Positions 1 through 64,000 of a DNA stretch of 64,000 nt are shown here, in pieces. A program made the translations under genes and the position numbers. Numbering within the stretch: position 1 is the stretch's first letter; every line of letters starts with the position of its first letter. The notes beneath the pieces are model-generated. The model was not told where the DNA came from, did no database searches, and worked only from the letters and a program-made list of their open reading frames with translations. Origin of the DNA: Nocardioides sp. (GTDB lineage: Bacteria; Actinomycetota; Actinomycetes; Propionibacteriales; Nocardioidaceae); NCBI RefSeq assembly GCF_004803405.1, contig NZ_SSXI01000060.1, positions 1-64,000 of the forward strand, read 5' to 3'.

Positions 1-399
1 CGCCAGGAGCGGATCGAGGATCGACCGGGTCGCCGGGTCCGCCCGGACGGCGATCGCTGTCGCGTCGCGGGCTGCCCGGCGTCGTACGGCATCGGGGCCG
101 AACTGGGCGCGGAGGGCGACCATCGAGGGATCGGCCCCATGCTCGGTCGACGGGACGGGGACGACCAGCCCGGCGTCGTACAGCGTGGTGAGGGCGGCCG
201 CAGCCGGTGGAGGGAGCTGGTCGGGCTCGGCGGGTACGCCGCCAGGGCGACCGAGTGCTCGCAGCAGTCGCGTGACGGACGGGTCGTCGGGTACGCGAGC
301 CGTTGGCTCGTCGAGGCCGACCTGGAGGATCCCGGGAGAGCGGGCCATGACGGGAGCGCCGGGGCGCAGGGTCAGGTGGTGGCTCCCGAGGGACGACAT
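1..399 (-). CDS. ThiF/TOMM-leader-binding-like protein (C-terminus beyond window)
   Basis: At least 133 residues read leftwards from an ATG at 399 and run off the left edge without a stop. The visible part opens MSSLGSHHLTLRPGAPVMAR and continues with a region about winged-helix size. Such proteins lie beside the DUF5679 ribbon and YgjP-type metallopeptidase in many actinobacterial chromosomes, where they are annotated as ThiF-family or TOMM-precursor-leader-binding proteins. The adenylylation domain that would settle the family is outside the window, so the assignment rests on N-terminal resemblance and neighbourhood. An in-frame stop at 439-441 limits upstream extension. The ribosome-binding site is weak (GAAGG). 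The true function is unknown. Confidence 0.5.
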   Translation of the reverse strand, partial: MSSLGSHHLTLRPGAPVMARSPGILQVGLDEPTARVPDDPSVTRLLRALGRPGGVPAEPDQLPPPAAAALTTLYDAGLVVPVPSTEHGADPSMVALRAQFGPDAVRRRAARDATAIAVRADPATRSILDPLLA

Positions 400-498
400 G
401 TCCAGCAGGGTGGCACCTTCGGGGCCCGGCCGCCGAGGTCATCCACAGGGTCTCCAGCCTCGCTGGCCTCCCGCCCGGTCGACTGGCGCAACGCAGCA

Positions 499-532
499 GC
501 GGGCGGCACCACCCGGAGGTGGTGCCGCCCGC
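499..532. terminator. Perfect 15-bp hairpin between two leftward genes
   Basis: The arms at 499-513 and 518-532 are perfect reverse complements around a CGGA loop. It sits 25 bp downstream of the DUF5679 stop codon. No T-tract follows on either strand, as is usual for GC-rich actinobacterial terminators. It probably ends transcription of the DUF5679 gene before the ThiF-like gene. Confidence 0.7.
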
Positions 533-556
533 GACGTCGGACAGAGGGCCTGTGGA

Positions 557-715
557 TCAGGCCTTGCCGAGGATCCGGTTGAGGTTCGTGCTGCACACGG
601 GGCAGACGGCCTTCGCCATCCGGGTCCCCTTCTCGTTGACCTTGACTTCGCCTTCGGCCTCACGCTTGGCCTTGCACTTGACGCAGTAGAACTCGCCGCT
701 CCAGGTCTCCGCCAT
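557..715 (-). CDS. DUF5679 zinc-ribbon small protein
   Basis: This 52-aa protein begins MAETWSGEFYCVKCKAKREA and ends NLNRILGKA. It has two CxxC knuckles (YCVKC near residues 10-14, VCPVC near 37-41), which should bind one zinc. It matches the short actinobacterial DUF5679 proteins, whose function is not established. The ATG at 715 is preceded by AAGGAGG at optimal spacing. An in-frame ATG 18 nt further upstream would overlap that Shine-Dalgarno sequence, so I prefer 715. A strong hairpin follows the stop codon. Confidence 0.88.
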   Translation of the reverse strand: MAETWSGEFYCVKCKAKREAEGEVKVNEKGTRMAKAVCPVCSTNLNRILGKA

Positions 716-852
716 GACGGCCTCCTTGCTCATGTTGTTCGTTCGGTCGTCGCGACGGGGACACAGGTGGAAACCCGCCGGGGCCCGGAGCGAACTCCGG
801 ACCTCCCTGACCCTACGGCACGCGGGGCCCGAGGCGCAGTACCGTGCCCCGC

Positions 853-1683
853 ATGTCTGAGTCGGACCGGAATTCGTCCTCGCGCTCCCACAAGCTCGTG
901 TTGACCCACCTGCGGCTGGAGCGGCCGTCCCCGGGGGTCGCCCTGCTGGTGCTGCACCAGCCCGAGACGCGCAACGCGATGAGCGAGGAGATGACCCGGT
1001 CCTGGGTCGCCGCGATCGACCACCTCGCTGCCGACCCGAGCGTACGAGTCGTCGTGGTGACGGGGGAGGGCGACGGGTTCAGCTCGGGCGGGAACCTGTC
1101 GTGGCTGGTCTCGGAGCCCGATGCCACCGTCGACCAGCTGCGGTCGAGGATGCTGCCGTTCTACCGAGCCTGGCTTTCGATCCGACGTCTGGAAGTGCCG
1201 ACGATCGCGGCCATCAATGGTCCGGCGATCGGCGCCGGCCTGTGCCTGGCGCTCGCATGCGACATCCGCTACGCCGCGCGAGGGGCGAGGATGGGTGTCC
1301 CCTTCACCAAGCTGGGAATCCACCCCGGCATGGCAGGGACCTACCTGCTGCCCGACGTGGTCGGCGCGGCGGCCGCGCGTGACCTCTTCCTCACCGGCCG
1401 TCTGCTCGACGCCGACGAGGCGCTGGGCTTGGGCCTGGTGTCACGCGTGATCGAGGCCGACGGCTTCCGCGCGGAGGTGCTGGCGGTGGCGGCGCAGGTC
1501 GCCGGGGCGGCGCCGATCGCGACCCGACTCACCAAGACGGCACTGCAGCGCGGTCACGCGAGTGTCGAGGCCTGCCTTGACTGGGAGGCGCTCGCCCAGC
1601 CGGTGACGTTGGCGACCGCCGACCTGCTCGAAGGGGTCCGCGCCGCGCAGGAGCGGCGGACGCCGCAGTTCGAGGGACGCTGA
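853..1683 (+). CDS. Crotonase-superfamily protein without both hydratase glutamates
   Basis: A 276-aa enoyl-CoA hydratase/isomerase-fold protein. The CoA-binding and oxyanion-hole segments are clear: SSGGNLS near residue 80 and NGPAIGAG near 123. By alignment with rat mitochondrial hydratase, the two catalytic glutamates are missing. The GGGxE position reads GAGLC, and the QPE position reads VPF. Classical hydration is therefore unlikely; isomerase, hydrolase or another acyl-CoA chemistry fits better. The ATG at 853 is chosen over an in-frame GTG three codons upstream. The gene stands alone, divergent from the DUF5679 gene. Confidence 0.85.
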   Translation: MSESDRNSSSRSHKLVLTHLRLERPSPGVALLVLHQPETRNAMSEEMTRSWVAAIDHLAADPSVRVVVVTGEGDGFSSGGNLSWLVSEPDATVDQLRSRMLPFYRAWLSIRRLEVPTIAAINGPAIGAGLCLALACDIRYAARGARMGVPFTKLGIHPGMAGTYLLPDVVGAAAARDLFLTGRLLDADEALGLGLVSRVIEADGFRAEVLAVAAQVAGAAPIATRLTKTALQRGHASVEACLDWEALAQPVTLATADLLEGVRAAQERRTPQFEGR

Positions 1684-1824
1684 GAACGAAGGCAAGACCC
1701 CCGGTTGTGCGTGCTCCTCGCTTGCCTTCCCCTTGCGAGCGAGGAGTCGCGGCCCCGGGGGCCTCGTCTGGGTACGACGCTAGGCAGCCGCTGGTTCTAC
1801 GGTCAATCCGTGCGCGTGTCGGCC

Positions 1825-2030
1825 TGTGGACAACGCTGTGGAAAAAGCTGTGGAGGATGGGCGGGTCCCGTGGATGGCGGGTGTGGAACGGTGGGCTGGC
1901 TGTGGACGAGCCGCCGCGCGCGGCGTGCGGTAGGGCGTCGTACGGTCGGGTGACCAGCGAGAATGGACCCCACAGGCTCTTCCACCGCCTGTGGACAAAA
2001 CATTTCCCGGAGCGGACCTGCTGTGGAAGT
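1825..2030. promoter_or_regulatory. Cluster of seven DnaA-box-like TGTGGA sites
   Basis: In this 367-bp gene-free stretch the hexamer TGTGGA occurs seven times in one orientation: at 1825, 1837, 1849, 1882, 1901, 1990 and 2022. The first three are spaced exactly 12 bp apart. Two copies, TGTGGACAA at 1825 and 1990, are perfect matches (reverse complement TTGTCCACA) to the high-GC DnaA box. TGTGGAAAA and TGTGGACGA also fit relaxed consensuses. dnaA and dnaN are absent, so this is not obviously oriC; a DnaA-titration or DnaA-regulated promoter region is more plausible. The last sites lie just upstream of the PHP-domain gene start. Confidence 0.5.
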
Positions 2031-2050
2031 CCGAGGAGGACGGAGCACGC

Positions 2051-3088
2051 GTGAGCTACGACGGAACACCGGTCGCGGCGCTGCGGCGGATCGCGTTCCT
2101 GCTGGAGCGGGGGCGTGCGGACAGCTACAAGGTCAAGGCCTACCGAGGGGCGGCGTCGGCGATCCTGCCGCTGCCGGCCGAGGAGATCGCCGAACGAGCC
2201 CGGTGCGGGACCCTCACGGAGATCCCCGGCGTCGGCGCGAGCACCGCGAAGGTGATCGCACAGGCGATCCAGGGACGGATGCCCGACAAGCTGGCCGAGG
2301 CCGAGAAGGAGTACGGCGCCGCGCTGACCGCCGACAGCGCCGGCATGGCACTGCGGACCCGACTGCGCGGTGACCTGCACTCGCACTCGGACTGGTCCGA
2401 CGGCGGCTCGCCGATCGAGGAGATGGCGATGACGGCGATCGAGATCGGGCACGAGTACCTCGTGCTGACCGACCACTCGCCACGCCTGAAGGTGGCGCGC
2501 GGCCTCTCCTCCGAGCGGCTGGCCCGGCAGATCGACGTGGTCGCGGCGGTCAACGAGCACCTGGCGGGCGCCGGGTTCCGGCTGCTGCGCGGCATCGAGG
2601 TGGACATCCTCGAGGACGGCGGGCTGGACCAGACCGAGGACATGCTGGCGCGGCTGGAGGTGCGAGTCGCGAGCGTGCACTCGAAGCTGAGGATGGACCC
2701 CGAGCCGATGACCAGGCGGATGGTCGCGGCCGTCCGGAACCCGTTCACGAACGTGCTCGGCCACTGCACCGGCCGGCTGGTCACCGGCAACCGGGGGGTC
2801 AGGCCAGAGTCGCAGTTCGACGCGCGAGCGGTCTTCGAGGCCTGCGCGGAGGAGGGCGTCGCGGTCGAGATCAACTCCCGGCCCGAGCGCCGCGACCCGC
2901 CCACGCGGCTGCTCGAGCTGGCCCGCGACATCGGCTGCCTGTTCTCGATCGACAGTGACGCCCACGCGCCCGGCCAGCTGGACTACCCCCTTCTCGGCTG
3001 CGAGCGCGCGGAGGCTGCCGGGATCGACGCCGACCGGATCGTCAACACCTGGCCGCTCGAGCGGCTGCTGGACTGGGCCCGACCCTGA
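2051..3088 (+). CDS. PHP-domain phosphoesterase with N-terminal helix-hairpin-helix region
   Basis: A 345-aa protein. The first ~110 residues resemble the HhH domains at the front of family X DNA polymerases (RADSYKVKAYRGAA, then LTEIPGVGASTAKVI). From about residue 112 comes a PHP metal-dependent phosphoesterase domain with GDLHSHSDWSDG, LVLTDHSP, HSKL, and a terminal SIDSDAHAPGQLD block carrying metal ligands. The layout is that of a PolX-like protein without the polymerase core. DNA end processing or 3' phosphate removal is a reasonable role but is inferred. GTG at 2051 is chosen because GGAGGA lies about 11 bp upstream; the GTG at 1991 would overlap a DnaA-box-like site. Confidence 0.85.
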   Translation: MSYDGTPVAALRRIAFLLERGRADSYKVKAYRGAASAILPLPAEEIAERARCGTLTEIPGVGASTAKVIAQAIQGRMPDKLAEAEKEYGAALTADSAGMALRTRLRGDLHSHSDWSDGGSPIEEMAMTAIEIGHEYLVLTDHSPRLKVARGLSSERLARQIDVVAAVNEHLAGAGFRLLRGIEVDILEDGGLDQTEDMLARLEVRVASVHSKLRMDPEPMTRRMVAAVRNPFTNVLGHCTGRLVTGNRGVRPESQFDARAVFEACAEEGVAVEINSRPERRDPPTRLLELARDIGCLFSIDSDAHAPGQLDYPLLGCERAEAAGIDADRIVNTWPLERLLDWARP

Positions 3089-3135
3089 CCTCGGAGGTCC
3101 CGCAGTCCGGACGCCGGGAGTCGTAGGGTCACGTC

Positions 3136-3702
3136 ATGGGCGCGCGGAGCAAGCCGCGGGTGGAGGTACGACGGTCGGAGCGCCGGCGTCGTACGGTCTC
3201 CGCCTATCGGGACGGGGACAAGATCGTGGTGCTGGTGCCTGCGAGCCTGACGGTTGCCGAGGAGCGGGCCTGGGTGACCAAGATGGTCGCCCGGATCCAG
3301 CGCAAGGAGCAGCGGCAGCTGGCCCCGCGCAAGTGGTCGCCGTCCGACCTGAAGAATCGGGCGCAGTCGCTCAGCGACGCCTACCTCGGTGGGATCGCCG
3401 TGCCGGAGTCGGTGCAGTGGGTGGGCAACCAGCGCTCCCGCTGGGGGTCATGCACGCCCAGCGACCGCACCATCCGGCTCTCCGAGCGACTCCAGCGGAT
3501 GCCCGAGTGGGTGATCGACTACGTGATCGTGCACGAGCTCGCTCATCTGATCGAGCCCCACCACAACGACAAGTTCTGGGCCTGGGTGGCGCACTACCCG
3601 GACGCCGAGAAGGCGAAGGGGTACCTCGCCGGTTGGTCCGACGCGGCGCGGCTGCCGCGCCCGCCGTCAGAGGAGGTCGGGACGGGCGAAGAGGTCGACT
3701 GA
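3136..3702 (+). CDS. YgjP-like M48 metallopeptidase (DUF45)
   Basis: A 188-aa protein of the SprT/YgjP-like zinc metallopeptidase group. The diagnostic block HELAHLIEPHHNDKFW near residues 135-150 supplies the HExxH zinc ligands, the glutamate and the extra histidine typical of YgjP. The upstream NQRSRWGSCT motif is also characteristic. No signal peptide is present, so it should act in the cytoplasm; substrates in this family are largely unknown. It converges on the NUDIX gene. Confidence 0.88.
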   Translation: MGARSKPRVEVRRSERRRRTVSAYRDGDKIVVLVPASLTVAEERAWVTKMVARIQRKEQRQLAPRKWSPSDLKNRAQSLSDAYLGGIAVPESVQWVGNQRSRWGSCTPSDRTIRLSERLQRMPEWVIDYVIVHELAHLIEPHHNDKFWAWVAHYPDAEKAKGYLAGWSDAARLPRPPSEEVGTGEEVD

Positions 3703-3762
3703 AGTCCCAACTCGACGCTCAGGAGCTTCCAACTCGTGGCCGGCGAGGTCCCATTTCGCAGG

Positions 3763-4305
3763 TCAGCAGAGCAGGGTGCGCGCCCTGCCGATCAGGTCGA
3801 CCATGCTCGGCTCCAGATCGGGCAGCGCGTCCACCGGCCACCACCGCACGTCGAGCGACTCCTCGCTGACCAGCTCTCGCGAGCCAGGCTTGGCAAGCGC
3901 CGCGTAGCGCACGTCCAGGTGGCTCACGCCGCCGCGCGGGTCGCAGAACGGCACCACGTGCAGGTCGAGCTGCAGCGGCTCCGGATGGAGGTCGAGATCG
4001 GCGATGCCGCTCTCCTCGCGCGCCTCGCGCAGCGCCACCCCGGCCAGGGTCGCGTCGTCGTCCTCGGCGTGCCCGCCGAACGCGAACCAGCGGCCGGCCT
4101 TGCGATGCAGGTTGAGCAGCACCCGCTCGCCGGTGTGGTGGAGCACGATCGTCCCGGCGGTCAGGTGCTCGGGGTACGACGACCGCCACATCCCGTCGGG
4201 AGTCGACTCCAGATGGGTGAGGAACCGGCGGCGCAGGCTCTCCTGCTCGCGGCTCGGTCCGGCCCACGCCCGCAGGGTGGCGAGCGCATCGGCGTGGAGG
4301 CTCAC
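3763..4305 (-). CDS. NUDIX hydrolase
   Basis: A 180-aa pyrophosphohydrolase-fold protein. The Nudix box is GGHAEDDDATLAGVAL followed by REAREESGI, giving the REUXEEXGU core. The preceding GRWFAFGGHAE segment fits a subgroup with a GGH start. The substrate cannot be predicted. The GTG start at 4305 overlaps the TGA of the upstream metalloprotease gene (GTGA), so the two are probably translationally coupled. Homologues of this pair are neighbours in many actinobacteria. Confidence 0.87.
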   Translation of the reverse strand: MSLHADALATLRAWAGPSREQESLRRRFLTHLESTPDGMWRSSYPEHLTAGTIVLHHTGERVLLNLHRKAGRWFAFGGHAEDDDATLAGVALREAREESGIADLDLHPEPLQLDLHVVPFCDPRGGVSHLDVRYAALAKPGSRELVSEESLDVRWWPVDALPDLEPSMVDLIGRARTLLC

Positions 4306-5618
4306 TCCTCTGGGGTGTCGCCGGGGGAGTCGTCGCCCGAGAGCAGCTTGCGCAGCTCGGCGTCGAACTCGTCCTCCGACAGGTCCTCGGGAGCCGTCGC
4401 GTCGGCCCGGAACGAGAGCGGGTCGTCGAGGTCCGATGCGGTCGGCAGCAGGTCGGGGTGCATCCACACCCCGTCGCGGGCCTCGGCACCGGAGCGGGCG
4501 CGAAGACCGCCCCACAGCGTGGAGGCGTCACGGAGCCGTCGCGGCCGGAGCTCCAGGCCGACCAGCGCCGCGAACGTCTGCTCGGCGGGACCGCCGGCGG
4601 CCCGCCGCCGTCGTACCGCCTCACGGAGCTTGGCGGCTGCCGGCATCCGCTCCTCGGTGGCCTGGCCGACGACCTCGTCGACCCAGCCCTCGACGAGCGC
4701 GAGCGCGATCTCGAGGCGGGAGAGCGCGGCGGTCTGCGCGGCGGTCTGTGGGGGGTCGAACAGGCCGCCCTCGAGCAGGCCCTGCATCGACTCGAGGTTG
4801 GTCGGGTCGATGCCCTGCAACTGCTCCTGGACACGGTCCTGGATCTGCTGGGCGTTGATCTCCAGGCCGCGGGCGTAGTCGGTCACCGCGCCGATCAGGT
4901 GCTCGCGCAGCCACGGCACGTGGGCGAAGAGCCGCTGGTGGGCGGTCTCGCGCAGCGCGAGGTACAGCACGACGTCGTCCTCGCTGATGTCGAGGCCCTC
5001 GGCGAAGGCCCGGACATTGCTCATCACCAGGGCCGCCTTGCCGCGGGCGCCGAGCGGGAGGCCGATGTCGGAGGCGGTCAGCACCTCGCCGGCGAGCGCG
5101 CCGAGGCCTTGGCCCACCTGCGTGGCGAGCATCGCTCCGACTGCCTGGCCGATGATCCCGATCAGGGGCCCGGCGGCGGCCTTCATCTCCTCCGGCAGGC
5201 CGCTGCCCAGGCTAGTCACCGAGCGGGCCGCGACCGGCTCGATCAGCACCTTCCACACCGGCTGGGTCTCGAGCAGCCACTGCTCGCGGCTCCACGCGGC
5301 AGTGGTGGACAGACCGGACGGGAAGCCGGTCGCCGTGTCGAGCCAGTGGTCGGCGAGGCGCGCGGCGTCGGCGACCTGATCCTGGTCGCGCGGCGTGGGG
5401 GCGGGGTCCGGCTCCTGGCTGATCGCCTGGCGGGCCAGGTCGTTCGCGACCTTCCAGTTCAACGGGCCGTCGTAGGGCTCCATCAGCGACTGGATCTGCT
5501 GGAAGAACGCCATCCCGCCACCGGGACCGGGGAACGCGCCGCCGAGTGCGCCGAAGATCTGCTCGAACGGCGTGCCCTTGAACGGGTTGGGCTGATCGTC
5601 GCCCGGTTCGTTGGTCAT
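4302..5618 (-). CDS. DUF2342 zinc-dependent metalloprotease-like protein
   Basis: A 438-aa protein of the actinobacterial DUF2342/TIGR03624 family, annotated as putative zinc-dependent metalloprotease or hydrolase. The N-terminus is Gly/Phe/Pro rich (PFEQIFGALGGAFPGPGGGM). The conserved core has LREHLI and YLALRETAHQRLFAHVPWL near residues 220-240, and EGWVDEVVG near 310. The acidic C-terminus (SGDDSPGDTPEE) is non-conserved. No signal peptide is seen. It is the first gene of a two-gene leftward operon with the NUDIX gene. Biochemical activity in this family is poorly documented. Confidence 0.85.
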   Translation of the reverse strand: MTNEPGDDQPNPFKGTPFEQIFGALGGAFPGPGGGMAFFQQIQSLMEPYDGPLNWKVANDLARQAISQEPDPAPTPRDQDQVADAARLADHWLDTATGFPSGLSTTAAWSREQWLLETQPVWKVLIEPVAARSVTSLGSGLPEEMKAAAGPLIGIIGQAVGAMLATQVGQGLGALAGEVLTASDIGLPLGARGKAALVMSNVRAFAEGLDISEDDVVLYLALRETAHQRLFAHVPWLREHLIGAVTDYARGLEINAQQIQDRVQEQLQGIDPTNLESMQGLLEGGLFDPPQTAAQTAALSRLEIALALVEGWVDEVVGQATEERMPAAAKLREAVRRRRAAGGPAEQTFAALVGLELRPRRLRDASTLWGGLRARSGAEARDGVWMHPDLLPTASDLDDPLSFRADATAPEDLSEDEFDAELRKLLSGDDSPGDTPEE

Positions 5619-5704
5619 GCCTCGAATTTACGCCTGTCCGCCAACCGTCGGCGCTGGGGAACACCCTGGCCGGCCGTGACGTACGTGCCTCTAGAGTGCC
5701 TTCC

Positions 5705-6133
5705 ATGAGCCACCCCGCCGTGCGCCTCGTCGCGATCTCCGAGGACCCGCTGTCGGTGGCCGCGGTTTTGGACAGCCTGGACGACCCGGCTTCCGGCGGA
5801 CTGGTGCTGTTCGTCGGGAGGGTTCGCGACCACGACCACGGGCGGGGCGTCACCGGGCTGTCCTACTCTGCGCATCCCCATGCGATCGACCGCCTGCGAG
5901 CGGTCTGCGCCCGCGTCGCCGAGGAGTACGACGTCAGCGGCCTCTCCGCCGTCCACCGGGTCGGTGACCTCGCGATCGGGGACCTGGCCGTCGTCGTCGC
6001 CACCACGGCCGGGCATCGAGGTTCCTCGTTCGAGGCGAGCCGGGCGCTCATCGACACGCTCAAGGCCGAGGTCCCGATCTGGAAGCACCAGCGGTTCGTC
6101 GACGGAACCGAGGAGTGGGTGGGCGCGCCGTAG
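5705..6133 (+). CDS. moaE: Molybdopterin synthase catalytic subunit MoaE
   Basis: A 142-aa MoaE protein. With MoaD it converts cyclic pyranopterin monophosphate to molybdopterin by transferring two sulfurs. Visible family signatures are LFVGRVRDHDHG near residue 38, AVHRVGDLAIGD in the middle, and the substrate-site lysine region KAEVPIWKHQRF near the C-terminus. The length matches the family. The ATG at 5705 is preferred over a GTG three codons upstream. No other moa genes are adjacent. Confidence 0.92.
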   Translation: MSHPAVRLVAISEDPLSVAAVLDSLDDPASGGLVLFVGRVRDHDHGRGVTGLSYSAHPHAIDRLRAVCARVAEEYDVSGLSAVHRVGDLAIGDLAVVVATTAGHRGSSFEASRALIDTLKAEVPIWKHQRFVDGTEEWVGAP

Positions 6134-6178
6134 GCGTGTCTGTCTGATCAGGCCCGCGCCCCGACCTACCCTCATCAG

Positions 6179-6493
6179 GTGGAGATCCTGTTCTGGCTGG
6201 TGCCGGCCGCCGTGGTCACCCTCACCGCCATGGTGTGGGTCGGCTGGTGGGGGCGCGAGGGCCGGGGCGCGGTCGACCGCGAGACCGCGGCGCGAAAGCT
6301 GGGGGAGGCGCTGACCCGCGAGCAGCGCCGCCGGCCCGGGTACGCCGCGCCGCGTCGTACTCCCGAACGGTCGACCGGTGTCGCGCTGCGACCCTCGAAG
6401 ACCCGCCCCGTGGTCATCCCGGGGGAGGCGGGTGCGCCCGCCGAGGACGCAGGGCCGTCCGAGCGGTCCGGACGCGACCGACGCGCTTCCTGA
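6179..6493 (+). CDS. Small single-pass membrane protein, function unknown
   Basis: A 104-aa protein starting with GTG. A hydrophobic segment at about residues 3-25 (ILFWLVPAAVVTLTAMVWVG) is followed by a charged, Arg/Pro-rich cytoplasmic-type tail ending SERSGRDRRAS. I do not recognise a family. It lies between moaE and the PDZ-Lon protease, 31 bp from the latter, so co-transcription is plausible. Confidence 0.65.
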   Translation: MEILFWLVPAAVVTLTAMVWVGWWGREGRGAVDRETAARKLGEALTREQRRRPGYAAPRRTPERSTGVALRPSKTRPVVIPGEAGAPAEDAGPSERSGRDRRAS

Positions 6494-6524
6494 CCAGTTG
6501 TCCCAGTCTGAGAAGGTAGGCGCC

Positions 6525-7562
6525 ATGAGCCAGCGCCTGATCGCCGTGTGCATCGCGGGGCCGCTGGTGCTGATTCTCGGCGGCATCGTGCTCGCGGTGC
6601 CGCTGCCGTACGCCTCCTACAGCCCGGGGCCCACCTTCGACATCCTGGGCAAGGACGCCGACGAGGCCGAGCTCGTCCAGGTCGACGGGCACAAGGCCTA
6701 CTACGACGAGGGCCAGCTCCGGTTCACGACGGTGGTCGCATCCGCGCACGGCGACAAGCTCTCGCTGGGCGACGCGCTCGCGCGCTGGGTCGACGAGGAC
6801 CGAGCGGTCGTGCCGTACGACGTCGTGCATCCCCCCGACCAGAGCGCTGAGGACGAGGAGGCTGAGGGCGCGGTCCAGATGACGACGTCGCAGGACGTGG
6901 CCAAGGCGGTCGCCCTCGAGGAGCTCGGGTACGACATCCCGTCCGCCGTGCAGGTGGCTCTGGTCGCCCCCGACGGACCGGCCAAGGGCAAGCTGCTCGT
7001 GCGCGACATCTTCGAGAAGGTCGACGGGAAGACCGTCAAGACCGCTGACGACGTGGTCAAGGCGGTCCGCGAGCACAAAGACGGCAGTGCTGTCGTCTTC
7101 ACGATCATGCGCGAGAAGCGCGAGCTGACGGTGCGGATCAAGCCCGAGATCGAGGACGGCACGCCACGGGTCGGCGTCCACCTGGGCCTGGGCTACGAGT
7201 TCCCGTTCACCATCAATCTGCGGGTCGACCCGACCGTCGGCGGACCGAGCGCGGGGCTGATGTTCGCGCTCGCCATCTACGACACCCTGACGCCGGGCTC
7301 CCTGACCGGTGGCCAGACGGTGGCCGGCACCGGTGAGCTGCTGCCCGACGGCAGCGTCGGGGCGATCGGCGGCATCGAGCAGAAGATCGCGGGCGCGGAG
7401 GAGGCCGGAGCAGAGCTGTTCCTCGTGCCCGAGGAGAACTGCGCCGACGTGAGGGACATCGACACGGACCTGCGGCTGGTCAAGGCGAGCACCATGCATG
7501 ACGCCCGTGTGGCCATCCAGAGGTGGGCACGCGACCACGACGCCAAGCTCCCGACCTGCTGA
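6525..7562 (+). CDS. PDZ-Lon (S16) membrane-anchored protease, YlbL-type
   Basis: A 345-aa protein. An N-terminal membrane anchor (residues 5-27) puts the rest outside the cell. A PDZ-like region follows at about residues 130-215 (GKLLVRDIFEKVDGKTV), then a Lon-type proteolytic domain. The Ser-Lys dyad is visible: the serine in VGGPSAGLMFAL near residue 242 and the lysine in GIEQKIAGAEEAGA near 287. YlbL-type proteins lack an AAA module and degrade extracytoplasmic substrates. The ATG follows GAGAAGGTAGG. Confidence 0.9.
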   Translation: MSQRLIAVCIAGPLVLILGGIVLAVPLPYASYSPGPTFDILGKDADEAELVQVDGHKAYYDEGQLRFTTVVASAHGDKLSLGDALARWVDEDRAVVPYDVVHPPDQSAEDEEAEGAVQMTTSQDVAKAVALEELGYDIPSAVQVALVAPDGPAKGKLLVRDIFEKVDGKTVKTADDVVKAVREHKDGSAVVFTIMREKRELTVRIKPEIEDGTPRVGVHLGLGYEFPFTINLRVDPTVGGPSAGLMFALAIYDTLTPGSLTGGQTVAGTGELLPDGSVGAIGGIEQKIAGAEEAGAELFLVPEENCADVRDIDTDLRLVKASTMHDARVAIQRWARDHDAKLPTC

Positions 7563-7594
7563 ACCCACCACGAGACGAGCGGACGAAGCCAGCC

Positions 7595-8152
7595 ATGGAC
7601 TACGACCTGGATGTCGACCCGGCCCTGGCGGCCGCTGTGCTGGAGATCGAGGGCCATCACGCGCGCACGGGCTGGGACCAGCCGGCCCGGCTCTACGCGC
7701 TGGTCGACACCGGTGACCTCGTGGAGCAGGAGCCCGAGCTGGCTGCCCAGCTCGGCCTGGACTCACCTGCGGAGCGCGGCTCGCTGACGCCGATCGAGCA
7801 GGAGCCTCTGCCGGCAGACCAGCAGTTGGAGCAGGTGCTGCCGGGCATCGTGTGGCCCGAGGTGGTCATCGGCTGCGCGGCCGTTGTGGAGCGGCTGGTG
7901 CTGCCGCCGGCCGCCGACGGTCAGGTGCCCGAGGACCCCGCAGAGGCCGAGGAGTTCGCACGCGAGCACCCCGACCGCGAGGAGGTGCGCATCGTCGCCG
8001 GGGTGACTCGACACGGCGCGTCATACTGTGCATTGCGCCTGCGCAGCGAGGACGACAACAGCGCGGTGATGGGGGGCGCCGACCTGGTGCCGGCCCTGCT
8101 CGAGCTGTTGCGCAGCACGTTGGAGGACGAGCCCATGAATGGGGACAAATGA
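7595..8152 (+). CDS. PPA1309-family conserved protein
   Basis: A 185-aa cytoplasmic protein of an actinobacterial family of unknown function. It begins with MDYDLDVDPALAAAVLEIEG and contains GWDQPARLYALVDT. The C-terminal half includes GIVWPEVVIGCAAVVERLVL and the REEVRIVAGVTRHGASYCAL segment. It almost always lies upstream of the UPF0182 gene, as here. Its TGA overlaps the ATG of that gene (ATGA). Confidence 0.85.
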   Translation: MDYDLDVDPALAAAVLEIEGHHARTGWDQPARLYALVDTGDLVEQEPELAAQLGLDSPAERGSLTPIEQEPLPADQQLEQVLPGIVWPEVVIGCAAVVERLVLPPAADGQVPEDPAEAEEFAREHPDREEVRIVAGVTRHGASYCALRLRSEDDNSAVMGGADLVPALLELLRSTLEDEPMNGDK

Positions 8153-11106
8153 GTGAGCTGTTCGACGAAGAGCCGGAGCGCCCGGGGCCTGAGAGCCCCG
8201 GTCGCCGAGCGCGGGCGCTGGTCATCACCGGTGTCGTGCTCGTCGTCGGCTTCTTCCTGCTGACCGCGTTCGCGTCGATCTACACCGACCGTCTCTGGTA
8301 CAAGGAGGTCGGTTACAGCCAGGTGTTCAGCACGATGCTGTGGACCAGGATCGGGCTCTTCTTGGTGTTCGGCACGGTGATGGCGGCGACGGTCGCGGTC
8401 AACATGCACCTGGCCTACCGGTACCGCCCCCTGTTCCGGCCCGTCGGCGGCGACGGCAGCGTCGACCGCTACCGCGATGCGGTCACGCCGATCCGCGGGT
8501 GGCTCCTGGGTGGCGTCGCGCTCGTCGTCGGCATCTTCGCGGGCACGTCCGCCGTGGGCCAGTGGCGCTCCTACATGCTCTGGCGCAACGGCGAGACGTT
8601 CGGCGAGCGGGACGCCTATTTCAACAGGGACCTGGGGTTCTACATCTTCGAGCTGCCGTGGTGGCACTTCGTCGTGGACTTCGTGCTGGCTGCGACGATC
8701 GTCGCGCTCATCGCGACGGCCGTCGTCCACTACCTGTTCGGCGGCATCCGTCTCCAGGCCACCCACGACCGCCTCTCGGGCGCGGCGCAGGTGCAGCTCT
8801 CGGTGCTGCTCGGCGTCTTCGTGATGGCGAAGGCGGTCGACTACTTCCTCGACCGCTTCGACCTCGTCACCGAGGACCACCGGATCTTCACCGGCATGAA
8901 CTTCACCGCCGAGAACGCCGTGCTGGCGGCCCGCAACATCCTCGTCGGTGTCGCGCTGATCTGCGCCGTGCTGTTCTTCCTCAACGTCTGGCGGCGCACG
9001 TGGCAGCTGCCCTCGGTGGGTCTCGCGCTGCTCGTGCTCTCGGCGATCCTGCTCGGCATGATCTGGCCGGCCATCGTGCAGAACTTCCAGGTGAAGCCGT
9101 CGGAGGCGGACAAGGAGAACCCCTACATCCAGGCCAACATCGACGCCACGCGCGAGGCGTACGGACTCAGCGACATCCAGAGCGAGACCGCCTACCAGGG
9201 GATCCCCTCGGGCAGCACCAGCAAGGCGCAGGGGAACACCGTGCTCCGCCAGCTCACCACCACCCCCGTCGTCGACCCGCTCCAGGTACGGGAGACGTTC
9301 CAGCAGAGGCAGCGGATCCGTGCCTACTACTCCGTGCCCGCGGTCCTCGACGTCGACCGTTACACGATCGACGGCCAGGAGGTCCCGCTCGTCCTGGGCG
9401 TGCGGGAGCTGGACCAGTCCGGGATCCAGGCCTCGGACCAGAACTGGTCGAACCTGCACACCGAGTACACCCACGGCGAGGGGCTGATCGCGGCCTACGC
9501 CAACCGGATCGACATCGACGACCAGGCCAACGGCCGGATCGTGTGGGCCGAGGGGATCCGAGGCGAGGGCACCGAGGGCGGGACCGACCTCACCGACGCG
9601 GAGAAGTTCGAGAGCCGGGTCTACTACGGCGAGCAGAGCCCGTCGTACTCGATCGTCGGCAAGGCCAGCGCAGGCGGCAGGGATCTCGAGCTCGGACTCC
9701 CGAGCACGGGGGAGGGAACGGACGACGAGCGCGTCACGACCACCTACGACGGCAAGGGCGGCGTACCCGTCGGCAGCACCTTCAACCAGCTGATGTACGC
9801 CATCAAGTTCGGTGAGCCGAACTTCCTGCTCTCGGGCCGTGTCAACGGCAACTCGAAGGTGCTCTACAACCGCACGCCCCTCGAGCGGGTCGAGCGGGCC
9901 GCGCCGTGGCTGACCGTGGACGGCGACCCGTACCCCGCGGTCGTGAACGGCCGGATCCAGTGGATCATCGACGGCTACACGACGACCGACCGCTACCCGA
10001 ACTCCCAGCGGGAGTCGTTCGACGCGATGATCGACGACTCGTTGCAGCAGGAGACAGGGCTGCAGACGATCCCGACCGACGAGATCAACTACATGCGTTC
10101 GGCGGTCAAGGCGACCGTCGACGCCTACGACGGAACCGTCACCCTCTACCAGTGGGACGAGGACGACCCCATCCTCAAGACCTGGATGAAGGTCTTCCCG
10201 GGGGCGGTGAAGCCGAAGGACGACATCTCCGACGAGCTGATGGAGCACCTGCGCTACCCCGAGGACCTGTTCAAGGTGCAGCGCTACCAGCTGGCCCGGT
10301 ACCACGTCGCCGACGCCGGTGAGTTCTACTCGGGCAACGACCGGTGGGAGGTGCCGGAGGATCCGAATGCCACTCGGGAGGTCTTCCAACCGCCGTACCG
10401 ACTCTTCTCGACCGGGGTCGAGGACACCGACGACTGGTCGCTGACCTCGGTCTTCAAGCCGCGCGGCGCCCAGAACACGCTGACCTCCTACCTGCAGGTG
10501 AACTCGGACGCGAAGTCTGACAGCTTCGGCAAGCTGCGCCTTCTGGAGATGGCCGATGAGAACACCCCCGGACCGGGCCAGGTCGCCAACGAGATGCAGG
10601 GCAACGACGCGGTCGCGCAGAAGCTCCAGCAGTACCGGGTCCAGGGCGCCACGCCACCGCGGTTCGGCAACCTGCTCACGCTGCCCGTGGAGGGCGGGCT
10701 GATCTACATCCAGCCTGTCTACGCGGCTCGGAGCGCGACGTCGGCGTTCCCGATCCTGCAGTACGTCATCGTCAAGTACGGCGACGGGGTCGGCATCGAC
10801 CGCAACCTGCCGCGGGCGCTCGCCGATGCTCTCGACGTCGACCTCGATGCCAACGGTGACTCCGAGGAGGATCCGCCCGCCGAGGAGGATCCGCCGGTTG
10901 GTGAGGAGCCGCCGGCCGAGGAGGACCCCGACTTGTCGATCGAGGAGCGGATCGCCGCTGCGCTGCGCGACGCCGATGCCGCGTTCCAGGCCGCCGAGGA
11001 GGCCCAGACCGACGGCGACACCGTGGAGTGGGCGCGCCAGCTGGAACTCGCCCAGGCCGCGGTGGACCGTGCGGTCCGGTTGGCGAACCAGCGGGCCAGC
11101 GAGTAG
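8149..11106 (+). CDS. UPF0182 large membrane protein
   Basis: A 985-aa UPF0182 protein (COG1615). The first ~330 residues hold about seven transmembrane helices, starting at residues 22-45 and including SIYTDRLWYKEVGYSQVFS. A long extracytoplasmic domain follows with GNTVLRQLTTTPVVDPLQVR and TEYTHGEGLIAAYANRI. The last ~90 residues are acidic and proline/glutamate rich (EEDPPAEEDPP), then form a helical, possibly coiled-coil tail. The family is conserved across actinobacteria and cyanobacteria without an assigned function. The start is fixed by its ATGA overlap with the previous gene. Confidence 0.92.
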   Translation: MSELFDEEPERPGPESPGRRARALVITGVVLVVGFFLLTAFASIYTDRLWYKEVGYSQVFSTMLWTRIGLFLVFGTVMAATVAVNMHLAYRYRPLFRPVGGDGSVDRYRDAVTPIRGWLLGGVALVVGIFAGTSAVGQWRSYMLWRNGETFGERDAYFNRDLGFYIFELPWWHFVVDFVLAATIVALIATAVVHYLFGGIRLQATHDRLSGAAQVQLSVLLGVFVMAKAVDYFLDRFDLVTEDHRIFTGMNFTAENAVLAARNILVGVALICAVLFFLNVWRRTWQLPSVGLALLVLSAILLGMIWPAIVQNFQVKPSEADKENPYIQANIDATREAYGLSDIQSETAYQGIPSGSTSKAQGNTVLRQLTTTPVVDPLQVRETFQQRQRIRAYYSVPAVLDVDRYTIDGQEVPLVLGVRELDQSGIQASDQNWSNLHTEYTHGEGLIAAYANRIDIDDQANGRIVWAEGIRGEGTEGGTDLTDAEKFESRVYYGEQSPSYSIVGKASAGGRDLELGLPSTGEGTDDERVTTTYDGKGGVPVGSTFNQLMYAIKFGEPNFLLSGRVNGNSKVLYNRTPLERVERAAPWLTVDGDPYPAVVNGRIQWIIDGYTTTDRYPNSQRESFDAMIDDSLQQETGLQTIPTDEINYMRSAVKATVDAYDGTVTLYQWDEDDPILKTWMKVFPGAVKPKDDISDELMEHLRYPEDLFKVQRYQLARYHVADAGEFYSGNDRWEVPEDPNATREVFQPPYRLFSTGVEDTDDWSLTSVFKPRGAQNTLTSYLQVNSDAKSDSFGKLRLLEMADENTPGPGQVANEMQGNDAVAQKLQQYRVQGATPPRFGNLLTLPVEGGLIYIQPVYAARSATSAFPILQYVIVKYGDGVGIDRNLPRALADALDVDLDANGDSEEDPPAEEDPPVGEEPPAEEDPDLSIEERIAAALRDADAAFQAAEEAQTDGDTVEWARQLELAQAAVDRAVRLANQRASE

Positions 11107-11110
11107 GCCG

Positions 11111-11527
11111 ATGACCGAGATCGACGTGGTCGAGGCGTTCCTCTCCAGGCTGGAGGCTCTCGACGTCGAGGGCGCCCTGAACCTGTGCTCGGAGGACGTC
11201 TACTACCAGAACGTGCCGCTTCCGGGGGCTCGCGGGAAGGAGGCCGTCGGCAAGCAGTTGGGAACGCTGGCGCGGTTCGGCGGCGGACTCCGCGTGGAGA
11301 CACGCAACATCGCTGCTAACGGGCCGATCGTGTTGACCGAGCGCGTCGACACCTTGACCCGCGGCTCGTTCGCCATGGACTTCTGGGTGTGCGGAACCTT
11401 CGAGGTGCGCGACGGCAAGATCGTGCTCTGGCGTGACTACTTCGACTGGGCGAACTTCGTCACTGCCGGCGCGAAAGGCGCCGGGCGCGCGGTGGTAGGG
11501 GCGGTCTCGCGACGACTCGGCCGCTGA
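11111..11527 (+). CDS. Limonene-epoxide-hydrolase/SnoaL-fold protein
   Basis: A 138-aa NTF2-like protein. Residues matching the limonene-1,2-epoxide hydrolase site are visible: Tyr and Asn in VYYQNVPLPG near residues 33-37, Arg-x-Asp in TERVDTL, and Asp in LWRDYFD near 104-108. Epoxide hydration is therefore plausible, but the natural substrate is unknown and the fold is shared with non-catalytic proteins. It starts 4 bp after the UPF0182 stop and 9 bp precede the TRIC gene, so it belongs to that transcription unit. Confidence 0.8.
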   Translation: MTEIDVVEAFLSRLEALDVEGALNLCSEDVYYQNVPLPGARGKEAVGKQLGTLARFGGGLRVETRNIAANGPIVLTERVDTLTRGSFAMDFWVCGTFEVRDGKIVLWRDYFDWANFVTAGAKGAGRAVVGAVSRRLGR

Positions 11528-11536
11528 GCCGACGTC

Positions 11537-12157
11537 ATGCTCCTCCTCACCCTGGACCTGCTGGGCATCTTCGTGTTCGCGGTCTCCGGGGGCCTGCTCG
11601 CGGTGCGCAAGCGGCTGGACATCGTCGGTGTGGTGGTGCTTGCGATGGTGACCGGCCTCGGCGGCGGCCTGATCCGCGATGTGCTGATCGGCGCGCTGCC
11701 ACCGCCGGCGCTCGAGGACTGGCGTTACCTGGTGACGCCGATCCTCGCCGGCCTCGTCACCTTCCTCTGGCACCCCGCAGTGGGCCGCCTCGAAGGCGTG
11801 ATCAACGTGTTCGACGCCGCTGGGCTCGGGATGTTCGCCGTCGCAGGTGCCCTGAAGGCGCACGAGTACGGCCTCGGGCCGGTGCCCGCCGCGATGCTCG
11901 GGATGCTGACCGGCATCGGCGGGGGAGCGATCCGCGACCTGCTGGCCGGGCAGGTCCCAGTCGTCCTGCGCGACGGAGAGTTCTATGCGATCCCGGCTCT
12001 GATCGGCTCGGCCGTGGCCGTGACGGGAGTGCACCTCGGCCTGCCGTTGCCGGTGGTGGCAGTGCCGGCCGCGGCGATGACGACCGGCTGGCGGCTGATC
12101 GCCCTGCGCCGGGGCTGGACCGCGCCCCTGCCGCGTGACGTGCCGCCTCCGACCTAG
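11537..12157 (+). CDS. TRIC-type cation channel (UPF0126/YadS family)
   Basis: A 206-aa polytopic membrane protein with two repeats of a three-helix unit plus a final helix. The repeated signatures VTGLGGGLIRDVLIG (near residue 40) and LTGIGGGAIRDLLAG (near 125) are the glycine-rich turns of prokaryotic trimeric intracellular cation channels, which conduct K+ and Na+. It is the last gene of the conserved chromosomal block before the tRNA. Confidence 0.87.
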   Translation: MLLLTLDLLGIFVFAVSGGLLAVRKRLDIVGVVVLAMVTGLGGGLIRDVLIGALPPPALEDWRYLVTPILAGLVTFLWHPAVGRLEGVINVFDAAGLGMFAVAGALKAHEYGLGPVPAAMLGMLTGIGGGAIRDLLAGQVPVVLRDGEFYAIPALIGSAVAVTGVHLGLPLPVVAVPAAAMTTGWRLIALRRGWTAPLPRDVPPPT

Positions 12158-12165
12158 ACCCCGAT

Positions 12166-12194
12166 TTGGAGCCGTTCCAGCCATGGCCTAGTGT
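12166..12194 (+). promoter_or_regulatory. Promoter of the initiator tRNA gene
   Basis: TTGGAG (12166-12171) and TAGTGT (12189-12194) are separated by exactly 17 bp and fit an actinobacterial housekeeping sigma-factor promoter. The tRNA begins 12 bp downstream. Confidence 0.6.
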
Positions 12195-12206
12195 TGGACT
12201 CACCGA

Positions 12207-12280
12207 CGCGGGGTGGAGCAGCTCGGTAGCTCGCTGGGCTCATAACCCAGAGGTCGCAGGTTCAAATCCTGCCCCCGCTA
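12207..12280 (+). tRNA. Initiator tRNA-fMet (CAT anticodon)
   Basis: A 74-nt cloverleaf can be folded by eye. The acceptor 5' strand is CGCGGGG and the anticodon loop is CTCATAA. The anticodon stem carries three consecutive G-C pairs (GGG/CCC), and position 1 is an unpaired C opposite T72; both are initiator hallmarks. The T arm holds GGTTCAAATCC. CCA is not encoded; the gene ends GCTA. Its 3' 34 nt are repeated at 38729-38762, marking it as an integration target. Confidence 0.96.
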
Positions 12281-12567
12281 CAAGAAGGTGGCCCGTGACC
12301 TGCGGAAACGCAGGTCACGGGCCACTTGTCATTTTGAGCCATTCCGGCTTGTGTCGCGCTTTGTGACCCAGAAACCCCTCTGGGTGCTTGGCGTGAGGAG
12401 CTTCCGCATGCGCAGCGGTGGGCGATCCGGCGCGAGGTCAGCCGCGTGGTTTCATGTGATTTCGGGCGACTTCTAGGCGGCTGGTCGAGGTGCCCAGGCG
12501 GGGGAGTGTCGCCACCTGGGAGGCGCCTGGATCGAGGGTCGCGCGCACCTAAGCGGCGAAATGACGC
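12247..12567 (+). repeat. Left direct repeat: tRNA 3' end plus downstream DNA (att-like)
   Basis: This ~321-bp block matches 38729-39050. The first 34 bp (tRNA 3' end) are identical and the remainder is similar with scattered substitutions. Shared landmarks include the terminator hairpin, TTTCGGGCGACTTCTAGGCG, and GCCCAGGCGGGGGAGTGTCG. It is interpreted as the left attachment-site region of an island. Confidence 0.8.
12288..12325 (+). terminator. Intrinsic terminator of tRNA-fMet
   Basis: A perfect 17-bp stem (12288-12304 with 12309-12325) has a GAAA loop and is followed by TTGTCATTTT. A degraded version with mismatches follows the partial tRNA copy near 38.77 kb. Confidence 0.88.
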
Positions 12568-12613
12568 GACTCGCAGCAATCGTCCATGGGAACGTGGCCC
12601 CGCGTCGCTTCAG

Positions 12614-12829
12614 TCAGTCGGTCGGCTGAAGCCACTCAGCCGGCGCGAATTCGCGACCGAAGTCAGGACAGGCCTCGTTCTCGCATCTACCTTGCGTCTC
12701 GAACGTGATTCCAGCGTTTCCCGATGCGGCAAGAAGGGCAGCGTTCTGGCGTGACAGATGCCCGCCGTGTCGAAGCGGCTGTCCACACGAAGGACATTGT
12801 GGATCAAGGAGATCCAGAGCCTCGCTCAT
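12614..12829 (-). CDS. Small zinc-ribbon protein, function unknown
   Basis: A 71-aa protein with two metal-binding-like motifs: CPSCG at residues 12-16, and CENEACPDFG starting near residue 49. Four cysteines could bind one zinc. No family is recognised. The ATG at 12829 is chosen over a TTG at 12889. It is the first intact-looking gene inside the island and lies among prophage debris. Confidence 0.55.
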   Translation of the reverse strand: MSEALDLLDPQCPSCGQPLRHGGHLSRQNAALLAASGNAGITFETQGRCENEACPDFGREFAPAEWLQPTD

Positions 12830-13023
12830 ACGATCCACGGTAGACGTTGCAAAGAGGCGTGACCATGCCCTCTGACCCGAGACAGTCAAGTTCAGCCAGG
12901 GTCCGCTGGCGGCGGAGTCGTCGCAACTCCCGCCGGCCGCGCGGTTGATACAGACTGGTTCGATGGATTCGACACGCGAGGGTCTCGCAGCCGTCGGTTT
13001 CGGGGTTCGGGCCCCGTTCGCCG

Positions 13024-13263
13024 ATGCGCCGGGCGCTCAAGGGGAAGGACCCGTCCGTCGATCGACCTTCCTTACAAGACGCGTGGGTTCGGTGTTCGCG
13101 GGTGCTCTATATCGGAAAGGCGTCAGGCGGAGCCTCAGGCCGCCGTGGGTTTGCCAAGCGGCTTGACGAGTTCCGGCGCCATGGAGCCGGAGAGCCAGTC
13201 GGTCATTGGGGTGGCCGCTACCCCTGGCAACTCATGGACAGTGACGAGTTGCTGGTCGCTTGG
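13024..13263 (+). pseudogene. Decayed GIY-YIG-like nuclease gene
   Basis: One frame encodes a stretch containing [15 protein letters not shown]-like helix residues, and [14 protein letters not shown] followed by SDELLVAW. This resembles actinobacterial proteins with a GIY-YIG-like start (VLYIGKA). Upstream, plausible N-terminal sequence sits in other frames. Downstream the similarity ends abruptly after VAW in unrelated sequence. Frame breaks and truncation indicate a pseudogene. The limits are approximate. Confidence 0.55.
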
Positions 13264-13363
13264 CAGCGGCAGTTGAGGCAGCAGCGACCCCCGGGCGATT
13301 CCGGCGAGGCCGCTTCCCTGCCAGGGCGGCCCCTCGTTTCCACCGCGCGATCACCGTGTAGCG

Positions 13364-13802
13364 GTGAAGCCCGTGGCCGAGTTGTTCTCGACCCGCACCT
13401 CGCCGTCGCTGACGAGCGTGACCGCCGAGGGGGTCCACCAGTTAGCCGGTGCGCGCCGCCACACCCGGCGCATGCACCACCGGCACGCCCCACAGCCGCG
13501 CGGCGGCGTGCACAGGCCCGGCATGCCGGGACGCGACGTACTCACCGGAGTCCAGGCTGAGGTCTCGATGGCCTCCGAGTCGGCCAGGCCGAAGACGAAA
13601 ACGGTTGGCCGTTCTCGTTGATTCGCGCGCAGGGGCCATCAGCGCGCTGATGGCCGACATCGGGATGCGGATCGGGTCGATGTTGAACGCTGCACAACGG
13701 TGTGGCTGGTATGGCGAAGCCGGTCAGGTGCACACCCCGGTGCCGTCGCCGTTGACGATCTGGTCCTCCAGCGTCTCCGCGACGCCGTAGCGCAGCTCGG
13801 CT
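13364..13802 (-). pseudogene. Decayed HK97-type phage major capsid gene
   Basis: Reading leftwards from about 13800, one frame gives ELRYGVAETLEDQIVNGDG, then a frame change. Later segments read [26 protein letters not shown] and [15 protein letters not shown]. These match the order of motifs in the C-terminal half of HK97-fold capsid proteins (QIVNGDG, LWGxPVV, late V-rich strand). Several frameshifts are needed, and no portal, protease or terminase is adjacent. It is a prophage relic. Confidence 0.55.
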
Positions 13803-13880
13803 TCGGCCCTAGTCCGATTGCAGGATCATTGCAAGTGGAGGGAGAGTGGGGCGTGTCGATCCGATGAGGGTGAGGCAGCA

Positions 13881-14183
13881 ATGGCAGGTGCCGGCTCGAA
13901 GCTCGACTGGAACGTGTTCGGCAGCCTTGGCGGGGTCACCTTCGCCGTGGCGGCGCCGCAAGGCGTTCGACGCTACCTGGCAGACCGGGAGGAGCCCACC
14001 GACCCACCAGGAGAACCGGACACCACGTGGGGCGAGCCGATCGGCTGGGTGGTGCTGTCCGGTTCTGCGGGCGCCGTGGCCCGGCTGCTCGGGACACGCA
14101 CGGCGACCACCTACTGGCGCAGCCCGGCAGGGGCGTTGCCCCCCGGCATGAAGCAGTTCGTCGCTCCGGGTGCTCTGGAATGA
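13881..14183 (+). CDS. DUF4235-like membrane-associated protein
   Basis: A 100-aa protein with the layout of actinobacterial DUF4235 proteins. KLDWNVFGSLGGVTFAVAAP is followed by a charged PTDPPGEPDTTW linker, then a second hydrophobic segment (GWVVLSGSAGAVARLLGTRT). Two membrane-interacting helices are likely. The ATG at 13881 has GAGG 8 bp upstream. Function is unknown. It sits between the prophage debris and the LuxR gene. Confidence 0.65.
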   Translation: MAGAGSKLDWNVFGSLGGVTFAVAAPQGVRRYLADREEPTDPPGEPDTTWGEPIGWVVLSGSAGAVARLLGTRTATTYWRSPAGALPPGMKQFVAPGALE

Positions 14184-14257
14184 CCGGCTTGCGAACGGCG
14201 TCGATTGGGACGGGCGCCTGTGCTGGCCCCCGAGCGACGACCCAGGGGATCCCGTAG

Positions 14258-15880
14258 ATGGCCACGGCACTCGAGCGAGCCAGGGATGCCGCGTGGCGGG
14301 CCTCGTGGACCGAGGCGTTCGACCTGTTCGGGCGCCTCGATCTTGCAGAGCTCGAGCCGCGCGATCTTGAGGCGATGGCTGATGCCGCCTGGTGGACCTG
14401 CCGCCTCGATGAATCGATCGGTATTCGACAACAGGCATACGCTAGGTACCTGGCGGCCGGCGAGCAGCGCGGGGCGGCCTATGCAGCCTGGCTCCTCTCA
14501 GTCGACTACGGAATAAGGGATGAGTCATCGGCCGCGTCGGGTTGGCTCAGGCGCGCACAGCGCCACGTGACAGCTCACCCAGAGTGCATAGAGCGCGGAT
14601 TCGTGGCTTTGACCGAATCCGACCTCGCACGCACGAGGGGCGATTTCGACCTTGCACGCACACGTGCTCAGCTCGCTATGGAGCTGGGAGAACGATTCGG
14701 TTCCCTCGATCTGCATGCGATGGGCATCCAGACGTTGGGGCGTGTGTTGATCGCGTGCGGGGAAGCTCGCGAGGGAGTGGCGCTGCTCGACGAAGCCATG
14801 ACGCTGGTGGTCGGACAACGCTTGAGTCCACTGTTCACCGGCTTCATCTACTGCAACGTCCTCGCCACCTGCGTGGAGCGCGCCGACTTCGGTCGGGCGG
14901 GCGAGTGGGCCGAGGCAGCGATGGCGTGGTGCGACTCGGTTTCTTCCCTCACGCCTTATCACGGCATCTGCCGCTTACATCGCGTCGGGATCACAGCTTT
15001 GCACGGCGATTGGCAGCAGGCTGAGTCGGAGGCGTTGCGAACCACGGAGGAGATGCAAGGTCTGGAGCAGCACGTCGTCGCTGAGGCCTTGTACGAGATC
15101 GGGGAGATTCAGCTGAACCGCGGTGACCTGACTGCGGCCGAGAACTGGTTCGTTCGTGCCCGCAAGCTGGGACGTGATCCTCAGCCGGGGCTCGCAGCTG
15201 TTCGGCTGGCTCAGGGCAATCTCGATGCCGCAGCCGCGGGGCTCCGTCTATCGCTGGCCTCGACGGCCGAGCCCGCGGTCCAGCATGCACGCCTGCTTGC
15301 GACTCAGGTCGACGTCGCGATCGCCCTGAAGGATCTGCGCGCGGCTCGGGAAACTGTCGAGGCGCTGGAGAGCGTTGCCTTCCGGACAGCCACCGCGATG
15401 CTCGAAGCGACCGCGGCGGCGGCGCGAGCATCGCTTCACCTGGCCGAGGGAGAGGTCGAGCAGACCTTGGTGCACGCGCGGCGTGCGTGGTGGCTGTGGG
15501 AATCGCTGAAGTCGCCCTACTTTGCGGCCAAGGCGCGGATGCTCATCGGCCTGGCCAGCGAGCGCGGCGGGGACAGGGAACGCGCATATACGGAGTTCGA
15601 GGCGGCCCAGGCGTCATTCGAGCGGCTCGGCGCAAGCCTGGATGCGCGCGCGGCTGCTGAGCGTGCCCGTGGCGCGAAGGAACATCCGCAGGGACTCTCC
15701 CGGCGCGAGCTCGAGGTCCTTCGCCTGGTTTCGACCGGCAAGACCAACCGCGAGATTGCAGTGGCAATGGGCATCAGCGAGCACACTGTCTCCCGGCACC
15801 TCGAGAACATGTTCCGCAAACTCGCGGTCTCTTCACGGGCCGAGGCCACCGCCTTCGCGTTCCAGCACGGTCTCGTCTGA
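14258..15880 (+). CDS. LuxR-type regulator with TPR-like body
   Basis: A 540-aa protein. About 460 N-terminal residues are helical, repeat-rich TPR-like sequence. A LuxR-type HTH occupies the last ~65 residues (LSRRELEVLRLVSTGKTNRE, then ISEHTVSRHLENMFRKL). There is no phosphoacceptor domain and no Walker motifs, so it is neither a response regulator nor a full LAL. It lies 124 bp upstream of the FAD oxidase gene in the same direction and may control it. A similar protein is encoded at 60243-61910. Confidence 0.85.
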   Translation: MATALERARDAAWRASWTEAFDLFGRLDLAELEPRDLEAMADAAWWTCRLDESIGIRQQAYARYLAAGEQRGAAYAAWLLSVDYGIRDESSAASGWLRRAQRHVTAHPECIERGFVALTESDLARTRGDFDLARTRAQLAMELGERFGSLDLHAMGIQTLGRVLIACGEAREGVALLDEAMTLVVGQRLSPLFTGFIYCNVLATCVERADFGRAGEWAEAAMAWCDSVSSLTPYHGICRLHRVGITALHGDWQQAESEALRTTEEMQGLEQHVVAEALYEIGEIQLNRGDLTAAENWFVRARKLGRDPQPGLAAVRLAQGNLDAAAAGLRLSLASTAEPAVQHARLLATQVDVAIALKDLRAARETVEALESVAFRTATAMLEATAAAARASLHLAEGEVEQTLVHARRAWWLWESLKSPYFAAKARMLIGLASERGGDRERAYTEFEAAQASFERLGASLDARAAAERARGAKEHPQGLSRRELEVLRLVSTGKTNREIAVAMGISEHTVSRHLENMFRKLAVSSRAEATAFAFQHGLV

Positions 15881-16004
15881 ACCAGCGATGGTGCGAACAC
15901 ACCACCGCCTTGTCCGCGAGATGGCAGGTTCACCCGATGTGCGCCTGAGACGCGTAGTCCTAGCGTCCACACAAGGTGAGAACTAGTCCCCGGAGGGCGG
16001 CACC

Positions 16005-17402
16005 ATGGCGCACGTAACGATCAGCACCCCTACGGGTGAAATGACCGTCGTCGACGAAGCGGAGGTCCGGGCGTTGAGCTCCCGTCTGGGTGGCGAGCTC
16101 CTGCTCCCCGGTCATGACGGCTACGAGGAGGTTCGCCGGGTCTGGAATCGCATGATCGACAAGCGACCGGCGCTGATCGTCCGCTGTGCCGGACCAGGTG
16201 ATGTTTGCGAAGCCGTCAGGTTCGGCCAGGAGAACGATCTCCTGGTTTCCGTGCGCGGCGGCGGTCACAACATCGCCGGCAAGGCGACGTGCGACGGGGG
16301 CCTCATGATCGACCTATCCGGGATGAGGAGGGTTCATGTCGATCCCGTCGAGCGAATGGCCCGCGTCGAGGGTGGGGCGCTACTGGGTGATCTCGACCGT
16401 GAGGCGCAGGTGTTCGGTCTTGCCACCACGGCAGGCGTCGTCACGCATACCGGCGTGGGAGGACTAACACTCGGCGGCGGGGTTGGCCGCCTGGCTCGCA
16501 AGTACGGCCTCGCCTGCGACAACCTGCTCGCAGTCGAAGTCGTCACGGCATCTGGCGAAGTCGTCAGGGCGAGTGCCAGAGAGAACGAAGACCTGTTCTG
16601 GGGGGTACGGGGCGGCGGAGGAAATTTCGGCGTCGCCACCGCCTTCGAGTTTCGGCTCCATCCGGTTGGCCCGGATGTGCTGGGCGGCGTCGTGGTACAT
16701 CGGCTGAAGGAAGCCAGAGCTGCCCTCGAGTTCTATCACGAGTACTCGCGCACGGCTCCCGACGAGCTGTCAGCCGACGGCATCTTCCTCACATCCCCGG
16801 ACGGTGAGCCGGCGTTCGTGATCTCGGTCTGTTACGTCGGGCCCATTGATGAGGGGGAACGTGTCCTACAGCCGCTTTCGCGATTCGGTGCGCCACTGTC
16901 CCACGAGATCGGGCACCTTGCCTATACAGACGTGCAGGCCGCTGCCGACGCGTTCTTCCCTATCGGCCCATGCTTCTACTGGAAGTCGCACTTCCTGAAA
17001 GACATCAGCGACGACGCGCTCGAGTTGACCGTCGACCATTTCGCCAAAGTTCCCTCACCTCGTTCTCTGCTGATCTTCCAGCAGTTCGGCGGCGCCGTCG
17101 GCCGCGTGACGCGATCGGATACAGCCTTCTGGCACCGCGACGTCCAGTGGGACAACTTCGCGGTGTCGGTGTGGACCGATCCCGGTGAGTCCGAGGCGCA
17201 GAAGGGATGGGTCCGCGAGTGGTGGGACCTGATGACGCCGTTCTCGATGGGCGGGGAGTATGTCAACAACCTAGGGGAGGAAGGCGAGGACCGAGTTGTG
17301 GCTTCGTATGGTGGCAACTACGAGCGGCTGGTCACCTTGAAGAACAAGTACGACCCAACCAACTTTTTCCGACTCAACGCGAACATCGCGCCGAGCATGT
17401 AA
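16005..17402 (+). CDS. Berberine-bridge-type FAD-linked oxidase
   Basis: A 465-aa protein of the PCMH/BBE family. The FAD-binding N-terminal domain has SVRGGGHNIAGKATCDGG, whose histidine near residue 87 is the usual covalent FAD site. The position of the second (cysteinyl) attachment reads THTGVGGLTLGGG without cysteine, so single covalent attachment is expected. The BBE motif near the C-terminus is present (YVNNLGEEGED, then KYDPTNFFRLNANI). Such enzymes oxidise sugars, alcohols or alkaloid-like substrates with O2. No secretion signal is seen. CGGAGGG precedes the ATG. Confidence 0.88.
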   Translation: MAHVTISTPTGEMTVVDEAEVRALSSRLGGELLLPGHDGYEEVRRVWNRMIDKRPALIVRCAGPGDVCEAVRFGQENDLLVSVRGGGHNIAGKATCDGGLMIDLSGMRRVHVDPVERMARVEGGALLGDLDREAQVFGLATTAGVVTHTGVGGLTLGGGVGRLARKYGLACDNLLAVEVVTASGEVVRASARENEDLFWGVRGGGGNFGVATAFEFRLHPVGPDVLGGVVVHRLKEARAALEFYHEYSRTAPDELSADGIFLTSPDGEPAFVISVCYVGPIDEGERVLQPLSRFGAPLSHEIGHLAYTDVQAAADAFFPIGPCFYWKSHFLKDISDDALELTVDHFAKVPSPRSLLIFQQFGGAVGRVTRSDTAFWHRDVQWDNFAVSVWTDPGESEAQKGWVREWWDLMTPFSMGGEYVNNLGEEGEDRVVASYGGNYERLVTLKNKYDPTNFFRLNANIAPSM

Positions 17403-17632
17403 CACATCGGGAACGCGAGGGTAGCGACGCGCTAGGTACTCCACCGGTCCTACTGCGTGAGGTGCCCACCGAATTTGAACGCCTTGCCGACCGCCGCGAA
17501 TCGATGGTGAGGACTTTTCGCCGTCGTCGAGTTCAGAATCTGCGGTGAACGTGCGTCTTAGTGGGCGGTGTGACGCTGTTGGGCCCGGCGATCTGGAAGC
17601 GCTCGCTGCAGCTACGGTGATAAGGTTGGCTT

Positions 17633-18106
17633 ATGGAACTGCTGGCCGACTACCTTGGCGCGCGACATGACGAGGATGTTGCGCGGCTTCGGCGCGTGCT
17701 CGCGCTTCGGGCCATGGTGGCAACTGGGATGAGCCAGCGGGAGATCGCGACGGCGCTCGGCATTAGTCAGCCTGCGGTGAGTCAGCAGTTGCGGACGGCT
17801 TCGGATCTGTCGAGTGTTCATCCGGAGAAGCTGATTGAGGCGGCTGCGCCGGTGCTCCGGCGTCTCGCCGAGGATGCCGGATACGGCAGGCTTGCGGTCT
17901 TCGGCTCTGTGGCTCGTCGGCAGGCAGGTCAGGAGTCCGATATCGATCTGCTGGTCGAGGCGCCGGAGGGTACGTCGTCATTCGAGTTCATCCGGTTCAA
18001 GCAGCTGCTCGAGCGGGTGCTCGGCCGGCAGATCGACCTGGTCGAGTCCGGCGGCCTGAAGCCGAGGCTGGATGACGACATTCGTCGCGAAGCAGTGCTG
18101 CTCTGA
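17633..18106 (+). CDS. MNT-type nucleotidyltransferase antitoxin with N-terminal HTH
   Basis: A 157-aa protein. An HTH lies at residues 33-53 (MSQREIATALGISQPAVSQQ). A minimal nucleotidyltransferase domain follows with a perfect GS-X10-D-X-D motif (GS at 91-92, DID at 103-105). In HEPN-MNT pairs the MNT protein AMPylates the HEPN toxin to inactivate it. The fused HTH suggests direct autoregulation of the operon (inference). Its TGA overlaps the toxin ATG by one base. Confidence 0.88.
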   Translation: MELLADYLGARHDEDVARLRRVLALRAMVATGMSQREIATALGISQPAVSQQLRTASDLSSVHPEKLIEAAAPVLRRLAEDAGYGRLAVFGSVARRQAGQESDIDLLVEAPEGTSSFEFIRFKQLLERVLGRQIDLVESGGLKPRLDDDIRREAVLL

Positions 18107-18465
18107 TGGAACTCAAGGCGGCCAAGGAGCTCCTCCACATCCAGGCCTGGCTGAGCCGCGTCGACGAGATCGGGCAGCGCGGCAAGGCGGCGTACCTCGC
18201 CGACGACCTGCTCCAAGAGGCGGGGGACTCGCTCATGATGAAGCTCGGTGAGGCAGCGAACCGGTTGTCCCGGCTCGACGTGTTGGCGCCGGACGGCGTC
18301 GAGTGGGCACTCGCCGTCGCGAACCGCAACTTCATCATTCATCAGTACGACGAGATCAATCGCGAGCTGACGTGGTTGACGCTCTCCAGAGATCTGCCGA
18401 GTTGGAAGGTGTCGCTACGGGGCCTCTTCGACGACGCAGAGGTCGCGCTCGACGAAGCAGAGTGA
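18106..18465 (+). CDS. HEPN-family toxin (DUF86/HepT-like)
   Basis: A 119-aa all-helical protein. Its RX4HXY motif is intact: Arg74, His79 and Tyr81 in ANRNFIIHQYDEI. HepT toxins of this type are ribonucleases or tRNA-targeting enzymes whose Tyr is AMPylated by the MNT partner. It lies directly behind the MNT gene. Placement in an island fits a stabilisation role. Confidence 0.88.
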   Translation: MELKAAKELLHIQAWLSRVDEIGQRGKAAYLADDLLQEAGDSLMMKLGEAANRLSRLDVLAPDGVEWALAVANRNFIIHQYDEINRELTWLTLSRDLPSWKVSLRGLFDDAEVALDEAE

Positions 18466-18555
18466 GACCGCGGGGGACGAGGGTCGAGATTCGAGTCGTG
18501 TCGCGTTTAGGCACCGAAAATGGCAGCAAGGGTCGCCTTGTCAGGTCACACCGCG

Positions 18556-18634
18556 GCAAGAAGTGCGGGGTTCGCGCCACTGTCGCACCTAGCGTCCTCG
18601 CAGGTCAGCGCACGAATGCTCACATGCCAGCAAG
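18556..18634 (+). repeat. 79-bp degenerate repeat, copy 1
   Basis: It aligns without gaps to 38617-38695. The first 14 bp are identical and the last 36 bp differ at one position, while the middle 29 bp have diverged. It lies beside IS110 fragments. Confidence 0.7.
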
Positions 18635-18679
18635 ATTTGGCGAGGTCGCGTTGGGTCACGTACGCGCACTTCAGCACCC

Positions 18680-18789
18680 ATTCCGTCGCGCAGTGCGTAG
18701 AAGACGTACTCCATCTGCAGCCTGGCTGCGGCGACCTCGCCGATGTTGGTGCCGCGGCGGTCCGCGACCCGGTCCCGTAGGGCGCCGAT
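18680..18789 (-). pseudogene. IS110-family transposase C-terminal fragment
   Basis: Leftward translation gives DRVADRRGTNIGEVAAARLQ and MEYVFYALRDG. This matches the terminal helix region of IS110 transposases (RRGKxIAxVAAARxLLxxVFYGLRDG in intact relatives). Only about 35 residues remain. Confidence 0.6.
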
Positions 18790-18858
18790 CCCGGGTGCGG
18801 CGGTGCCCTGACAGCCATCCTCTGAAGTTCGCGTCGCGGCGACGAGTCGACTGACTAG

Positions 18859-18981
18859 GTCGGGGCTGGGCTCACACCGAAGCACCACGAGTCCGACACC
18901 CACGTGCACCGCGGCCGGATCACGAAGCAGGGCTCCCGGCTTGTCCGCTGGGCCGCGGTTGAGTCGGTCCAACTGGTCGGC
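18859..18981 (+). pseudogene. IS110-family transposase internal fragment
   Basis: Rightward translation gives GLTPKHHESDTHVHRGRITK followed by QGSRLVRWAAVESVQ, the conserved transposase_20 block of IS110 elements. A stop lies directly upstream and similarity ends downstream. It points opposite to the fragment at 18680-18789, so the element was broken and inverted, or two elements decayed here. Confidence 0.72.
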
Positions 18982-19040
18982 CCCCGCAGATCCCACGCCG
19001 GGCGGCGGTCCTCACCCGCGGTTCGGCGTCCTGGCGCCGC

Positions 19041-19274
19041 TCAGGAGGCGATCAACGCGCCTCGGGCCGCCGCTTCGATGTGCGCCACGCCGTCGCGGAG
19101 GGCTGCGGCCGCTAGCTGGTGGCCGAGGACGGACGCCGGCACAGGGGTCCAGTACGGCGTTCGGGCACTTTCTGTCGCACCCAACTCCTCCTCGTGTCGG
19201 GCGAGGCGGATCAGTTCGCGACAAAGCAGTGTGGCCAGCTCTGAGGGCTGTGAGAAGGACTGACTCTCGGACAT
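19041..19274 (-). CDS. Small helical protein, function unknown
   Basis: A 77-aa protein beginning MSESQSFSQPSELATLLCRE, mostly helical and Glu/Ala rich, ending AARGALIAS. GGGAGAG lies 6 bp before the ATG. I recognise no family. It may belong to the catabolic part of the island or be a leftover. Confidence 0.45.
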   Translation of the reverse strand: MSESQSFSQPSELATLLCRELIRLARHEEELGATESARTPYWTPVPASVLGHQLAAAALRDGVAHIEAAARGALIAS

Positions 19275-19460
19275 CGTGCTCTCCCGTGGATCAAGGGGAC
19301 GATTCACACGCTCGCACTGAACGCCGTACGCCGCGATCCGCAGAGCGCGGACACTATCCAAATCGCGTGGCGTTCTGACGATTCGTGCGGGGCCGGTGAG
19401 CCGTGCGGGCAGGCTGCGAGCGCCCACTCCACGTCGTCTGATACATCATTCGGAGAGACC

Positions 19461-19901
19461 TCACGCGCCCCCGGCGTCAGGACGAACGAGTCGATCGTCC
19501 GGGATCACGGCGACGCCCAGGATCTCGATCATTGCTTCGGGCTGCCACAAGGCAGTCGTGCCGATGCCGGCCATGGCGGGGTAGACCGGGCCGGCCAGCT
19601 CGCGCCACGCGGCTCCGATCTCGCGGCTGTGGGCCTGGTAGTCGGGGATGTCGGTGAGGTAGATCGTGATTGACACGAGGTCTTCGGGGACCCCGCCGGC
19701 CTCGCGGAGCGTGGTCAGCACGTTGCCGAACGCCTGGCGGAACTGTTCGACGATCCCGCCAGGAACGATCCGCATGTTGGCGTCGAGCGCCGTCTGGCCA
19801 CCCAGGTAGAGCGTGTTGCCGCTCAGGGTGCCGTGCGAGTAGCCACTGGGTGCGGGGAGCGCAGCCGGGTTGACCGGACGGGGCGTGAGGTCGGTGCTCA
19901 T
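19461..19901 (-). CDS. RidA/YjgF-family enamine/imine deaminase
   Basis: A 146-aa Rid-superfamily protein with the typical SGNTLYLGGQTALDANMRIV, ITIYLTDI and MIEILGVAVIPD segments. RidA proteins hydrolyse enamine/imine intermediates, and some members deaminate 2-aminomuconate. The usual catalytic arginine position near residue 105 reads YPAMAGIGTTALWQPE, so arginine is not evident and it is probably a Rid subgroup member. It is divergent from the FAH operon over a 57-bp intergenic region. Deamination in the anthraniloyl-CoA pathway is a possible role (inference). Confidence 0.85.
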   Translation of the reverse strand: MSTDLTPRPVNPAALPAPSGYSHGTLSGNTLYLGGQTALDANMRIVPGGIVEQFRQAFGNVLTTLREAGGVPEDLVSITIYLTDIPDYQAHSREIGAAWRELAGPVYPAMAGIGTTALWQPEAMIEILGVAVIPDDRLVRPDAGGA

Positions 19902-19958
19902 GGACCCACCGTAGATCATCGATTGACAAGAGATCAACGTTCGTGCAGAAAATGTCAT

Positions 19959-20759
19959 ATGCAACTTGCGACTGTCCGATTCGCCGCCGGCACCGCCGCC
20001 GCTGCCCGGATAGATGACAGCTGGCACGAGCTGGGGGCACCTGACCTGTCCGCTCTGCTGGCGTCCGGCGCCGACTGTCGGCCCGGAGCGCCCATCGACG
20101 GTGCCGTACCCGTGTTGCCGCTGCCGCGCCCGGAAAAGGTTGTCTGCTGCGGCCTCAACTACGGCGACCACATCTCCGAGACAGGTCGGGCGGAGCCGTC
20201 GCATCCGACGCTGTTCGCCAAGTACGCCGACACGCTGATTGGCCCCGGCTCCGACATCACCGTGCCCGCCGGCCTGCAGGTGGACTGGGAGGCAGAGCTC
20301 GCCGTCGTCGTCGGCCGCGAACTGCGCAACGCGACGGTCCTGGAGGCCGAGGACGGGATCGCCGGTTACACCGTCGCCAACGACATCTCGATCAGGGACT
20401 GGCAGTGCCGGACACCCCAGTGGTTCCAGGGCAAGGCCTGGGACGCGACGACTCCGCTCGGCCCGGTCGTGGTCACGCCCGAGGAGCTCGACCCGGTCGC
20501 CGGGATCGAGGTGATCTGTCGGGTCAACGGCCTCGAGCGGCAGCACGGCAACACCAAGACCCTCGTGTTCGACTGCGCCACGCTGCTCTCCTACATCTCC
20601 ACCTTCACGGTGCTCCGTCCGGGCGACGTCGTGCTGACCGGGACCCCTGGCGGCGTCGGCATGGCGATGGACCCGCCGACGTACCTCGACGACGGCGACG
20701 TCGTCGAGACCGAGATCCCGGGCATCGGCACGCTCACGAACACCGTCCGCTTCCGCTGA
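19959..20759 (+). CDS. FAH-family hydrolase/isomerase
   Basis: A 266-aa fumarylacetoacetase-fold protein. Signatures are VVCCGLNYGDHISETG, the metal-ligand segment DWEAELAVVVGREL (Glu-x-Glu), ANDISIRDWQ, and VLTGTPGGVGM near the C-terminus. These enzymes cleave C-C bonds of beta-diketo acids or isomerise and decarboxylate related products. It is the first gene of a tightly packed seven-gene run ending with the PaaX-like gene. It could act on a ring-opened acyl product. The ATG at 19959 fits the frame. Confidence 0.88.
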   Translation: MQLATVRFAAGTAAAARIDDSWHELGAPDLSALLASGADCRPGAPIDGAVPVLPLPRPEKVVCCGLNYGDHISETGRAEPSHPTLFAKYADTLIGPGSDITVPAGLQVDWEAELAVVVGRELRNATVLEAEDGIAGYTVANDISIRDWQCRTPQWFQGKAWDATTPLGPVVVTPEELDPVAGIEVICRVNGLERQHGNTKTLVFDCATLLSYISTFTVLRPGDVVLTGTPGGVGMAMDPPTYLDDGDVVETEIPGIGTLTNTVRFR

Positions 20760-20782
20760 ATCCGCACTAGACAAGGACCGCC

Positions 20783-21268
20783 ATGGACCCCGACAACAGC
20801 AACTATGTGTTCGCGGGCGACGCCTCGCCGTACCTCCACGAGTCCGGACTGCTGATGCCTGTCGTCACCCGCGCCGGCCACGAGCCCGACCTCACCGGCC
20901 AGAGCGAGGGTGCCACGCGGATCAGCGGCGTCAGCATCCAGCACACCCCCGCCACGAAGCTGTGGTTCGGGAAGGTGCACAACCTCGCTGGCTACCGGTC
21001 GGTCCCCCACCACCACGGTGAGGCCGAGACCGGCGGCTACGTGCTCTCGGGTCGAGCCCGGATCTACTTCGGAGCGAGGTTCGAGGACTACGTCGACATG
21101 TCCGAGGGCGACTGGGTCTTCGTGCCACCGTTCATGCCGCACGTGGAATGCAACCTCGATCGCAACAACCCGCTGACCTGGATGACCACCCGGACCCCGG
21201 AGAACATCGTCGTGAACCTGCAGCAGGTCGACGACGCCGACCTGAAGGACTGGGTGAGCCGGCCGTGA
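20783..21268 (+). CDS. Single-domain cupin protein
   Basis: A 161-aa RmlC-like cupin. Motif 1 is PHHHGEAETGGYVLSGRA (His ligands near residues 74-76 and Glu near 80); motif 2 is DWVFVPPFMPHVECN. A mononuclear metal site is likely. It is much shorter than bicupin gentisate dioxygenases and lacks the 3-hydroxyanthranilate dioxygenase motifs, so a ring-cleaving function cannot be asserted. AAGGAC precedes the ATG. Confidence 0.8.
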   Translation: MDPDNSNYVFAGDASPYLHESGLLMPVVTRAGHEPDLTGQSEGATRISGVSIQHTPATKLWFGKVHNLAGYRSVPHHHGEAETGGYVLSGRARIYFGARFEDYVDMSEGDWVFVPPFMPHVECNLDRNNPLTWMTTRTPENIVVNLQQVDDADLKDWVSRP

Positions 21269-22173
21269 GCACGCCGACCTCAGCGATCTTCACCGACGCC
21301 GTCACCCTCAAGCCGACGCAGGCCGAGGTCTTCGACGTCGCCTTCACCGCGACCACCCAGCCCTGCCCGTGGCCCAAGGCGTACGGCGGCGACATGGTCG
21401 CCCAAGCTGTCGTGGCCGCCGCCCGGACGGTGACCGACGGCAAGTCGATGCACTCGATGCACTCCTACTTCATGCGGCCCGTCGAGATCGGGGCCGAGGT
21501 CCGCTACGAGATCGAGGTCCTGCGCGACGGCCGGGGATACAGCACCCGGCACGTGCGGGGGTTCCAGAACGGCAAGCCCGTCTACGTCTGCATGGCGAGC
21601 TACGCGGCGGGAGAGCCGAGCGGGAGCTTTCAGGCCACGATGCCCGCAGGGCTTCCCGCGCCCGAGTCGCTGCCGACCTCCGGCGACTACCTTGCCGAGC
21701 GCTCCGGTGGCACCATGACCGAGCGCTCGAAGGCCTACTGGTCGGGTGGCCGCAGCTTCGACATGCGGCACATGCCTGGACCGCTGTACCTCACCGTCGA
21801 GGGTGAGCCGGCGGCCCACCAGGCCATCTGGGTCAAGCCGTACGACGCCCTGCGGGACGTCGAGGGCCTCACCTCCGAGCAGCGGGACACCGCGGCGCTG
21901 GCCTACGTCTGCGACTACACGATCCTGGAGCCGGCACTGCGCGTGCTCGGGCTGGCGTGGGCGGACGAGGGTCTCGTCACGGCGAGCCTTGACCACGCGA
22001 TGTGGTTCCACCGGCCGGTCCGCATGGACGACTGGCTGCTCTACGCCCAGGAGGCGTACTCGGTGGAGGACGGGCGCGGCACGGCAGTCGGCCGCTTCTT
22101 CACCACCGACGGCGTGCTCGTCGCGACCGTCGTCCAGGAAGGCATGATCCGAGCGGAAGGCACAGCGTCATGA
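21265..22173 (+). CDS. TesB-like acyl-CoA thioesterase
   Basis: A 302-aa double-hotdog thioesterase II homologue. Visible signatures are WPKAYGGDMVAQAVVAA near residue 36, MHSYFMRPVEIG, STRHVRGFQNGK, and the C-terminal hotdog with ASLDHAMWFHRPVRMDDWLL and GRFFTTDGVLVATVVQEGM. It probably releases CoA from a pathway intermediate. The GTG start overlaps the cupin stop (GTGA) and its own stop overlaps the next ATG, so the genes are translationally coupled. Confidence 0.88.
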   Translation: MSTPTSAIFTDAVTLKPTQAEVFDVAFTATTQPCPWPKAYGGDMVAQAVVAAARTVTDGKSMHSMHSYFMRPVEIGAEVRYEIEVLRDGRGYSTRHVRGFQNGKPVYVCMASYAAGEPSGSFQATMPAGLPAPESLPTSGDYLAERSGGTMTERSKAYWSGGRSFDMRHMPGPLYLTVEGEPAAHQAIWVKPYDALRDVEGLTSEQRDTAALAYVCDYTILEPALRVLGLAWADEGLVTASLDHAMWFHRPVRMDDWLLYAQEAYSVEDGRGTAVGRFFTTDGVLVATVVQEGMIRAEGTAS

Positions 22174-24548
22174 AGATCGCGATCGCCGGTGGCGGCCCAG
22201 GAGGGCTCTACTTCGCCACGTTGATGAAGACCCTCGACCCGAGCCACGAGATCACGGTCTGGGAGCGCAACGCGCCGGACGACACGTTCGGGTTCGGCGT
22301 GGTGTTCTCCGACGAGACGCTCGGCAGCATCGAGGGAGCCGACCAGGTCGTCCACGACAGGATGGAGACCCGCTTCGCGCGGTGGACCGACATCGACGTC
22401 GAGTTCAACGGTCAGCCGTTCACGGTCGGCGGCCAGGGCTTCGCCGCCATGTCCCGCAAGGAGCTCCTCCAAATCATGCAGGAGCGGGTCGCCGAGCTCG
22501 GCGTGACTGTCCACTACCGGACCGAGGCCCCGGATCCCGACGAGCTGCGAGCGTCGTACGACCTGGTGCTCGCGGCCGACGGTCTCAACTCGATCTTCCG
22601 CACGAAGTACGCCGATGTCTTCCGGCCCACGCTCGACCGGCGCGCCAACAAGTACATCTGGCTCGGCACCGACCTGGTCTTCGAGGCGTTCCAGTTCTTC
22701 GTCAAGCAGACGGAGTGGGGCACGATGCAGATCCACGGCTACCCCTACTCCGACGAGGGCTCGACGTTCATCGTCGAGATGCACGAGGACGTCTGGCGCC
22801 GCGCCGGGCTGGACCGCACCGAGGGCGAGGTCTTCCCGCCGGGTGTGTCCGACGAGTACGCGGTCGCGCGCGTCAAGGAGATCTTCGCCGACGAGCTGCG
22901 GGGCCACGCGATCCTCACCAACAACTCGAAGTGGCTCAACTTCCACACGGTCCGCAACGAGCGGTGGTACGACGACAACGTCGTCCTGCTCGGCGACGCG
23001 GCCCACACCGCGCACTTCTCGATCGGGTCCGGCACCAAGCTGGCCATGGAGGACGCGCTCGCGCTCGCAGCCTGTCTCCACGAGCACCCCACCGTCCCTG
23101 CCGCGTTGGAGGCCTACGAGACCGAGCGCAAGCCGGTCGTGGAGTCGACGCAGCGCGCCGCGCAGGCGTCGCTGGAGTGGTTCGAAAACATCGGCATGTA
23201 CGCCGAGCAGGATCCGGCGCAGTTCGTCTTCAACCTGCTCACTCGATCGCGCCGGATCACCTTCGAAAACCTCAAGGACCGCGACGGCGACTTCGCAGCC
23301 CGGATGGAGGCGGAGTTCGCCCGCCACCAAGGGGTGTCCGAGGTCGCACCGGCAATGTTCCAGCCGGTCCGGATCGGCGACCTAGAGCTCAAGAACCGGG
23401 TCATGCTGTCGCCGATGGACATGTACTCCGCGACCGCCGGCGTGCCGAACGAGTTCCACCTCGTCCACCTCGGCTCGAAGGCGCTCGGCGGTGCCGGCCT
23501 GGTGATGACCGAGATGACCTGCGTCTCGCCCGAGGGCCGGATCACGCCCGGTTGCCCCGGCCTGTGGACCGACGAGCAGGCTGCGGCGTGGACCCGAGTG
23601 ACCGAATTCGTCCACGACCGCTCGACGGCCAAGATCGGCGTCCAGCTCGGCCACTCCGGCCGCAAGGGCTCGACGAAGCTGATGTGGCAGGGCATGGACG
23701 AACCGCTCGACGACGGCAACTGGGAGGTCGTCGGACCCTCCGCTCTGCCGTACGGCGCAGGCTGCCACATCCCGCGCGAGGCGACCCGCGCCGACCTGGA
23801 CCAGGTGGTCGCCGACTTCGAGGCGGCGGCACGACGGGCCGTCGACGCGGGCTTCGACCTGGTGGAGGTGCACGCCGCCCACGGCTACCTGCTCAGCTCC
23901 TTCCTCTCTCCGGTCGCCAACCACCGCACCGACGAGTACGGCGGCCCGCTGGAGAGCAGATTGCGCTTTCCTCTGGAGGTCTTCGCGGCCGTGCGGGCCG
24001 CGGTGCCTGCACAGGTCCCGGTCACCGTGCGGATCTCGGCGACCGACTGGATGCCGGACGGCAACACCGAGGACGACGCCGTGGAGATCGCGCGCGCCTT
24101 CATCGATGCTGGTGCCGCGGCGATCGACGTCTCCTCGGGCCAGGTGTGCAAGGACGAGAAGCCGGCGTTTGGCAGGTCCTACCAGACGCCGTTCGCCGAC
24201 AAGATCCGCCACCATGTCGCCGCGCCCGCCGGGGTGAAGGTGATCGCGGTCGGCGCGATCTCGTCGTACGACGACGTCAACTCGATCCTGCTCGCGGGCC
24301 GTGCCGACATCTGCGCGCTGGGCCGCACCCACCTCTACGACCCGAGCTGGACGCTGCACGCGGCGGCGGAGCAGGACTACCGCGGCGTGGCCGCCGAGTG
24401 GCCGGTGCAGTGGGCGGCGGGTCGCCGCAAGCCGCCGACGTCGCGCACCGACAAGATCCCACCTCGCCTCCAACTGCTGCGGGAGGGCGAGAACGACGGG
24501 GTCCACCTGCGGTGGACCCCGCCTGACCGCGCGCTCGCCGGTGTCTGA
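22170..24548 (+). CDS. Fused FAD monooxygenase-OYE reductase (salicylyl-CoA 5-hydroxylase / 2-aminobenzoyl-CoA monooxygenase type)
   Basis: A 792-aa fusion. Residues 1-390 are a PHBH-fold FAD monooxygenase: GGGPGGLYFATLMK at 6-19 and VVLLGDAAHTAHFSIGSGTK near 268-287. Residues 395-770 are an Old Yellow Enzyme-type FMN domain: PVRIGDLELKNRVMLSPMDM, QLGHSGRKGST near 495, VEVHAAHGYLLSSFLSP near 566, and GRTHLYDPSW. This order matches the 2-aminobenzoyl-CoA monooxygenase/reductase of Azoarcus evansii and proteins annotated as salicylyl-CoA 5-hydroxylase/oxidoreductase. The first family hydroxylates and partially reduces the ring of anthraniloyl-CoA. Nearby thioesterases and a PaaX-like regulator support a CoA-bound aromatic substrate. 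Which ring substituent is used cannot be decided from sequence. Confidence 0.85.
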   Translation: MKIAIAGGGPGGLYFATLMKTLDPSHEITVWERNAPDDTFGFGVVFSDETLGSIEGADQVVHDRMETRFARWTDIDVEFNGQPFTVGGQGFAAMSRKELLQIMQERVAELGVTVHYRTEAPDPDELRASYDLVLAADGLNSIFRTKYADVFRPTLDRRANKYIWLGTDLVFEAFQFFVKQTEWGTMQIHGYPYSDEGSTFIVEMHEDVWRRAGLDRTEGEVFPPGVSDEYAVARVKEIFADELRGHAILTNNSKWLNFHTVRNERWYDDNVVLLGDAAHTAHFSIGSGTKLAMEDALALAACLHEHPTVPAALEAYETERKPVVESTQRAAQASLEWFENIGMYAEQDPAQFVFNLLTRSRRITFENLKDRDGDFAARMEAEFARHQGVSEVAPAMFQPVRIGDLELKNRVMLSPMDMYSATAGVPNEFHLVHLGSKALGGAGLVMTEMTCVSPEGRITPGCPGLWTDEQAAAWTRVTEFVHDRSTAKIGVQLGHSGRKGSTKLMWQGMDEPLDDGNWEVVGPSALPYGAGCHIPREATRADLDQVVADFEAAARRAVDAGFDLVEVHAAHGYLLSSFLSPVANHRTDEYGGPLESRLRFPLEVFAAVRAAVPAQVPVTVRISATDWMPDGNTEDDAVEIARAFIDAGAAAIDVSSGQVCKDEKPAFGRSYQTPFADKIRHHVAAPAGVKVIAVGAISSYDDVNSILLAGRADICALGRTHLYDPSWTLHAAAEQDYRGVAAEWPVQWAAGRRKPPTSRTDKIPPRLQLLREGENDGVHLRWTPPDRALAGV

Positions 24549-25005
24549 CAGCCTGCTGGCCGTGACGGACGAGCAGCGACCGACAGGCACCTTCCGGACG
24601 CGGGTGGAGTGGGTCGACACGGACGCCTCCGGGATCTACCACAACAGCACGGTGACGCGGTTCGTCGAGGCCGCTGAGGCCGCGCTCATGCGTGAGCGCG
24701 GCCTCGACGGCTACTTCCCGAACGCCCCCCGGGTGCGCTATGAGGCTGATTTCCTCGCACCGTTGCGCTTCGGGCAGGAGGCCACCGCAACGGTGCGACT
24801 GGCTCGCGTGGGTACGGCGTCGATGACATGGGAGTTCGAGGTGTGGGGCGAAACGTTCGCGGGGCAACCGCGTGTGCTCGCCGCCCGCGGCAGCTACGTC
24901 ACCGTGCACACCGGTGCGGGCGTGGCCCGCGGCGATGAAGCACGTGGGGCGACGCCGTGGCCTGCTGAATGGGTCACGGCTCTCGGTGCAGAATGCCGCA
25001 TGTGA
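24541..25005 (+). CDS. 4-Hydroxybenzoyl-CoA-thioesterase-like hotdog protein
   Basis: A 154-aa single-hotdog protein. The acidic catalytic motif VEWVDTDASGIYHNSTVTRF near residues 22-41 matches the 4HBT DxDxxGIVxxxxY signature, and ERGLDGYF follows. The GTG start overlaps the preceding gene by 8 bp. Activity on an aryl-CoA or ring-derived CoA ester is likely. A second thioesterase in the same operon suggests different chain positions or a rescue function. Confidence 0.85.
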   Translation: MSDSLLAVTDEQRPTGTFRTRVEWVDTDASGIYHNSTVTRFVEAAEAALMRERGLDGYFPNAPRVRYEADFLAPLRFGQEATATVRLARVGTASMTWEFEVWGETFAGQPRVLAARGSYVTVHTGAGVARGDEARGATPWPAEWVTALGAECRM

Positions 25006-25814
25006 GCAAGCAGGGCCCCCAGTCGCGGACGACGCTCGTCACCTTCCTCGGCGCCGTGGTGCGACCGCTCGGCGGGTGGGTGCCGATCGCGTCGGCCGTC
25101 GACCTGCTCGCCGAGGTGGGTATCGACGCACCGAGCGTGCGCACGGCAGTCTTCCGGCTGAAGAAGAACGGGTGGTTGGAGTCGGAGTCGCGGGACGGTG
25201 TCCGCGGTTACCTGCTGACCGAGGTGGCCGACGCGACGCTGGCGGCCGGTGACGAGGTCATCTGGCACGCCCGAAAGCCGGCCGACCTGGGCGATGGCTG
25301 GTGCGTGGTCCACTTCGGTGTGCCGGAGTCGCTGCGCGCGAAGCGGCACCAGCTGCGGTCCCACCTCGCCAGCCTCGGGTTCGGCAATGTCGGCACCGCC
25401 CTTTGGATCGCACCTGCGCGGATGCGGGAAGCAGCTGAGCACGCCGTCGCCGAGCTCGATCTGGGCGACTACGCCGCGATCTTCGTCGGCGAATACCACG
25501 GCCCGCAGGATCTCGCGACGATGCTCTACGGTGCCTGGGACCTGACGTCGATCGACCAGAGCTACCGCGACTTCATCGACGCGTACCGGCCGGCGGCGAA
25601 GAAGCTGGCGCGCCTGCGCGACGGCGACGCGTTCGCGGCGTATCTCTCGATGCTCGATCGCTGGCGCAAGCTGCCGTTCCGGGACCCGGGCCTGCCACCG
25701 GAGGTGCTGGCCGACGACTGGAGCGCCGGCAACGCCGTCGCGTTGTTCGAGGAGCTGGTCGCCGCCCTCGAGAAGCCCGCGCTCGACCATGCCCGGGCCC
25801 ACTGGGGGAGCTGA
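24993..25814 (+). CDS. PaaX-like transcriptional repressor
   Basis: A 273-aa protein. A winged HTH occupies the first ~85 residues (SRTTLVTFLGAVVRPLGGWV, then APSVRTAVFRLKKNGWLES). It is followed by the PaaX central domain with WCVVHFGVPESLRAKRHQLR and a C-terminal helical domain (SYRDFIDAYRPAAKKL). PaaX proteins repress aromatic-CoA catabolic operons and are released by aryl-CoA thioesters. Its position at the end of the operon suggests feedback by an aryl-CoA intermediate (inference). The start could be ATG 24993 or GTG 25002; both overlap the upstream stop. Confidence 0.85.
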   Translation: MPHVSKQGPQSRTTLVTFLGAVVRPLGGWVPIASAVDLLAEVGIDAPSVRTAVFRLKKNGWLESESRDGVRGYLLTEVADATLAAGDEVIWHARKPADLGDGWCVVHFGVPESLRAKRHQLRSHLASLGFGNVGTALWIAPARMREAAEHAVAELDLGDYAAIFVGEYHGPQDLATMLYGAWDLTSIDQSYRDFIDAYRPAAKKLARLRDGDAFAAYLSMLDRWRKLPFRDPGLPPEVLADDWSAGNAVALFEELVAALEKPALDHARAHWGS

Positions 25815-25841
25815 CCCGGGCACAGCCTCCTGCACGGCGGA

Positions 25842-26942
25842 TCAGAGCGTGTCAGGGCGCAGGCCCTTCTTGGCCAGCCGGGGCATGACCTCCTGGGCGA
25901 AGTACTCCAGCTCGCCGACGTAGTCGACGAACGCCATGGTGATGCCCCCGAAGCCAGCCTTCGCGAAGCGCTCGATCTCGTCGGCGACGTCGTCGGGCGA
26001 CCCGATGAGCGGACAGGTGCCGTGGCCGGCAGCGAAGCGGCTGCGGAAGTTCTGCAGCAGTTCACGGCTGAAGGACTGGGCGTGCAGCCCCTGGAGGCGC
26101 ATCAGGTTGTCGACGGCATCCCAGTCGGCGTTCTCCTCCGCGTAGTAGTGGAGGTATTCCTCGGCCTCCTTGCGCGTCGGGCGGCAGACGACGTGGGTCG
26201 GGGTGAGCACGCCGGCCTGGCGGCCGAGCGCTGCAGAGTTGGCCTGGAGCTCCTTCACCACTGCGGCGCCGTCCTCGGGACCGCCGACGATGGTGAAGAC
26301 GAAGTCCGCGTTCCGGGCGGCATATGCCTTGCCCTGGGCCGACGACCCGGCATTGAGGATGGGGAGCCTGCGGTTCGCGGGCTTCGGCACGGACTCGATG
26401 CCCTCCAGGTTCCAAAATCGGCCACTGATGTCATAGCGGCCGTCTTCCGACCACAGGCGGTTGATGACATCGATCCACTCCTGGGCGCGCTCGTAGCGCG
26501 AGTCGTGGTCCTGCGGCAGGTCGACGCCCATGGCGACGTACTCGGGCTGGTTCCAGCCCGCGACCACGTTGACTCCGACGCGCCCGGGCGCCATCTGGTC
26601 GATGGTGGCCAGCTGCTTCGCAGTCACCGCCGGGTGGTTGAAGGCCGTGTGGATGGTCGCGAACGCGCTGAGTCGCTGGGTGTTGGACAGGATCGCGGTC
26701 GCCCACGGGACGGGCTCGAGCACGCCCTCGTGGAAGTTGGTGTGGCCGCCGTACCCGATCCACCGGGCGATCGGCAGCATGAAGTCGATGCCGGTTGCGT
26801 CGGCCACCTGGGCCAGGCGCATGTTGTCCTCCCACGACGCCGACCACCGCTCGGGGATCGTGGTGACTGCGAGACCGCCCGAGCAGTTCGACGAGAAGAG
26901 GCCGAGGCGGAAGTGCTCGGCTTCGAGGATCGGGATGTTCAT
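25842..26942 (-). CDS. LLM-class flavin monooxygenase (RutA/SfnG-like)
   Basis: A 366-aa bacterial-luciferase-fold protein. The sequence fits the RutA/SfnG-like subgroup: SNCSGGLAVTTIPERWSASW near residues 18-37, DFMLPIARWIGYGG, HPAVTAKQLATIDQMAPGR, and VNVVAGWNQPEY. Such two-component enzymes use FMNH2 from a separate reductase, which is the upstream gene 26 bp away. Members oxidise pyrimidines, sulfones or chlorinated aromatics. In this cluster an N-heterocyclic ring oxidation is conceivable, but the substrate is not determined. Confidence 0.87.
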   Translation of the reverse strand: MNIPILEAEHFRLGLFSSNCSGGLAVTTIPERWSASWEDNMRLAQVADATGIDFMLPIARWIGYGGHTNFHEGVLEPVPWATAILSNTQRLSAFATIHTAFNHPAVTAKQLATIDQMAPGRVGVNVVAGWNQPEYVAMGVDLPQDHDSRYERAQEWIDVINRLWSEDGRYDISGRFWNLEGIESVPKPANRRLPILNAGSSAQGKAYAARNADFVFTIVGGPEDGAAVVKELQANSAALGRQAGVLTPTHVVCRPTRKEAEEYLHYYAEENADWDAVDNLMRLQGLHAQSFSRELLQNFRSRFAAGHGTCPLIGSPDDVADEIERFAKAGFGGITMAFVDYVGELEYFAQEVMPRLAKKGLRPDTL

Positions 26943-26968
26943 CTGTGTTGCCTCCTGGTTCTGTGTGC

Positions 26969-27445
26969 TCAGCGCTGGAGCGTCATAGGGATGGACTCGG
27001 CGGCGGTCATCGTGACGACTTCGCCGATCAGGTACGTGTGATCACCGACGGGAAGCCGGTCGACAACTCGGCACTCGAGCCGCAGCGGCACCTCGATGGC
27101 GAGGACCGGCATGCCATCCAGGCCGGCGCCGACCTCCACGCCTGCGAACCGGTCGCTGGCGGACGTCGCGAATTGGATGACGAGATCCATCTGGTCGCCG
27201 GCCATCACGTGGACGACGTAGCCTTCGGCAGCCAGCCACTCGTCGAGCTGGCTGGACTTGTGGTCGATGCACCACCCGACCAGCGCTGGCTCCAGCGACG
27301 TGGGGTGGAAGCTGTTGACAGTCTTTCCGATCGGGCGGTCGTCCCCGAGGGCGGTCACGACGGCGACGCCGGTGGGCCACCGTGCCAGCTGGCTGCGGAG
27401 CGTGGAGGGCGTCACGTCGAATGTGCTGGGTGTCACACAGGTCAT
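26969..27445 (-). CDS. Flavin reductase domain protein
   Basis: A 158-aa FMN-reductase-like protein with the split-barrel signatures ARWPTGVAVVTALGDDRPIG, KTVNSFHPTSLEPALVGWCI and GVEVGAGLDGMPVL. Typical family sequences read T.NSF.SVS.DPP; the change to HPTSLEP is mild. It supplies reduced flavin to the LLM monooxygenase downstream. It is divergent from the AraC gene, with direct-repeat sites in the shared upstream region. Confidence 0.87.
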   Translation of the reverse strand: MTCVTPSTFDVTPSTLRSQLARWPTGVAVVTALGDDRPIGKTVNSFHPTSLEPALVGWCIDHKSSQLDEWLAAEGYVVHVMAGDQMDLVIQFATSASDRFAGVEVGAGLDGMPVLAIEVPLRLECRVVDRLPVGDHTYLIGEVVTMTAAESIPMTLQR

Positions 27446-27478
27446 GACGGCGATGGTGCGCCCGCCTAGGCGGCGTCG

Positions 27479-27507
27479 CTATCCGCCGTGTGCCGCGGCC
27501 TATCCGC
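27479..27507 (-). promoter_or_regulatory. Direct-repeat GCGGATAG sites before the flavin reductase operon
   Basis: On the minus strand GCGGATAG occurs at 27507-27500 and 27486-27479, exactly 21 bp (two helical turns) apart. The first site is 55 bp and the second 34 bp upstream of the ATG. The tail GGATAG is shared with the elements at 28646 and 34473. This pattern fits an AraC-family dimer site. The palindrome CGCCTAGGCG lies between the proximal site and the gene. Confidence 0.45.
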
Positions 27508-27616
27508 GATGCGTTGATATTTCATTTCATCGACGTTCGTTGGACAATCAGCAGAACAGAACGATCGCGGTGTTGCCTCGTCCGGGTCTAGGATCACAGC
27601 ATCAGGAGGAGAACCG

Positions 27617-28585
27617 ATGGGACGGGTGACGACACCGCTCGGCTCCCACGGCCTGCTCCGGACCACGAACGTCGACGACGCCCGCGCTTCCATCGCCGCC
27701 TCGCTCGCGCCGCACCGGCTGCAACTGCTGGGCGGGCCGGGTTTCCGCGCCCTCCACAACGCCGCGAACCTAGACCGGCTGAGCTTCCACTACATCGACT
27801 ACGGCACCGAGGTCGAAGTGTCTGCGGACAGCCTCGACTTCCACCTGATCCAGATCCCACTCGGCGGCCTCAGCACAATCCGCGTCGGCAACCGCGCGAT
27901 CACTGCGACCCCGCGCAGCGCCGCGGTCACGACGCCGGGTGAGCCGGTCCGGATGCGCTACTCGACCGGAAACCCGCGGCTGATGGTTCGGATCATCCCG
28001 GAGCTGCTCAGCGAGCGGCTGGCGGTCGCGGCAAGCGGGGGAATCATGGTCCCGAAGCAGCCTGGCGCCAGCTTCGACGTCACGCGCGGGCCGGGCCGCA
28101 GTTGGCGCAGCCTCATCGAGATGATCATGTCCGACCTCGAGCGGGACAGTGCACTGGCGGCATCCCCCCTTGCGGCGGACTCGCTGCAGATCGCCGTGGT
28201 CGACGGCCTGATCGTGTCCCTCGCAGAGCCACCGGAGCGCTCTGCGCTCGAGCGGCCCGGGCCCGAACGGATCATCAAGCGGGCCGCGCGGATCATCGAG
28301 GAGCACTGTGCCGAGCCGCTCAGCACGCCTGACATCGCCGAGGCGGTCGGGCTCTCGGTGCGTGCACTGCAAGCAGGGTTCAAGACCCACCTCGACACGA
28401 CGCCGATGGGCTACGTGCGCTACGCCCGCTTGCTCCGCGTGCGTGAGTTGCTCTCCGACGGCACTGCTCAGTCGGTCACGGAGGCCGCACTCAGGTGCGG
28501 CGTCACCCACCTCGGCCGGCTCTCGGGCGACTATCGGGAAGCGTTCGGAGAGAGTCCGAGCGAGACACTGCAGCGCGCTCGCTGA
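27617..28585 (+). CDS. AraC-family regulator with AraC-binding-like domain
   Basis: A 322-aa protein. A cupin-like AraC_binding_2 domain lies at about residues 30-170 (FHLIQIPLGGLSTIRVGNRA). The HTH_18 domain is at about 215-320, with LSTPDIAEAVGLSVRALQAG in its first helix-turn-helix. The start is supported by AGGAGGAG 7 bp upstream. It is a distant paralogue of 33382-34344. It likely activates the flanking operons in response to pathway substrate (inference from position and shared operator). Confidence 0.88.
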   Translation: MGRVTTPLGSHGLLRTTNVDDARASIAASLAPHRLQLLGGPGFRALHNAANLDRLSFHYIDYGTEVEVSADSLDFHLIQIPLGGLSTIRVGNRAITATPRSAAVTTPGEPVRMRYSTGNPRLMVRIIPELLSERLAVAASGGIMVPKQPGASFDVTRGPGRSWRSLIEMIMSDLERDSALAASPLAADSLQIAVVDGLIVSLAEPPERSALERPGPERIIKRAARIIEEHCAEPLSTPDIAEAVGLSVRALQAGFKTHLDTTPMGYVRYARLLRVRELLSDGTAQSVTEAALRCGVTHLGRLSGDYREAFGESPSETLQRAR

Positions 28586-28645
28586 CCCGCCCGCTGCCCT
28601 CCCGCTGGCCGCCTACAAGGGCCAGCGCATTACGGCTGAGGATCA

Positions 28646-28691
28646 CGCTTTCCGGATAGAGAGGTGGCCCCGGCTCGCCTAGCGTCCACTG
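28646..28691 (+). promoter_or_regulatory. Shared AraC-type promoter element, copy 1
   Basis: CGCTTTCCGGATAG (28646-28659), a 20-bp spacer, then TAGCGTCCACTG (28680-28691). The second block contains a TANNNT -10 hexamer. The same two blocks with the same 20-bp spacing occur before the SDR operon at 34473-34518. The cyclase ATG lies 50 bp downstream. Confidence 0.6.
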
Positions 28692-28740
28692 TCAGTCCGG
28701 TTGTGACCGGGCTCACGACATCGCCAAAGGGAGGCACTAC

Positions 28741-29511
28741 ATGCCCGTCACCGACTCGCTGCTCGCCGCGCTGGCCTCGGCAGAGGCCGAGATCATCGAC
28801 CTGACCGCACCGCTGTCGCCCGAGACCCCGATCCTGCAGCTGCCCGAGCCGTTCGCGAACACCATCCCGCTGTCGCTCGAGACGGTCAGCGACTTCGATG
28901 ACGCCGGGCCGGCGTGGGGGTGGAACAACATCCACACCGGCGAGCACACCGGCACCCACCTCGACGCCCCGGTGCACTGGGCCACGGGTCGCGACGGGCA
29001 CTCCGTCGACACCATCCCGCCAGCGCGGCTGATCGGTCCCGCCGTCGTGCTCGACTTCACCGCGGAGGTCGCCGAGGACCCCGACTTCCTGCTCGAGCCG
29101 GAGCACTTCGAGAAGCACGTCGCCAACCACGGCCCGCTGCCCGACGGTGCCTGGCTGGTCTTCCGTACCGGCTGGAGCCGGTTCAACACGGACGCTGCTG
29201 CCTTCGTCAACGCCGACGAGCACGGCCCCCACACGCCGGGTGTCTCGGCGGCGGGTGCGCAGTGGCTGGCGGCGTCGGGCATCACCGGCTTCGCCGTCGA
29301 GACTGTCGGCATCGACGCCGGGCAGGCAGGTGGGATGGAGCCCCCGTTCCCGGTCCACCACTTTCTCCTCGGCGCCGACAAGTACGGCCTCACCCAGCTG
29401 CAGAACCTCGACCGCCTGCCTCGAACCGGAGCGGTGATCATCGCGGCGCCGCTGCCGATCGTCGGCGGTACCGGCTCGCCCGCTCGCGTGCTCGCGATCG
29501 TCCCTGCCTGA
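28741..29511 (+). CDS. Cyclase-family hydrolase (isatin hydrolase / kynurenine formamidase superfamily)
   Basis: A 256-aa metal-dependent hydrolase of the cyclase family. The metal-site motif HxGTHxDxPxH is intact as EHTGTHLDAPVHW near residues 62-74. Further family segments are DGAWLVFRTGWSR, ITGFAVETVGIDAG and VHHFLLGADKYGL. The family includes Mn-dependent isatin hydrolase and kynurenine formamidase, which open a cyclic amide or an N-formyl bond next to an aromatic amine. It is directly followed by IorA/IorB genes. Isatin to isatinate hydrolysis fits this context but is not proven. Confidence 0.85.
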   Translation: MPVTDSLLAALASAEAEIIDLTAPLSPETPILQLPEPFANTIPLSLETVSDFDDAGPAWGWNNIHTGEHTGTHLDAPVHWATGRDGHSVDTIPPARLIGPAVVLDFTAEVAEDPDFLLEPEHFEKHVANHGPLPDGAWLVFRTGWSRFNTDAAAFVNADEHGPHTPGVSAAGAQWLAASGITGFAVETVGIDAGQAGGMEPPFPVHHFLLGADKYGLTQLQNLDRLPRTGAVIIAAPLPIVGGTGSPARVLAIVPA

Positions 29512-29536
29512 CCTCGACCGCAAAGGAAGTAGTCCT

Positions 29537-31711
29537 ATGGCCGAGCGGTCCTTCGCGCACGAGGTCCAGAAGCTCCGCATGGAGGGCGGCAGCACCTTCT
29601 CGGGCGAGGGCATCCTCGCGGTGACGAAGGCCCTGCTGCAGTCCGGCGTCGCCTACGTCGGCGGCTACCAGGGCGCCCCGATCTCCCATCTCATGGACGT
29701 CCTGGGAGACGCCCACGAGATCCTGGAGGGGCTCGGCGTCTACTTCGAGAACAGCGCGTCGGAGGCGACCGCAGCAGCGATGCTCGCGGCATCGGTGAAC
29801 TACCCGTTGCGCGGCGCCATCACGTTCAAGTCGACGGTCGGCACCAACGTCGCCTCCGACGCGCTGGCCAACCTCGCCAGCGGCGGGGTCCGGGGCGGCG
29901 CCCTGATCATCGTCGGCGAGGACTACGGCGAAGGCTCGAGCATCATGCAGGAGCGTTCGCACGCGTTCGCGATGAAGTCGCAGATGTGGCTGCTGGACCC
30001 GAGGCCCAACATCGAGGCGATCGTGAGGTCGGTCGAGGCAGGGTTCGAGCTCTCCGAGGCGAGCAACACGCCGGTGATGCTGCAGCTGCGGCTGCGCTCG
30101 TGCCACCTGCACGGGTCGTTCACCGCCAAGGACAACGTCCGGCCGCCGATGACGGTCAAGGACGCTGTCGAGAACCCGAGCAGACAGCTCGACCGGATCG
30201 TGCTCCCGCCGGCGAGCTTCCTGCACGAGAAGGAGAAGATTCGGGACCGCTGGCCGGCCGCCGTCGAGTACATCACCTCGCGCGGCCTCAACGAGGTGCT
30301 CGGCGCCGGTACGGCGGACGTGGGCATCATCGTCCAGGGCGGTGTCTACAACACCCTGAACCGGGCGATGGAGCTGCTCGGGTGCTCCGACGTGTTCGGC
30401 AACACCCAGGTTCCCGTCTACGTCATGAACGTGACCTACCCGGTCGTGGACGCGGAGATCCTCGACTTCTGTGCCGGCAAGCGAGCCGTGCTTCTCGTCG
30501 AGGAGGGGCAACCGGACTACATCGAGCAGAACCTCAACGCGATCCTGCGACGGGCCGGCTCGCCGGTCGCACTGCACGGCAAGGACCTCCTCCCCACGGG
30601 CGGTGAGTACACCGCGGCGGCGTTGACGAAGGGCGTCCACGCGTTCCTCAGCAAGTACCGCCCGGACGTCGTCGAAGGGCAGCCGACCCTGCTCCTGCCG
30701 GAGTCCGACCCGAGGAGCCCGTTCGCGACGCGGGTCGACGCGGCCGCCGTACGGACCAGGCCGCCGGGCCTGTGCACCGGATGCCCGGAGCGGCCGATCT
30801 TCTCGGCGCTGAAGCTCGCGGAGAAGGAGACCGGCAAGAAGCACCATGTCAGTGCCGACATCGGCTGCCACCTGTTCGCGATCAACGAGCCGTTCAACCT
30901 GGGCGCGACCACGATGGGCTACGGCCTCGGGTCCGCCGGGGCGGCCGCGCTCAGCTCCAAGGATGCCGATCGACGGACCATCGCCGTGATGGGCGACGGC
31001 GGTTTCTGGCACAACGGCCTCACCAGCGGCGTCGGGAACGCGGTCTTCAATAAGAGCGACCAACTGCTGCTCGTGGTCGACAACGCCTACAGCGCCGCGA
31101 CCGGCGGCCAGGACGTGCTCAGCTCGAAGGCCGACAACGTGCTGCGCTCCACCCGGCACCCGATCGAGAAGGCCGTCCGCGGGATCGGCGTGACCTGGGC
31201 GAAGACGGTGTCGGACACCTACCAGATCGGCCGGCTCCGCGACCTCTTCGTCAAGGCCCTGACCACGAAGGAGCCCGGGCCCAAGGTCATCATCGCCCAG
31301 AGCGAGTGCATGCTGAACAAGCAGCGGCGCGACAAGCCGGCCCGCAACAAGGCGCTCAAGGAGGGCAAGCGAGTCGTCAAGGAGCGGTTCGGTGTTGACG
31401 CGGACACCTGCACCGGAGACCACGCCTGCATCCGGGTGTCGGGCTGCCCGTCGCTGAGCATCAAGCCCAATCCGGACCCGATGCGCACCGACCCCGTCGC
31501 CACGGTGCTCGACTCCTGCGTCGGGTGCGGGGTCTGCGGTGCGAACGCACACGCCGCCTCCCTGTGCCCGTCGTTCTACCGCAGCGACCTGGTCTTCAAC
31601 CCGAGCTGGCGCGACAAGCTCCTCGCCCGGGTGCGCAAGGGCTGGATCGGCCTGCTGTCCTCCGGCGTCGAACGACGCGCGGCCCGTTACGAGATCGCAG
31701 AGGTGGCCTGA
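29537..31711 (+). CDS. Indolepyruvate ferredoxin oxidoreductase-type alpha subunit
   Basis: A 724-aa IorA-type 2-oxoacid:acceptor oxidoreductase subunit. A pyruvate-binding-like domain is at the front (QGAPISHLMDVLGDA). A TPP-binding domain includes GLCTGCPERPIF and GDGGFWHNGLTSG near residue 484, with the distal VVDNAYSAATGG segment. The C-terminus carries an iron-sulfur domain with CTGDHACIRVSGCPS near 625 and CVGCGVCG near 661. It catalyses oxidative decarboxylation of aromatic 2-oxo acids to acyl-CoA. With a possible isatin hydrolase upstream, 2-aminophenylglyoxylate is an attractive substrate (inference). AAAGGAAG precedes the ATG. Confidence 0.9.
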   Translation: MAERSFAHEVQKLRMEGGSTFSGEGILAVTKALLQSGVAYVGGYQGAPISHLMDVLGDAHEILEGLGVYFENSASEATAAAMLAASVNYPLRGAITFKSTVGTNVASDALANLASGGVRGGALIIVGEDYGEGSSIMQERSHAFAMKSQMWLLDPRPNIEAIVRSVEAGFELSEASNTPVMLQLRLRSCHLHGSFTAKDNVRPPMTVKDAVENPSRQLDRIVLPPASFLHEKEKIRDRWPAAVEYITSRGLNEVLGAGTADVGIIVQGGVYNTLNRAMELLGCSDVFGNTQVPVYVMNVTYPVVDAEILDFCAGKRAVLLVEEGQPDYIEQNLNAILRRAGSPVALHGKDLLPTGGEYTAAALTKGVHAFLSKYRPDVVEGQPTLLLPESDPRSPFATRVDAAAVRTRPPGLCTGCPERPIFSALKLAEKETGKKHHVSADIGCHLFAINEPFNLGATTMGYGLGSAGAAALSSKDADRRTIAVMGDGGFWHNGLTSGVGNAVFNKSDQLLLVVDNAYSAATGGQDVLSSKADNVLRSTRHPIEKAVRGIGVTWAKTVSDTYQIGRLRDLFVKALTTKEPGPKVIIAQSECMLNKQRRDKPARNKALKEGKRVVKERFGVDADTCTGDHACIRVSGCPSLSIKPNPDPMRTDPVATVLDSCVGCGVCGANAHAASLCPSFYRSDLVFNPSWRDKLLARVRKGWIGLLSSGVERRAARYEIAEVA

Positions 31712-33366
31712 TGTCGACCTGGACCACGGGCAAGCGCCCGATCACGATCGCGATCCTGGCCATGGGTGGCGAGGGCGGTGGCGTGCTCGCCGACTGGATC
31801 GTCGCCGTCGGCGAGGAGGCCGGCTACTACGCACAGAGCACCTCGGTCGCCGGCGTCGCCCAGCGCACCGGGGCAACGGTCTACTACGTCGAGCTGTACC
31901 CCGGCGAGGAGCCGGGCCCCGGCAGCGTCCGTCACGAGCCGGTGATGAGCCTGTTCCCCACCCCTGGTGAGGTGGACATCGTGATCGCCTCGGAGCTGAT
32001 GGAGGCCGGCCGTGCCATCCAGCGCGGCTTTGCCACTCCTGACCGGACGACGCTCATCGCGTCCACCAACCGCGTGTACTCGATGGATGAGAAGCTCGCG
32101 CTCGGCGACGGCCGCATCGACAGCAACGCGCTGCTCGAGGCAGCCCACCGGGCCGCGCGGAAGCTCATCGCCGCCGACTTCATGCAGCTCGCGCTCGAGG
32201 CGGGCAGCGTCATCAGCGCCTCGCTGTTCGGCGCGTTGGCAGGGTCCGGCCAGCTGCCGTTCGCGCGCGAGGCGTTCGAGGACGCCATCCGGGCGAGCGG
32301 CAAGGGGGTCGACGCCTCGTTGCGTGCCTTCGCTGCAGGCTTCAACGCCGCCCAGCAGCCGGCGCCCCGGCCCACTCCCGCCCCCGTCGCGACCCCAGGC
32401 GTGGGCGGCGGTCCGGTGCCCGTCACCATCAGTCGACGCCGGCCGGTCGATCCCGCAGAGGAGGCGGCCGAGGCCGTCGAGAGACGCCGGCAGGAGCTTG
32501 CGGTCAGCGACCCCGCGTCGCTCGTCGGGCCGAGGCTGCAGCCGCACGCGAGCAGGATCACTGCCGAGTTCCCGGTGCCGGCCCGGTCGATGCTGCTCCA
32601 CGGCGCGGTCCGCACGGCCGTCTACCAGGGCCCCGCCTACACGGACCGCTACCTCGACCGGGTCGCCCGCGTCGCCGTGCACGAACGCGAGGGCAGTGAT
32701 GCCCGGCTGACCACCGAGGCGGCCCGGCACGTCGCGCTCTGGATGTGCTACCAGGACACGATCCAGGTCGCGCAGCAGAAGATCAGGCGACGCCGGCTTG
32801 ACGGCGTACGCGCCGAGGCGAAGGCCGCACCGGGGCAGCTGATGAACGTCCGGGAGTACCTGCACCCGCAGGTCGAGGAGATCGCCGACACGCTGCCGAC
32901 CCGACTCGGCCGCTGGGTGGCGGGCTCGGCGTGGTTCGGCAAGCTCGTCGGCAGGCTGACCCGCAACGGCATCGTCGTCAACACGACCGGCGCGATCGGC
33001 TACACGCTGCTGTGGGCGATGGCGATGTTCCGGCCTCTGCGACCGCGGTCGCTGCGGTTCGGCCGCGAGCAGGAGGCGATCGAGGCGTGGCTCGAGAAGG
33101 TCACCGCCGTCGCGCCCGCGGACTACGACCTGGCCTGCGAGATCCTCGAGTGCCAGCGCGTCCTGAAGGGGTACGGCGAGACGCACCACCATGGCCAGGA
33201 GAGCTTCGGCCTGCTGATGGCAGCCGTCGACGGCCTGGTCGGGCGACCCGACGCCGGGGCCACGCTGGCTTCGCTCCGTGCAGCTGCCCTGGCCGACGAG
33301 GACGGTTCCGCGCTGCGGTCCGATCTCGCCCGGGTGGCCGGCCCGGTGCTCGTCGAGGCCGGGTGA
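31711..33366 (+). CDS. Indolepyruvate oxidoreductase-type beta subunit with DUF6537-like extension
   Basis: A 551-aa protein. Residues 1-215 are the gamma/beta-type domain of 2-oxoacid oxidoreductases (AILAMGGEGGGVLADWIVAV, STSVAGVAQRTGATVYYVEL). A Pro/Ala-rich linker follows near residues 217-245. The remainder (~300 residues, RYLDRVARVAVHEREGSD, VLKGYGETHHHGQESF) corresponds to the extension, DUF6537-like, seen in long IorB-family proteins. Its ATG overlaps the IorA stop by one base. The two subunits should form one complex. Confidence 0.87.
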   Translation: MSTWTTGKRPITIAILAMGGEGGGVLADWIVAVGEEAGYYAQSTSVAGVAQRTGATVYYVELYPGEEPGPGSVRHEPVMSLFPTPGEVDIVIASELMEAGRAIQRGFATPDRTTLIASTNRVYSMDEKLALGDGRIDSNALLEAAHRAARKLIAADFMQLALEAGSVISASLFGALAGSGQLPFAREAFEDAIRASGKGVDASLRAFAAGFNAAQQPAPRPTPAPVATPGVGGGPVPVTISRRRPVDPAEEAAEAVERRRQELAVSDPASLVGPRLQPHASRITAEFPVPARSMLLHGAVRTAVYQGPAYTDRYLDRVARVAVHEREGSDARLTTEAARHVALWMCYQDTIQVAQQKIRRRRLDGVRAEAKAAPGQLMNVREYLHPQVEEIADTLPTRLGRWVAGSAWFGKLVGRLTRNGIVVNTTGAIGYTLLWAMAMFRPLRPRSLRFGREQEAIEAWLEKVTAVAPADYDLACEILECQRVLKGYGETHHHGQESFGLLMAAVDGLVGRPDAGATLASLRAAALADEDGSALRSDLARVAGPVLVEAG

Positions 33367-33381
33367 CCGGACGACAGGCGA

Positions 33382-34344
33382 TCAGCGACCGAGCGTCTGC
33401 GAGGGCAGCTCCTGGAAGGCAGCCCGGTAGACCTGCGAGAACCGCCCGAGGTGGAAGAACCCCCACCGGGACGCGATGTCGGTGACGGAGACGGTGGTGG
33501 GGTCGGCGTCGAGCAGGTCCTTGCGGACGCGGTCGAGGCGCACTCGGCGCACGTACTCCAAGGGCGTGACGTCGAGCTCGCGCTGGAACGCCTCCTGGAG
33601 AGTGCGCGCGGAGACCCTGGCGGCCTGCGCGAGGTCCGCCAACCGCCATGGTCGGTCGGGGGCGGCCTCGACGGCCGCCGTCACGACTCGCACGGCGCGC
33701 GACCCGAAGACGGCGGGTGCGACGGCAGCGCCCGCGCTGTTGGGTTGCGCGCTCAGCAGGCCCGCGATGACGGCCTGCTCGAAGCTGGACGCGGCCAGCG
33801 GCGACTGGAACAGCGAGCCCCCTGCGTCCAGGTCGTCGACCGCGAGGCGGACCAGTCGCAGCCAGGAGCGGACCGCGGGCGAGGCGAGGTCGAGCAGGGA
33901 GGAGAAGACGACCGGCTGGACGTTGTCGCCGGGCGCCGCGATCGCTTCAACCGCCTCCCTGCGGATGTGGACGAGCAGCTGCTCACAGTCCGCCGACCAG
34001 ATCATGTCGACCGGCTCGGTCGGAGACCCGATCGTCGCGCGACTGCGGTCGGACGCCACCACCCGGTCGCCGACCTTGACGCGTGCCGTGCCGCTCAGGG
34101 GGATCTGGGCCAGGAAGAAGGTGTCGAAGGTCCCGGGCGTGATGCGCACCTCGTCGCCGTACCGCAGGTAGTTCAGGGTGACGTTCTCGCCGACAGCGGC
34201 CGCGTTGTGGACCATGTCGAGGTGGCTGCCACGTCGGGTGAGCGTCAGGAAGTGCGGACAGAAGGCCTGCGCGACCTCGTCGCGCGCCTCCTCGACCTCA
34301 CGGGTGGCGATCCGCGGGTGTCGCGTCAGCAGGATCGTTGCCAT
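33382..34344 (-). CDS. AraC-family regulator, paralogue
   Basis: A 320-aa protein. The N-terminal domain has LNYLRYGDEVRITPGTFDTF and AQIPLSGTARVKVGDRVV. The C-terminal HTH_18 has RLADLAQAARVSARTLQEAF and IASRWGFFHLGRFSQVYRAA. The start at 34344 is backed by GAGGAG. It is convergent with IorB and divergent from the SDR operon, whose upstream region carries the shared GGATAG element. It resembles the AraC protein at 27617 in architecture. Confidence 0.88.
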   Translation of the reverse strand: MATILLTRHPRIATREVEEARDEVAQAFCPHFLTLTRRGSHLDMVHNAAAVGENVTLNYLRYGDEVRITPGTFDTFFLAQIPLSGTARVKVGDRVVASDRSRATIGSPTEPVDMIWSADCEQLLVHIRREAVEAIAAPGDNVQPVVFSSLLDLASPAVRSWLRLVRLAVDDLDAGGSLFQSPLAASSFEQAVIAGLLSAQPNSAGAAVAPAVFGSRAVRVVTAAVEAAPDRPWRLADLAQAARVSARTLQEAFQRELDVTPLEYVRRVRLDRVRKDLLDADPTTVSVTDIASRWGFFHLGRFSQVYRAAFQELPSQTLGR

Positions 34345-34472
34345 GGGAACTCCTCGGTCCGAAGTCGAGCATACGGCAGTTGCACCCCCTGTGTCATTAC
34401 AATTCCATGACGTTCGTGTTTCAAACGCAACGCACCGTTCTCTGGGCGGACGCGGATGGCGGCTGTCACCCG

Positions 34473-34518
34473 CGCATTCCGGATAGTGGCCTGCGTCACG
34501 GCTTCGTAGTGTCCGCTC
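34473..34518 (+). promoter_or_regulatory. Shared AraC-type promoter element, copy 2
   Basis: CGCATTCCGGATAG (34473-34486), a 20-bp spacer, and TAGTGTCCGCTC (34507-34518) repeat the layout seen before the cyclase gene. The ATG of the SDR gene lies 39 bp downstream. The spacer sequences differ, so conservation is confined to the two blocks. Confidence 0.6.
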
Positions 34519-34556
34519 CATCCCCGCCCGGGGCTGGAAATGGAGAGGACCTCGAC

Positions 34557-35342
34557 ATGCCCGACCTGACCGGACGCACCGCAATCGTCACCGGCGGTGC
34601 CACCCTGCTCGCTCACGGCGTCGTCACCGCACTCACCGACGCCGGCGCGAACGTCGTCATCGCCGACCTCGACCCCGAAGGCAAGGCCGTCGCCGACGCG
34701 TTCGGTGGCGAGGTGAGCTTCGTCCTCACGGACGTCACCGCGGACGAGTCGATCGCCGACCTCGTCCGTACGACGGTCGAGCGGCACGGCGGCATCGACA
34801 TCGTCGTCAACCTGGCAGCGACGTACCTCGACGCCGGATTCGACACCCCGCGGGCGGACTGGCTCACCGCGCTCGACGTCAATGTGGTCAGCATGGTCGA
34901 GGTCGTCCGGCACGCGCACCCGTACCTGAAGGCCAGCGGGCACGGCGCCGTCGTCAACTTCACGTCGATCTCGAGCAAGGTCGCGCAGACCGGTCGCTGG
35001 GTCTATCCGGCCAGCAAGGCGGCGATCGCCCAGCTCACCCGTTCGATGGCGATGGACCTCGCCGGCGACGGCATCCGGGTCAACTCCCTCAGCCCCGGCT
35101 GGACCTGGTCGAAGATCATGGCCGACCTCTCCGGTGACGACCGCGAGAAGACCGACCGCGTCGCCGCGCCGTTCCACCTGACCGGCCGGGTCGGCGACGG
35201 GTGCGAGGTGGGGAGGGTCGTCGCCTTCCTCGCCTCCGACGACGCCTCCGTCGTCACCGGCGCGGACTGGGCCGCCGACGGCGGCTACTCCGCCATGGGG
35301 CCCGAGCAGGCCGTCCTGACGATCCCGCAGCTCAGCGCCTGA
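34557..35342 (+). CDS. Short-chain dehydrogenase/reductase
   Basis: A 261-aa classical-size SDR. The cofactor loop reads TGGATLLAHG instead of TGxxxGxG, an unusual spacing of the last glycine. NLAATY (the NNAG position), catalytic Ser in FTSISS, and YPASK (Tyr-x-x-x-Lys) are present, followed by VNSLSPGWTWSKIM. The Asp at the end of beta-2 (IADLDPEG) predicts NAD(H). It probably oxidises an alcohol intermediate in the island pathway. It is the first gene of an operon with the FMO and CrtI-like genes. Confidence 0.87.
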   Translation: MPDLTGRTAIVTGGATLLAHGVVTALTDAGANVVIADLDPEGKAVADAFGGEVSFVLTDVTADESIADLVRTTVERHGGIDIVVNLAATYLDAGFDTPRADWLTALDVNVVSMVEVVRHAHPYLKASGHGAVVNFTSISSKVAQTGRWVYPASKAAIAQLTRSMAMDLAGDGIRVNSLSPGWTWSKIMADLSGDDREKTDRVAAPFHLTGRVGDGCEVGRVVAFLASDDASVVTGADWAADGGYSAMGPEQAVLTIPQLSA

Positions 35343-35379
35343 GCACGGAACCTCCCTGCTTCCTCCGAAGGAGACCATC

Positions 35380-36849
35380 ATGAAGATCGGCATCGTCGGC
35401 GCAGGGTTCGCCGGCATCTCGTCAGCCAAGGTTCTCAAGCAGCTCGGCCACGACGTCACCGTCTACGAGAAAGCCCCGGACGTGGGTGGGGTCTGGAGCG
35501 AGATCCGTCGCTATCCGGGCCTGCGGACCCAGAACAACAAGGGCACCTACTGCCTGTCGGACATGAAGATGCCGCGGAGCTTCCCCGAGTGGCCGAGCGG
35601 TGAGCAGGTGCAGCAGTACCTGCAGACGTACGCCGAGCGGTTCGACCTGATGCGGCACATCCGACTGGGCAACGAGGTCTCGCGGGCCGAGCCAGCCGTC
35701 GGCGGCGGTTGGGATGTGACCGCCGCCGGCGAGACAATCCACTACGACCACCTCGTGCTGGCGAGCGGCATCTTCTCGCGCCCGTTCGTCCCGCCGTTCG
35801 AGGACATCGACGTCCTTGAGGAGGCGGGTGGGCAGATACTGCCGGCCGGTGATCTCCACAGCCTCGACGAGGTCAGGGACAAGCACGTCGTGGTCGTGGG
35901 CTACGGGAAGTCCGCGTGCGACATCACGGTCGAGATCGCCAAGGTGGCGGCATCCACGACCGTCGTCGCCCGCGAACTGCTCTGGAAGATGCCGCGCAAG
36001 GTCAATGGCGTCCTCAACTACAAGTACCTGATGCTCACGCGGATGGGCGAGGGCCTGTTCCGCTATCGCTCCGTGAACGGTCCGGAGAAGTTGCTGCACG
36101 CCGCCGACTCCAAGCTGGCCAACAACATGCTCGGCAGCGTCGAGAAGGTCACGACCAAGCAGCTCAGCCTCGATAGCCTCGGGCTCGTGCCGCAGGGCAC
36201 ATTCTCCGACATCGCGAAGTCGACGGTCTCGCTGGTGACCGAGGGCTTCTTCGAGGGAGTCGCCTCGGGCGCGATCGCGGTCCACCGCGACACCACCGTC
36301 GCCCGGTTCCTCGAGAAGGACGGCCAGCCGCACGCGGAGCTGGCCAACGGCGAGGTCGTCCGGGCGGACGTCGTGCTGGCCGCCACCGGATGGACGCAGG
36401 ACATCCCCTTCCTGCCGAAGCATGTGACCGACCGGCTCCTCGACGAGAACGGCGACTTCCTGCTGTACCGCCAGATCCACCCGATCCACGTGTCCGACCT
36501 CAGCTTCGCGGGTTATAACTCCTCGTTCTTCTCGCCGTTGTCGGCCGAGATGTCGGCGGTCTGGATCGGCTCGTACCTCGATGGCCACCACCAACTGCCT
36601 TCGGAGGCCTCGATGCTCCTGGAGACGAAGGAGCGGCTGGCCTGGATGCGTGAGCGCACCGGCGGGATGCACGCCCGCGGCACCAACATCATCCCGTTCT
36701 CGATGCACAACGTGGACGAGGTGCTCTCCGACGTCGGTCTCGACGTGCCGCGGCGCACCAAGGCCAAGCAGTGGCTGTTGCCGGTCAAGCCGGCGGACTA
36801 CCGCAAGATCACCCCGAGGCTCGTCCGCAAGCTGAAAGCGGGGCGCTGA
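35380..36849 (+). CDS. FMO-type flavin-containing monooxygenase
   Basis: A 489-aa class B flavin monooxygenase-like protein. The FAD dinucleotide fold is IGIVGAGFAGISSAKVLKQL at residues 3-22; the NADPH fold is HVVVVGYGKSACDI near 169-182. The LASGIFSRPFVPPF segment is present, but the canonical FxGxxxHxxxW Baeyer-Villiger fingerprint is not: AGDLHSL replaces it. N- or C-oxygenation of an aromatic intermediate is possible. AAGGAG precedes the ATG. Its TGA overlaps the next ATG by one base. Confidence 0.85.
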   Translation: MKIGIVGAGFAGISSAKVLKQLGHDVTVYEKAPDVGGVWSEIRRYPGLRTQNNKGTYCLSDMKMPRSFPEWPSGEQVQQYLQTYAERFDLMRHIRLGNEVSRAEPAVGGGWDVTAAGETIHYDHLVLASGIFSRPFVPPFEDIDVLEEAGGQILPAGDLHSLDEVRDKHVVVVGYGKSACDITVEIAKVAASTTVVARELLWKMPRKVNGVLNYKYLMLTRMGEGLFRYRSVNGPEKLLHAADSKLANNMLGSVEKVTTKQLSLDSLGLVPQGTFSDIAKSTVSLVTEGFFEGVASGAIAVHRDTTVARFLEKDGQPHAELANGEVVRADVVLAATGWTQDIPFLPKHVTDRLLDENGDFLLYRQIHPIHVSDLSFAGYNSSFFSPLSAEMSAVWIGSYLDGHHQLPSEASMLLETKERLAWMRERTGGMHARGTNIIPFSMHNVDEVLSDVGLDVPRRTKAKQWLLPVKPADYRKITPRLVRKLKAGR

Positions 36850-38465
36850 TGCCGACGTACGACGCCATCGTCGTCGGTGCCGGCATCAACGGTCTCGTTG
36901 CGGCGGCCGAGCTGTCGGGCGCGGGGTGGAAGGTCGCCCTGGTCGAGGAGCGTGACCGGCTGGGCGGCTTCATCGCCTCGGACGAGCTCACCCTGCCCGG
37001 GTTCGTGCACGACACCTTCTCCTCCTGGCACTCGCTGTTCATGGCCGGCGCCGCGTACGCCAACCTCGGGGCCGACCTCCACCGGCACGGGCTGGAGTAC
37101 TGCAACACCGACGGTGCCGTGACGGCGTCGGTCTCCGACAGGGGAGTGGTGCTCGCCCAGCGTGACGTTGGGGCGACGGCGGAGTCGCTCGAGCACCCGG
37201 CCGACCGGGACGCCTATGTACGGATGCTCGCCGACATGGAGCGGTGGGCGCCTCACGTGTTCGGAGCGTTGAGTTCCGAGATGACCGGCCGGACTCTGGC
37301 CCGGCTCGGCGTCGCCGCGCTCCGTGGCCTGCGCGGGAGCGGTCTCGACGAGCTGCTCCGCGCCTCCGTCCAGAGCGGCCGTGCCTACTGTCGCGAGCGC
37401 TTCGCCGACTGGGAGGTCGACCAGCTCTGGGCGCCCTGGCTGCTTCATGCCGGGCTCGCGCCCGACCACGCCTCCGGTGGGTTGATGCTCCCGGTGATGG
37501 CGTTCTCGATGCACGGGCTCGGCCTGCCGGTCGTGAAGGGCGGCGCGGGGAACTTCGTCGCCGCCTTCGAGCGGCTGCTCGCCGAACGCGGCGTCGACGT
37601 ACACCCCGGCGCGGCCGTGACCCGGATCGAGGTCCGCGACGGCCGGACCACCGGCGTCGTTGCCGGCGGTCGTCACCTGGCCGCGCGGCGGGCCGTCCTC
37701 GCCTCGACCTCGACCACCGCGCTCTACGACCAGCTGCTGTCTCCCGACGCGGTCGGCGCCGCCGAACGAACCGCGGTGGTCCGGCACCGTCCGGGCCGTG
37801 CGGCGATGCAGATCCACGTAGCGCTCGATGCTCCCATCTCGTGGACCGACAGCCGGCTCGACGAGGTGCCCCTGGTCCACATCAGCGATGGCTCGGGTAC
37901 GACAGGCGTAGCCTGCGCGCAGGCGGAGGCCGGCCTCCTGCCGGCAGAGCCCACGGTCGTCGTCGGGCAGCAGTGCCGGCTCGACCCAACCCGCGCGCCC
38001 GCAGGGAAGGCGACGCTGTGGATCCAGCTGCAGGAGGTGCCGTTCGCGCCCGTCGGCGACGCGGCCGGGGCCATCGACGCCGACGGCTGGTGGTCGGACG
38101 GCGTCCTGAAGGCCTACACGGACCGGGTCCTTGACCGGGTCGCCGCCCACGCTCCCGGGTTGCTTTCCTCGGTCCTGGAGGTCAAGACGCTGCCCCCGAC
38201 CGCGTTGCAGGCTGCCAACCGCAACGCCGTCGCCGGCGACCCCTACGGCGGTGCCGCGGAGCTCGACCAGAGCCTGCTCTGGCGACCCGGCACGCGAACC
38301 GGCCACGCGACTGGCGCCGGGGGCCTACACCACATCGGCGCCTTCACCCATCCTGGCCCCGGGCTCGGCGGTGGATCCGGCCACCTCGTCGCCCAACAAC
38401 TCCTCAAGCACTCCCGGTCCGCGCGGATCGTGGGAACGCCACTAAGACGCCTTGGTCGCGGCTGA
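36849..38465 (+). CDS. CrtI/PYROXD2-like FAD oxidoreductase
   Basis: A 538-aa phytoene-desaturase-related flavoprotein. The N-terminal FAD motif is AIVVGAGINGLVAAAELSGA at residues 6-25, followed by RLGGFIASDEL. LPVVKGGAGNFVAAFERLL lies mid-protein, and a C-terminal HPGPGLGGGSGHL motif resembles the family FAD/C-terminal signature. These proteins desaturate or oxidise hydrophobic or cyclic substrates, and many members near catabolic clusters are uncharacterised. It is the last gene of the SDR operon and the last intact gene before the right island boundary. Confidence 0.83.
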   Translation: MPTYDAIVVGAGINGLVAAAELSGAGWKVALVEERDRLGGFIASDELTLPGFVHDTFSSWHSLFMAGAAYANLGADLHRHGLEYCNTDGAVTASVSDRGVVLAQRDVGATAESLEHPADRDAYVRMLADMERWAPHVFGALSSEMTGRTLARLGVAALRGLRGSGLDELLRASVQSGRAYCRERFADWEVDQLWAPWLLHAGLAPDHASGGLMLPVMAFSMHGLGLPVVKGGAGNFVAAFERLLAERGVDVHPGAAVTRIEVRDGRTTGVVAGGRHLAARRAVLASTSTTALYDQLLSPDAVGAAERTAVVRHRPGRAAMQIHVALDAPISWTDSRLDEVPLVHISDGSGTTGVACAQAEAGLLPAEPTVVVGQQCRLDPTRAPAGKATLWIQLQEVPFAPVGDAAGAIDADGWWSDGVLKAYTDRVLDRVAAHAPGLLSSVLEVKTLPPTALQAANRNAVAGDPYGGAAELDQSLLWRPGTRTGHATGAGGLHHIGAFTHPGPGLGGGSGHLVAQQLLKHSRSARIVGTPLRRLGRG

Positions 38466-38616
38466 CAACGCGGCCGCAGTGGGACTACACCTGCTGCCGA
38501 TGGAGCTCGAGGTCGCCGCCAAGGAAGCTCCGGCGCGTGAAGGGCTCATATTCGAACCGTGCCACGCTTACGCCCCGAAAACCACAGCACAAGCCGCCCC
38601 ATGAGGTCACGATCGA

Positions 38617-38695
38617 GCAAGAAGTGCGGGCCATGCGGCCACGGCATGCCACATCTTCGCGCAGGTCAGCGCACGAATGCTCACAGGCCAGCAAG
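38617..38695 (+). repeat. 79-bp degenerate repeat, copy 2
   Basis: It matches 18556-18634 without gaps and ends 33 bp before the partial tRNA copy. This puts one copy at the right island boundary and one beside IS110 debris inside the island. Confidence 0.7.
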
Positions 38696-38728
38696 GCTGG
38701 ACATCTCGCGTCCGCTCGCGCTGGATGT

Positions 38729-39050
38729 CCAGAGGTCGCAGGTTCAAATCCTGCCCCCGCTACTGAAAAGTGGCTCGTGACCTGCGGAAACGCAGAGCAC
38801 GGGCCACTTGTCATTTGAGCCATTCCTGCTTATGTCGCGGTTTGTGGACCCAGAAACCTCTCAAGGTGCTCGTCGAGAGGAGCCTCCGGCGGCGCATCGG
38901 CGGGCGACGCGGCGCGAGGTCAGCCGCGTAGTTTCATCTGATTTCGGGCGACTTCTAGGCGGCTGGCCGAGGTGCCCAGGCGGGGGAGTGTCGCCACCTG
39001 GGAGGCGCCTGGATCGAGCGTCACGCGCTGTTGAGCGGCGGAAAAGACGC
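38729..39050 (+). repeat. Right direct repeat: partial tRNA-fMet plus downstream DNA (att-like)
   Basis: The first 34 bp are identical to the 3' end of tRNA-fMet (12247-12280). The following ~290 bp are similar to the DNA after the intact tRNA. The terminator hairpin copy has mismatches (AGAGCACG versus AGGTCACG). Only the 3' portion of the tRNA is present, so it cannot be expressed as a tRNA. Confidence 0.82.
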
Positions 39051-39992
39051 AGGTCATCAGGCGGCGCGGAAACCTTGGAATGATCGGGCGTGCCTCGTCG
39101 AAGAGGGGCGAGTGCAATTGTCGCCCGCGCACCGAACACTTCGGTCCGCGCCTGCGAGCAGTCCACCCCTGCATGCCGGGACCGCTCCAGCGCGTGCGTG
39201 ATTTCACGCAACCCTCGCTCCGCAGAGCCGCCCGCGGTTGGCGCGCTCGATCTCCTTCTCTCCCCCACCTTCATCCGGTAGTCGGCGGTGAGGTCGATCT
39301 CATCGAGGCGCAGCTGGTGGTAGTCGGCACTGATGACGATATGGAGGGCAGCGCCGATCTTTGCGATCGATTCGCGTGCCTTGCTGAGCCGTTCCTTGGT
39401 CTTCGCCCGGTTGATCGGTCTGACCGTCTTCACGGCGAAGTCCGCCTCGACGTTGTAGGCGTGCAGCATCAGGCTCGACGCCGAGGTGAAGGTCGTCGAC
39501 CACCGGGCCGCGAACCCCACACAACGGCGCCTGACCGTCCTCGGGAAGCCCGTCCGCCGCAAGAAGTACGGGCAGCCGCTATGGACGGTGCAGATCCGCG
39601 ACCGCAAGGACACCGAACGTCTCGCCACAGCCGCCCGACAGACAGCCGCCGCACCCCGACTCGACATCCGCTGAATAGGGACTGCTGCACGATCTGGTGA
39701 CAATATGACCCAGCGGAGAGCGTTTCCTGTCGCGGTCATCTCGACCAGCGATCGTGCACACCCCCTTTGCGATTTTGGCGGGCGCGATCTACAGACGCGG
39801 TTTGAGCGTTGAAGTGCACATTGCCCCTGCTGAAGCCGGTCGGGGCGCCTCACCTGTACAGAGCCAGTGGTCGCGAGCCTGCGGTCGCCATGGTTCACGG
39901 CCCATGCCGTGACGGGATGGTCAGCTCACGGGGCACGCGATCGCTGCGCAGGTGACAGCTCCGCTAGACGCGGGCCTCACGTGGCCCGGAAC
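39051..39992. other. Gene-poor stretch, no recognisable intact gene
   Basis: About 940 bp outside the right repeat. Several long frames exist on both strands but none has convincing codon structure plus a start signal. A leftward stretch near 39230-39480 (ALHIVISADYHQLRLDEIDL) looks protein-like without a recognised family. A repeat shared with 49.3 kb lies at 39691-39829. I regard the stretch as degenerate DNA. Confidence 0.4.
39691..39829 (+). repeat. Dispersed direct repeat, copy 1 (split)
   Basis: Block 1 (39691-39722) contains TGACCCAGCGGAG-like sequence. Block 2 (39768-39829) contains CTACAGACGCGGTTTGAGCG and TGCACATTGCCCCTG. Both blocks recur contiguously at 49307-49396. Here about 45 bp separate them, so this copy has an insertion or the other a deletion. 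Confidence 0.65.
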
Positions 39993-40312
39993 CTAAAGGT
40001 GATACCGACTGGCAGCACCGAGGACGGTCAGGGCCGGCGCGGCCCTCGGAGGCGGTCCACGCCTTGAGGTGGAATGCAATGGCTGCAGCATCAGGAGGAG
40101 GACGCCGGCACCGGCGAGCACTCCGATAACTGGCAACACGATGCCGACCAAGGGTCCAGCCGCGGCCGACAGCTCGGGAAGCCGATCGCATGGAACGCGC
40201 CGACACTCATCCCGACGTTGGCGGCGTTCTCGCGCATCGGCGTGAGCGCCAGTGTCTTGGGCGCCGCGAGCAGGAAGAGGCCGGCAGCCACAACATCAGC
40301 CCAGTACGTCCG
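39993..40312 (-). pseudogene. Frameshifted DoxX-family membrane protein gene
   Basis: Leftward from about 40312 one frame gives AAGLFLLAAPKTLALTPMRE then NAANVGMSVGAFHAIGF. A one-base shift continues with ELSAAAGPLVGIVLPVIGVL and AGAGVLLLML. A further shift gives IAFHLKAW. This order matches the four-helix DoxX-like family (MRENAxxxG, then E-x-A-x-A-x-G, then hydrophobic repeats, then FHLRAG). At least two frameshifts make it a pseudogene. Confidence 0.55.
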
Positions 40313-40315
40313 ACA

Positions 40316-41290
40316 TCAGGGTGTCCCGGGAACTGGTGGCATGTTGTAGATGTAGCCGTCGAGCCATGGCCCGTTGCCGGTCACGGATGCGAACACCCTG
40401 GTGAAGGGCGCGAGCAGCCGGACCGTTGACTCCAGGTTGTCCTCGTTCTTCATCAAGACTTTCATCACGTAGTCCAACTGCTCTAGCGCCGGACCGAGGT
40501 CTACCCGGGACTTTCGGATCAGTTGGGTGAGCTCCTTGCTCAGGGCCGTGGTGGCGACGAGGATCCGGTGCACGACCTCCTTCCGCAGCAGAAGCGCATT
40601 GAACAGCGTGTCCGCGTCATCCATCAGGGTCACGATCTCCTCATCCCGGGCATCGAGGACGTGACTGACCCGGCCGAGGTTCCGCAGCAGACGGTTCACT
40701 TCCTTGTCCCGCGACGCCATCACCGTGGAGAGCCGTGACACGCCGTCGAGGGCTGCGCGGAACTCCTTGGGAGTGTTCCTTGTCAGATCGGCAAGGGCGG
40801 TCAGGGACGTAGCGAGCTGGTCGGCGTCGATCTGCTTGGACTTCTCGGCGAGCTGACTGAATGCCTCGACGATCTCGAAGGGCGCAGTCGTCCTGGCCAG
40901 AGGTATGACGCCTCCGTCCTCCATCGGCTTCGAGCCGGCGGGGAGGATGTCGAGGGACATCGCCCCGAGCAACGTGCGCACCCGGATCTCCGCCCGCGAC
41001 CTGGTGCCGAACGAGAGGTCCGTGTCGAACCGGAACCCGACCCGCACCTTGGCGCCATCGAGTTCGATCGACGTCACTTTCCCGACCCTGACCCCGACGA
41101 CATGGACCGGATCGTTCACCTTCAGGCCGCCGGCTTCCGCGAACTCGGCGTAGTAGGTGTCCCCGCGGCCGATGAGCGGGAGATCACCTGCGCGCAACCC
41201 GGCGACCAGCAGCAACGCCATCGTAGCCAGGGCGATCGCCCCGACCACGACGGGATTCCTGTCCTGGAAGCGCTCGATCTTGCGCACCAC
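40316..41290 (-). CDS. Orphan MCE-family (MlaD domain) lipid-transport protein
   Basis: A 324-aa protein. The N-terminal membrane anchor is at about residues 14-34 (VVVGAIALATMALLLVAGLR). An MlaD/MCE domain at about 40-120 (YYAEFAEAGGLKVNDPVHVV, GVRVGKVTSIELDGAKVRV) is followed by a long helical region, ending YNMPPVPGTP. In actinobacteria six MCE proteins plus two YrbE permeases form importers for steroids and other lipids. Here no YrbE or other mce gene is nearby, only a DoxX relic downstream, so it is orphaned. The start is a GTG; a TGACG-N4-CGTCA site lies 28 bp upstream. Confidence 0.87.
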   Translation of the reverse strand: MVRKIERFQDRNPVVVGAIALATMALLLVAGLRAGDLPLIGRGDTYYAEFAEAGGLKVNDPVHVVGVRVGKVTSIELDGAKVRVGFRFDTDLSFGTRSRAEIRVRTLLGAMSLDILPAGSKPMEDGGVIPLARTTAPFEIVEAFSQLAEKSKQIDADQLATSLTALADLTRNTPKEFRAALDGVSRLSTVMASRDKEVNRLLRNLGRVSHVLDARDEEIVTLMDDADTLFNALLLRKEVVHRILVATTALSKELTQLIRKSRVDLGPALEQLDYVMKVLMKNEDNLESTVRLLAPFTRVFASVTGNGPWLDGYIYNMPPVPGTP

Positions 41291-41317
41291 CGTCGGCCCA
41301 ACTCCCTCTTCGCTGAA

Positions 41318-41418
41318 TGACGAAAGCGTCAGTCATGAGTACTGCTCTCGTCAAGTAGTCCTGACGATTTCTTCACTTTGGGTTGACGCTGTCTTCCTCA
41401 TGAGTGACGATTCCGTCA
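41318..41418. promoter_or_regulatory. TetR-type operators between the MCE gene and the VOC operon
   Basis: Perfect inverted repeats TGACG-AAAG-CGTCA (41318-41331) and TGACG-ATTC-CGTCA (41405-41418) flank a one-mismatch site TGACG-ATTT-CTTCA (41362-41375). The divergent MCE and VOC genes start at 41290 and 41436, so both promoters should be covered. Matching sites lie before the MBL gene. Confidence 0.65.
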
Positions 41419-41435
41419 GAGTGTGAGGAGCGTTC

Positions 41436-42566
41436 ATGGACAATCACGGCACGCATAGCGACCTGCATAGCGAGCAGGGAGCGCAACGGGGCGAGCACCC
41501 CGGCCGGTCGGCCAACCCGGTCATCAAGGTGCACGAACTGGCATGGCTGGAGTTCGACAAGCCTGACCTGGCGAGGACGGAGGTCTTCGCTCGCGCCTTC
41601 GGCTTCACGACGGTGTCCCGCACCCCGAGCGAGCTGGTGCTTCGTGGGACGGCGGCCGGCGCTCCGTGCCTGATTGTCCGGAATGGTCCCAGGTCGCGAT
41701 ACGTCGGAGCCGCCTTCAAGGCCTCCCAGGCCACCGATGTCGTGCGTCTTGCCGACTCTAGCGGCGTGGCCGTGCGACGCCTGCCGGAGCACATCGGCGG
41801 GGTGAGTGTCGACCTGATGGATCCCAGCGGGACCAGGGTACGAGTGGTTGCCGACCTCGAAGAGCTACCAGAGCTTCCAGCCCAACAGGCACACACCTTC
41901 AACTTCGGTCACAGACTGCAGCGGGTCAACGCCACGCAGCGGCCACCGCGCGAACCGAGCCGCATCCTGCGACTGGGCCACGTGGTCCAGCAGACCACCA
42001 GATACCTCCAGACGCTCGACTGGTACCTGGAGAACCTGGGCATGATCGTCAGTGACTTCAAGTACTTCGATGGTCAGCGGGAGCGGGGCCCGATGATGAG
42101 CTTCGTCCGTTGTGACCGTGGCTCCGAACCGGCCGATCACCACACGCTGGCGCTGACCCTGGGCCCGCGCAACAGGTACGTGCACTCCGCCTACGAGGTC
42201 GCCGACCTCGACGCGCTGGCCGCGGGCGGGGAGTACCTCAGCGACCAGGGGTACCGCCGGTCCTGGGGCATCGGCCGACACATCGAAGGAAGCCAGATAT
42301 TCGACTACTGGCGCGATCCCGACGGGTTCCTCGTCGAGCACTTCAGCGACGGCGACATGTTCGACAACACCTTGGAACCGGGTTGGTCTCCTATGGCAGC
42401 TTCCGGGCTGGCCCAGTGGGGTCCACCGGTCACTGCAGACTTCCTCGGCCTGTCGCCCGGCCGGGAATCCCTTCGCGAGCTCGCGGCGATGGTCACCAGC
42501 CTCCGCGAGTCCAACGAGTTCGACCTCAACCGCCTTCACGGCCTATTGAAAGTAGCCCGCTCATGA
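41436..42566 (+). CDS. Extradiol-type VOC-superfamily dioxygenase
   Basis: A 376-aa two-domain vicinal-oxygen-chelate protein. The first module (~30-140) is degenerate. The second has the type I extradiol metal triad positions: His in RLGHVVQQTTRY near residue 181, His in DHHTLALTLG near 231, and Glu in FLVEHFSDGD near 293. It probably cleaves a catechol made by the MhpA-like hydroxylase downstream. It is the first gene of a four-gene operon with 4-bp overlaps; the TetR-type operator lies 18 bp upstream of the ATG. Confidence 0.83.
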   Translation: MDNHGTHSDLHSEQGAQRGEHPGRSANPVIKVHELAWLEFDKPDLARTEVFARAFGFTTVSRTPSELVLRGTAAGAPCLIVRNGPRSRYVGAAFKASQATDVVRLADSSGVAVRRLPEHIGGVSVDLMDPSGTRVRVVADLEELPELPAQQAHTFNFGHRLQRVNATQRPPREPSRILRLGHVVQQTTRYLQTLDWYLENLGMIVSDFKYFDGQRERGPMMSFVRCDRGSEPADHHTLALTLGPRNRYVHSAYEVADLDALAAGGEYLSDQGYRRSWGIGRHIEGSQIFDYWRDPDGFLVEHFSDGDMFDNTLEPGWSPMAASGLAQWGPPVTADFLGLSPGRESLRELAAMVTSLRESNEFDLNRLHGLLKVARS

Positions 42567-43504
42567 GCACCGCCATCCTCCGGACCGCAGACGCCTGGTG
42601 GGTTCGCATCGGCGACCACGTCGCTCGGATCAAGACCGCTGCCACGACCACTCGCGAGTTGCTCGCGGACCGCAGTGCCATCGCCGCGGCCGCCAGCGCG
42701 GGAGCCGAGACGCCGATCGACTCGCTGCACCTGCTTTCCCCGGTCACCTCACCGTGCCGTGTGGTCGCACAGATGACGAACTTCGCCTCGCACGCCTCGG
42801 ACGCAGGCGTCAAGCCCTCGACTGTGCCGCTGACGTTCTTCCGCAAGTCATCGGGGTCCATCAGTGGCCCTGGACAGGACATCATCAAGCCCAGCCACGT
42901 GAGCCTGCTCGACTACGAGGCCGAGGTTGGTGTGGTCTTCGGGAGGACTGTGCCCGTGGGCACGCAGATCGGCGCTGACAATCTCGCCGAGTACGTCGCC
43001 GGCCTGGTCATTACAAACGACGTCTCGGCCCGGGACGTTCAGCTCCCGAAGACCCAGTTCTTCGAGTCCAAGTCGTACCCCACGTTCACTCCCGTGGGGC
43101 CGGCCCTCGTGCTGCTCGATAGCGACGAACTGAAGCGGTTCGACGACCTGCGACTCCAGCTGTGGGTCGACGGCAAACTGCGCCAGAACACCCGAATCGG
43201 TGACGACATCATCTATCGACCCCTAGACGCACTCAAGTCCCTGACCAGGTTCCAGCATCTCGACGCGGGAGACTTGCTTCTCACCGGCACGCCCGTCGGC
43301 ACCGCGCTCAGCGCACCCCCGGCCATCGTCCAGAAGGTCGCGGGTCTCCTTCCCGAGAAGCGGAAGTGGCAGATCTTCCTCGCCAAACAGGCGAAGAACC
43401 CGCGTTACCTCCAGGACGGCGACCTCGTCGAAATCTCAGTCGCCTCGGAGGACGGCACCATCGACCTGGGCACGCAGCACACCACGGTGAGGTATGCCCG
43501 GTGA
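42563..43504 (+). CDS. FAH-family hydrolase
   Basis: A 313-aa fumarylacetoacetase-fold protein with SLLDYEAEVGVVFGR (Glu-x-Glu metal ligands), TNDVSARDVQLPKTQFFESK, and LLTGTPVGTALSAPP. It would process the ring-cleavage product of the VOC dioxygenase. The insertion KVAGLLPEKRKWQIFLAKQA before the terminal strand is longer than in the FAH protein at 19959, so the two belong to different subgroups. ATGA overlap with the VOC gene. Confidence 0.87.
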   Translation: MSTAILRTADAWWVRIGDHVARIKTAATTTRELLADRSAIAAAASAGAETPIDSLHLLSPVTSPCRVVAQMTNFASHASDAGVKPSTVPLTFFRKSSGSISGPGQDIIKPSHVSLLDYEAEVGVVFGRTVPVGTQIGADNLAEYVAGLVITNDVSARDVQLPKTQFFESKSYPTFTPVGPALVLLDSDELKRFDDLRLQLWVDGKLRQNTRIGDDIIYRPLDALKSLTRFQHLDAGDLLLTGTPVGTALSAPPAIVQKVAGLLPEKRKWQIFLAKQAKNPRYLQDGDLVEISVASEDGTIDLGTQHTTVRYAR

Positions 43505-45393
43505 ACGAGGACCTGCTCTGGCCCGCCTACCGCACGCCAACGGACCTGGCATCGGTCGAAGCGACCGCCCTCGAGGAACGTGGGCTCCCCGCATCGACGT
43601 ACGAGCTCCTGGTCAGGGCCGCCCGCCTCTGGCCCGAGAAGACCGCCGTCACCGTGCTGCCCGATGCCGCGCGCTGGCGCCAGCCGATCCACTGCAGCTT
43701 CTCCGAGCTGCTCGCCCAGGTCCACCGCACCGCCAACCTGCTGCACGGCCTCGGCGTCCGTCGCCACGACGCCGTCGCGTTGATGGCACCCAACTGCCAC
43801 GGGCTCCTCGTGGCGACGCTCGCGGCCCAGCTCGCGGGGGTCGCCGCCCCGATCAACAGCGCCCTGTCACCTGAACACATCGGGGAGCTGCTGGACCGAT
43901 CAGGCGCGCGAATCCTGATCGCCTCAGGACCGGAGTTGGATGAGAGCACATGGGAGAACACGCAGAAGCTCGCTGCGTCCGGAGCCGTGGACGGCCTCCT
44001 GGTCCTGCGGCCGACCGACGCACCGACCCCGGCGCCCACGCTACCCGACCTGCCGGGCGTCAAGGTCGCCTACGCCAGCGGGACTGCGGACGCAGATGAC
44101 GGTGCTGTGTTCGTGGGGGTGCCGCCGGCTTCCGACGACCTGGCTGCGCTGTTCCACACCGGCGGAACGACCGGCACTCCCAAGCTGGCGGCACACACCC
44201 ACGGCAACGAGGTCGCCAACGCCTGGATGATCGCAGCCAACGAGCTGCTCAGCGAGGACTCCGTGGTTTTCGCCGGTCTGCCCCTCTTTCACGTCAACGC
44301 CCTTCTCGTGACGCTGCTGGCTCCGTTGTTCAAGGGTCAGACGGTCGTGTGGACCGGCCCCCAGGGGTACCGCGAGCCAGCGCTCTACGGAGCATTCTGG
44401 GAGATCGTCGAGCACTACAAGGTGTCCGCGATGAGCGCGGTGCCCACGGTGTACGCCGTCCTCTCCGGTTGCCCAGTCAACGCCGACCTCTCCAGTCTGC
44501 AGTTCGCCATGGTGGGCGCCTCCCCGCTTCCCACTGCGGTCCGGGAGAACTTCCAGGCCCACACGGGAGTGCCACTCGTCGAGGGATACGGACTCACCGA
44601 GGCGACCTGCGCTACGGCGCGCAGCTTCCCGGATCACCCACGACCCGGTGAGGTCGGACAGCGAATGCCGTACCAGCAGGTCAAGGTCGTTCGTATCGGT
44701 CCCGATGGCTGCTGGCAGGACCTGCCCCCGGGCCAGGTCGGTGTCCTCGCGATCTCCGGGCCGAGCGTGTTCCCCGGCTACGTGGTCGGGCGGACCGACG
44801 GAGGCCACGCGCTCGACGGGCTCGGAAAGCTGGTCGACGGCTGGCTGGACACCGGGGACCTGGCCCGAGTCGACGCCGACGGGTTCATCCACCTCGTCGG
44901 ACGGGGAAAGGACCTGATCATCCGCGGCGGACACAACATCGATCCCGCTGTGATCGAGGACGCCCTGCTGAGCCATCCGGATGTCGCTGCTGCATCAGCA
45001 GTCGGGCGACCTGATCGCCACGCCGGCGAGGTACCTGTCGCTTACGTCGCCCTCCACCCGTGCGCGTCCGCGACGGAGGACCAGTTGCTGGCGTGGTCCG
45101 CTGACGAGATTACCGAGCGGGCGGCTGTGCCCAAGGCCGTGGTCGTTCGCGACACGCTGCCGGTCACCGACGTGGGCAAGCCCTACAAGCTGGCACTCCG
45201 CGCGGAGGCAGCCCGTGACGTCGTCCTCGGCGAGCTGCACGGCTTGGCCGGCATCCGATCTGTCGACACCGTCGTCGAGGACGGTTCCGTCACCATCCTC
45301 GTCGGAGTCACCGACCCGGGCGTCGAGGCCGCCGTCGGGGCGCTGCTCGGCCAGTACACGCTCACGTGGCGCGTCGTTAGGAGGAAGGAATGA
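43501..45393 (+). CDS. AMP-dependent acyl-CoA synthetase
   Basis: A 630-aa ANL-superfamily ligase. The P-loop-like motif is ALFHTGGTTGTPKLAAHTHG near residue 217, followed by VEGYGLTEA near 360. DGWLDTGDLARVDADGFIHL and GRGKDLIIRGGHNIDP (hinge) lie near 450-480, and the catalytic lysine is in VTDVGKPYKLAL near 560. About 55 residues follow the lysine loop, giving a longer C-terminus than usual. The substrate is probably an aromatic or cyclic carboxylate of this operon. The GTG start overlaps the FAH stop. Confidence 0.87.
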   Translation: MNEDLLWPAYRTPTDLASVEATALEERGLPASTYELLVRAARLWPEKTAVTVLPDAARWRQPIHCSFSELLAQVHRTANLLHGLGVRRHDAVALMAPNCHGLLVATLAAQLAGVAAPINSALSPEHIGELLDRSGARILIASGPELDESTWENTQKLAASGAVDGLLVLRPTDAPTPAPTLPDLPGVKVAYASGTADADDGAVFVGVPPASDDLAALFHTGGTTGTPKLAAHTHGNEVANAWMIAANELLSEDSVVFAGLPLFHVNALLVTLLAPLFKGQTVVWTGPQGYREPALYGAFWEIVEHYKVSAMSAVPTVYAVLSGCPVNADLSSLQFAMVGASPLPTAVRENFQAHTGVPLVEGYGLTEATCATARSFPDHPRPGEVGQRMPYQQVKVVRIGPDGCWQDLPPGQVGVLAISGPSVFPGYVVGRTDGGHALDGLGKLVDGWLDTGDLARVDADGFIHLVGRGKDLIIRGGHNIDPAVIEDALLSHPDVAAASAVGRPDRHAGEVPVAYVALHPCASATEDQLLAWSADEITERAAVPKAVVVRDTLPVTDVGKPYKLALRAEAARDVVLGELHGLAGIRSVDTVVEDGSVTILVGVTDPGVEAAVGALLGQYTLTWRVVRRKE

Positions 45394-46955
45394 GCAGCAT
45401 CCCCCGGGTCGTCATCGTCGGAGCTGGGCCCACCGGTGTAACGGCCGCCACGCTGCTCGCGCAGTACGGCGTGCAGTGTCTGGTGCTCGACCGCTGGCAC
45501 GAGGTCTTCCCACAGCCCCGGGCGGTCCACCTCGACGATGAGGTCTACCGCATCCTCGGCACCCTGGGTATCGCCGACGCGTTCCGACGGATCTCGCGGC
45601 CGTCGTACGGCTTGCGGCTGTTGGACCGTGACCATCGAGTGCTGGCGGAGTTCAGCCGGGACGGCGTGGCACCGCACAGCGGCTACCCGCGCGCCAACAT
45701 GTTCGACCAGCCGAAGCTGGAGGAGCTGTTGCGCGAGAACCTCCTCCGCCAGTCGGGCGTCACGTTCCGCGGGGGCGTCGAGGTCAAGGAGGTTCGCGCA
45801 GCGTCGTCAGGGAGCGTTGAGGTCACATTCGAAGACCTCGAGACGAAGAGCACAGAGGTGGCCCGGGCGCGCTTCGTCCTCGGCTGCGACGGAGCCAACA
45901 GCACCGTCCGCACGGCGATCGGCTCGACCATGGAAGACCTCGGGTTCGAGCAGCGTTGGCTGGTGGTCGATGTGGAGACGCCGGCCGATCTGCATAAATG
46001 GGACGGCGTCCACCAGGTCTGCGACGCCCGACGCGCGGCGACCTACATGCGCATCGGAGCCACTCGCTACCGCTGGGAGTTCCGCCTCGTCGACGGCGAG
46101 ACGGCCGCGGACTACGAGACCGTCGACAGCCTGTTCCCCCTCCTAGCTCCGTGGACGGAGGACCTTCATTCCGACGACCTAGACCTCGTCCGCGTCGGCG
46201 AGTACACGTTCCACGCTAAGGTGGCCGACCGCTGGCGCTGCGGCAACGTGTTCCTCCTCGGTGACGCCGCCCACCTGACGCCACCGTTCATTGGACAGGG
46301 CATGGGAGCCGGCATGCGGGACGCTGCGAATCTCGCGTGGAAGATCCACGGCGTCCTCACCGGTGCCCTGGACCATTCGGTCCTGGAGAGCTACGAGAAC
46401 GAACGCAAGCCTCACGCGACCGCAATCGTCCGCCTCGCCAAGCTCACGGGGACCCTGATGACCGCCGGCGGCCGTTTCGGTGACCTCCTGCGGGCAATCT
46501 GCGCCCCACGACTGTCCCTGGTGCCGGGACTGCGGGCGCGCGTCGTCTCCAGCGAGACATCGAGGCTTCACGGAGCACCGTGGATCACCGCAGGTCGACG
46601 CGACAAGCTGGCCGGCCGCCTGTGCCCTAACCCAGTCATGCCCGACGGCCGTCGACTCGACGAGCATCGAGCACGTCGCTTCGCCCTCGTCACACCTGCG
46701 CCCCTCTCGGCCTCGGACCTCGCGACTCTCGCAGGACGGCAGTGCCTGGTCGTCGACAGCAGCACGACCCCAGACCTCCAGTCGTGGCTGATCAGCGCGA
46801 ACGCCACCGCCGCCGTCGTACGACCAGACGGAACGGTGATGCAGAGCGGCAACAACCCGTCGATGCTGTGCGCCGCGGTTGCCGTGATGGTGCGGCGCGG
46901 CTCGGGTCTGCGTAGCGCGTCGAATGCTGATCTATCCTTCAGTCCTGACGACTAG
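45390..46955 (+). CDS. FAD-dependent aromatic hydroxylase, MhpA-like
   Basis: A 521-aa PHBH-family monooxygenase. FAD motif VVIVGAGPTGVTAATLLAQY at residues 7-26; the DG motif is FVLGCDGANSTVR near 165-177; the GD motif is VFLLGDAAHLTPPFIGQGMG near 288-307. A thioredoxin-like C-terminal domain follows. Closest in layout to 3-(3-hydroxyphenyl)propionate hydroxylase. It should hydroxylate a phenolic substrate to the catechol used by the VOC dioxygenase. ATGA overlap with the ligase gene. Confidence 0.87.
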   Translation: MSSIPRVVIVGAGPTGVTAATLLAQYGVQCLVLDRWHEVFPQPRAVHLDDEVYRILGTLGIADAFRRISRPSYGLRLLDRDHRVLAEFSRDGVAPHSGYPRANMFDQPKLEELLRENLLRQSGVTFRGGVEVKEVRAASSGSVEVTFEDLETKSTEVARARFVLGCDGANSTVRTAIGSTMEDLGFEQRWLVVDVETPADLHKWDGVHQVCDARRAATYMRIGATRYRWEFRLVDGETAADYETVDSLFPLLAPWTEDLHSDDLDLVRVGEYTFHAKVADRWRCGNVFLLGDAAHLTPPFIGQGMGAGMRDAANLAWKIHGVLTGALDHSVLESYENERKPHATAIVRLAKLTGTLMTAGGRFGDLLRAICAPRLSLVPGLRARVVSSETSRLHGAPWITAGRRDKLAGRLCPNPVMPDGRRLDEHRARRFALVTPAPLSASDLATLAGRQCLVVDSSTTPDLQSWLISANATAAVVRPDGTVMQSGNNPSMLCAAVAVMVRRGSGLRSASNADLSFSPDD

Positions 46956-46995
46956 GTGAACAGCCACTTCGGACCCACGAGAGGACCACGGCCGC

Positions 46996-47655
46996 ATGCC
47001 GGACCCGATAAAGGTTACGACCCGGACCGATCGCCGGAAGGCCCGAACACGTGCGGCACTGATCAAGGCCGCCCAGCGCTTTCTCGCCGAAGGCCGGGTG
47101 AATGTCGCGGTCTTGGAGATCACCCAGACTGCGGACATCGGGCTCGGCTCGTTCTACAACCACTTCGAGACTAAAGAGGAGCTGTTCCGCGCCGCCATCG
47201 ACGATGCGCTCGAGGCGCATGCTGATCTCCTCGAAGAGCTCACCGCCGACATCGATGACCCCGCTGTCGTCTTCGCACACAGCTTCCGGCTGACCGGGAG
47301 GCTGCACCGCGCCCAACCTGAGCTCAGCAGGGTCGTGCTGAGCAGCGGCCCCGCTCTGTTGACGTCGAACGTGGGACTCGCTCCGCGGGCCCGCCGGGAC
47401 ATCGAGGCCGCTGTCCGCCGTGGCCGGTTCAAGGTTGCCGACATCGATCTGGCGATGGTCGTCGTCGCCGGGGCCGCCATTGCGCTCGGCCAGCTTCTCC
47501 ATGCGCGGCCGGAGCGCGACGATGCGGCAGCGACGGACCAGGTCACGCAGGACGTCCTGCGCATGCTGGGCCTGACGTCTTCCCAGGCCCGGAAGATCTG
47601 CGCGATGCCCCTTCCCCAGCTCATCCTGGTTGACAGAGAACAACAACCGGGTTGA
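46996..47655 (+). CDS. TetR-family regulator of the meta-cleavage-like cluster
   Basis: A 219-aa TetR protein. The HTH lies in the first ~60 residues (RKARTRAALIKAAQRFLAEG, then IGLGSFYNHFETKEELFRAA). The ligand domain is unassigned. It lies 40 bp behind the hydroxylase gene; an imperfect TGACG half-site occurs at 46946, suggesting autoregulation. Palindromic sites before the MCE, VOC and MBL genes are its likely operators. Confidence 0.88.
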   Translation: MPDPIKVTTRTDRRKARTRAALIKAAQRFLAEGRVNVAVLEITQTADIGLGSFYNHFETKEELFRAAIDDALEAHADLLEELTADIDDPAVVFAHSFRLTGRLHRAQPELSRVVLSSGPALLTSNVGLAPRARRDIEAAVRRGRFKVADIDLAMVVVAGAAIALGQLLHARPERDDAAATDQVTQDVLRMLGLTSSQARKICAMPLPQLILVDREQQPG

Positions 47656-48193
47656 TTGCGTGCCGGTCATCGAACAACCACTATGACCGACGGGGCGCTA
47701 AGAGCGATAACGCTACCTGCTTGTCGCCTCAAGAGAGTCGGAACATGGCACTGTGCTCGCGGACTAGAAGTTCGCTTGCGGCGCACCGCCGTCACGGCGC
47801 AGCAGGGACCGCTGCTCTCGACCCCGGGCGAAACAACGGAGCCGGCGAACATCTTTGCCAATCACGCCCGCTCACCGTCTCCGGTGTCGGACAGAAGAGA
47901 GTGCTGCTCGGTGGCGACGGTACCCACCATCCGACGCACGGTGATCGCCGTCGTTTGGATGGGTGCCGGGTAGCTCATCGAGCTGTGATGACACAGGCGA
48001 CGGGTGCTGGGACCGCAGATCTGATGATTCCGTCAGTTCAATCTCGCGAAGCCCTTGCGCCCGCATCTGTCATGTGTCACGGTAAGTGACGAATCCGTCA
48101 GTTAAGGGCTGAAGCCGATGCCCGGTGTCCCTACATCGATTCCCATTCGGGCTTCGCGCAGCACCTGGCTCCTCGCCACCAGGAGGCAACCCG
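47656..48193. promoter_or_regulatory. Long intergenic region with TetR-type operators before the MBL gene
   Basis: No gene is evident in these 538 bp. Near the right end are TGATG-ATTC-CGTCA (48022-48035, one mismatch) and a perfect TGACG-AATC-CGTCA (48087-48100), matching the sites at 41.3-41.4 kb. AGGAGG at 48181-48186 is the ribosome-binding site of the next gene. Confidence 0.6.
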
Positions 48194-49279
48194 ATGAAGA
48201 CCACTCGCCGTCGCCTACTCAGCTCCGCGGTGACGCTGTCTGGCGTGGCCGCGGCGGCGCCGCTGGTCGGGTTGAGCGCTCGCGCTGCCGCGCGGGAGTT
48301 GCCTGTCCCCAGTGTGGGGACGCACTTGGTGCTGCTCGGCACGGCCGCGGGACCGGTTCCGATGGCCGGGCGGAGGGGCATCTGCACGGCGCTTGTCGTC
48401 GATGGGCGTACGTACTTGATCGACGTGGGCAGGGGCGCCGTCGACCAGTTTGAGACCGCAGGCCTGTCCATGGGCACCCTCGGCGGCATCTTCGTCACTC
48501 ACCTGCACTCAGACCATCTTGCAGACCTCTACACGCTGCTGTGGTTGCGCTTCGGCGGGTACAACTCGATGACTCATCCGGTCGACATCTATGGCCCAGG
48601 GCCCGCTGGCGCGCTGCCTGCGCCGTCGTCGGACCGTGACGTTGACACGATCAACCGGAAGAACTCCACGCCTGGGCTTGCCGATTTTCTCGCGAAGTCG
48701 ATGGAGGCCACGGCCTACGACCTGAACATCAGGATGCGTGACGAGGCCTGGCCAGATATCAGGACAATGGTGCGCTCGCACGAAATCCCGCTGCCTGATG
48801 TCGACGCCGGGCCGCTCGGAAACATGGCGCCTGCGATGAAGCCATTCAAGGTCATGGCCGACGATCGCGTGCGGGTCAGCGCGATCTTGGTCCAGCACCC
48901 GCCGGTCTTCCCGTCGTTTGCATTCCGGTTCGACACCGACCATGGGTCCGTTGTGTTCAGCGGCGACACCACTGTCACGCCGAACATGGTCACTTTGGCG
49001 CAGGGAGCCGACGTCCTCGTCCACGAGGTCATCGACCTGCAAGCCGTCGAGCAGTTCGGCAACCTGACCCCGGAGCAGTTGGAGCACCACCGCAGGAGCC
49101 ACACAGATGTCACGAAGGTCGGGCCTATCGCGCGGGAAGCCGGTGTCGCGACGCTCGTTCTCAACCACCTGGCGCCCAGCACACCGGCCTGGTCGGACGC
49201 GATCTGGCTGGCCAAGGCGCAGCAGGGCTTCACTGGCAAGGTCATCGTCGGCAACGACCTTATGCGGGTCCCGCTATGA
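48194..49279 (+). CDS. Tat-exported metallo-beta-lactamase-fold hydrolase
   Basis: A 361-aa protein. The N-terminus TTRRRLLSSAVTLSGVAAAA is a twin-arginine signal with probable cleavage after ARAAA near residue 33. The MBL zinc motif THLHSDHLADL lies near residue 100, with further ligands in FSGDTTVTPN and in VLNHLAPS near the end. It resembles arylsulfatase/RNase Z-like MBL proteins. Extracellular hydrolysis of a lactone, ester or sulfate ester of the substrate is conceivable. The start is chosen by AGGAGG at 7 bp. Confidence 0.85.
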   Translation: MKTTRRRLLSSAVTLSGVAAAAPLVGLSARAAARELPVPSVGTHLVLLGTAAGPVPMAGRRGICTALVVDGRTYLIDVGRGAVDQFETAGLSMGTLGGIFVTHLHSDHLADLYTLLWLRFGGYNSMTHPVDIYGPGPAGALPAPSSDRDVDTINRKNSTPGLADFLAKSMEATAYDLNIRMRDEAWPDIRTMVRSHEIPLPDVDAGPLGNMAPAMKPFKVMADDRVRVSAILVQHPPVFPSFAFRFDTDHGSVVFSGDTTVTPNMVTLAQGADVLVHEVIDLQAVEQFGNLTPEQLEHHRRSHTDVTKVGPIAREAGVATLVLNHLAPSTPAWSDAIWLAKAQQGFTGKVIVGNDLMRVPL

Positions 49280-49306
49280 CCGCGGCGACGATCGGGGCTG
49301 CCGTAC

Positions 49307-49396
49307 GATCCGGTGACAGCACGACCCAGCGGAGTGCAATCTTGGTGGGCGCTGTCTACAGACGCGGTTTGAGCGTGAAGCTGCACATTGCCCCTG
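49307..49396 (+). repeat. Dispersed direct repeat, copy 2
   Basis: A 90-bp block matching 39691-39829 minus the ~45-bp interruption. It starts 28 bp after the MBL stop codon. The two copies bracket the MCE-VOC-TetR-MBL segment in the same orientation. Confidence 0.65.
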
Positions 49397-49519
49397 TTGG
49401 TGTTCCGCACCCGTCGACACAGACCAGATGTCAGCGGTCCGTGCATCAGACCCGTTGTCGCGGTCTTTGGTTCTGCTAGGCGGGGTTAGGTCACGATTCC
49501 GCGAGAGCGCGCGGCGCGC

Positions 49520-51073
49520 TCAGCCGAACAGCTCCTGCAAGGCGAGCCTCGTCTCCCGAAGCGGGTCCCGCTCGCTGCCCGGCGTCGTGTTGGTGGAGAA
49601 GTCCACAGACGCGTCCGGTCGGACCCGCGCCAGCACCCACCTGTCGTCAGGCCCGATCTCGGTCGACGACATGCTCTGGCGGTCACCGCGCAGCACCATC
49701 ATCGACAGCTCGACTGACGCCGTCCCTGTCTCGGGCGATGTCGGCGGATCGGGCACGACGACCGCCGACATCTGCTGGTGTCGCCCCTCGAAGGAGGTGT
49801 GCAGAGTTCGCCCGAGCGGATCCGCCGGTCGGTAGCGCAAGCTCCCCGACACCACCTCGGCGCCGTCGGGGGTCACAGTGCGCCCGGCCGCATCGACCAG
49901 GACGGTCATCACGTCAATCGTGCGCGTCCACGTCGCCGGGGCGAGGATCGCCGACCAGCCACGGGCATCGCTGAGCACCCCACTGGTCGCGATTGTCGGC
50001 CACGCGGCCGAGGTGAACGCGACCTCGGCGCTCCATCGGATCTCCTCGACGGCGGTCTGAGTGGTGGCCAACGTCATGGTGACCTCGCCACCGTCGGGCC
50101 CGATCACCGCGGTCTCGACATCGTCACCGGCGTGCAACGTGATCGCAACCCGGTCGATGGTGGGGTGTCCCCGTACCAGCAGCCGGGCGGGGACGCCCAC
50201 CTCCGCGCGCACCGTGCGATGGTCCACCGGCGCTCCCGACGCCACGTCCCCGAGCGCCCCAGAGACCGTGTGCTGCTGGGTGCGGAGCTCGCCGTCCAGT
50301 TCGGCGGCGTACGACACCTCGAACTGGACCGAGCCGACCAGGTCTTGCGGCTGTCCCTCGGTGAGAGCCTGCTCCCACGCCTGTGCGCCGCGGGCGGTCA
50401 GCTCGACGACGAAGACGCCGTCGGCGGTGTCGCTGCCCGCCGAGGACGTCGGGTCCCGTACGACGTGGTCCGCGGGGAGGGTCAGAGACGCCCTGACCGA
50501 GCGGAGGTTGAGCGGCTGGAACCGCCAGCCCTGGGCGGTGTGGCCGGCCGACCCCAGGGCCGCCACCCACGCGTCCCGGCGGGTCGCGACCTCCGCCGGT
50601 CCGAGCGCCGGCAGTACCGTGCACGAGACGGTGGCGTCACCGCCGGTGGTCCGCACCGTGCCGTCGACCTCCTCGGACCGCGTGGTTGCCGAGGTGCCGA
50701 TCCCCACTGGGTTCGCGGCGAGGTACATCGCGTGGCCGTCACCGGGGAAGAGCATCACGTCGCCGACCAGCACCGGGTCCACCCGTCGCGGAGGCGGCAC
50801 GTTGGCCACGACGCCGATCTGGAAGTGCGGGCGGTCCTTCAGGTACGACGCCAGCACCGGCTTCAGCGGGAGCCGGACGGCCGGAGCGGTGGCGATCCTG
50901 AGCTGCTTGACCGGGGAGGAGAGGTAGACCGCGTGGGCGACGGTCGGCGTCGCCGCCAGCGGCTGTCGGGCCATTGCGACCGTCGGTTGGCGGGCCTTGC
51001 GAGCGGTCTCCGCCTCGGTGGTCCGCTTCCGCTCGGGCGTCAGCGCCGCCCCGACACGGTCGACCCACCTCAT
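49520..51073 (-). CDS. Unknown 517-aa protein, third gene of subtilase operon
   Basis: I recognise no family. The first ~45 residues are basic and Thr/Ala rich, without a signal peptide. Residues ~50-290 contain FPGDGHAMYLAANPVG and FVVELTARGAQAWEQALTEG (221-240). Residues ~300-500 look beta-rich (RWSAEVAFTSAAWPTIATSG). Both blocks have counterparts in the same order in the 674-aa protein at 55373: FLVELTSLGAQEWVQGI at 151-167, and NWRAQVNFAPSSWPVVETQG at 405-424. The two are likely distant paralogues. The ATG overlaps the subtilase stop (ATGA). Confidence 0.75.
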   Translation of the reverse strand: MRWVDRVGAALTPERKRTTEAETARKARQPTVAMARQPLAATPTVAHAVYLSSPVKQLRIATAPAVRLPLKPVLASYLKDRPHFQIGVVANVPPPRRVDPVLVGDVMLFPGDGHAMYLAANPVGIGTSATTRSEEVDGTVRTTGGDATVSCTVLPALGPAEVATRRDAWVAALGSAGHTAQGWRFQPLNLRSVRASLTLPADHVVRDPTSSAGSDTADGVFVVELTARGAQAWEQALTEGQPQDLVGSVQFEVSYAAELDGELRTQQHTVSGALGDVASGAPVDHRTVRAEVGVPARLLVRGHPTIDRVAITLHAGDDVETAVIGPDGGEVTMTLATTQTAVEEIRWSAEVAFTSAAWPTIATSGVLSDARGWSAILAPATWTRTIDVMTVLVDAAGRTVTPDGAEVVSGSLRYRPADPLGRTLHTSFEGRHQQMSAVVVPDPPTSPETGTASVELSMMVLRGDRQSMSSTEIGPDDRWVLARVRPDASVDFSTNTTPGSERDPLRETRLALQELFG

Positions 51074-54000
51074 GCCGGCACCTCGAACGGATCGACCACC
51101 GACCGCACCACGTTGCCGTCGAGACCGAACAGGTACTCGCCCCGGGTCAGGTCGACCTCGCCCAAGAGCTCCCGCAGCGGCACATCCTCCACCCGCAGCA
51201 GACGTCGGTCCGCCGTCGTTCGCACCAAAAACGCCATGACCCGGCCGGCTCGGTCGTACTGCACCTCGCGCACACGACCTCGCACCAGGTCCAGCGACTC
51301 TCGCTGGCGACCACGCTCGCGCCGGTGCTCACTTCGTGACAGCACCGAGACGATGTCCTCGTGCTGGGAGCGCTGGAACCGGTGACCCTCGGCCGTGGTG
51401 CCGCGCGACTCGACCACCACGTCGGTGACGCCGTGGCCCCGCGCCACCGGCAGCATGCCGCTGAGCGAGGGCGCCGCGGCGGCGGGCCCGCGGTCGTGCT
51501 CGCGGGCGGGCGCCGTCTCGCGGCGTCTTCCGATCCGGCGCACGGCCGGACGCAGATCCACCCTTCCAGCCGCGGACTCGCTCGACGAGACCGGCCGAAT
51601 CCGGCTCTCCATCAATGAGCCGCTCGTGGCCGTCACGGTCACCATGCCCCTCGACGACGACGCGGACTCCGTGGTCGGAGCGGCGTCGGACGGATCGGGC
51701 CCTGTGACTTGCAGGATCGCCGGGCGTCGACCCGCCACCGTGGCCTCGAACGTCGGCGGCTCCGATCCCGTGACCTCGCTCTCGATCACCCACGTGCCGG
51801 CGATCGGCCGGACGCGACCGTCGAGTGTCAGCCGGACGGTGGTCCCGTCGATGCTCTCCAACCGGACTCCCTTGGCCCGCGAGCGAGCGGTCACTGTCGC
51901 CTTCTTGCCCTCGGGGTCGGTCAGCCGGAGGGTCGGGTCGGCGTTGCGGACGATGACCACCACGTGCCGGTCGAGCTCGGTCAGGTCGAGCCGGGCCGCG
52001 ACAGCGGTGTGGTCGTCGTTGGTCCGCAGCGGGACGATCATGCGGTGGCGCCCGTGTGCCTCGGCCACGGCGTCCCGGGCCGCGCCTGCCAGCCCGCCGG
52101 CTACGGTGAGCCGGTAGTGGATCCCGCGGCCGACCTGCAGCCGCTGGGCCAGCCAGCTGAGCACCTCGCGGTCGTCACTGAGCAGGAACAGGGTGCCGAG
52201 GCGAGCCAGCCGGCGCAGCATCATCAGGTCGTCGCGGTTGAAGCGACTTCCCCGCCCGACCACGACGATCGCCGACCGGGCGCGCACGGTGCCGTTGTCG
52301 TCCGCAGGCGTGGCCCACGACTGCGACAGCGCGGCGAGACGTGTCCGCAGCGGGCCTACGACTGAAGCCGCTGTGCCCGAACCGGCCTCGAACTCGGCCG
52401 GAGGAGCCGCCCCGGGTTCCTCGGCGAGCGCCGTGACGAGCTCATGGGCTACCGGCGGTGGCTCGACCGGACGTGCGGAGGTCTCGCTCCGCCGGTGGGT
52501 CTCGTTCCACTCGTCCCAGTCATTCCAACCACCCCAGTCGTCACCGCCGCCATCACCGCCGGCGCGGGCGTCGGCGCGTTCCCCGAGTCGCGCCCAGGTC
52601 ATCGAGCCGACCACACCATCGGCCGAGAGTCCCTCGTCACGCTGGAACTGCTTCACCGCGGCTAGGGTGCCGCCACCGAAGTCGCCGTCGATGCCGTTGG
52701 TGTCGTAGCCAAGGTCGTTGAGCAGCTGCTGCAGGTCGCGTACGTCGCCGCCCTGGTCGCCCCGTCGCAGCGTGGGCCGGTTCTGCACGTCGATCTGGCT
52801 GCCGCCGCTCGGCTCGGTGCCACCACTGGGCTCAGTTCCGCCACTGGGCTCAGTTCCGCCACTGCCGCCGGAGGAGCCGGACGTCGCACGCTCCAGTGCT
52901 TCCCAGGTCATCGCCCCGACGACGCCGTCCGCGCTGAGCCCCTGATCGCGCTGGAACTGCTTCACTGCCGCCAGGGTGCCACCTCCGAAGTCGCCGTCGA
53001 TGCCGTTGGTGTCGTAGCCCAGTTCGCTGAGCATCACCTGGAGCTCACGGACGTCGCTGCCTTGGTCGCCGTGACGAAGCGTCGGACGGATGGTGCCGTC
53101 GCCCCAGGTGTCGTCGCCATCGTGGGTCCCGTCGTCGTCACCGTCCCAATGGTCGTCATCGCCGGGGTCCCCGCTGGCGTCGTCGACGATGACCGTCGTG
53201 TCCACCGGGGTCATCCCAGCGTCAAGATGCGCGTTGTGGACCACCAGCGCGAAGTCCTGCCGGGGGTCGGTCGGCTGGTTGGTCAGGCAGTTCATCGCGA
53301 GCTGGATGGCCTCCACGGTCACGGTGAAGCTGCCGGTGACCTCACCGCCGCGCAGGTGGACGTTCGCGGTGTTGTCGTTGCCCTCGTCGTCGGGCGGCGA
53401 CCCAGCCCGCGACCAGCCGTTGCTGAAGTCGTTGCCGTAGAAGGTAGTGCCACCGTGTTCCACCTGGAGCCGGAGCCGGTTGACTATCGCGGGCCGGTCC
53501 GCGGTCCCGGATCCGACGCTGCCGGGCGGATCCGTCCAGGCGAGGGTCGTCTTCACAGGCTTGGTCGGGTCAGAGACCCGCAGGTTCCACCGCCGGCTGT
53601 CGCCCAGCGAGGTCAGGAGGACTGACTGGTCGACGTACAGCTTGTGGACCGACTCGTCGAATACCGCGCCGAGGTTGATCCGGCCCCACCCCTGCCGGTT
53701 GTTGGGGATCGGCCCCCCGAAGCCAGTATCGGTGGCGCCGTTGACCATCAGCGCCCGCAGCATCGCCGGGGACGGCGGGGTGCCGCCGATGTTGTCGGCC
53801 CACCAGTCCGCGGCCAGAGCGCACGCCCCGGCGGTCTTCGGGGACGCGCCGGAGGTGCCACCTCCCCAGGTCAGCTGGTCGCTGATGAACTCGATCGCAT
53901 CCGAGGTGAGCCCGAAGTTGGCTGCCGCCGTCCACTCACCCGGTGCACTCACGTGGGGTCGGATCCGACCGTCGAGGCAGTTGCCGTGGCTCGAGGCACC

Positions 54001-55332
54001 GTGGCCGGTGAACATCTCGTCGGGGTTGTCCGCCTCCGCGGCCGCGGTCGGCTTGTCGGTGCGGAACTCCGGCCGGTAGCTCTCGGAGTTCCCAGTCACG
54101 ATGACGTTCTTGGCCGCCTTCGGGCGGGTGAGACCGTCGCTGCCCTCGTTGCCGGCCGAGAAGCAGATCGTGAGGGGCGTGCGCGAGCCGTCGGCGTCGC
54201 GGACCAACCCGTCGTACGTCGCCTCGAGGGAGCCGTAGTCCATGCCCCCGGGGGAGGTGCCGGCACCCCATGAGTTGTTCTGCAGCGACCCGGAGGCGCC
54301 GCCCGAGGCACCGGCCGTGGTGACCGTACGCCGGCAGTTGGTCGCCGCAGAGTCCCCGCTGAACTGACTGACGATGTCGGCGCCCGGCGCCATGCCGACG
54401 CCGTAGATGAGCCCGTTCGCGTCGCGCTCGTCGCGGAAGTCGCCCGCGGCGTGGCCGGCGACGAACGTGCCGTGCCACTCCTTGCGGTTGCCGTCGTGGG
54501 ACACGATCCGCCCCGTGAACGCGTCGTGGGACTCGTCCACGCCGTCGTCGACGATGCCGATCGTGACGCCGGACCCGTCGATCCCGTGGTCTTCCAGCCA
54601 GCGCAGGTAGTTCCCCACGGGCCGGCGCTGGGAGTCGAGCATTCCGGCGATGATCAGGTCGGCCACCTCGTCCTCCGGGAGCACCGGCTCGCGCTCCTCG
54701 ACCGACGCCACGCCTGGGAGTGCGAGCGCACCGTCCACGGCACCGCCGTCGGCGACGGCCGCGACCCTGCGGTAGGGGCCCGTGGGCGGCTCGGGGTCGT
54801 CGACCAGTGTCAGGTCGGCCACCCCGCGCAGCTGCGCCAGGGTCTCCTCGGCCGTCTGGGCGTGGAGCACGACCCAGACGTCGCGCGTCCCGGACTCGGG
54901 CATCATCGCCCGCGGCTTGCTGCCAGCGGAAGGCAGCGAGACCGACCGCACGACGGGGAGGTCGGCGACGGCCTCGAGGGCGGCGCGATCACCGCGAACC
55001 AGGTAGCCCGCGGGCGGCTCGAAGGTCACCAGGGTCACCCCGGTGGCCTCGAGGAGGTCGACGACCGAGCTCTCCGGAGGACCCGCGAGCACGACTCGCG
55101 CGAACGCCTTCTCGCGGGCCGAGAGCGACTCGATCCCGGGTCGCGCCGCCTCGGCCCGAGGGGTCGGCGGGGGTGCGGGCACCCGCCGCGCCTTCTCGGT
55201 CGCGGCAATTGTCTTCTCGGGGGCCTCGACGAGCCGGTCGCCGTTGGAGTAGGTGTGCAGGACCGTGACGTCTCTTTGGTTGCCCAGGTCGATGCCGGCC
55301 GGGATCACTGCCGTGGTCATCTCGCGTGCCAT
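51070..55332 (-). CDS. Giant S8 subtilase with two peptidoglycan-binding domains
   Basis: A 1420-aa protein without a recognisable signal peptide. Residues ~75-215 may be two inhibitor-I9-like prodomain units. The S8 domain spans ~250-560: Asp262 (GIVDDGVDES), His287 (EWHGTFVAGH), oxyanion Asn395 (SAGNEG) and Ser494 (GGTSGASPKT). A KP-43-type beta-domain follows (~565-715, KTTLAWTDPPG). Two PG_binding_1 domains lie at ~748-815 and ~852-918, joined by GTEP-SG repeats. Residues 1010-1210 look alpha/beta, then a disordered stretch. The last ~70 residues resemble the C-terminus of the 674-aa partner. The ATG follows AAAGGAC. The order of domains is unusual and the C-terminal 500 residues are unassigned. 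Confidence 0.82.
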   Translation of the reverse strand: MAREMTTAVIPAGIDLGNQRDVTVLHTYSNGDRLVEAPEKTIAATEKARRVPAPPPTPRAEAARPGIESLSAREKAFARVVLAGPPESSVVDLLEATGVTLVTFEPPAGYLVRGDRAALEAVADLPVVRSVSLPSAGSKPRAMMPESGTRDVWVVLHAQTAEETLAQLRGVADLTLVDDPEPPTGPYRRVAAVADGGAVDGALALPGVASVEEREPVLPEDEVADLIIAGMLDSQRRPVGNYLRWLEDHGIDGSGVTIGIVDDGVDESHDAFTGRIVSHDGNRKEWHGTFVAGHAAGDFRDERDANGLIYGVGMAPGADIVSQFSGDSAATNCRRTVTTAGASGGASGSLQNNSWGAGTSPGGMDYGSLEATYDGLVRDADGSRTPLTICFSAGNEGSDGLTRPKAAKNVIVTGNSESYRPEFRTDKPTAAAEADNPDEMFTGHGASSHGNCLDGRIRPHVSAPGEWTAAANFGLTSDAIEFISDQLTWGGGTSGASPKTAGACALAADWWADNIGGTPPSPAMLRALMVNGATDTGFGGPIPNNRQGWGRINLGAVFDESVHKLYVDQSVLLTSLGDSRRWNLRVSDPTKPVKTTLAWTDPPGSVGSGTADRPAIVNRLRLQVEHGGTTFYGNDFSNGWSRAGSPPDDEGNDNTANVHLRGGEVTGSFTVTVEAIQLAMNCLTNQPTDPRQDFALVVHNAHLDAGMTPVDTTVIVDDASGDPGDDDHWDGDDDGTHDGDDTWGDGTIRPTLRHGDQGSDVRELQVMLSELGYDTNGIDGDFGGGTLAAVKQFQRDQGLSADGVVGAMTWEALERATSGSSGGSGGTEPSGGTEPSGGTEPSGGSQIDVQNRPTLRRGDQGGDVRDLQQLLNDLGYDTNGIDGDFGGGTLAAVKQFQRDEGLSADGVVGSMTWARLGERADARAGGDGGGDDWGGWNDWDEWNETHRRSETSARPVEPPPVAHELVTALAEEPGAAPPAEFEAGSGTAASVVGPLRTRLAALSQSWATPADDNGTVRARSAIVVVGRGSRFNRDDLMMLRRLARLGTLFLLSDDREVLSWLAQRLQVGRGIHYRLTVAGGLAGAARDAVAEAHGRHRMIVPLRTNDDHTAVAARLDLTELDRHVVVIVRNADPTLRLTDPEGKKATVTARSRAKGVRLESIDGTTVRLTLDGRVRPIAGTWVIESEVTGSEPPTFEATVAGRRPAILQVTGPDPSDAAPTTESASSSRGMVTVTATSGSLMESRIRPVSSSESAAGRVDLRPAVRRIGRRRETAPAREHDRGPAAAAPSLSGMLPVARGHGVTDVVVESRGTTAEGHRFQRSQHEDIVSVLSRSEHRRERGRQRESLDLVRGRVREVQYDRAGRVMAFLVRTTADRRLLRVEDVPLRELLGEVDLTRGEYLFGLDGNVVRSVVDPFEVPA
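52805..52858. repeat. Three tandem 18-bp units in the subtilase linker
   Basis: Two identical 18-bp copies (52823-52840, 52841-52858) follow a diverged unit. They encode successive GTEPSG repeats between the two peptidoglycan-binding domains. The unit is a multiple of three, so copy number could vary without frameshift. Confidence 0.75.
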
Positions 55333-55372
55333 GGGATGTCCTTTCGCGAGCTTGGGTGGGTGGCGGGGCAGA

Positions 55373-57397
55373 TCAGAGCTGGACGCGGATCCGGTCGGCG
55401 TAGTTCTGCCGGTCGAGGTCGACGATCACGCGCTTGCGGGTGTCGTCGAAGGTGTCCGCGAGATCTGTACTGCGCAGCGGGACGCGCTCGTGTCCGTGGC
55501 CGGTGTCGATCAGCAGGGCAGGCCCGGAGGGGGTGTACTCCACCGCGATGACCACGCCCTCGATCCGCCCCTCGCCCTTGGCGTTGCCGCTGGAGCTGCC
55601 CTCGGCGTACGACGGCCGCCGCGGACTCGACTCACTCGCCCGACCCGAAGCATGGTCCTGGACGCGTGGGCGCGCACCGTGGCGGCGCAGGTCGGAGAGG
55701 AACTTGTCGCTCTCGGGGAACACCGCGTCCTGGCTGACGAGCTGGATCGAGGTCGGCGAGGCGACGATGAAGACGCCCTCCTCGTCGAAGTTGATCTCCT
55801 GCTCGGTGGCCCGGATCATGCGGCCCCCGATGGCGCCGAACGCGCTGAACTTGGCCGTCCCCGCCGCACCCTCGGGGCTGAGCGGGTAGCTGAACGCGAG
55901 CGGCTCGAACGGGCTGATCTGGGCAGACTCGGTGATCGGCCGGGCCAGGTGCGCACCCTCGTAGCTGACATTCGCCACGAGCCGGGAGTTCGCCAGGAGG
56001 GGGGAGGTCGGGTCGAAGACGACATTGCCCGCCTCGTCGCGCACGAAGAGGTAGATCATGTGGCGCCCGATCCAGCTGGCCGGCTTGATGACCACCTGAT
56101 TGCCGCCGTTCCCGACCGTCGCTGTCCCCTGGGTCTCGACCACCGGCCACGAGGACGGGGCAAAGTTGACCTGCGCACGCCAGTTGATCTCGACGTCGTT
56201 CGGGTGGGCGGAGGTCACGGTGTAGCGGGCCACGCCGCCGTCCGAGGCGAACACCGGCGTCTCGGGCGACTTGCCCTCGCTCGCTGTCCAGCTGATCGCC
56301 GTCGTCTCCAGCTGCGGGTCGGCGTCGACGACGACCGTGGCGGGGAACGACATCTCGGTGTTGACCTCGGTCACGTAGGTTTCGTCGAGCTCGCTGAACA
56401 GCGTGGTCATGTCGGCGTCCATCGAAGCCTGCAGCCACGTCCAGCCCTCGAAGCTGACCGTCTGCTCGATGTCGATGATCTCCTCGACTCGCTTGAACTT
56501 GGCCGCGAACGTCGTTCCTCCGAACAAGCCCCCTCCTCCACCTCCGGAGCTGGCGTCGTCGACCTCGGGTGCCGGGGCGAACAAGGCGTCGAAGACCCGC
56601 TGCTGGACCTGGTCGATGAAGGTGTTCACCAGCTCCTGCCGGATCTCTTCCAACTCAGGTGCCAGACCGGTGCCGATGAACCGCACCTCAATGTCACCCT
56701 CGCGCTTCATCTGCTCCCACGCGGCGTCGATCTGCGCGCTGGAGCCGAAGAGGAAGCCGCCTCTCGTGCCGAGCGAGGCCGAGAAGTGCGTCCACATGCG
56801 CTCGGCGTGCACCTTCACCTCGGCGCCCACCGTGGGCAGCAGGCGGAGGTACTCGTACATCATCTTCACACCGGCCGGGACCGCCGTCTGCTCGCGGATC
56901 CCCTGCACCCACTCCTGTGCGCCGAGCGAGGTGAGTTCCACCAGGAAGGAGTTGGGGCCGCCGGGCGTGCCGATGTTGACGTCGTTGTGCGCCTGGTCCG
57001 GCGTGCCGGACATCGGGTTGATCAACACCTGGGCGGTGCCCTTCTGGGTGTTGAGCGGGATGAAGCGGGGATTGCTCGGCGGCCGGGGGCCGATGCCGGC
57101 CATTTCCGCCCGCCACTGCTCCTTCAGCGCCTCGAACCCCTGGGCGTCGTGCTGCAGCGCCGAGGTGATGGTGAACACCGCCGACCCGCCCGTGATCTTG
57201 TAGGTGTCGTCCTCCTGCTGCCGGAACTGGCTGACCGCCATCTGATAGCGCCCGTTCTGCCCCTTGGCCAGCTGCGGCTGCTTGGCGGTGAACAGGATGA
57301 TGTCCGGCTCGGTGCTCTGCCAGAGCTTGTAGTTGCCGATGTCCCACTTAACGCCTGACATGGCGACGCCGAGTTCCTGCTGAAGAAAGGTGCCCAT
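55373..57397 (-). CDS. Unknown 674-aa protein, first gene of subtilase operon
   Basis: No family recognised and no signal peptide. It begins MGTFLQQELGVAMSGVKWDI. Residues ~30-280 include PDIILFTAKQPQLAKGQNGR and a paralogue block shared with the 517-aa protein. A Gly-rich hinge lies at ~284-294. Residues ~310-550 are beta-rich. A disordered Ser/Arg stretch at 570-605 precedes a compact C-terminal unit (609-674: IEGVVIAVEYTPSGPALLID, then VPLRSTDLADTFDD). The last unit has a counterpart at the end of the subtilase (RGRVREVQYDRAGRVMAFLV). AGGAG lies 7 bp before the ATG. The subtilase gene starts 40 bp beyond its stop. Confidence 0.75.
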   Translation of the reverse strand: MGTFLQQELGVAMSGVKWDIGNYKLWQSTEPDIILFTAKQPQLAKGQNGRYQMAVSQFRQQEDDTYKITGGSAVFTITSALQHDAQGFEALKEQWRAEMAGIGPRPPSNPRFIPLNTQKGTAQVLINPMSGTPDQAHNDVNIGTPGGPNSFLVELTSLGAQEWVQGIREQTAVPAGVKMMYEYLRLLPTVGAEVKVHAERMWTHFSASLGTRGGFLFGSSAQIDAAWEQMKREGDIEVRFIGTGLAPELEEIRQELVNTFIDQVQQRVFDALFAPAPEVDDASSGGGGGGLFGGTTFAAKFKRVEEIIDIEQTVSFEGWTWLQASMDADMTTLFSELDETYVTEVNTEMSFPATVVVDADPQLETTAISWTASEGKSPETPVFASDGGVARYTVTSAHPNDVEINWRAQVNFAPSSWPVVETQGTATVGNGGNQVVIKPASWIGRHMIYLFVRDEAGNVVFDPTSPLLANSRLVANVSYEGAHLARPITESAQISPFEPLAFSYPLSPEGAAGTAKFSAFGAIGGRMIRATEQEINFDEEGVFIVASPTSIQLVSQDAVFPESDKFLSDLRRHGARPRVQDHASGRASESSPRRPSYAEGSSSGNAKGEGRIEGVVIAVEYTPSGPALLIDTGHGHERVPLRSTDLADTFDDTRKRVIVDLDRQNYADRIRVQL

Positions 57398-57487
57398 CGT
57401 TCGCTCCTGATGCCGACGGCACAGAGCCGCCTGTCCGGTGTTGTTGGCTTCGCGTACACCTGTAAGAGGCTGCTCATCCGTGCCTGA

Positions 57488-57757
57488 TACCCGAACGAGC
57501 CGCTTTTCTCACTGGCGTGCGGCGCATGGCGGTTTCAACTGGATGTACCGCATTCTCTGGCCCACCTTGACGACCAGTTCCCCGAAGAGCGGGCGTGGGC
57601 GGGGGAGTTCGAGGCCACTGATGTGTTTGTCGGGGTCCTTGCCGAGGACGCATATCGGGCGCGCCCGACCAACGAGGCCGGAAGGCGCTATCGCATGGGG
57701 CACTGGTTCGGGCGGGCAGCTCGGGATGTCTACCGCACCGACAACAGCCCGGCATGA
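57488..57757 (+). pseudogene. Protein-like open frame lacking a start codon
   Basis: A frame of 89 codons between TGA stops reads EPLFSLACGAWRFQLDVPHS and later GHWFGRAARDVYRTD. It looks like coding sequence (acidic middle, sensible codons) but has no ATG, GTG or TTG upstream. It is probably the 3' remnant of a truncated gene. The family is not recognised. Confidence 0.35.
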
Positions 57758-58072
57758 GGACAGAACGAGCCGGGTCCGCTCACAAACGAGGAGCGCGCAT
57801 TCCTTCACGCGCTGCTCGCGCACTGTCTTCCGGGCGTTGACGCCCTACGTGTTCAGGCCTATGCCGTCAAGGCGAAGAGGGGGCTGCGTGTGCGCTGCGG
57901 AACCATCGAGCTTGTGGTTACCGACGGCCAAGCACCACGGTCTGACGCCGGCAAGCACACGGGCCGAAGCGTGACAGTAGTGGTGTGTCCTCGCCTCTGC
58001 GTGTACCTCCGCGCAGAGGTCGAGGGGCGCCGCATGAACGAGGCCCCTGCACCGTCCGGTTCGCCCTTCTAG
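57758..58072 (+). pseudogene. Second protein-like frame, probably degenerate
   Basis: In the same frame directly after the previous stop, 104 codons read PLTNEERAFLHALLAHCLPG, then VRCGTIELVVTDGQAP, and end EAPAPSGSPF. It resembles small actinobacterial proteins that begin LTPEER.FL..LL. No start codon with a ribosome-binding site is visible and the final third looks out of frame. The whole 57398-58130 interval holds no convincing intact gene. Confidence 0.35.
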
Positions 58073-58130
58073 ACCCGAGGAGCCAGCCGGCCGCCCGACC
58101 TCGAATGAGCCGCAGATCGGCTGTTAGCCA

Positions 58131-58991
58131 TCAGCCGACGTGCTTGGTCAGCCAGGGGAGCACGGCGTCGGCCAGTTGCTGGGCATCCTCGATGTGGGCG
58201 AAGTGACTGGCCCCTTCCAGGAGGATGTAGTCCGCGCCAGGGATCGTGTCGACCAGCGCATGTGCCCATTCGACGGGGACCGGGTCGAGTTCGGAATGAA
58301 CGACAAGCGTGGGGCACTGGATTCTGGCGAACGTCTGCATGGGGTCGAGTGCTCCCAAGGAGCCGAACATGCGCTTGGGGGCCGCCAGGACGTTGGCCGC
58401 AGTGATCTCTGTGAACCCGAGGGTGAGGCTCCCGATGCTGGCGCGGTTGCGGAAGAACGGGATATAGGTGTTGAGGGTGTGGCGCTCCATGGTCTTCGGG
58501 TCTCGCGCCTCGAACTGTGGCGACGCCTCGATCGCCTTCTTGGCTGTGTCGTCCTCGGGTGTCCGGCGAGACGCCAGCCGCCGCCCGAACGTCTGCTGCA
58601 GCCCTGGGTGCAGTGGGGGAGCGGTGTTGAGCAGGACGACCGACGCGGTGGATTCCGGGTGCGTCCCGGCGTACATGGCGGCGAGAATGGCACCCACTGA
58701 GTGTCCGACCAGGTTGACGTGGTCGATGCCGAGCGCGGCGCTGAGTCCGTTCAGGTCATCGATGGCTCCAGCGAACGAGACCTTAGCCGGGTCGCCGACC
58801 GGGGTTCTGCCGCTTCCGCGCTGAGAGTAGTAGACCAGCTGGAAGGCGTCGGCCCAGCGGTCCAGGTCGCGCATGTACCTGCCACCCAACCCCGGCCCGC
58901 CGTGCACGACGACTAGCGGGGTGCCTTTGCCGACCACCGTGCAGTGGACCTCAATGTCTCCGACCGGGATGGACGTGGATGTGTCCTTCAT
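58131..58991 (-). CDS. Alpha/beta-hydrolase (prolyl-aminopeptidase-like)
   Basis: A 286-aa alpha/beta hydrolase. The oxyanion region HGGPGLGGRYM lies near residue 34, the nucleophile elbow GHSVGA near 104, an acid in VHSELDPVPVEW near 230, and the terminal histidine in EGASHFAHIED near 262. HGGPG is typical of proline iminopeptidase/haloperoxidase-like members. The ATG at 58991 is supported by GAGGAGG. It is the downstream partner of the methyltransferase gene (32 bp gap). Confidence 0.87.
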   Translation of the reverse strand: MKDTSTSIPVGDIEVHCTVVGKGTPLVVVHGGPGLGGRYMRDLDRWADAFQLVYYSQRGSGRTPVGDPAKVSFAGAIDDLNGLSAALGIDHVNLVGHSVGAILAAMYAGTHPESTASVVLLNTAPPLHPGLQQTFGRRLASRRTPEDDTAKKAIEASPQFEARDPKTMERHTLNTYIPFFRNRASIGSLTLGFTEITAANVLAAPKRMFGSLGALDPMQTFARIQCPTLVVHSELDPVPVEWAHALVDTIPGADYILLEGASHFAHIEDAQQLADAVLPWLTKHVG

Positions 58992-59023
58992 CGCTGCCTC
59001 CTCGATGTTGCAGGTGGGGCCGA

Positions 59024-60118
59024 TCACGGCAACAGCCGGTAGAACCGCCAGAACGGGTGGTCGATCGGGAGCACCTCGACGTCCGACCATCCCGCGTCGC
59101 GAGCGATCCCCCGAAAACGGTCGGTTCGCATCACGGTGCCGACGGCTTCGGAGTCCGGCTCGACCCGCCCCTGCGGCAGGCACCAAAGGACGCTGACGGT
59201 TGCGAAGAACGTCTCCGTCGGATCCCCGGCGGTGAGGGTGTCAGCCACCCTCTCGTCCATGACAATCACGGTTCCGCCGTCGGCGAGCGCCGCCCGGGCG
59301 GCCGCCATGGCCTCCACCGGATGCGCCATGTCGTGCACGCACTCGAGGAACAGGATCAGGTCGTAACGCTCGTTGCCGAGTCCGCGGGAGGCGTCCGCGA
59401 CGTCGAAGGTCAACCGGTCGGAGACGCCGTGGTCGGCGGCGTTGCGCCGTGCCCTACTGATCGACTCCTCGTCCGAGTCGTACCCATCGATGCGCAGATG
59501 CGGGTACGCCTTGGCCAGCTCGATGGCGGCCCACCCGAGGCCGCAGCCGACGTCCGCGACCATCGTCGTGCGCGTCGTGTCGGTGAGCCGCGCTGCCAGG
59601 TCGGGGATCTGGGGGATCCACTCGGCGACCAGCTGGTTGACGAAGGCGGGTCGGTTCAGCGCGGCCTGAGCCTCGACCGCGTCGCCGCCGTACGACTGGT
59701 AGGCCACGCCCTCGCCGGTCCGGAACGCCTTCAGTAGGGACGGCATCACCGAGTACGCCGCGGCCGTTGCCAGCGGCAAGCCCGCGATGAAGGCTGGCCC
59801 GGTCGCCTCGACCAGGACCTCGCGCACGGCTGGTGCAGGGGTGAACCTGGCCACGGTCAGGTCCTCGTCGTCGGCTACGACGAGTCCGGCGGTGGCCTCG
59901 GCCTGGAGCCACTCGCGGACGTACCACGCATCGAGCCCCTTGCTGCCCGAGAGCTCCTCTGCGGTCAGCGGCCCGCGCTCGACCAGAGTCTCGAAAAGGC
60001 CGTGCTTGAGTCCGATGTAGACGGTGCCCAGGTGGAACGCACCGACACCCTCCATGAAGATCCGCCCGACGAGATCCTCGATCGCCTGCTGACTTTCGAC
60101 ATCCGTGATGCTTGACAT
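59024..60118 (-). CDS. Class I SAM-dependent methyltransferase with winged-helix N-terminus
   Basis: A 364-aa protein. The N-terminal ~90 residues resemble the winged-helix dimerisation module of O-methyltransferase-like proteins (LKHGLFETLVERGPLTAEEL). The SAM domain has VADVGCGLGWAAIELAKAYP near residue 185, then IDGYDSD and FLECVHDMAHPVEAM. Similar mycobacterial proteins are annotated as class I methyltransferases of unknown substrate. AAGGAGG precedes the ATG. It forms an operon with the alpha/beta hydrolase; the LuxR/TPR gene upstream may regulate both. Confidence 0.87.
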   Translation of the reverse strand: MSSITDVESQQAIEDLVGRIFMEGVGAFHLGTVYIGLKHGLFETLVERGPLTAEELSGSKGLDAWYVREWLQAEATAGLVVADDEDLTVARFTPAPAVREVLVEATGPAFIAGLPLATAAAYSVMPSLLKAFRTGEGVAYQSYGGDAVEAQAALNRPAFVNQLVAEWIPQIPDLAARLTDTTRTTMVADVGCGLGWAAIELAKAYPHLRIDGYDSDEESISRARRNAADHGVSDRLTFDVADASRGLGNERYDLILFLECVHDMAHPVEAMAAARAALADGGTVIVMDERVADTLTAGDPTETFFATVSVLWCLPQGRVEPDSEAVGTVMRTDRFRGIARDAGWSDVEVLPIDHPFWRFYRLLP

Positions 60119-60242
60119 TGCCTGGCCTCCTTAGCCGACGGATGGTCCGGTTCGCGGGGAGGCGTGTTCATGGGCTGCCTCCTGCGGATGTGGATGAAAG
60201 AAGGCTGCGCCGGTCGGGGCCAGGAAGGATCGGGGAAATCCC

Positions 60243-61910
60243 CTATTCGCTGCCCCTGATCTGGGGGAGGGCAGCGGCTGCCTCGGTTCGGGTCTTCGCG
60301 CCGAGCTTGCGCAGGACGGCGCTGACGTGGTGTTCGACGGTCTTGGCGCTCAGGAACAGCCGGGTGCCGATCTCACGGTTGGTGAGCCCCTGTGCGAGCA
60401 GGCGCAGCACCTCCTGCTCGCGCTCGGTCAACAGACCGACGTCCTTGGGGCCGGTGCGGCCCCGGACGCCCAGGTCCCGGAGCAGGGCCGCCGCCCGATC
60501 GGACTCGTTGCGCGACCCAAGACGTTCGAACGCCTTGAGCGCGGACTGGGCCTCGACGACCGCGAGAACCGCTTCCTGGCTACGCAGCGCGGTGGCGAGC
60601 GCGAGCCGGGTCCGTGCCTCCTCGTAGGGCATCCGCAATCGGCCGAAGAGCTCCGCGCCGCGCTCCAGGAGCTCGACCGCCTGGGGGGCCGCCGTGGCCA
60701 GTGCCACACGACCGGCAGCCGCTGCCGCGATCGCGGTGACGCGTGCGTTGCCCGTCTGCGCGGCCAGGCCCTGCAGCTCCGCGGCCGTGGTACGGGCGCC
60801 GACGTTGTCGCCGTCGGCCAGCTGGGCCTCGACGAGCTGGGCAAGCAGCGGCACCGCCAGCAATCCGGATCGGCTGATCAACGACAACTGCCGCATGAGC
60901 AGAGCAACGGCCGCGGCTGCCTCGCCCCGCGCGAGCCGAACCGCAGCGTCAGCACGGACCGCCGTCGGCGATCCGCCGTATCCCACCAGCGCTTCCTCGG
61001 CCTCCTCGACTCGCCCCTGCGCGAGCCGCAGTCGGGACAGCCGCACGGCCGGATCGACGCAGCGAGATCGCTGGCCGGTCTTGGCCAGCTCAGCCAGCGC
61101 GTACGCCAGCTCGGCCTCGGACTCACCGGGCCGATCCGCCGACCTCAGCAGGTCCGCCTCACACGTCGGGCAGAAGGTGAGGATAGGCAGCTCGTTGTGG
61201 CGGTGGACATAGCCCTCCATGACCTTGCCCCAATGGCGAACGCGGTCATCGTCGCCGGCGAGATCGCAGGCCAGGACCAGGCTGCAGCAGGTCCGCGCCA
61301 CCGCCTCGAATGTGGCCGCCTCCTCCCCGGTCGCGGCGGCCATGGCCTGGTCGAGATGTGCCAGGCCGTCGTCGACCTGACCCAGGGTGATCTTGGCAAG
61401 TCCCACCCGGGATAGCGCCGCGAGCTCCAGATCCGGATCGTTCAGCCGACGGGCCAGGACCAGCGCGGCCTCGGCGTGACCGGCTGCGACCGCAGGATCC
61501 AGACAGCGCTCCGCCTTCGACAGGTCGAGATACCCGCGTTCGGGAACGTCGACCCGGTCAGTCAGAAGGTGCTCGGCTCTGGCGAGCCATCCTTCGGCGG
61601 CGGGCTCGTTCCCATGTACGGCGGAGTACTCGTGGGCCAGCCACAACGCGATGCGCACCGCGCGCGCCATGTACCCAGCACGGCGAAACAGTGCGTACGC
61701 GCGCACCCGGGCGTCGATCGCCTCGGCGGATCGGTCCAACCACCAGAGCGCACGAGCCAGGCCGTCGAACCCCTCGGGTGAGGTTTCACGCGCCAACGCG
61801 GCCTCGAAAGTGCGGTAGGCGCGATCCCACTCTCCTTCGGCCAGCGCCAACTCACCCGCGGCGATCAGGTCCTGCGCTGGTGGCGATGATGCCGAATCGG
61901 CCGCGCCCAC
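60243..61910 (-). CDS. LuxR-type regulator with TPR-like body, second copy
   Basis: A 555-aa protein from GTG at 61910, or 598 aa if an upstream start at 62039 is used. The helical repeat body contains FEALARETSPEGFDGLARA-like TPR units. A LuxR HTH sits at the C-terminus (LLTEREQEVLRLLAQGLTNR, then LSAKTVEHHVSAVLRKLGAK). The N-terminal pattern (GEWDRAYRTFEAAL, then ARALWWLDR) parallels the regulator at 14258, whose own start favours the shorter form here. No nucleotide-binding motif is seen. It probably controls the methyltransferase-hydrolase operon downstream. Confidence 0.82.
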   Translation of the reverse strand: MGAADSASSPPAQDLIAAGELALAEGEWDRAYRTFEAALARETSPEGFDGLARALWWLDRSAEAIDARVRAYALFRRAGYMARAVRIALWLAHEYSAVHGNEPAAEGWLARAEHLLTDRVDVPERGYLDLSKAERCLDPAVAAGHAEAALVLARRLNDPDLELAALSRVGLAKITLGQVDDGLAHLDQAMAAATGEEAATFEAVARTCCSLVLACDLAGDDDRVRHWGKVMEGYVHRHNELPILTFCPTCEADLLRSADRPGESEAELAYALAELAKTGQRSRCVDPAVRLSRLRLAQGRVEEAEEALVGYGGSPTAVRADAAVRLARGEAAAAVALLMRQLSLISRSGLLAVPLLAQLVEAQLADGDNVGARTTAAELQGLAAQTGNARVTAIAAAAAGRVALATAAPQAVELLERGAELFGRLRMPYEEARTRLALATALRSQEAVLAVVEAQSALKAFERLGSRNESDRAAALLRDLGVRGRTGPKDVGLLTEREQEVLRLLAQGLTNREIGTRLFLSAKTVEHHVSAVLRKLGAKTRTEAAAALPQIRGSE

Positions 61911-62173
61911 GGTCCTATCGTGCCACCGCAGCGCCCGGTCGTCACGGTCTCCGCGGTGGCCGTCCGGCACCGCCTCATAGTGGGACAGGCAGCGGGTAGT
62001 TGAGTCCGCCGTGTCGAACCGTCCCGCGAGCCGAACCACAACTGACGAACACGCAGGTCGACGTCTGAATGCCGCTCATGGCGGCTGGTCCATGCGTTCG
62101 AACGGGCCTGGGTGACGGATCGACCTGGACATGCCGCGGGTGGGTTGCAGGGACTGGGGCTTCGATCCGACGC

Positions 62174-62764
62174 TCAAGCGGTGGTCGCGAGGAGGGAGGT
62201 CAGGTGGGTAGCCGCCTCGTCGAGCGGCTCGGTCGAGCCGGAACAGCGCGCGCGAAGGAGGGCTCCCTCGACGGCACTGACGATGAAGCCGGCGAGCGAA
62301 CGTGCTTGGTCGACGGGCCGACCTTCGCGCTCGAGAGCAGCAGCGAGCTCATCGGTCCACGAGGCAAATGCGGTCGCAGCTGCTTGCCGGACGCCGGCGG
62401 CGTCCGGTGCGGCCGCGGCGGCTGCGGCGATCGGGCAGCCGAGGGTGTAGTCGGTCGCAGCCAGGTTCTGCGCGACCTGGCCGACGAGCGTCCGCACGAC
62501 AGACGCGACGTCGCCCTGTCCCTCGAGGTCGCGCAGGGCGCGCCGGAGCCAGGCGCCAGCGGCGGCGGTCGAGGTCGCGATCAGTTCTGCCTTGCCGCCG
62601 GGGAAGTGCTGGTAGATCGAGCGGCGTGCGGTTCGGCTGTGCTCGAGCAGTTCGGTAAGTCCGGTGCCGTCCACGCCGCGAGCGCGGACCAGCTCGATGG
62701 CGCTGATGATGAGTCGCTCTCTGGGTCCGGGTGGCACAGGTCTCAATCCCTTCTCGTAGACCAT
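62174..62764 (-). CDS. TetR-family regulator
   Basis: A 196-aa TetR protein. The HTH is at about residues 15-60 (RERLIISAIELVRARGVDGT, then SRTARRSIYQHFPGGKAEL). The C-terminal domain has TLGCPIAAAAAAAPDAAGV, typical of the YcdC/LmrA-like subgroup. It is divergent from the crotonase operon, with a palindrome between them that is probably its operator. Confidence 0.88.
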   Translation of the reverse strand: MVYEKGLRPVPPGPRERLIISAIELVRARGVDGTGLTELLEHSRTARRSIYQHFPGGKAELIATSTAAAGAWLRRALRDLEGQGDVASVVRTLVGQVAQNLAATDYTLGCPIAAAAAAAPDAAGVRQAAATAFASWTDELAAALEREGRPVDQARSLAGFIVSAVEGALLRARCSGSTEPLDEAATHLTSLLATTA

Positions 62765-62789
62765 TCAGTCTACCCTGTGATTCCATGAG

Positions 62790-62805
62790 TAGACCGAACG
62801 ATCTA
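62790..62805. promoter_or_regulatory. TetR-type palindrome TAGACCG-AA-CGATCTA
   Basis: An imperfect 16-bp palindrome between the divergent TetR and crotonase transcription units. A second inverted pair, GTCTAC (62768-62773) and GTAGAC (62789-62794), overlaps it. The location fits control of both directions. Confidence 0.55.
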
Positions 62806-62816
62806 TCCGCGGAGGA

Positions 62817-62963
62817 ATGATGACCCCTACGAACGCCACCAGGGATCCCGGGCGGGCGCGCGAGCGACGGCATGCGGTCGTCGGCGGATCCGGAATGGGC
62901 GGCCTGACTGCAGCCTCCTATCAGCGCCACGTGCTCAGCAGCGCGACCGGCGCGGTCGCATGA
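62817..62963 (+). CDS. 48-aa remnant of an FAD-dependent oxidoreductase
   Basis: The ORF starts directly behind GGAGGA and ends overlapping the next ATG (ATGA). It encodes RRHAVVGGSGMGGLTAA, a truncated Rossmann FAD-binding motif, followed by SYQRHVLSSATGAVA. The ends look like the start and the end of a longer gene joined by an internal deletion. It may still be translated and couple translation of the crotonase gene. Confidence 0.5.
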   Translation: MMTPTNATRDPGRARERRHAVVGGSGMGGLTAASYQRHVLSSATGAVA

Positions 62964-63928
62964 AGCCCGCCGAGCTGAACCTGGAGACGCTCCGGCTCGA
63001 GCAGGAGGGACGGGTGCTGACGGCGTACTACTCGAGTCCGCCGCTGAACTTCGTGACCACCGCCTTCCTGGGGGATCTGGATCAGCTCACCCGGGCTGTC
63101 GACCGCGACTCCAGCGTCGGCGCGGTCGTGCTGGCCAGTGACGTCGAGGGGCGGTTCCTCACCCATGCCGATGCCGGTGAGCTCGGTGCCATGGCCGACC
63201 TGCCGCTCCCTGAGCTTCCCGCCGGGGCGGTTCTGCCGTTCTGGAAGCTGGTGAACCGCGCCATCGGCCTGCCCGGCGGCGCACCCGCCGCCCAGCGCGG
63301 GGGCCCGATGGGGATCGGCCTGCTGTGGGGGCACCGCTGGAAGAAGACCATCCTGCGGATGAATCGCTCCGGAGTCGTCTACCTTGCCGCGATCAGCGGA
63401 CCCGCCCTGGGCGGCGGCCATGAGATCGCCCTGGCCTGCGACCTGCGGTACGCCGCCGACGACCCGCGGGTGGTGCTCGGCCAGATCGAGACCCTCGCCG
63501 GCATCATCCCCGGTGGCGGCGGCACCCAGCGCCTGCCCCGCCTGATCGGCACCGGTCGGGCGCTCGAGCTCATCCTCGAAGGAGCTCCGGTCGACGTCCA
63601 CCGCGCCTATGAGCTGGGCCTGGTCCACCGGGTCGTCGCCACCGACGAGCTGTTGGAGGAGACCCAGGCCACGGCGGCGCGACTCGCGAACCGCTCGCCG
63701 TCCGCGGTGGCCGCAGCCAAACGCTGCGTGTACGGGGCCACCGACCGGCCCCTGAGAAGCGGGCTCGACCGCGAGCTGGCCGCCTTCCTGTCGACCGGTT
63801 CCAGCGCGTACTCCAAGCGAGCTTTCAAGGAGTTCGCGACTGACTTCCAGGCACTCGCCGACACCCCGTTCGTGGCGGACCCTGCGCCGTGGGTCGACGG
63901 GACCCGGATCACCCAAGGAGACGACTGA
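62960..63928 (+). CDS. Enoyl-CoA hydratase/isomerase family protein
   Basis: A 322-aa crotonase. Both catalytic glutamates are present: in GPALGGGHEIALACDLRYA near residue 158, and in VVLGQIETLAGIIPGGGGTQ near 178. The GGGGTQRLPRLIG signature follows. It is longer than the typical ~260 aa because of an insertion around residues 85-125 (PFWKLVNRAIGLPGG). It is therefore a likely active hydratase, in contrast to the crotonase at 853. It follows the 48-aa ORF and precedes another gene by 2 bp. Confidence 0.87.
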   Translation: MKPAELNLETLRLEQEGRVLTAYYSSPPLNFVTTAFLGDLDQLTRAVDRDSSVGAVVLASDVEGRFLTHADAGELGAMADLPLPELPAGAVLPFWKLVNRAIGLPGGAPAAQRGGPMGIGLLWGHRWKKTILRMNRSGVVYLAAISGPALGGGHEIALACDLRYAADDPRVVLGQIETLAGIIPGGGGTQRLPRLIGTGRALELILEGAPVDVHRAYELGLVHRVVATDELLEETQATAARLANRSPSAVAAAKRCVYGATDRPLRSGLDRELAAFLSTGSSAYSKRAFKEFATDFQALADTPFVADPAPWVDGTRITQGDD

Positions 63929-63930
63929 CC

Positions 63931-64000
63931 ATGCCCACCGCCCGCGCCGCCATCACGGCGATGACCACCGGTCAGCGGTTCACCGCGCCCGAGGCACTTG
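63931..64000 (+). CDS. Start of an unidentified gene cut by the window end
   Basis: An ATG with AAGGAG 11 bp upstream follows the crotonase stop by 2 bp. The 23 visible residues (MPTARAAITAMTTGQRFTAP) are too few to assign a family. It is in the same operon as the crotonase. Confidence 0.55.
   Translation, partial: MPTARAAITAMTTGQRFTAPEAL

Follow-up and report, generated by a model that had tools for sequence, protein, structure and literature searches.

What would a bacterium do with a cyclase-family hydrolase encoded directly ahead of a two-subunit 2-oxo acid oxidoreductase, in an island that also carries genes for aerobic aryl-CoA degradation? To address this, we applied gene calling and Pfam and NCBIfam profile scans to positions 19461-38465 of a 64,000-nt stretch of DNA, which we call the window, from the soil actinobacterium Nocardioides sp. 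All the genes named in the original prediction were found within these bounds, and the scans confirmed the reported adjacency: the cyclase gene runs to 29511, the IorA gene opens at 29537, and position 31711 is both the end of IorA and the start of IorB. The genes are as follows.

19461..19919, minus strand: RidA-family protein (PF01042, 72 bits)
20112..20759 (start uncertain), plus strand: FAH-family hydrolase (PF01557, 232.7 bits)
20783..21268, plus strand: small cupin (PF07883, barely above cut-off)
21265..22173, plus strand: TesB-type acyl-CoA thioesterase (PF02551/PF20789/PF13622)
22170..24548, plus strand: FAD monooxygenase-OYE fusion, proposed 2-aminobenzoyl-CoA monooxygenase/reductase (NF006101; PF01494 and PF00724)
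24541..25005, plus strand: 4HBT thioesterase (PF03061)
24993..25814, plus strand: PaaX-family regulator, candidate aryl-CoA sensor (PF07848/PF20803/PF08223; sensing presumed)
25842..26942, minus strand: LLM flavin monooxygenase, SfnG/RutA-like (PF00296)
26969..27415, minus strand: flavin reductase, partner of the LLM enzyme (PF01613)
27617..28585, plus strand: AraC-family regulator (AraC1), AndR-like (NF041686, 155 bits, below the cut-off of 350)
28741..29511, plus strand: isatin hydrolase-like cyclase (IsaH; PDB match, identity, fold, trees, residues)
29537..31711, plus strand: IorA-type ThDP 2-oxo acid oxidoreductase alpha subunit, proposed CoA-acylating isatinate:acceptor oxidoreductase (PF02775; TIGR03336 below cut-off)
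31711..33366, plus strand: IorB-type beta subunit with DUF6537 (NF006179; PF01558, PF20169)
33382..34344, minus strand: AraC-family regulator, AndR-like (NF041686, 175 bits, below cut-off)
34557..35342, plus strand: SDR, upper-pathway candidate (PF13561)
35380..36849, plus strand: FMO-like flavoprotein, upper-pathway candidate (PF00743)
36849..38465, plus strand: CrtO/CrtI-like FAD oxidoreductase, upper-pathway candidate (PF01593)

The start of the FAH gene is uncertain because its frame is open from 19833 and its relatives are longer (277-303 amino acids). Nine other genomes of the family carry most of these modules in rearranged order, with proteins 52-92% identical, which argues that the island is not a chance cluster. 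SDR-FMO-CrtO was not seen in the G201 stretch, nor LLM-reductase-AraC1 in the G269 stretch; the cupin, whose residues H76, H78, E82 and H120 are conserved in an alignment of seven sequences, was not detected in four of the family genomes compared (G034, G222, G239 and G237) and is thus not essential.

We propose that the island probably encodes an aerobic catabolic route from isatin through isatinate to anthraniloyl-CoA, formed by IorAB, and on into the 2-aminobenzoyl-CoA monooxygenase route. IsaH would open isatin to isatinate (2-aminophenylglyoxylate), and IorA/IorB, a ThDP and Fe-S enzyme, would convert isatinate and coenzyme A to anthraniloyl-CoA and CO2 by oxidative decarboxylation, passing the electrons to a ferredoxin-type acceptor. 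The fusion would turn anthraniloyl-CoA into 2-amino-5-oxocyclohex-1-ene-carboxyl-CoA, an enamine that RidA may hydrolyse; FAH, the cupin and the thioesterases would act downstream of the fusion product, and PaaX and the AraC proteins would provide regulation. In this scheme, IorAB would take the place of two enzymes of related clusters, the ThDP decarboxylase and the ATP-dependent anthranilate-CoA ligase. Homology, gene neighbourhood, the lack of a close ligase homologue in the cassette and among the genome search results, and the exchange of IorAB with a ThDP decarboxylase were computed, and from these we infer each reaction.

The anthranilate-CoA ligase is missing from the window cassette, and its best genome-wide match (G000) is 30% identical. 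Genome searches found no close ligase homologue in G000, G220, G102, G474 or G506, and no anthranilate 1,2-dioxygenase above the family cut-off in the same five. In the class sample, 30 of the 34 loci lacking IorAB have a ligase homologue (at least 45%) close to the fusion, versus one of the six that carry IorAB (Fisher p 0.001), in a test that ignores relatedness and uses stretches reaching about 9 kb to each side, several of which end at contig ends (chiefly L187, L190, L198 and L205). When ten Nocardioides-type genomes were added, the ligase was near the fusion in 6 of 16 loci with IorAB (p 0.0004). L212, counted as lacking IorAB, has IorA about 12 kb away on the same contig and a ligase 9 kb away, and moving it to the IorAB group gives 2/7 versus 30/33 (p 0.0015); the L199 genome also has IorA elsewhere. 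A ligase homologue is kept, in the cassette or elsewhere, in 8 of 11 family genomes with IorAB (E <= 1e-80), and in seven of the nine IorA-positive genomes among 12 class-sample genomes checked (E <= 1e-60), two of these seven being read through a stop.

We then compared the best 80 of 568 confirmed stretches from a scan for actinobacterial IsaH. A ThDP decarboxylase lies within 1 kb of IsaH in 72 of these 80 loci (within 40 bp in 58), IorAB within 300 bp in seven, and neither partner in one, so IorAB and the ThDP decarboxylase appear interchangeable beside IsaH; the scan thereby exposes the decarboxylase as a second candidate. Placed on the IsaH tree, the IorAB label requires at least seven changes on well supported branches in a first tree and at least six in a second. 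G413 carries a near-identical island with a ThDP decarboxylase and a ligase in place of the window's IorAB and no ligase; LLM, reductase and AraC1 were not seen in the G413 stretch. The absence of the ligase from the window and the IorAB-decarboxylase exchange are what conversion of isatinate to anthraniloyl-CoA by IorAB predicts, and they lend support to the original prediction that IorAB may yield 2-aminobenzoyl-CoA.

Alternatively, isatinate may pass through 2-aminobenzaldehyde to free anthranilate, with IorAB a plain decarboxylase or accessory and a ligase from elsewhere activating the anthranilate. The decarboxylase that occupies the IorAB position in most of the best 80 loci fits this reading, as do the aldehyde dehydrogenase gene that follows the decarboxylase of Rhodococcus R138 at a distance of about 6.8 kb and the detection in Variovorax of anthranilate and of C7H7NO, the formula of 2-aminobenzaldehyde (PMC9613470, PMC12633357). 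However, neither a close ligase homologue nor an anthranilate 1,2-dioxygenase over the cut-off was found in the five genomes named above, the ligase is rarer next to the fusion in loci with IorAB, and for EdcC, a protein of the IOR family, conversion of a 2-oxo acid to a CoA ester has been proposed (PMC7793797). We therefore consider the free-anthranilate route unlikely and favour direct formation of anthraniloyl-CoA.

In the 2-aminobenzoyl-CoA pathway of Azoarcus evansii, a monooxygenase/reductase fusion acts on 2-aminobenzoyl-CoA alongside beta-oxidation-type companions; the window has the same type of fusion but FAH, cupin and TesB as its companions. Beta-oxidation-type genes were seen in Azospirillum and Aminobacter. 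The window fusion has PF01494 and PF00724 domains, scores 1216.7 bits against NF006101 (cut-off 1078) and shares 70.6% identity with its pAL1 counterpart, which is encoded next to an anthranilate-CoA ligase that has been assayed. The full cassette comprises RidA, FAH, cupin, TesB, ligase, fusion, 4HBT and PaaX, and was found on a quinaldine plasmid and next to kynurenine and alkylquinolone genes (TDO, kynU, aqdC1). A RidA gene occurs together with the fusion in pAL1, in Tsukamurella, on two Rhodococcus plasmids and in 30 of 40 class-sample stretches. Plasmid pAL1 of Arthrobacter sp. Rue61a has the RidA-FAH-cupin-TesB-...-fusion-PaaX/hotdog genes in nearly the same order as the window (fusion 71%), but with the ligase between TesB and the fusion, whereas the window has no ligase and carries the cyclase and IorAB (PMC3534580). 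The pAL1 ligase was assayed and uses anthranilate; Rue61a, which also has a chromosomal paralogue set of the cassette, contained anthraniloyl-CoA and C7H8O4-CoA when grown on anthranilate, and anthraniloyl-CoA was reported as not found in cells on 1H-4-oxoquinaldine (PMC3534580).

As the cassette is linked to routes leading to anthranilate, we read the substrate of the fusion as 2-aminobenzoyl-CoA rather than salicylyl-CoA, and propose that it is a 2-aminobenzoyl-CoA monooxygenase/reductase; tree and neighbourhoods place it with cassettes on anthranilate-forming pathways, in agreement with the layout first ascribed to it. The NCBIfam name of NF006101, for which the fusion is over the cut-off, is salicylyl-CoA 5-hydroxylase, and thioesterases and a cupin would suit a salicylate/gentisate route. 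Yet the genes scanned in 19461-38465 include neither a salicylate ligase nor a cupin of gentisate 1,2-dioxygenase size, the cassette carries RidA and sits with anthranilate-forming genes, its pAL1 ligase uses anthranilate, and cassette-bearing Rue61a is described as failing to grow on salicylate or gentisate (PMC3534580), so that we regard a salicylate route as very unlikely.

IorA scores 272.0 bits against TIGR03336, under the cut-off of 650.9, and is thus related to, but not a classical, indolepyruvate:ferredoxin oxidoreductase; IorB exceeds the NF006179 cut-off (707.2 versus 348 bits). IorA has the ThDP motif GDGGF and C-terminal [4Fe-4S] cysteines C661, C664, C667 and C677, together with C625, C631 and C637, in which an Asp occupies the fourth-Cys place of what we take to be a [4Fe-4S] motif. 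IsaH adjoins IorA in all 11 family genomes with an IorA match at E <= 1e-100 (294 genomes searched). Among plasmid records, scored for presence in the same record at any distance, IsaH and IorA occur together in 40 of 53 with IorA at E <= 1e-30, and in 40 of 46 at about 59% IorA identity or more. IsaH was found in none of six plasmid records sharing one 68% IorA (Hydrogenophaga, Variovorax, uncultured) and was absent from all four with 52-56% IorA relatives, one of which adjoins an alpha-hydroxy acid oxidase. The six records and the oxidase neighbour indicate that the IorA family is not tied to a single substrate. In the Proteobacteria Sulfitobacter indolifex and Burkholderia multivorans, IsaH is 87% and 79% identical to the assayed LaIHB and RsIHA, respectively, with IorAB within about 3 kb in each.

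An aryl-glyoxylate or mandelate route, with IorAB converting a phenylglyoxylate-like acid to benzoyl-CoA and the cyclase acting on another cyclic amide or lactone, draws on the 56% IorA relative of Variovorax boronicumulans, whose neighbours are the alpha-hydroxy acid oxidase and a protein of the enolase superfamily. But IsaH accompanies most of the closer IorA relatives and not these distant ones, the scanned island genes include no hydroxy acid oxidase, and the lower part is an anthranilate-type cassette, all of which makes such a route highly improbable here.

The closest PDB relatives of the cyclase are isatin hydrolases (5nmp, E 2.8e-77), the cyclase is 48-50% identical to the characterised enzymes LaIHA, LaIHB and RsIHA, and in fold comparison (TM 0.91) isatin-hydrolase structures rank above those of KynB. 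The window cyclase shares with these three enzymes (PMC6117287) the fold, the Mn ligands His-x3-His-x-Asp and the catalytic His/His/Asp (H69, H73, D75, H79, D192, H206), and the aromatic WxW/FxW partner-subunit pocket (W59-G-W61, plus W80 and F203). The Mn-ligand and catalytic residues are published isatin hydrolase features together with a GLQC/GLAS signature (PMC6117287), which the window cyclase lacks; it has GLTQ instead, as do most of its actinobacterial relatives (GLTS in some), and we therefore use the label isatin hydrolase-like. KynB sequences split from all isatin-hydrolase-like ones at 100% SH-aLRT in the second IsaH tree, and at 53/75 in the first, which contained one misread KynB row; in neither tree is the window cyclase nested among LaIHA, LaIHB and RsIHA. 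These data support its prediction as an isatin hydrolase-like enzyme apart from kynurenine formamidases, a placement that goes beyond the superfamily membership originally claimed, save for the differing motif. That it is instead an arylformamidase of the kynurenine route, with IorAB unrelated, is hardly credible: the superfamily is shared, but TIGR03035 matches at a weak 40.5 bits against a cut-off of 223, the KynB I(L/I)E motif is absent, and both tree and structures set it apart.

SDR-FMO-CrtO directly precedes IsaH-IorA-IorB in G255 and G293, an order that G269 keeps on the minus strand; a CrtO-like gene immediately precedes IsaH in L047 and L100 and adjoins it in reverse orientation in L044. 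The LLM enzyme, whose best PDB matches are SfnG (8t0u) and RutA, also has counterparts near the decarboxylase-type isatin hydrolases of L044, L052 and L087, and is possibly an upper-pathway or accessory enzyme. We tentatively suggest that FMO, SDR, the CrtO-like protein and LLM with its reductase could produce isatin, starting from indole itself or an indole substituted at position 3.

The nearest known systems are the iad loci of Variovorax, Achromobacter and Bradyrhizobium, which degrade indole-3-acetate (IAA) through isatin and isatinic acid and for which iadAB are exclusive markers (PMC9613470, PMC12633357). Like the island, they carry IorA/IorB genes (iadA/iadB) and iadI, annotated as a kynurenine formamidase (PMC9613470, PMC12633357) and probably isatin-hydrolase-like; the correspondence with Variovorax IadA, IadB and IadI is one of family matches. 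Gene calls and profile scans found no IadCDE Rieske oxygenase, IadF ligase, IadG thiolase or MarR gene in the island, which is thus not an iad locus. Unlike iad loci, with their IadCDE, acyl-CoA ligase and thiolase, the island has SDR, FMO, CrtO-like, LLM and flavin reductase genes as its upper part, and it contains an anthraniloyl-CoA cassette, whereas the published end product of iad loci is anthranilate (PMC9613470, PMC12633357). Variovorax strains with iadC-K2 accumulate C8H7NO3 and C7H7NO, and the iadC-K2 region alone restores anthranilate (PMC9613470, PMC12633357); as its gene names suggest that this region excludes iadAB, the accumulation favours our reading, but anthranilate formation there would not require IorAB, which counts against it.

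IorAB already occurs with an isatin-hydrolase-like gene in iad loci, and the novelty first claimed for the route appears to narrow to the CoA-forming role: the portions of the iad-locus papers available to us assign no reaction to iadAB (PMC9613470, PMC12633357), and we found no such role for this pairing in the literature searched. We lean slightly towards a wider reading, in which the whole IorAB clade, including the IadAB of auxin degraders, may be an isatinate:ferredoxin oxidoreductase, the product of the isatin branch in the cell being anthraniloyl-CoA and free anthranilate a leak. This would give a candidate reaction to iadA/iadB, the markers of iad-type auxin degradation, whose relatives in Bradyrhizobium respond strongly to IAA (B. 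japonicum iorB and iorA are induced 7.6- and 30.7-fold). The island would provide a CoA-conserving link from isatin to the 2-aminobenzoyl-CoA pathway, sparing the ATP of anthranilate-CoA ligase, and isatin, but not anthranilate, would be expected to support growth of ligase-free strains. A parallel exists in aerobic estrogen degradation: EdcC is described as one gene and its substrate is a steroid meta-cleavage product, but the decarboxylation of a 2-oxo acid with addition of CoA proposed for this IOR-family protein is the chemistry that we propose for IorAB (PMC7793797).

The island that the original prediction described could be recovered by gene calls and family scans. Its contig is 128.6 kb long and belongs to a draft genome of 4.67 Mb. 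The island reads as follows, with a second aromatic-type cluster further along the window.

19461-38465, the island, first part in order: RidA (minus strand), FAH, small cupin, TesB, monooxygenase-OYE fusion, 4HBT, PaaX, LLM (minus strand), flavin reductase (minus strand), AraC
28741-29511, after this first AraC: the isatin hydrolase-like cyclase (IsaH), followed in order by IorA, IorB, AraC (minus strand), SDR, FMO and a CrtO-like gene
41436-47655, the second cluster: VOC protein, FAH, acyl-CoA synthetase, MhpA-like hydroxylase and then a putative TetR-like regulator, called from its first residues

Across related genomes (L014 and L134-L151) the island modules stay together in shuffled order, and the cupin went undetected in four of them. 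The predicted structure of the window's small cupin has a mean pLDDT of 34.7.

We consider it likely that this island converts isatin through isatinate to anthraniloyl-CoA by means of IorAB and then follows the 2-aminobenzoyl-CoA route. IsaH is predicted to open isatin, IorAB would join isatinate with CoA in an oxidative decarboxylation that gives anthraniloyl-CoA, and the fusion would hydroxylate and reduce this thioester, with RidA, FAH, the cupin and the thioesterases acting afterwards. The SDR, FMO and CrtO-like genes directly precede IsaH-IorAB in genomes G255 and G293, and G269 has them in that order on the opposite strand; they also accompany IorAB in Tsukamurella and Klenkia terrae, and a ThDP decarboxylase in G413. 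Our guess is that they supply isatin, starting from indole or a 3-substituted indole. Searches with the FMO, CrtO-like and LLM proteins returned remote or broad families from which no substrate can be read, and neither an IAA-type acyl-CoA ligase nor an IAA-type thiolase occurs in the island.

Among solved structures, the cyclase comes closest to the Ralstonia and Labrenzia isatin hydrolases, sharing 48-50% identity with them over about 250 residues, and its predicted structure (pLDDT 85.7) superposes on theirs with a TM score of 0.91, against 0.63-0.66 for KynB structures. In a larger tree, which left out duplicates or fragments (L001, L002, L003, L008, L018, L019, L132, L137 and L149), identical sequences and low-coverage matches, the assayed isatin hydrolases fell inside a wide clade without the window, and the KynB branch was weak (53/75), with one row, L167_KynB, read on the wrong strand. 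We repeated this tree without L167_KynB, retaining every fourth of 76 decarboxylase rows. In the smaller tree a branch with 100% SH-aLRT separates KynB; 33 actinobacterial rows including the window form one group (95%), next to a second group of 11 (88%) to which the three assayed enzymes belong. Both trees set L006 and L007, two rows on long branches with 33-34% identity to the window, among the assayed enzymes, a placement that we take as an artefact. Identity, structure and the KynB split thus place the cyclase with isatin hydrolases, as had been proposed; we rejected kynurenine formamidase on the same separation and the lower TM scores. The cyclase retains the metal ligands, catalytic His/Asp and WxW pocket set out in the isatin hydrolase study (PMC6117287). 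That study also calls GLQC/GLAS a signature, which is replaced by GLTQ in the window and in most actinobacterial relatives (a motif count that includes duplicate loci). The cyclase is therefore isatin hydrolase-like, with one published feature missing.

We then asked what stands beside such hydrolases. Among the best 80 of 568 confirmed stretches, all 80 actinobacterial (L033-L037 come from the same genomes as G201, G239, G237, G255 and G220 and were counted once), the hydrolase has a ThDP decarboxylase from the acetolactate-synthase superfamily within 1 kb in 72, at 40 bp or less in 58 of these, and IorAB 3-265 bp away in seven. The one stretch with neither partner, L042, carries a Klenkia marina isatin hydrolase (82%), and it alone among these 80 lacks both IorAB and decarboxylase within 10 kb. 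Mapped onto the hydrolase trees, the IorAB label requires at least seven changes on supported branches in the larger tree and at least six in the smaller one; in both, L152 and L153, whose IorAB lie about 8 and 15 kb away, were labelled IorAB by hand. Because two unlike ThDP enzymes swap beside one hydrolase, a 2-oxo acid product is indicated, and isatinate is a 2-oxo acid. The decarboxylases directly beside the hydrolase, in L030 (12711-14351) and in the 72 of those best 80 loci (L033-L112), are candidate isatinate decarboxylases; the L030 protein stays below the cut-off of every NCBIfam model listed for it. IorAB also accompanies hydrolases close to assayed ones: it lies within about 3 kb of a hydrolase 87% identical to LaIHB in Sulfitobacter indolifex and of one 79% identical to RsIHA in Burkholderia multivorans, and in Caballeronia SBC1 a hydrolase 77% identical to RsIHA sits in the IorAB cluster, about 8 kb past IorB.

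Among plasmids, 53 records match IorA at E <= 1e-30, and 40 of these also carry IsaH (E <= 1e-30) anywhere in the record. The other 13 comprise six with one 67.8% IorA (from Hydrogenophaga, Variovorax from linuron-contaminated soil, and uncultured sources), four at 52-56% and three at 26-28%. The one opened of the six (L158, 12001-14349) has no IorB annotated alongside and has transposases nearby. In Variovorax boronicumulans (L162, 13998-24574), IorAB (56%) is accompanied by an alpha-hydroxy acid oxidase and an enolase-superfamily protein, and the family may serve a mandelate-type function there. We rejected a mandelate route for the island, as the four IorA relatives at 52-56% have no IsaH in the record, whereas 40 of 46 at about 59% or more do.

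The fusion scores over the cut-off of NF006101, a model named salicylyl-CoA 5-hydroxylase. The same RidA-FAH-cupin-TesB-fusion set, plus an ATP-dependent anthranilate-CoA ligase, is found on pAL1, the quinaldine-to-anthranilate plasmid of Arthrobacter sp. Rue61a. The set also occurs near kynU, tryptophan 2,3-dioxygenase and aqdC1, whose route leads to anthranilate, and the window falls in a 25-row clade containing the pAL1, kynU, tryptophan 2,3-dioxygenase and aqdC1 loci. Because these neighbours are anthranilate-forming genes, cassette context and clade argue for 2-aminobenzoyl-CoA over salicylyl-CoA as the probable substrate, in line with the original prediction, and a gentisate/salicylate route was rejected on the same grounds. 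The name 'bifunctional salicylyl-CoA 5-hydroxylase' (NF006101 / PRK08255) is applied to several fusions adjoining anthranilate-forming genes, which is possibly an over-annotation. According to PMC3534580, the pAL1 ligase has been assayed, and anthraniloyl-CoA and a C7H8O4-CoA ester (possibly cyclohexanedione-carboxyl-CoA) were detected in anthranilate-grown host cells, the ester only there; RidA, as an enamine hydrolase, would form this ester from the fusion product. The same paper reports two points against: the host gave no anthraniloyl-CoA when grown on 1H-4-oxoquinaldine, and it carries a chromosomal paralogue set. The TesB-cupin cassette is one form of several, with TesB in 9 and RidA in 30 of 40 class-sample stretches, and genes for enoyl-CoA hydratase and acyl-CoA dehydrogenase occur in many of the other cassettes. 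Other fusion or IorAB loci (L152, 4705-11027; L205, L213, L214 and L161) hold a 375-aa-type cupin, FAH, carbon-nitrogen hydrolase and Asp/Glu racemase, a set that would fit ring cleavage of 5-hydroxyanthranilate and passage through an amide and maleate to fumarate.

The ligase lies between TesB and the fusion in pAL1 and five Nocardioides-type genomes, whereas in the window TesB and the fusion gene overlap by 4 bases. Searching the whole draft with the pAL1 ligase gave a best match of 30% identity, against 61-79% for the homologues in related cassettes. Fusion matches other than the window numbered 66 in 394 genomes drawn evenly from the class, and we compared 40 of their neighbourhoods, about 9 kb each side (ranks 1-20 and 22-34 plus seven lower ones picked by hand; rank 21, at a contig end, was passed over). 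At a homologue threshold of 45% or more, and with several stretches cut, the ligase was present in 30 of 34 stretches that lack IorAB and in 1 of 6 that have it (Fisher 0.001, kinship ignored). Adding ten Nocardioides-type islands (limit 12 kb) gave 6 of 16 with IorAB against 30 of 34 (0.0004, kinship ignored). Moving L212 to the group with both IorAB and ligase on its whole contig gave 2/7 against 30/33 (0.0015, kinship ignored), slightly against the main reading. Genome-wide, a ligase orthologue is missing from 3 of 11 IorA-positive family genomes, one of the three 87% complete; of 12 class-sample genomes checked, nine are IorA-positive, and two of these nine lack it as well. These counts and ligase-less genomes indicate that the ligase is often kept yet not required beside IorAB; the idea that IorAB genomes never need it was rejected, since many retain one. 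As a control in favour of the main reading, no anthranilate 1,2-dioxygenase scored over cut-off in the five IorA-positive genomes without a ligase orthologue. Further along the window's own contig (G000:C224:111346-111924) there is a ring-hydroxylating dioxygenase alpha fragment of 111 bits, against an anthranilate dioxygenase cut-off of 672. In G413 a ThDP decarboxylase and a ligase replace IorAB, alongside SDR-FMO-CrtO-IsaH and the lower cassette; its stretch showed no LLM, flavin reductase or first AraC.

IorA carries the ThDP motif together with most of the Fe-S cysteines, and a PDB search with it gave no match at E 1e-3. It scores far below the classical IorA cut-off, which fits another substrate. 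The open-access titles and passages searched yielded no statement of a CoA-forming IorAB step. PMC9613470 makes iadA/iadB (IorAB) exclusive markers of IAA-degradation (iad) loci that run via isatin and isatinic acid to anthranilate, and PMC3788728 reports B. japonicum iorB and iorA up 7.6- and 30.7-fold with IAA. Genes that also bear the names iadA/iadB are needed for growth of Pseudomonas LY1 on IAA (PMC8383072); they may or may not be IorAB and were left out of the argument. In Variovorax, per PMC12633357, iadC-K2 is enough for anthranilate, which counts against an obligatory role of IadAB; C8H7NO3 and C7H7NO accumulate only in strains overexpressing the iadC-K2 segment, which fits IadAB as the missing consumer of isatinate. 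EdcC, as described in PMC7793797, is a precedent for an IOR-family enzyme in aerobic catabolism. In Azospirillum thermophilum one run combines IorAB and the fusion with a Rieske oxygenase, a reductase and a ligase, these last three being annotated like IadCDE/IadF, and IsaH lies about 15 kb from this run.
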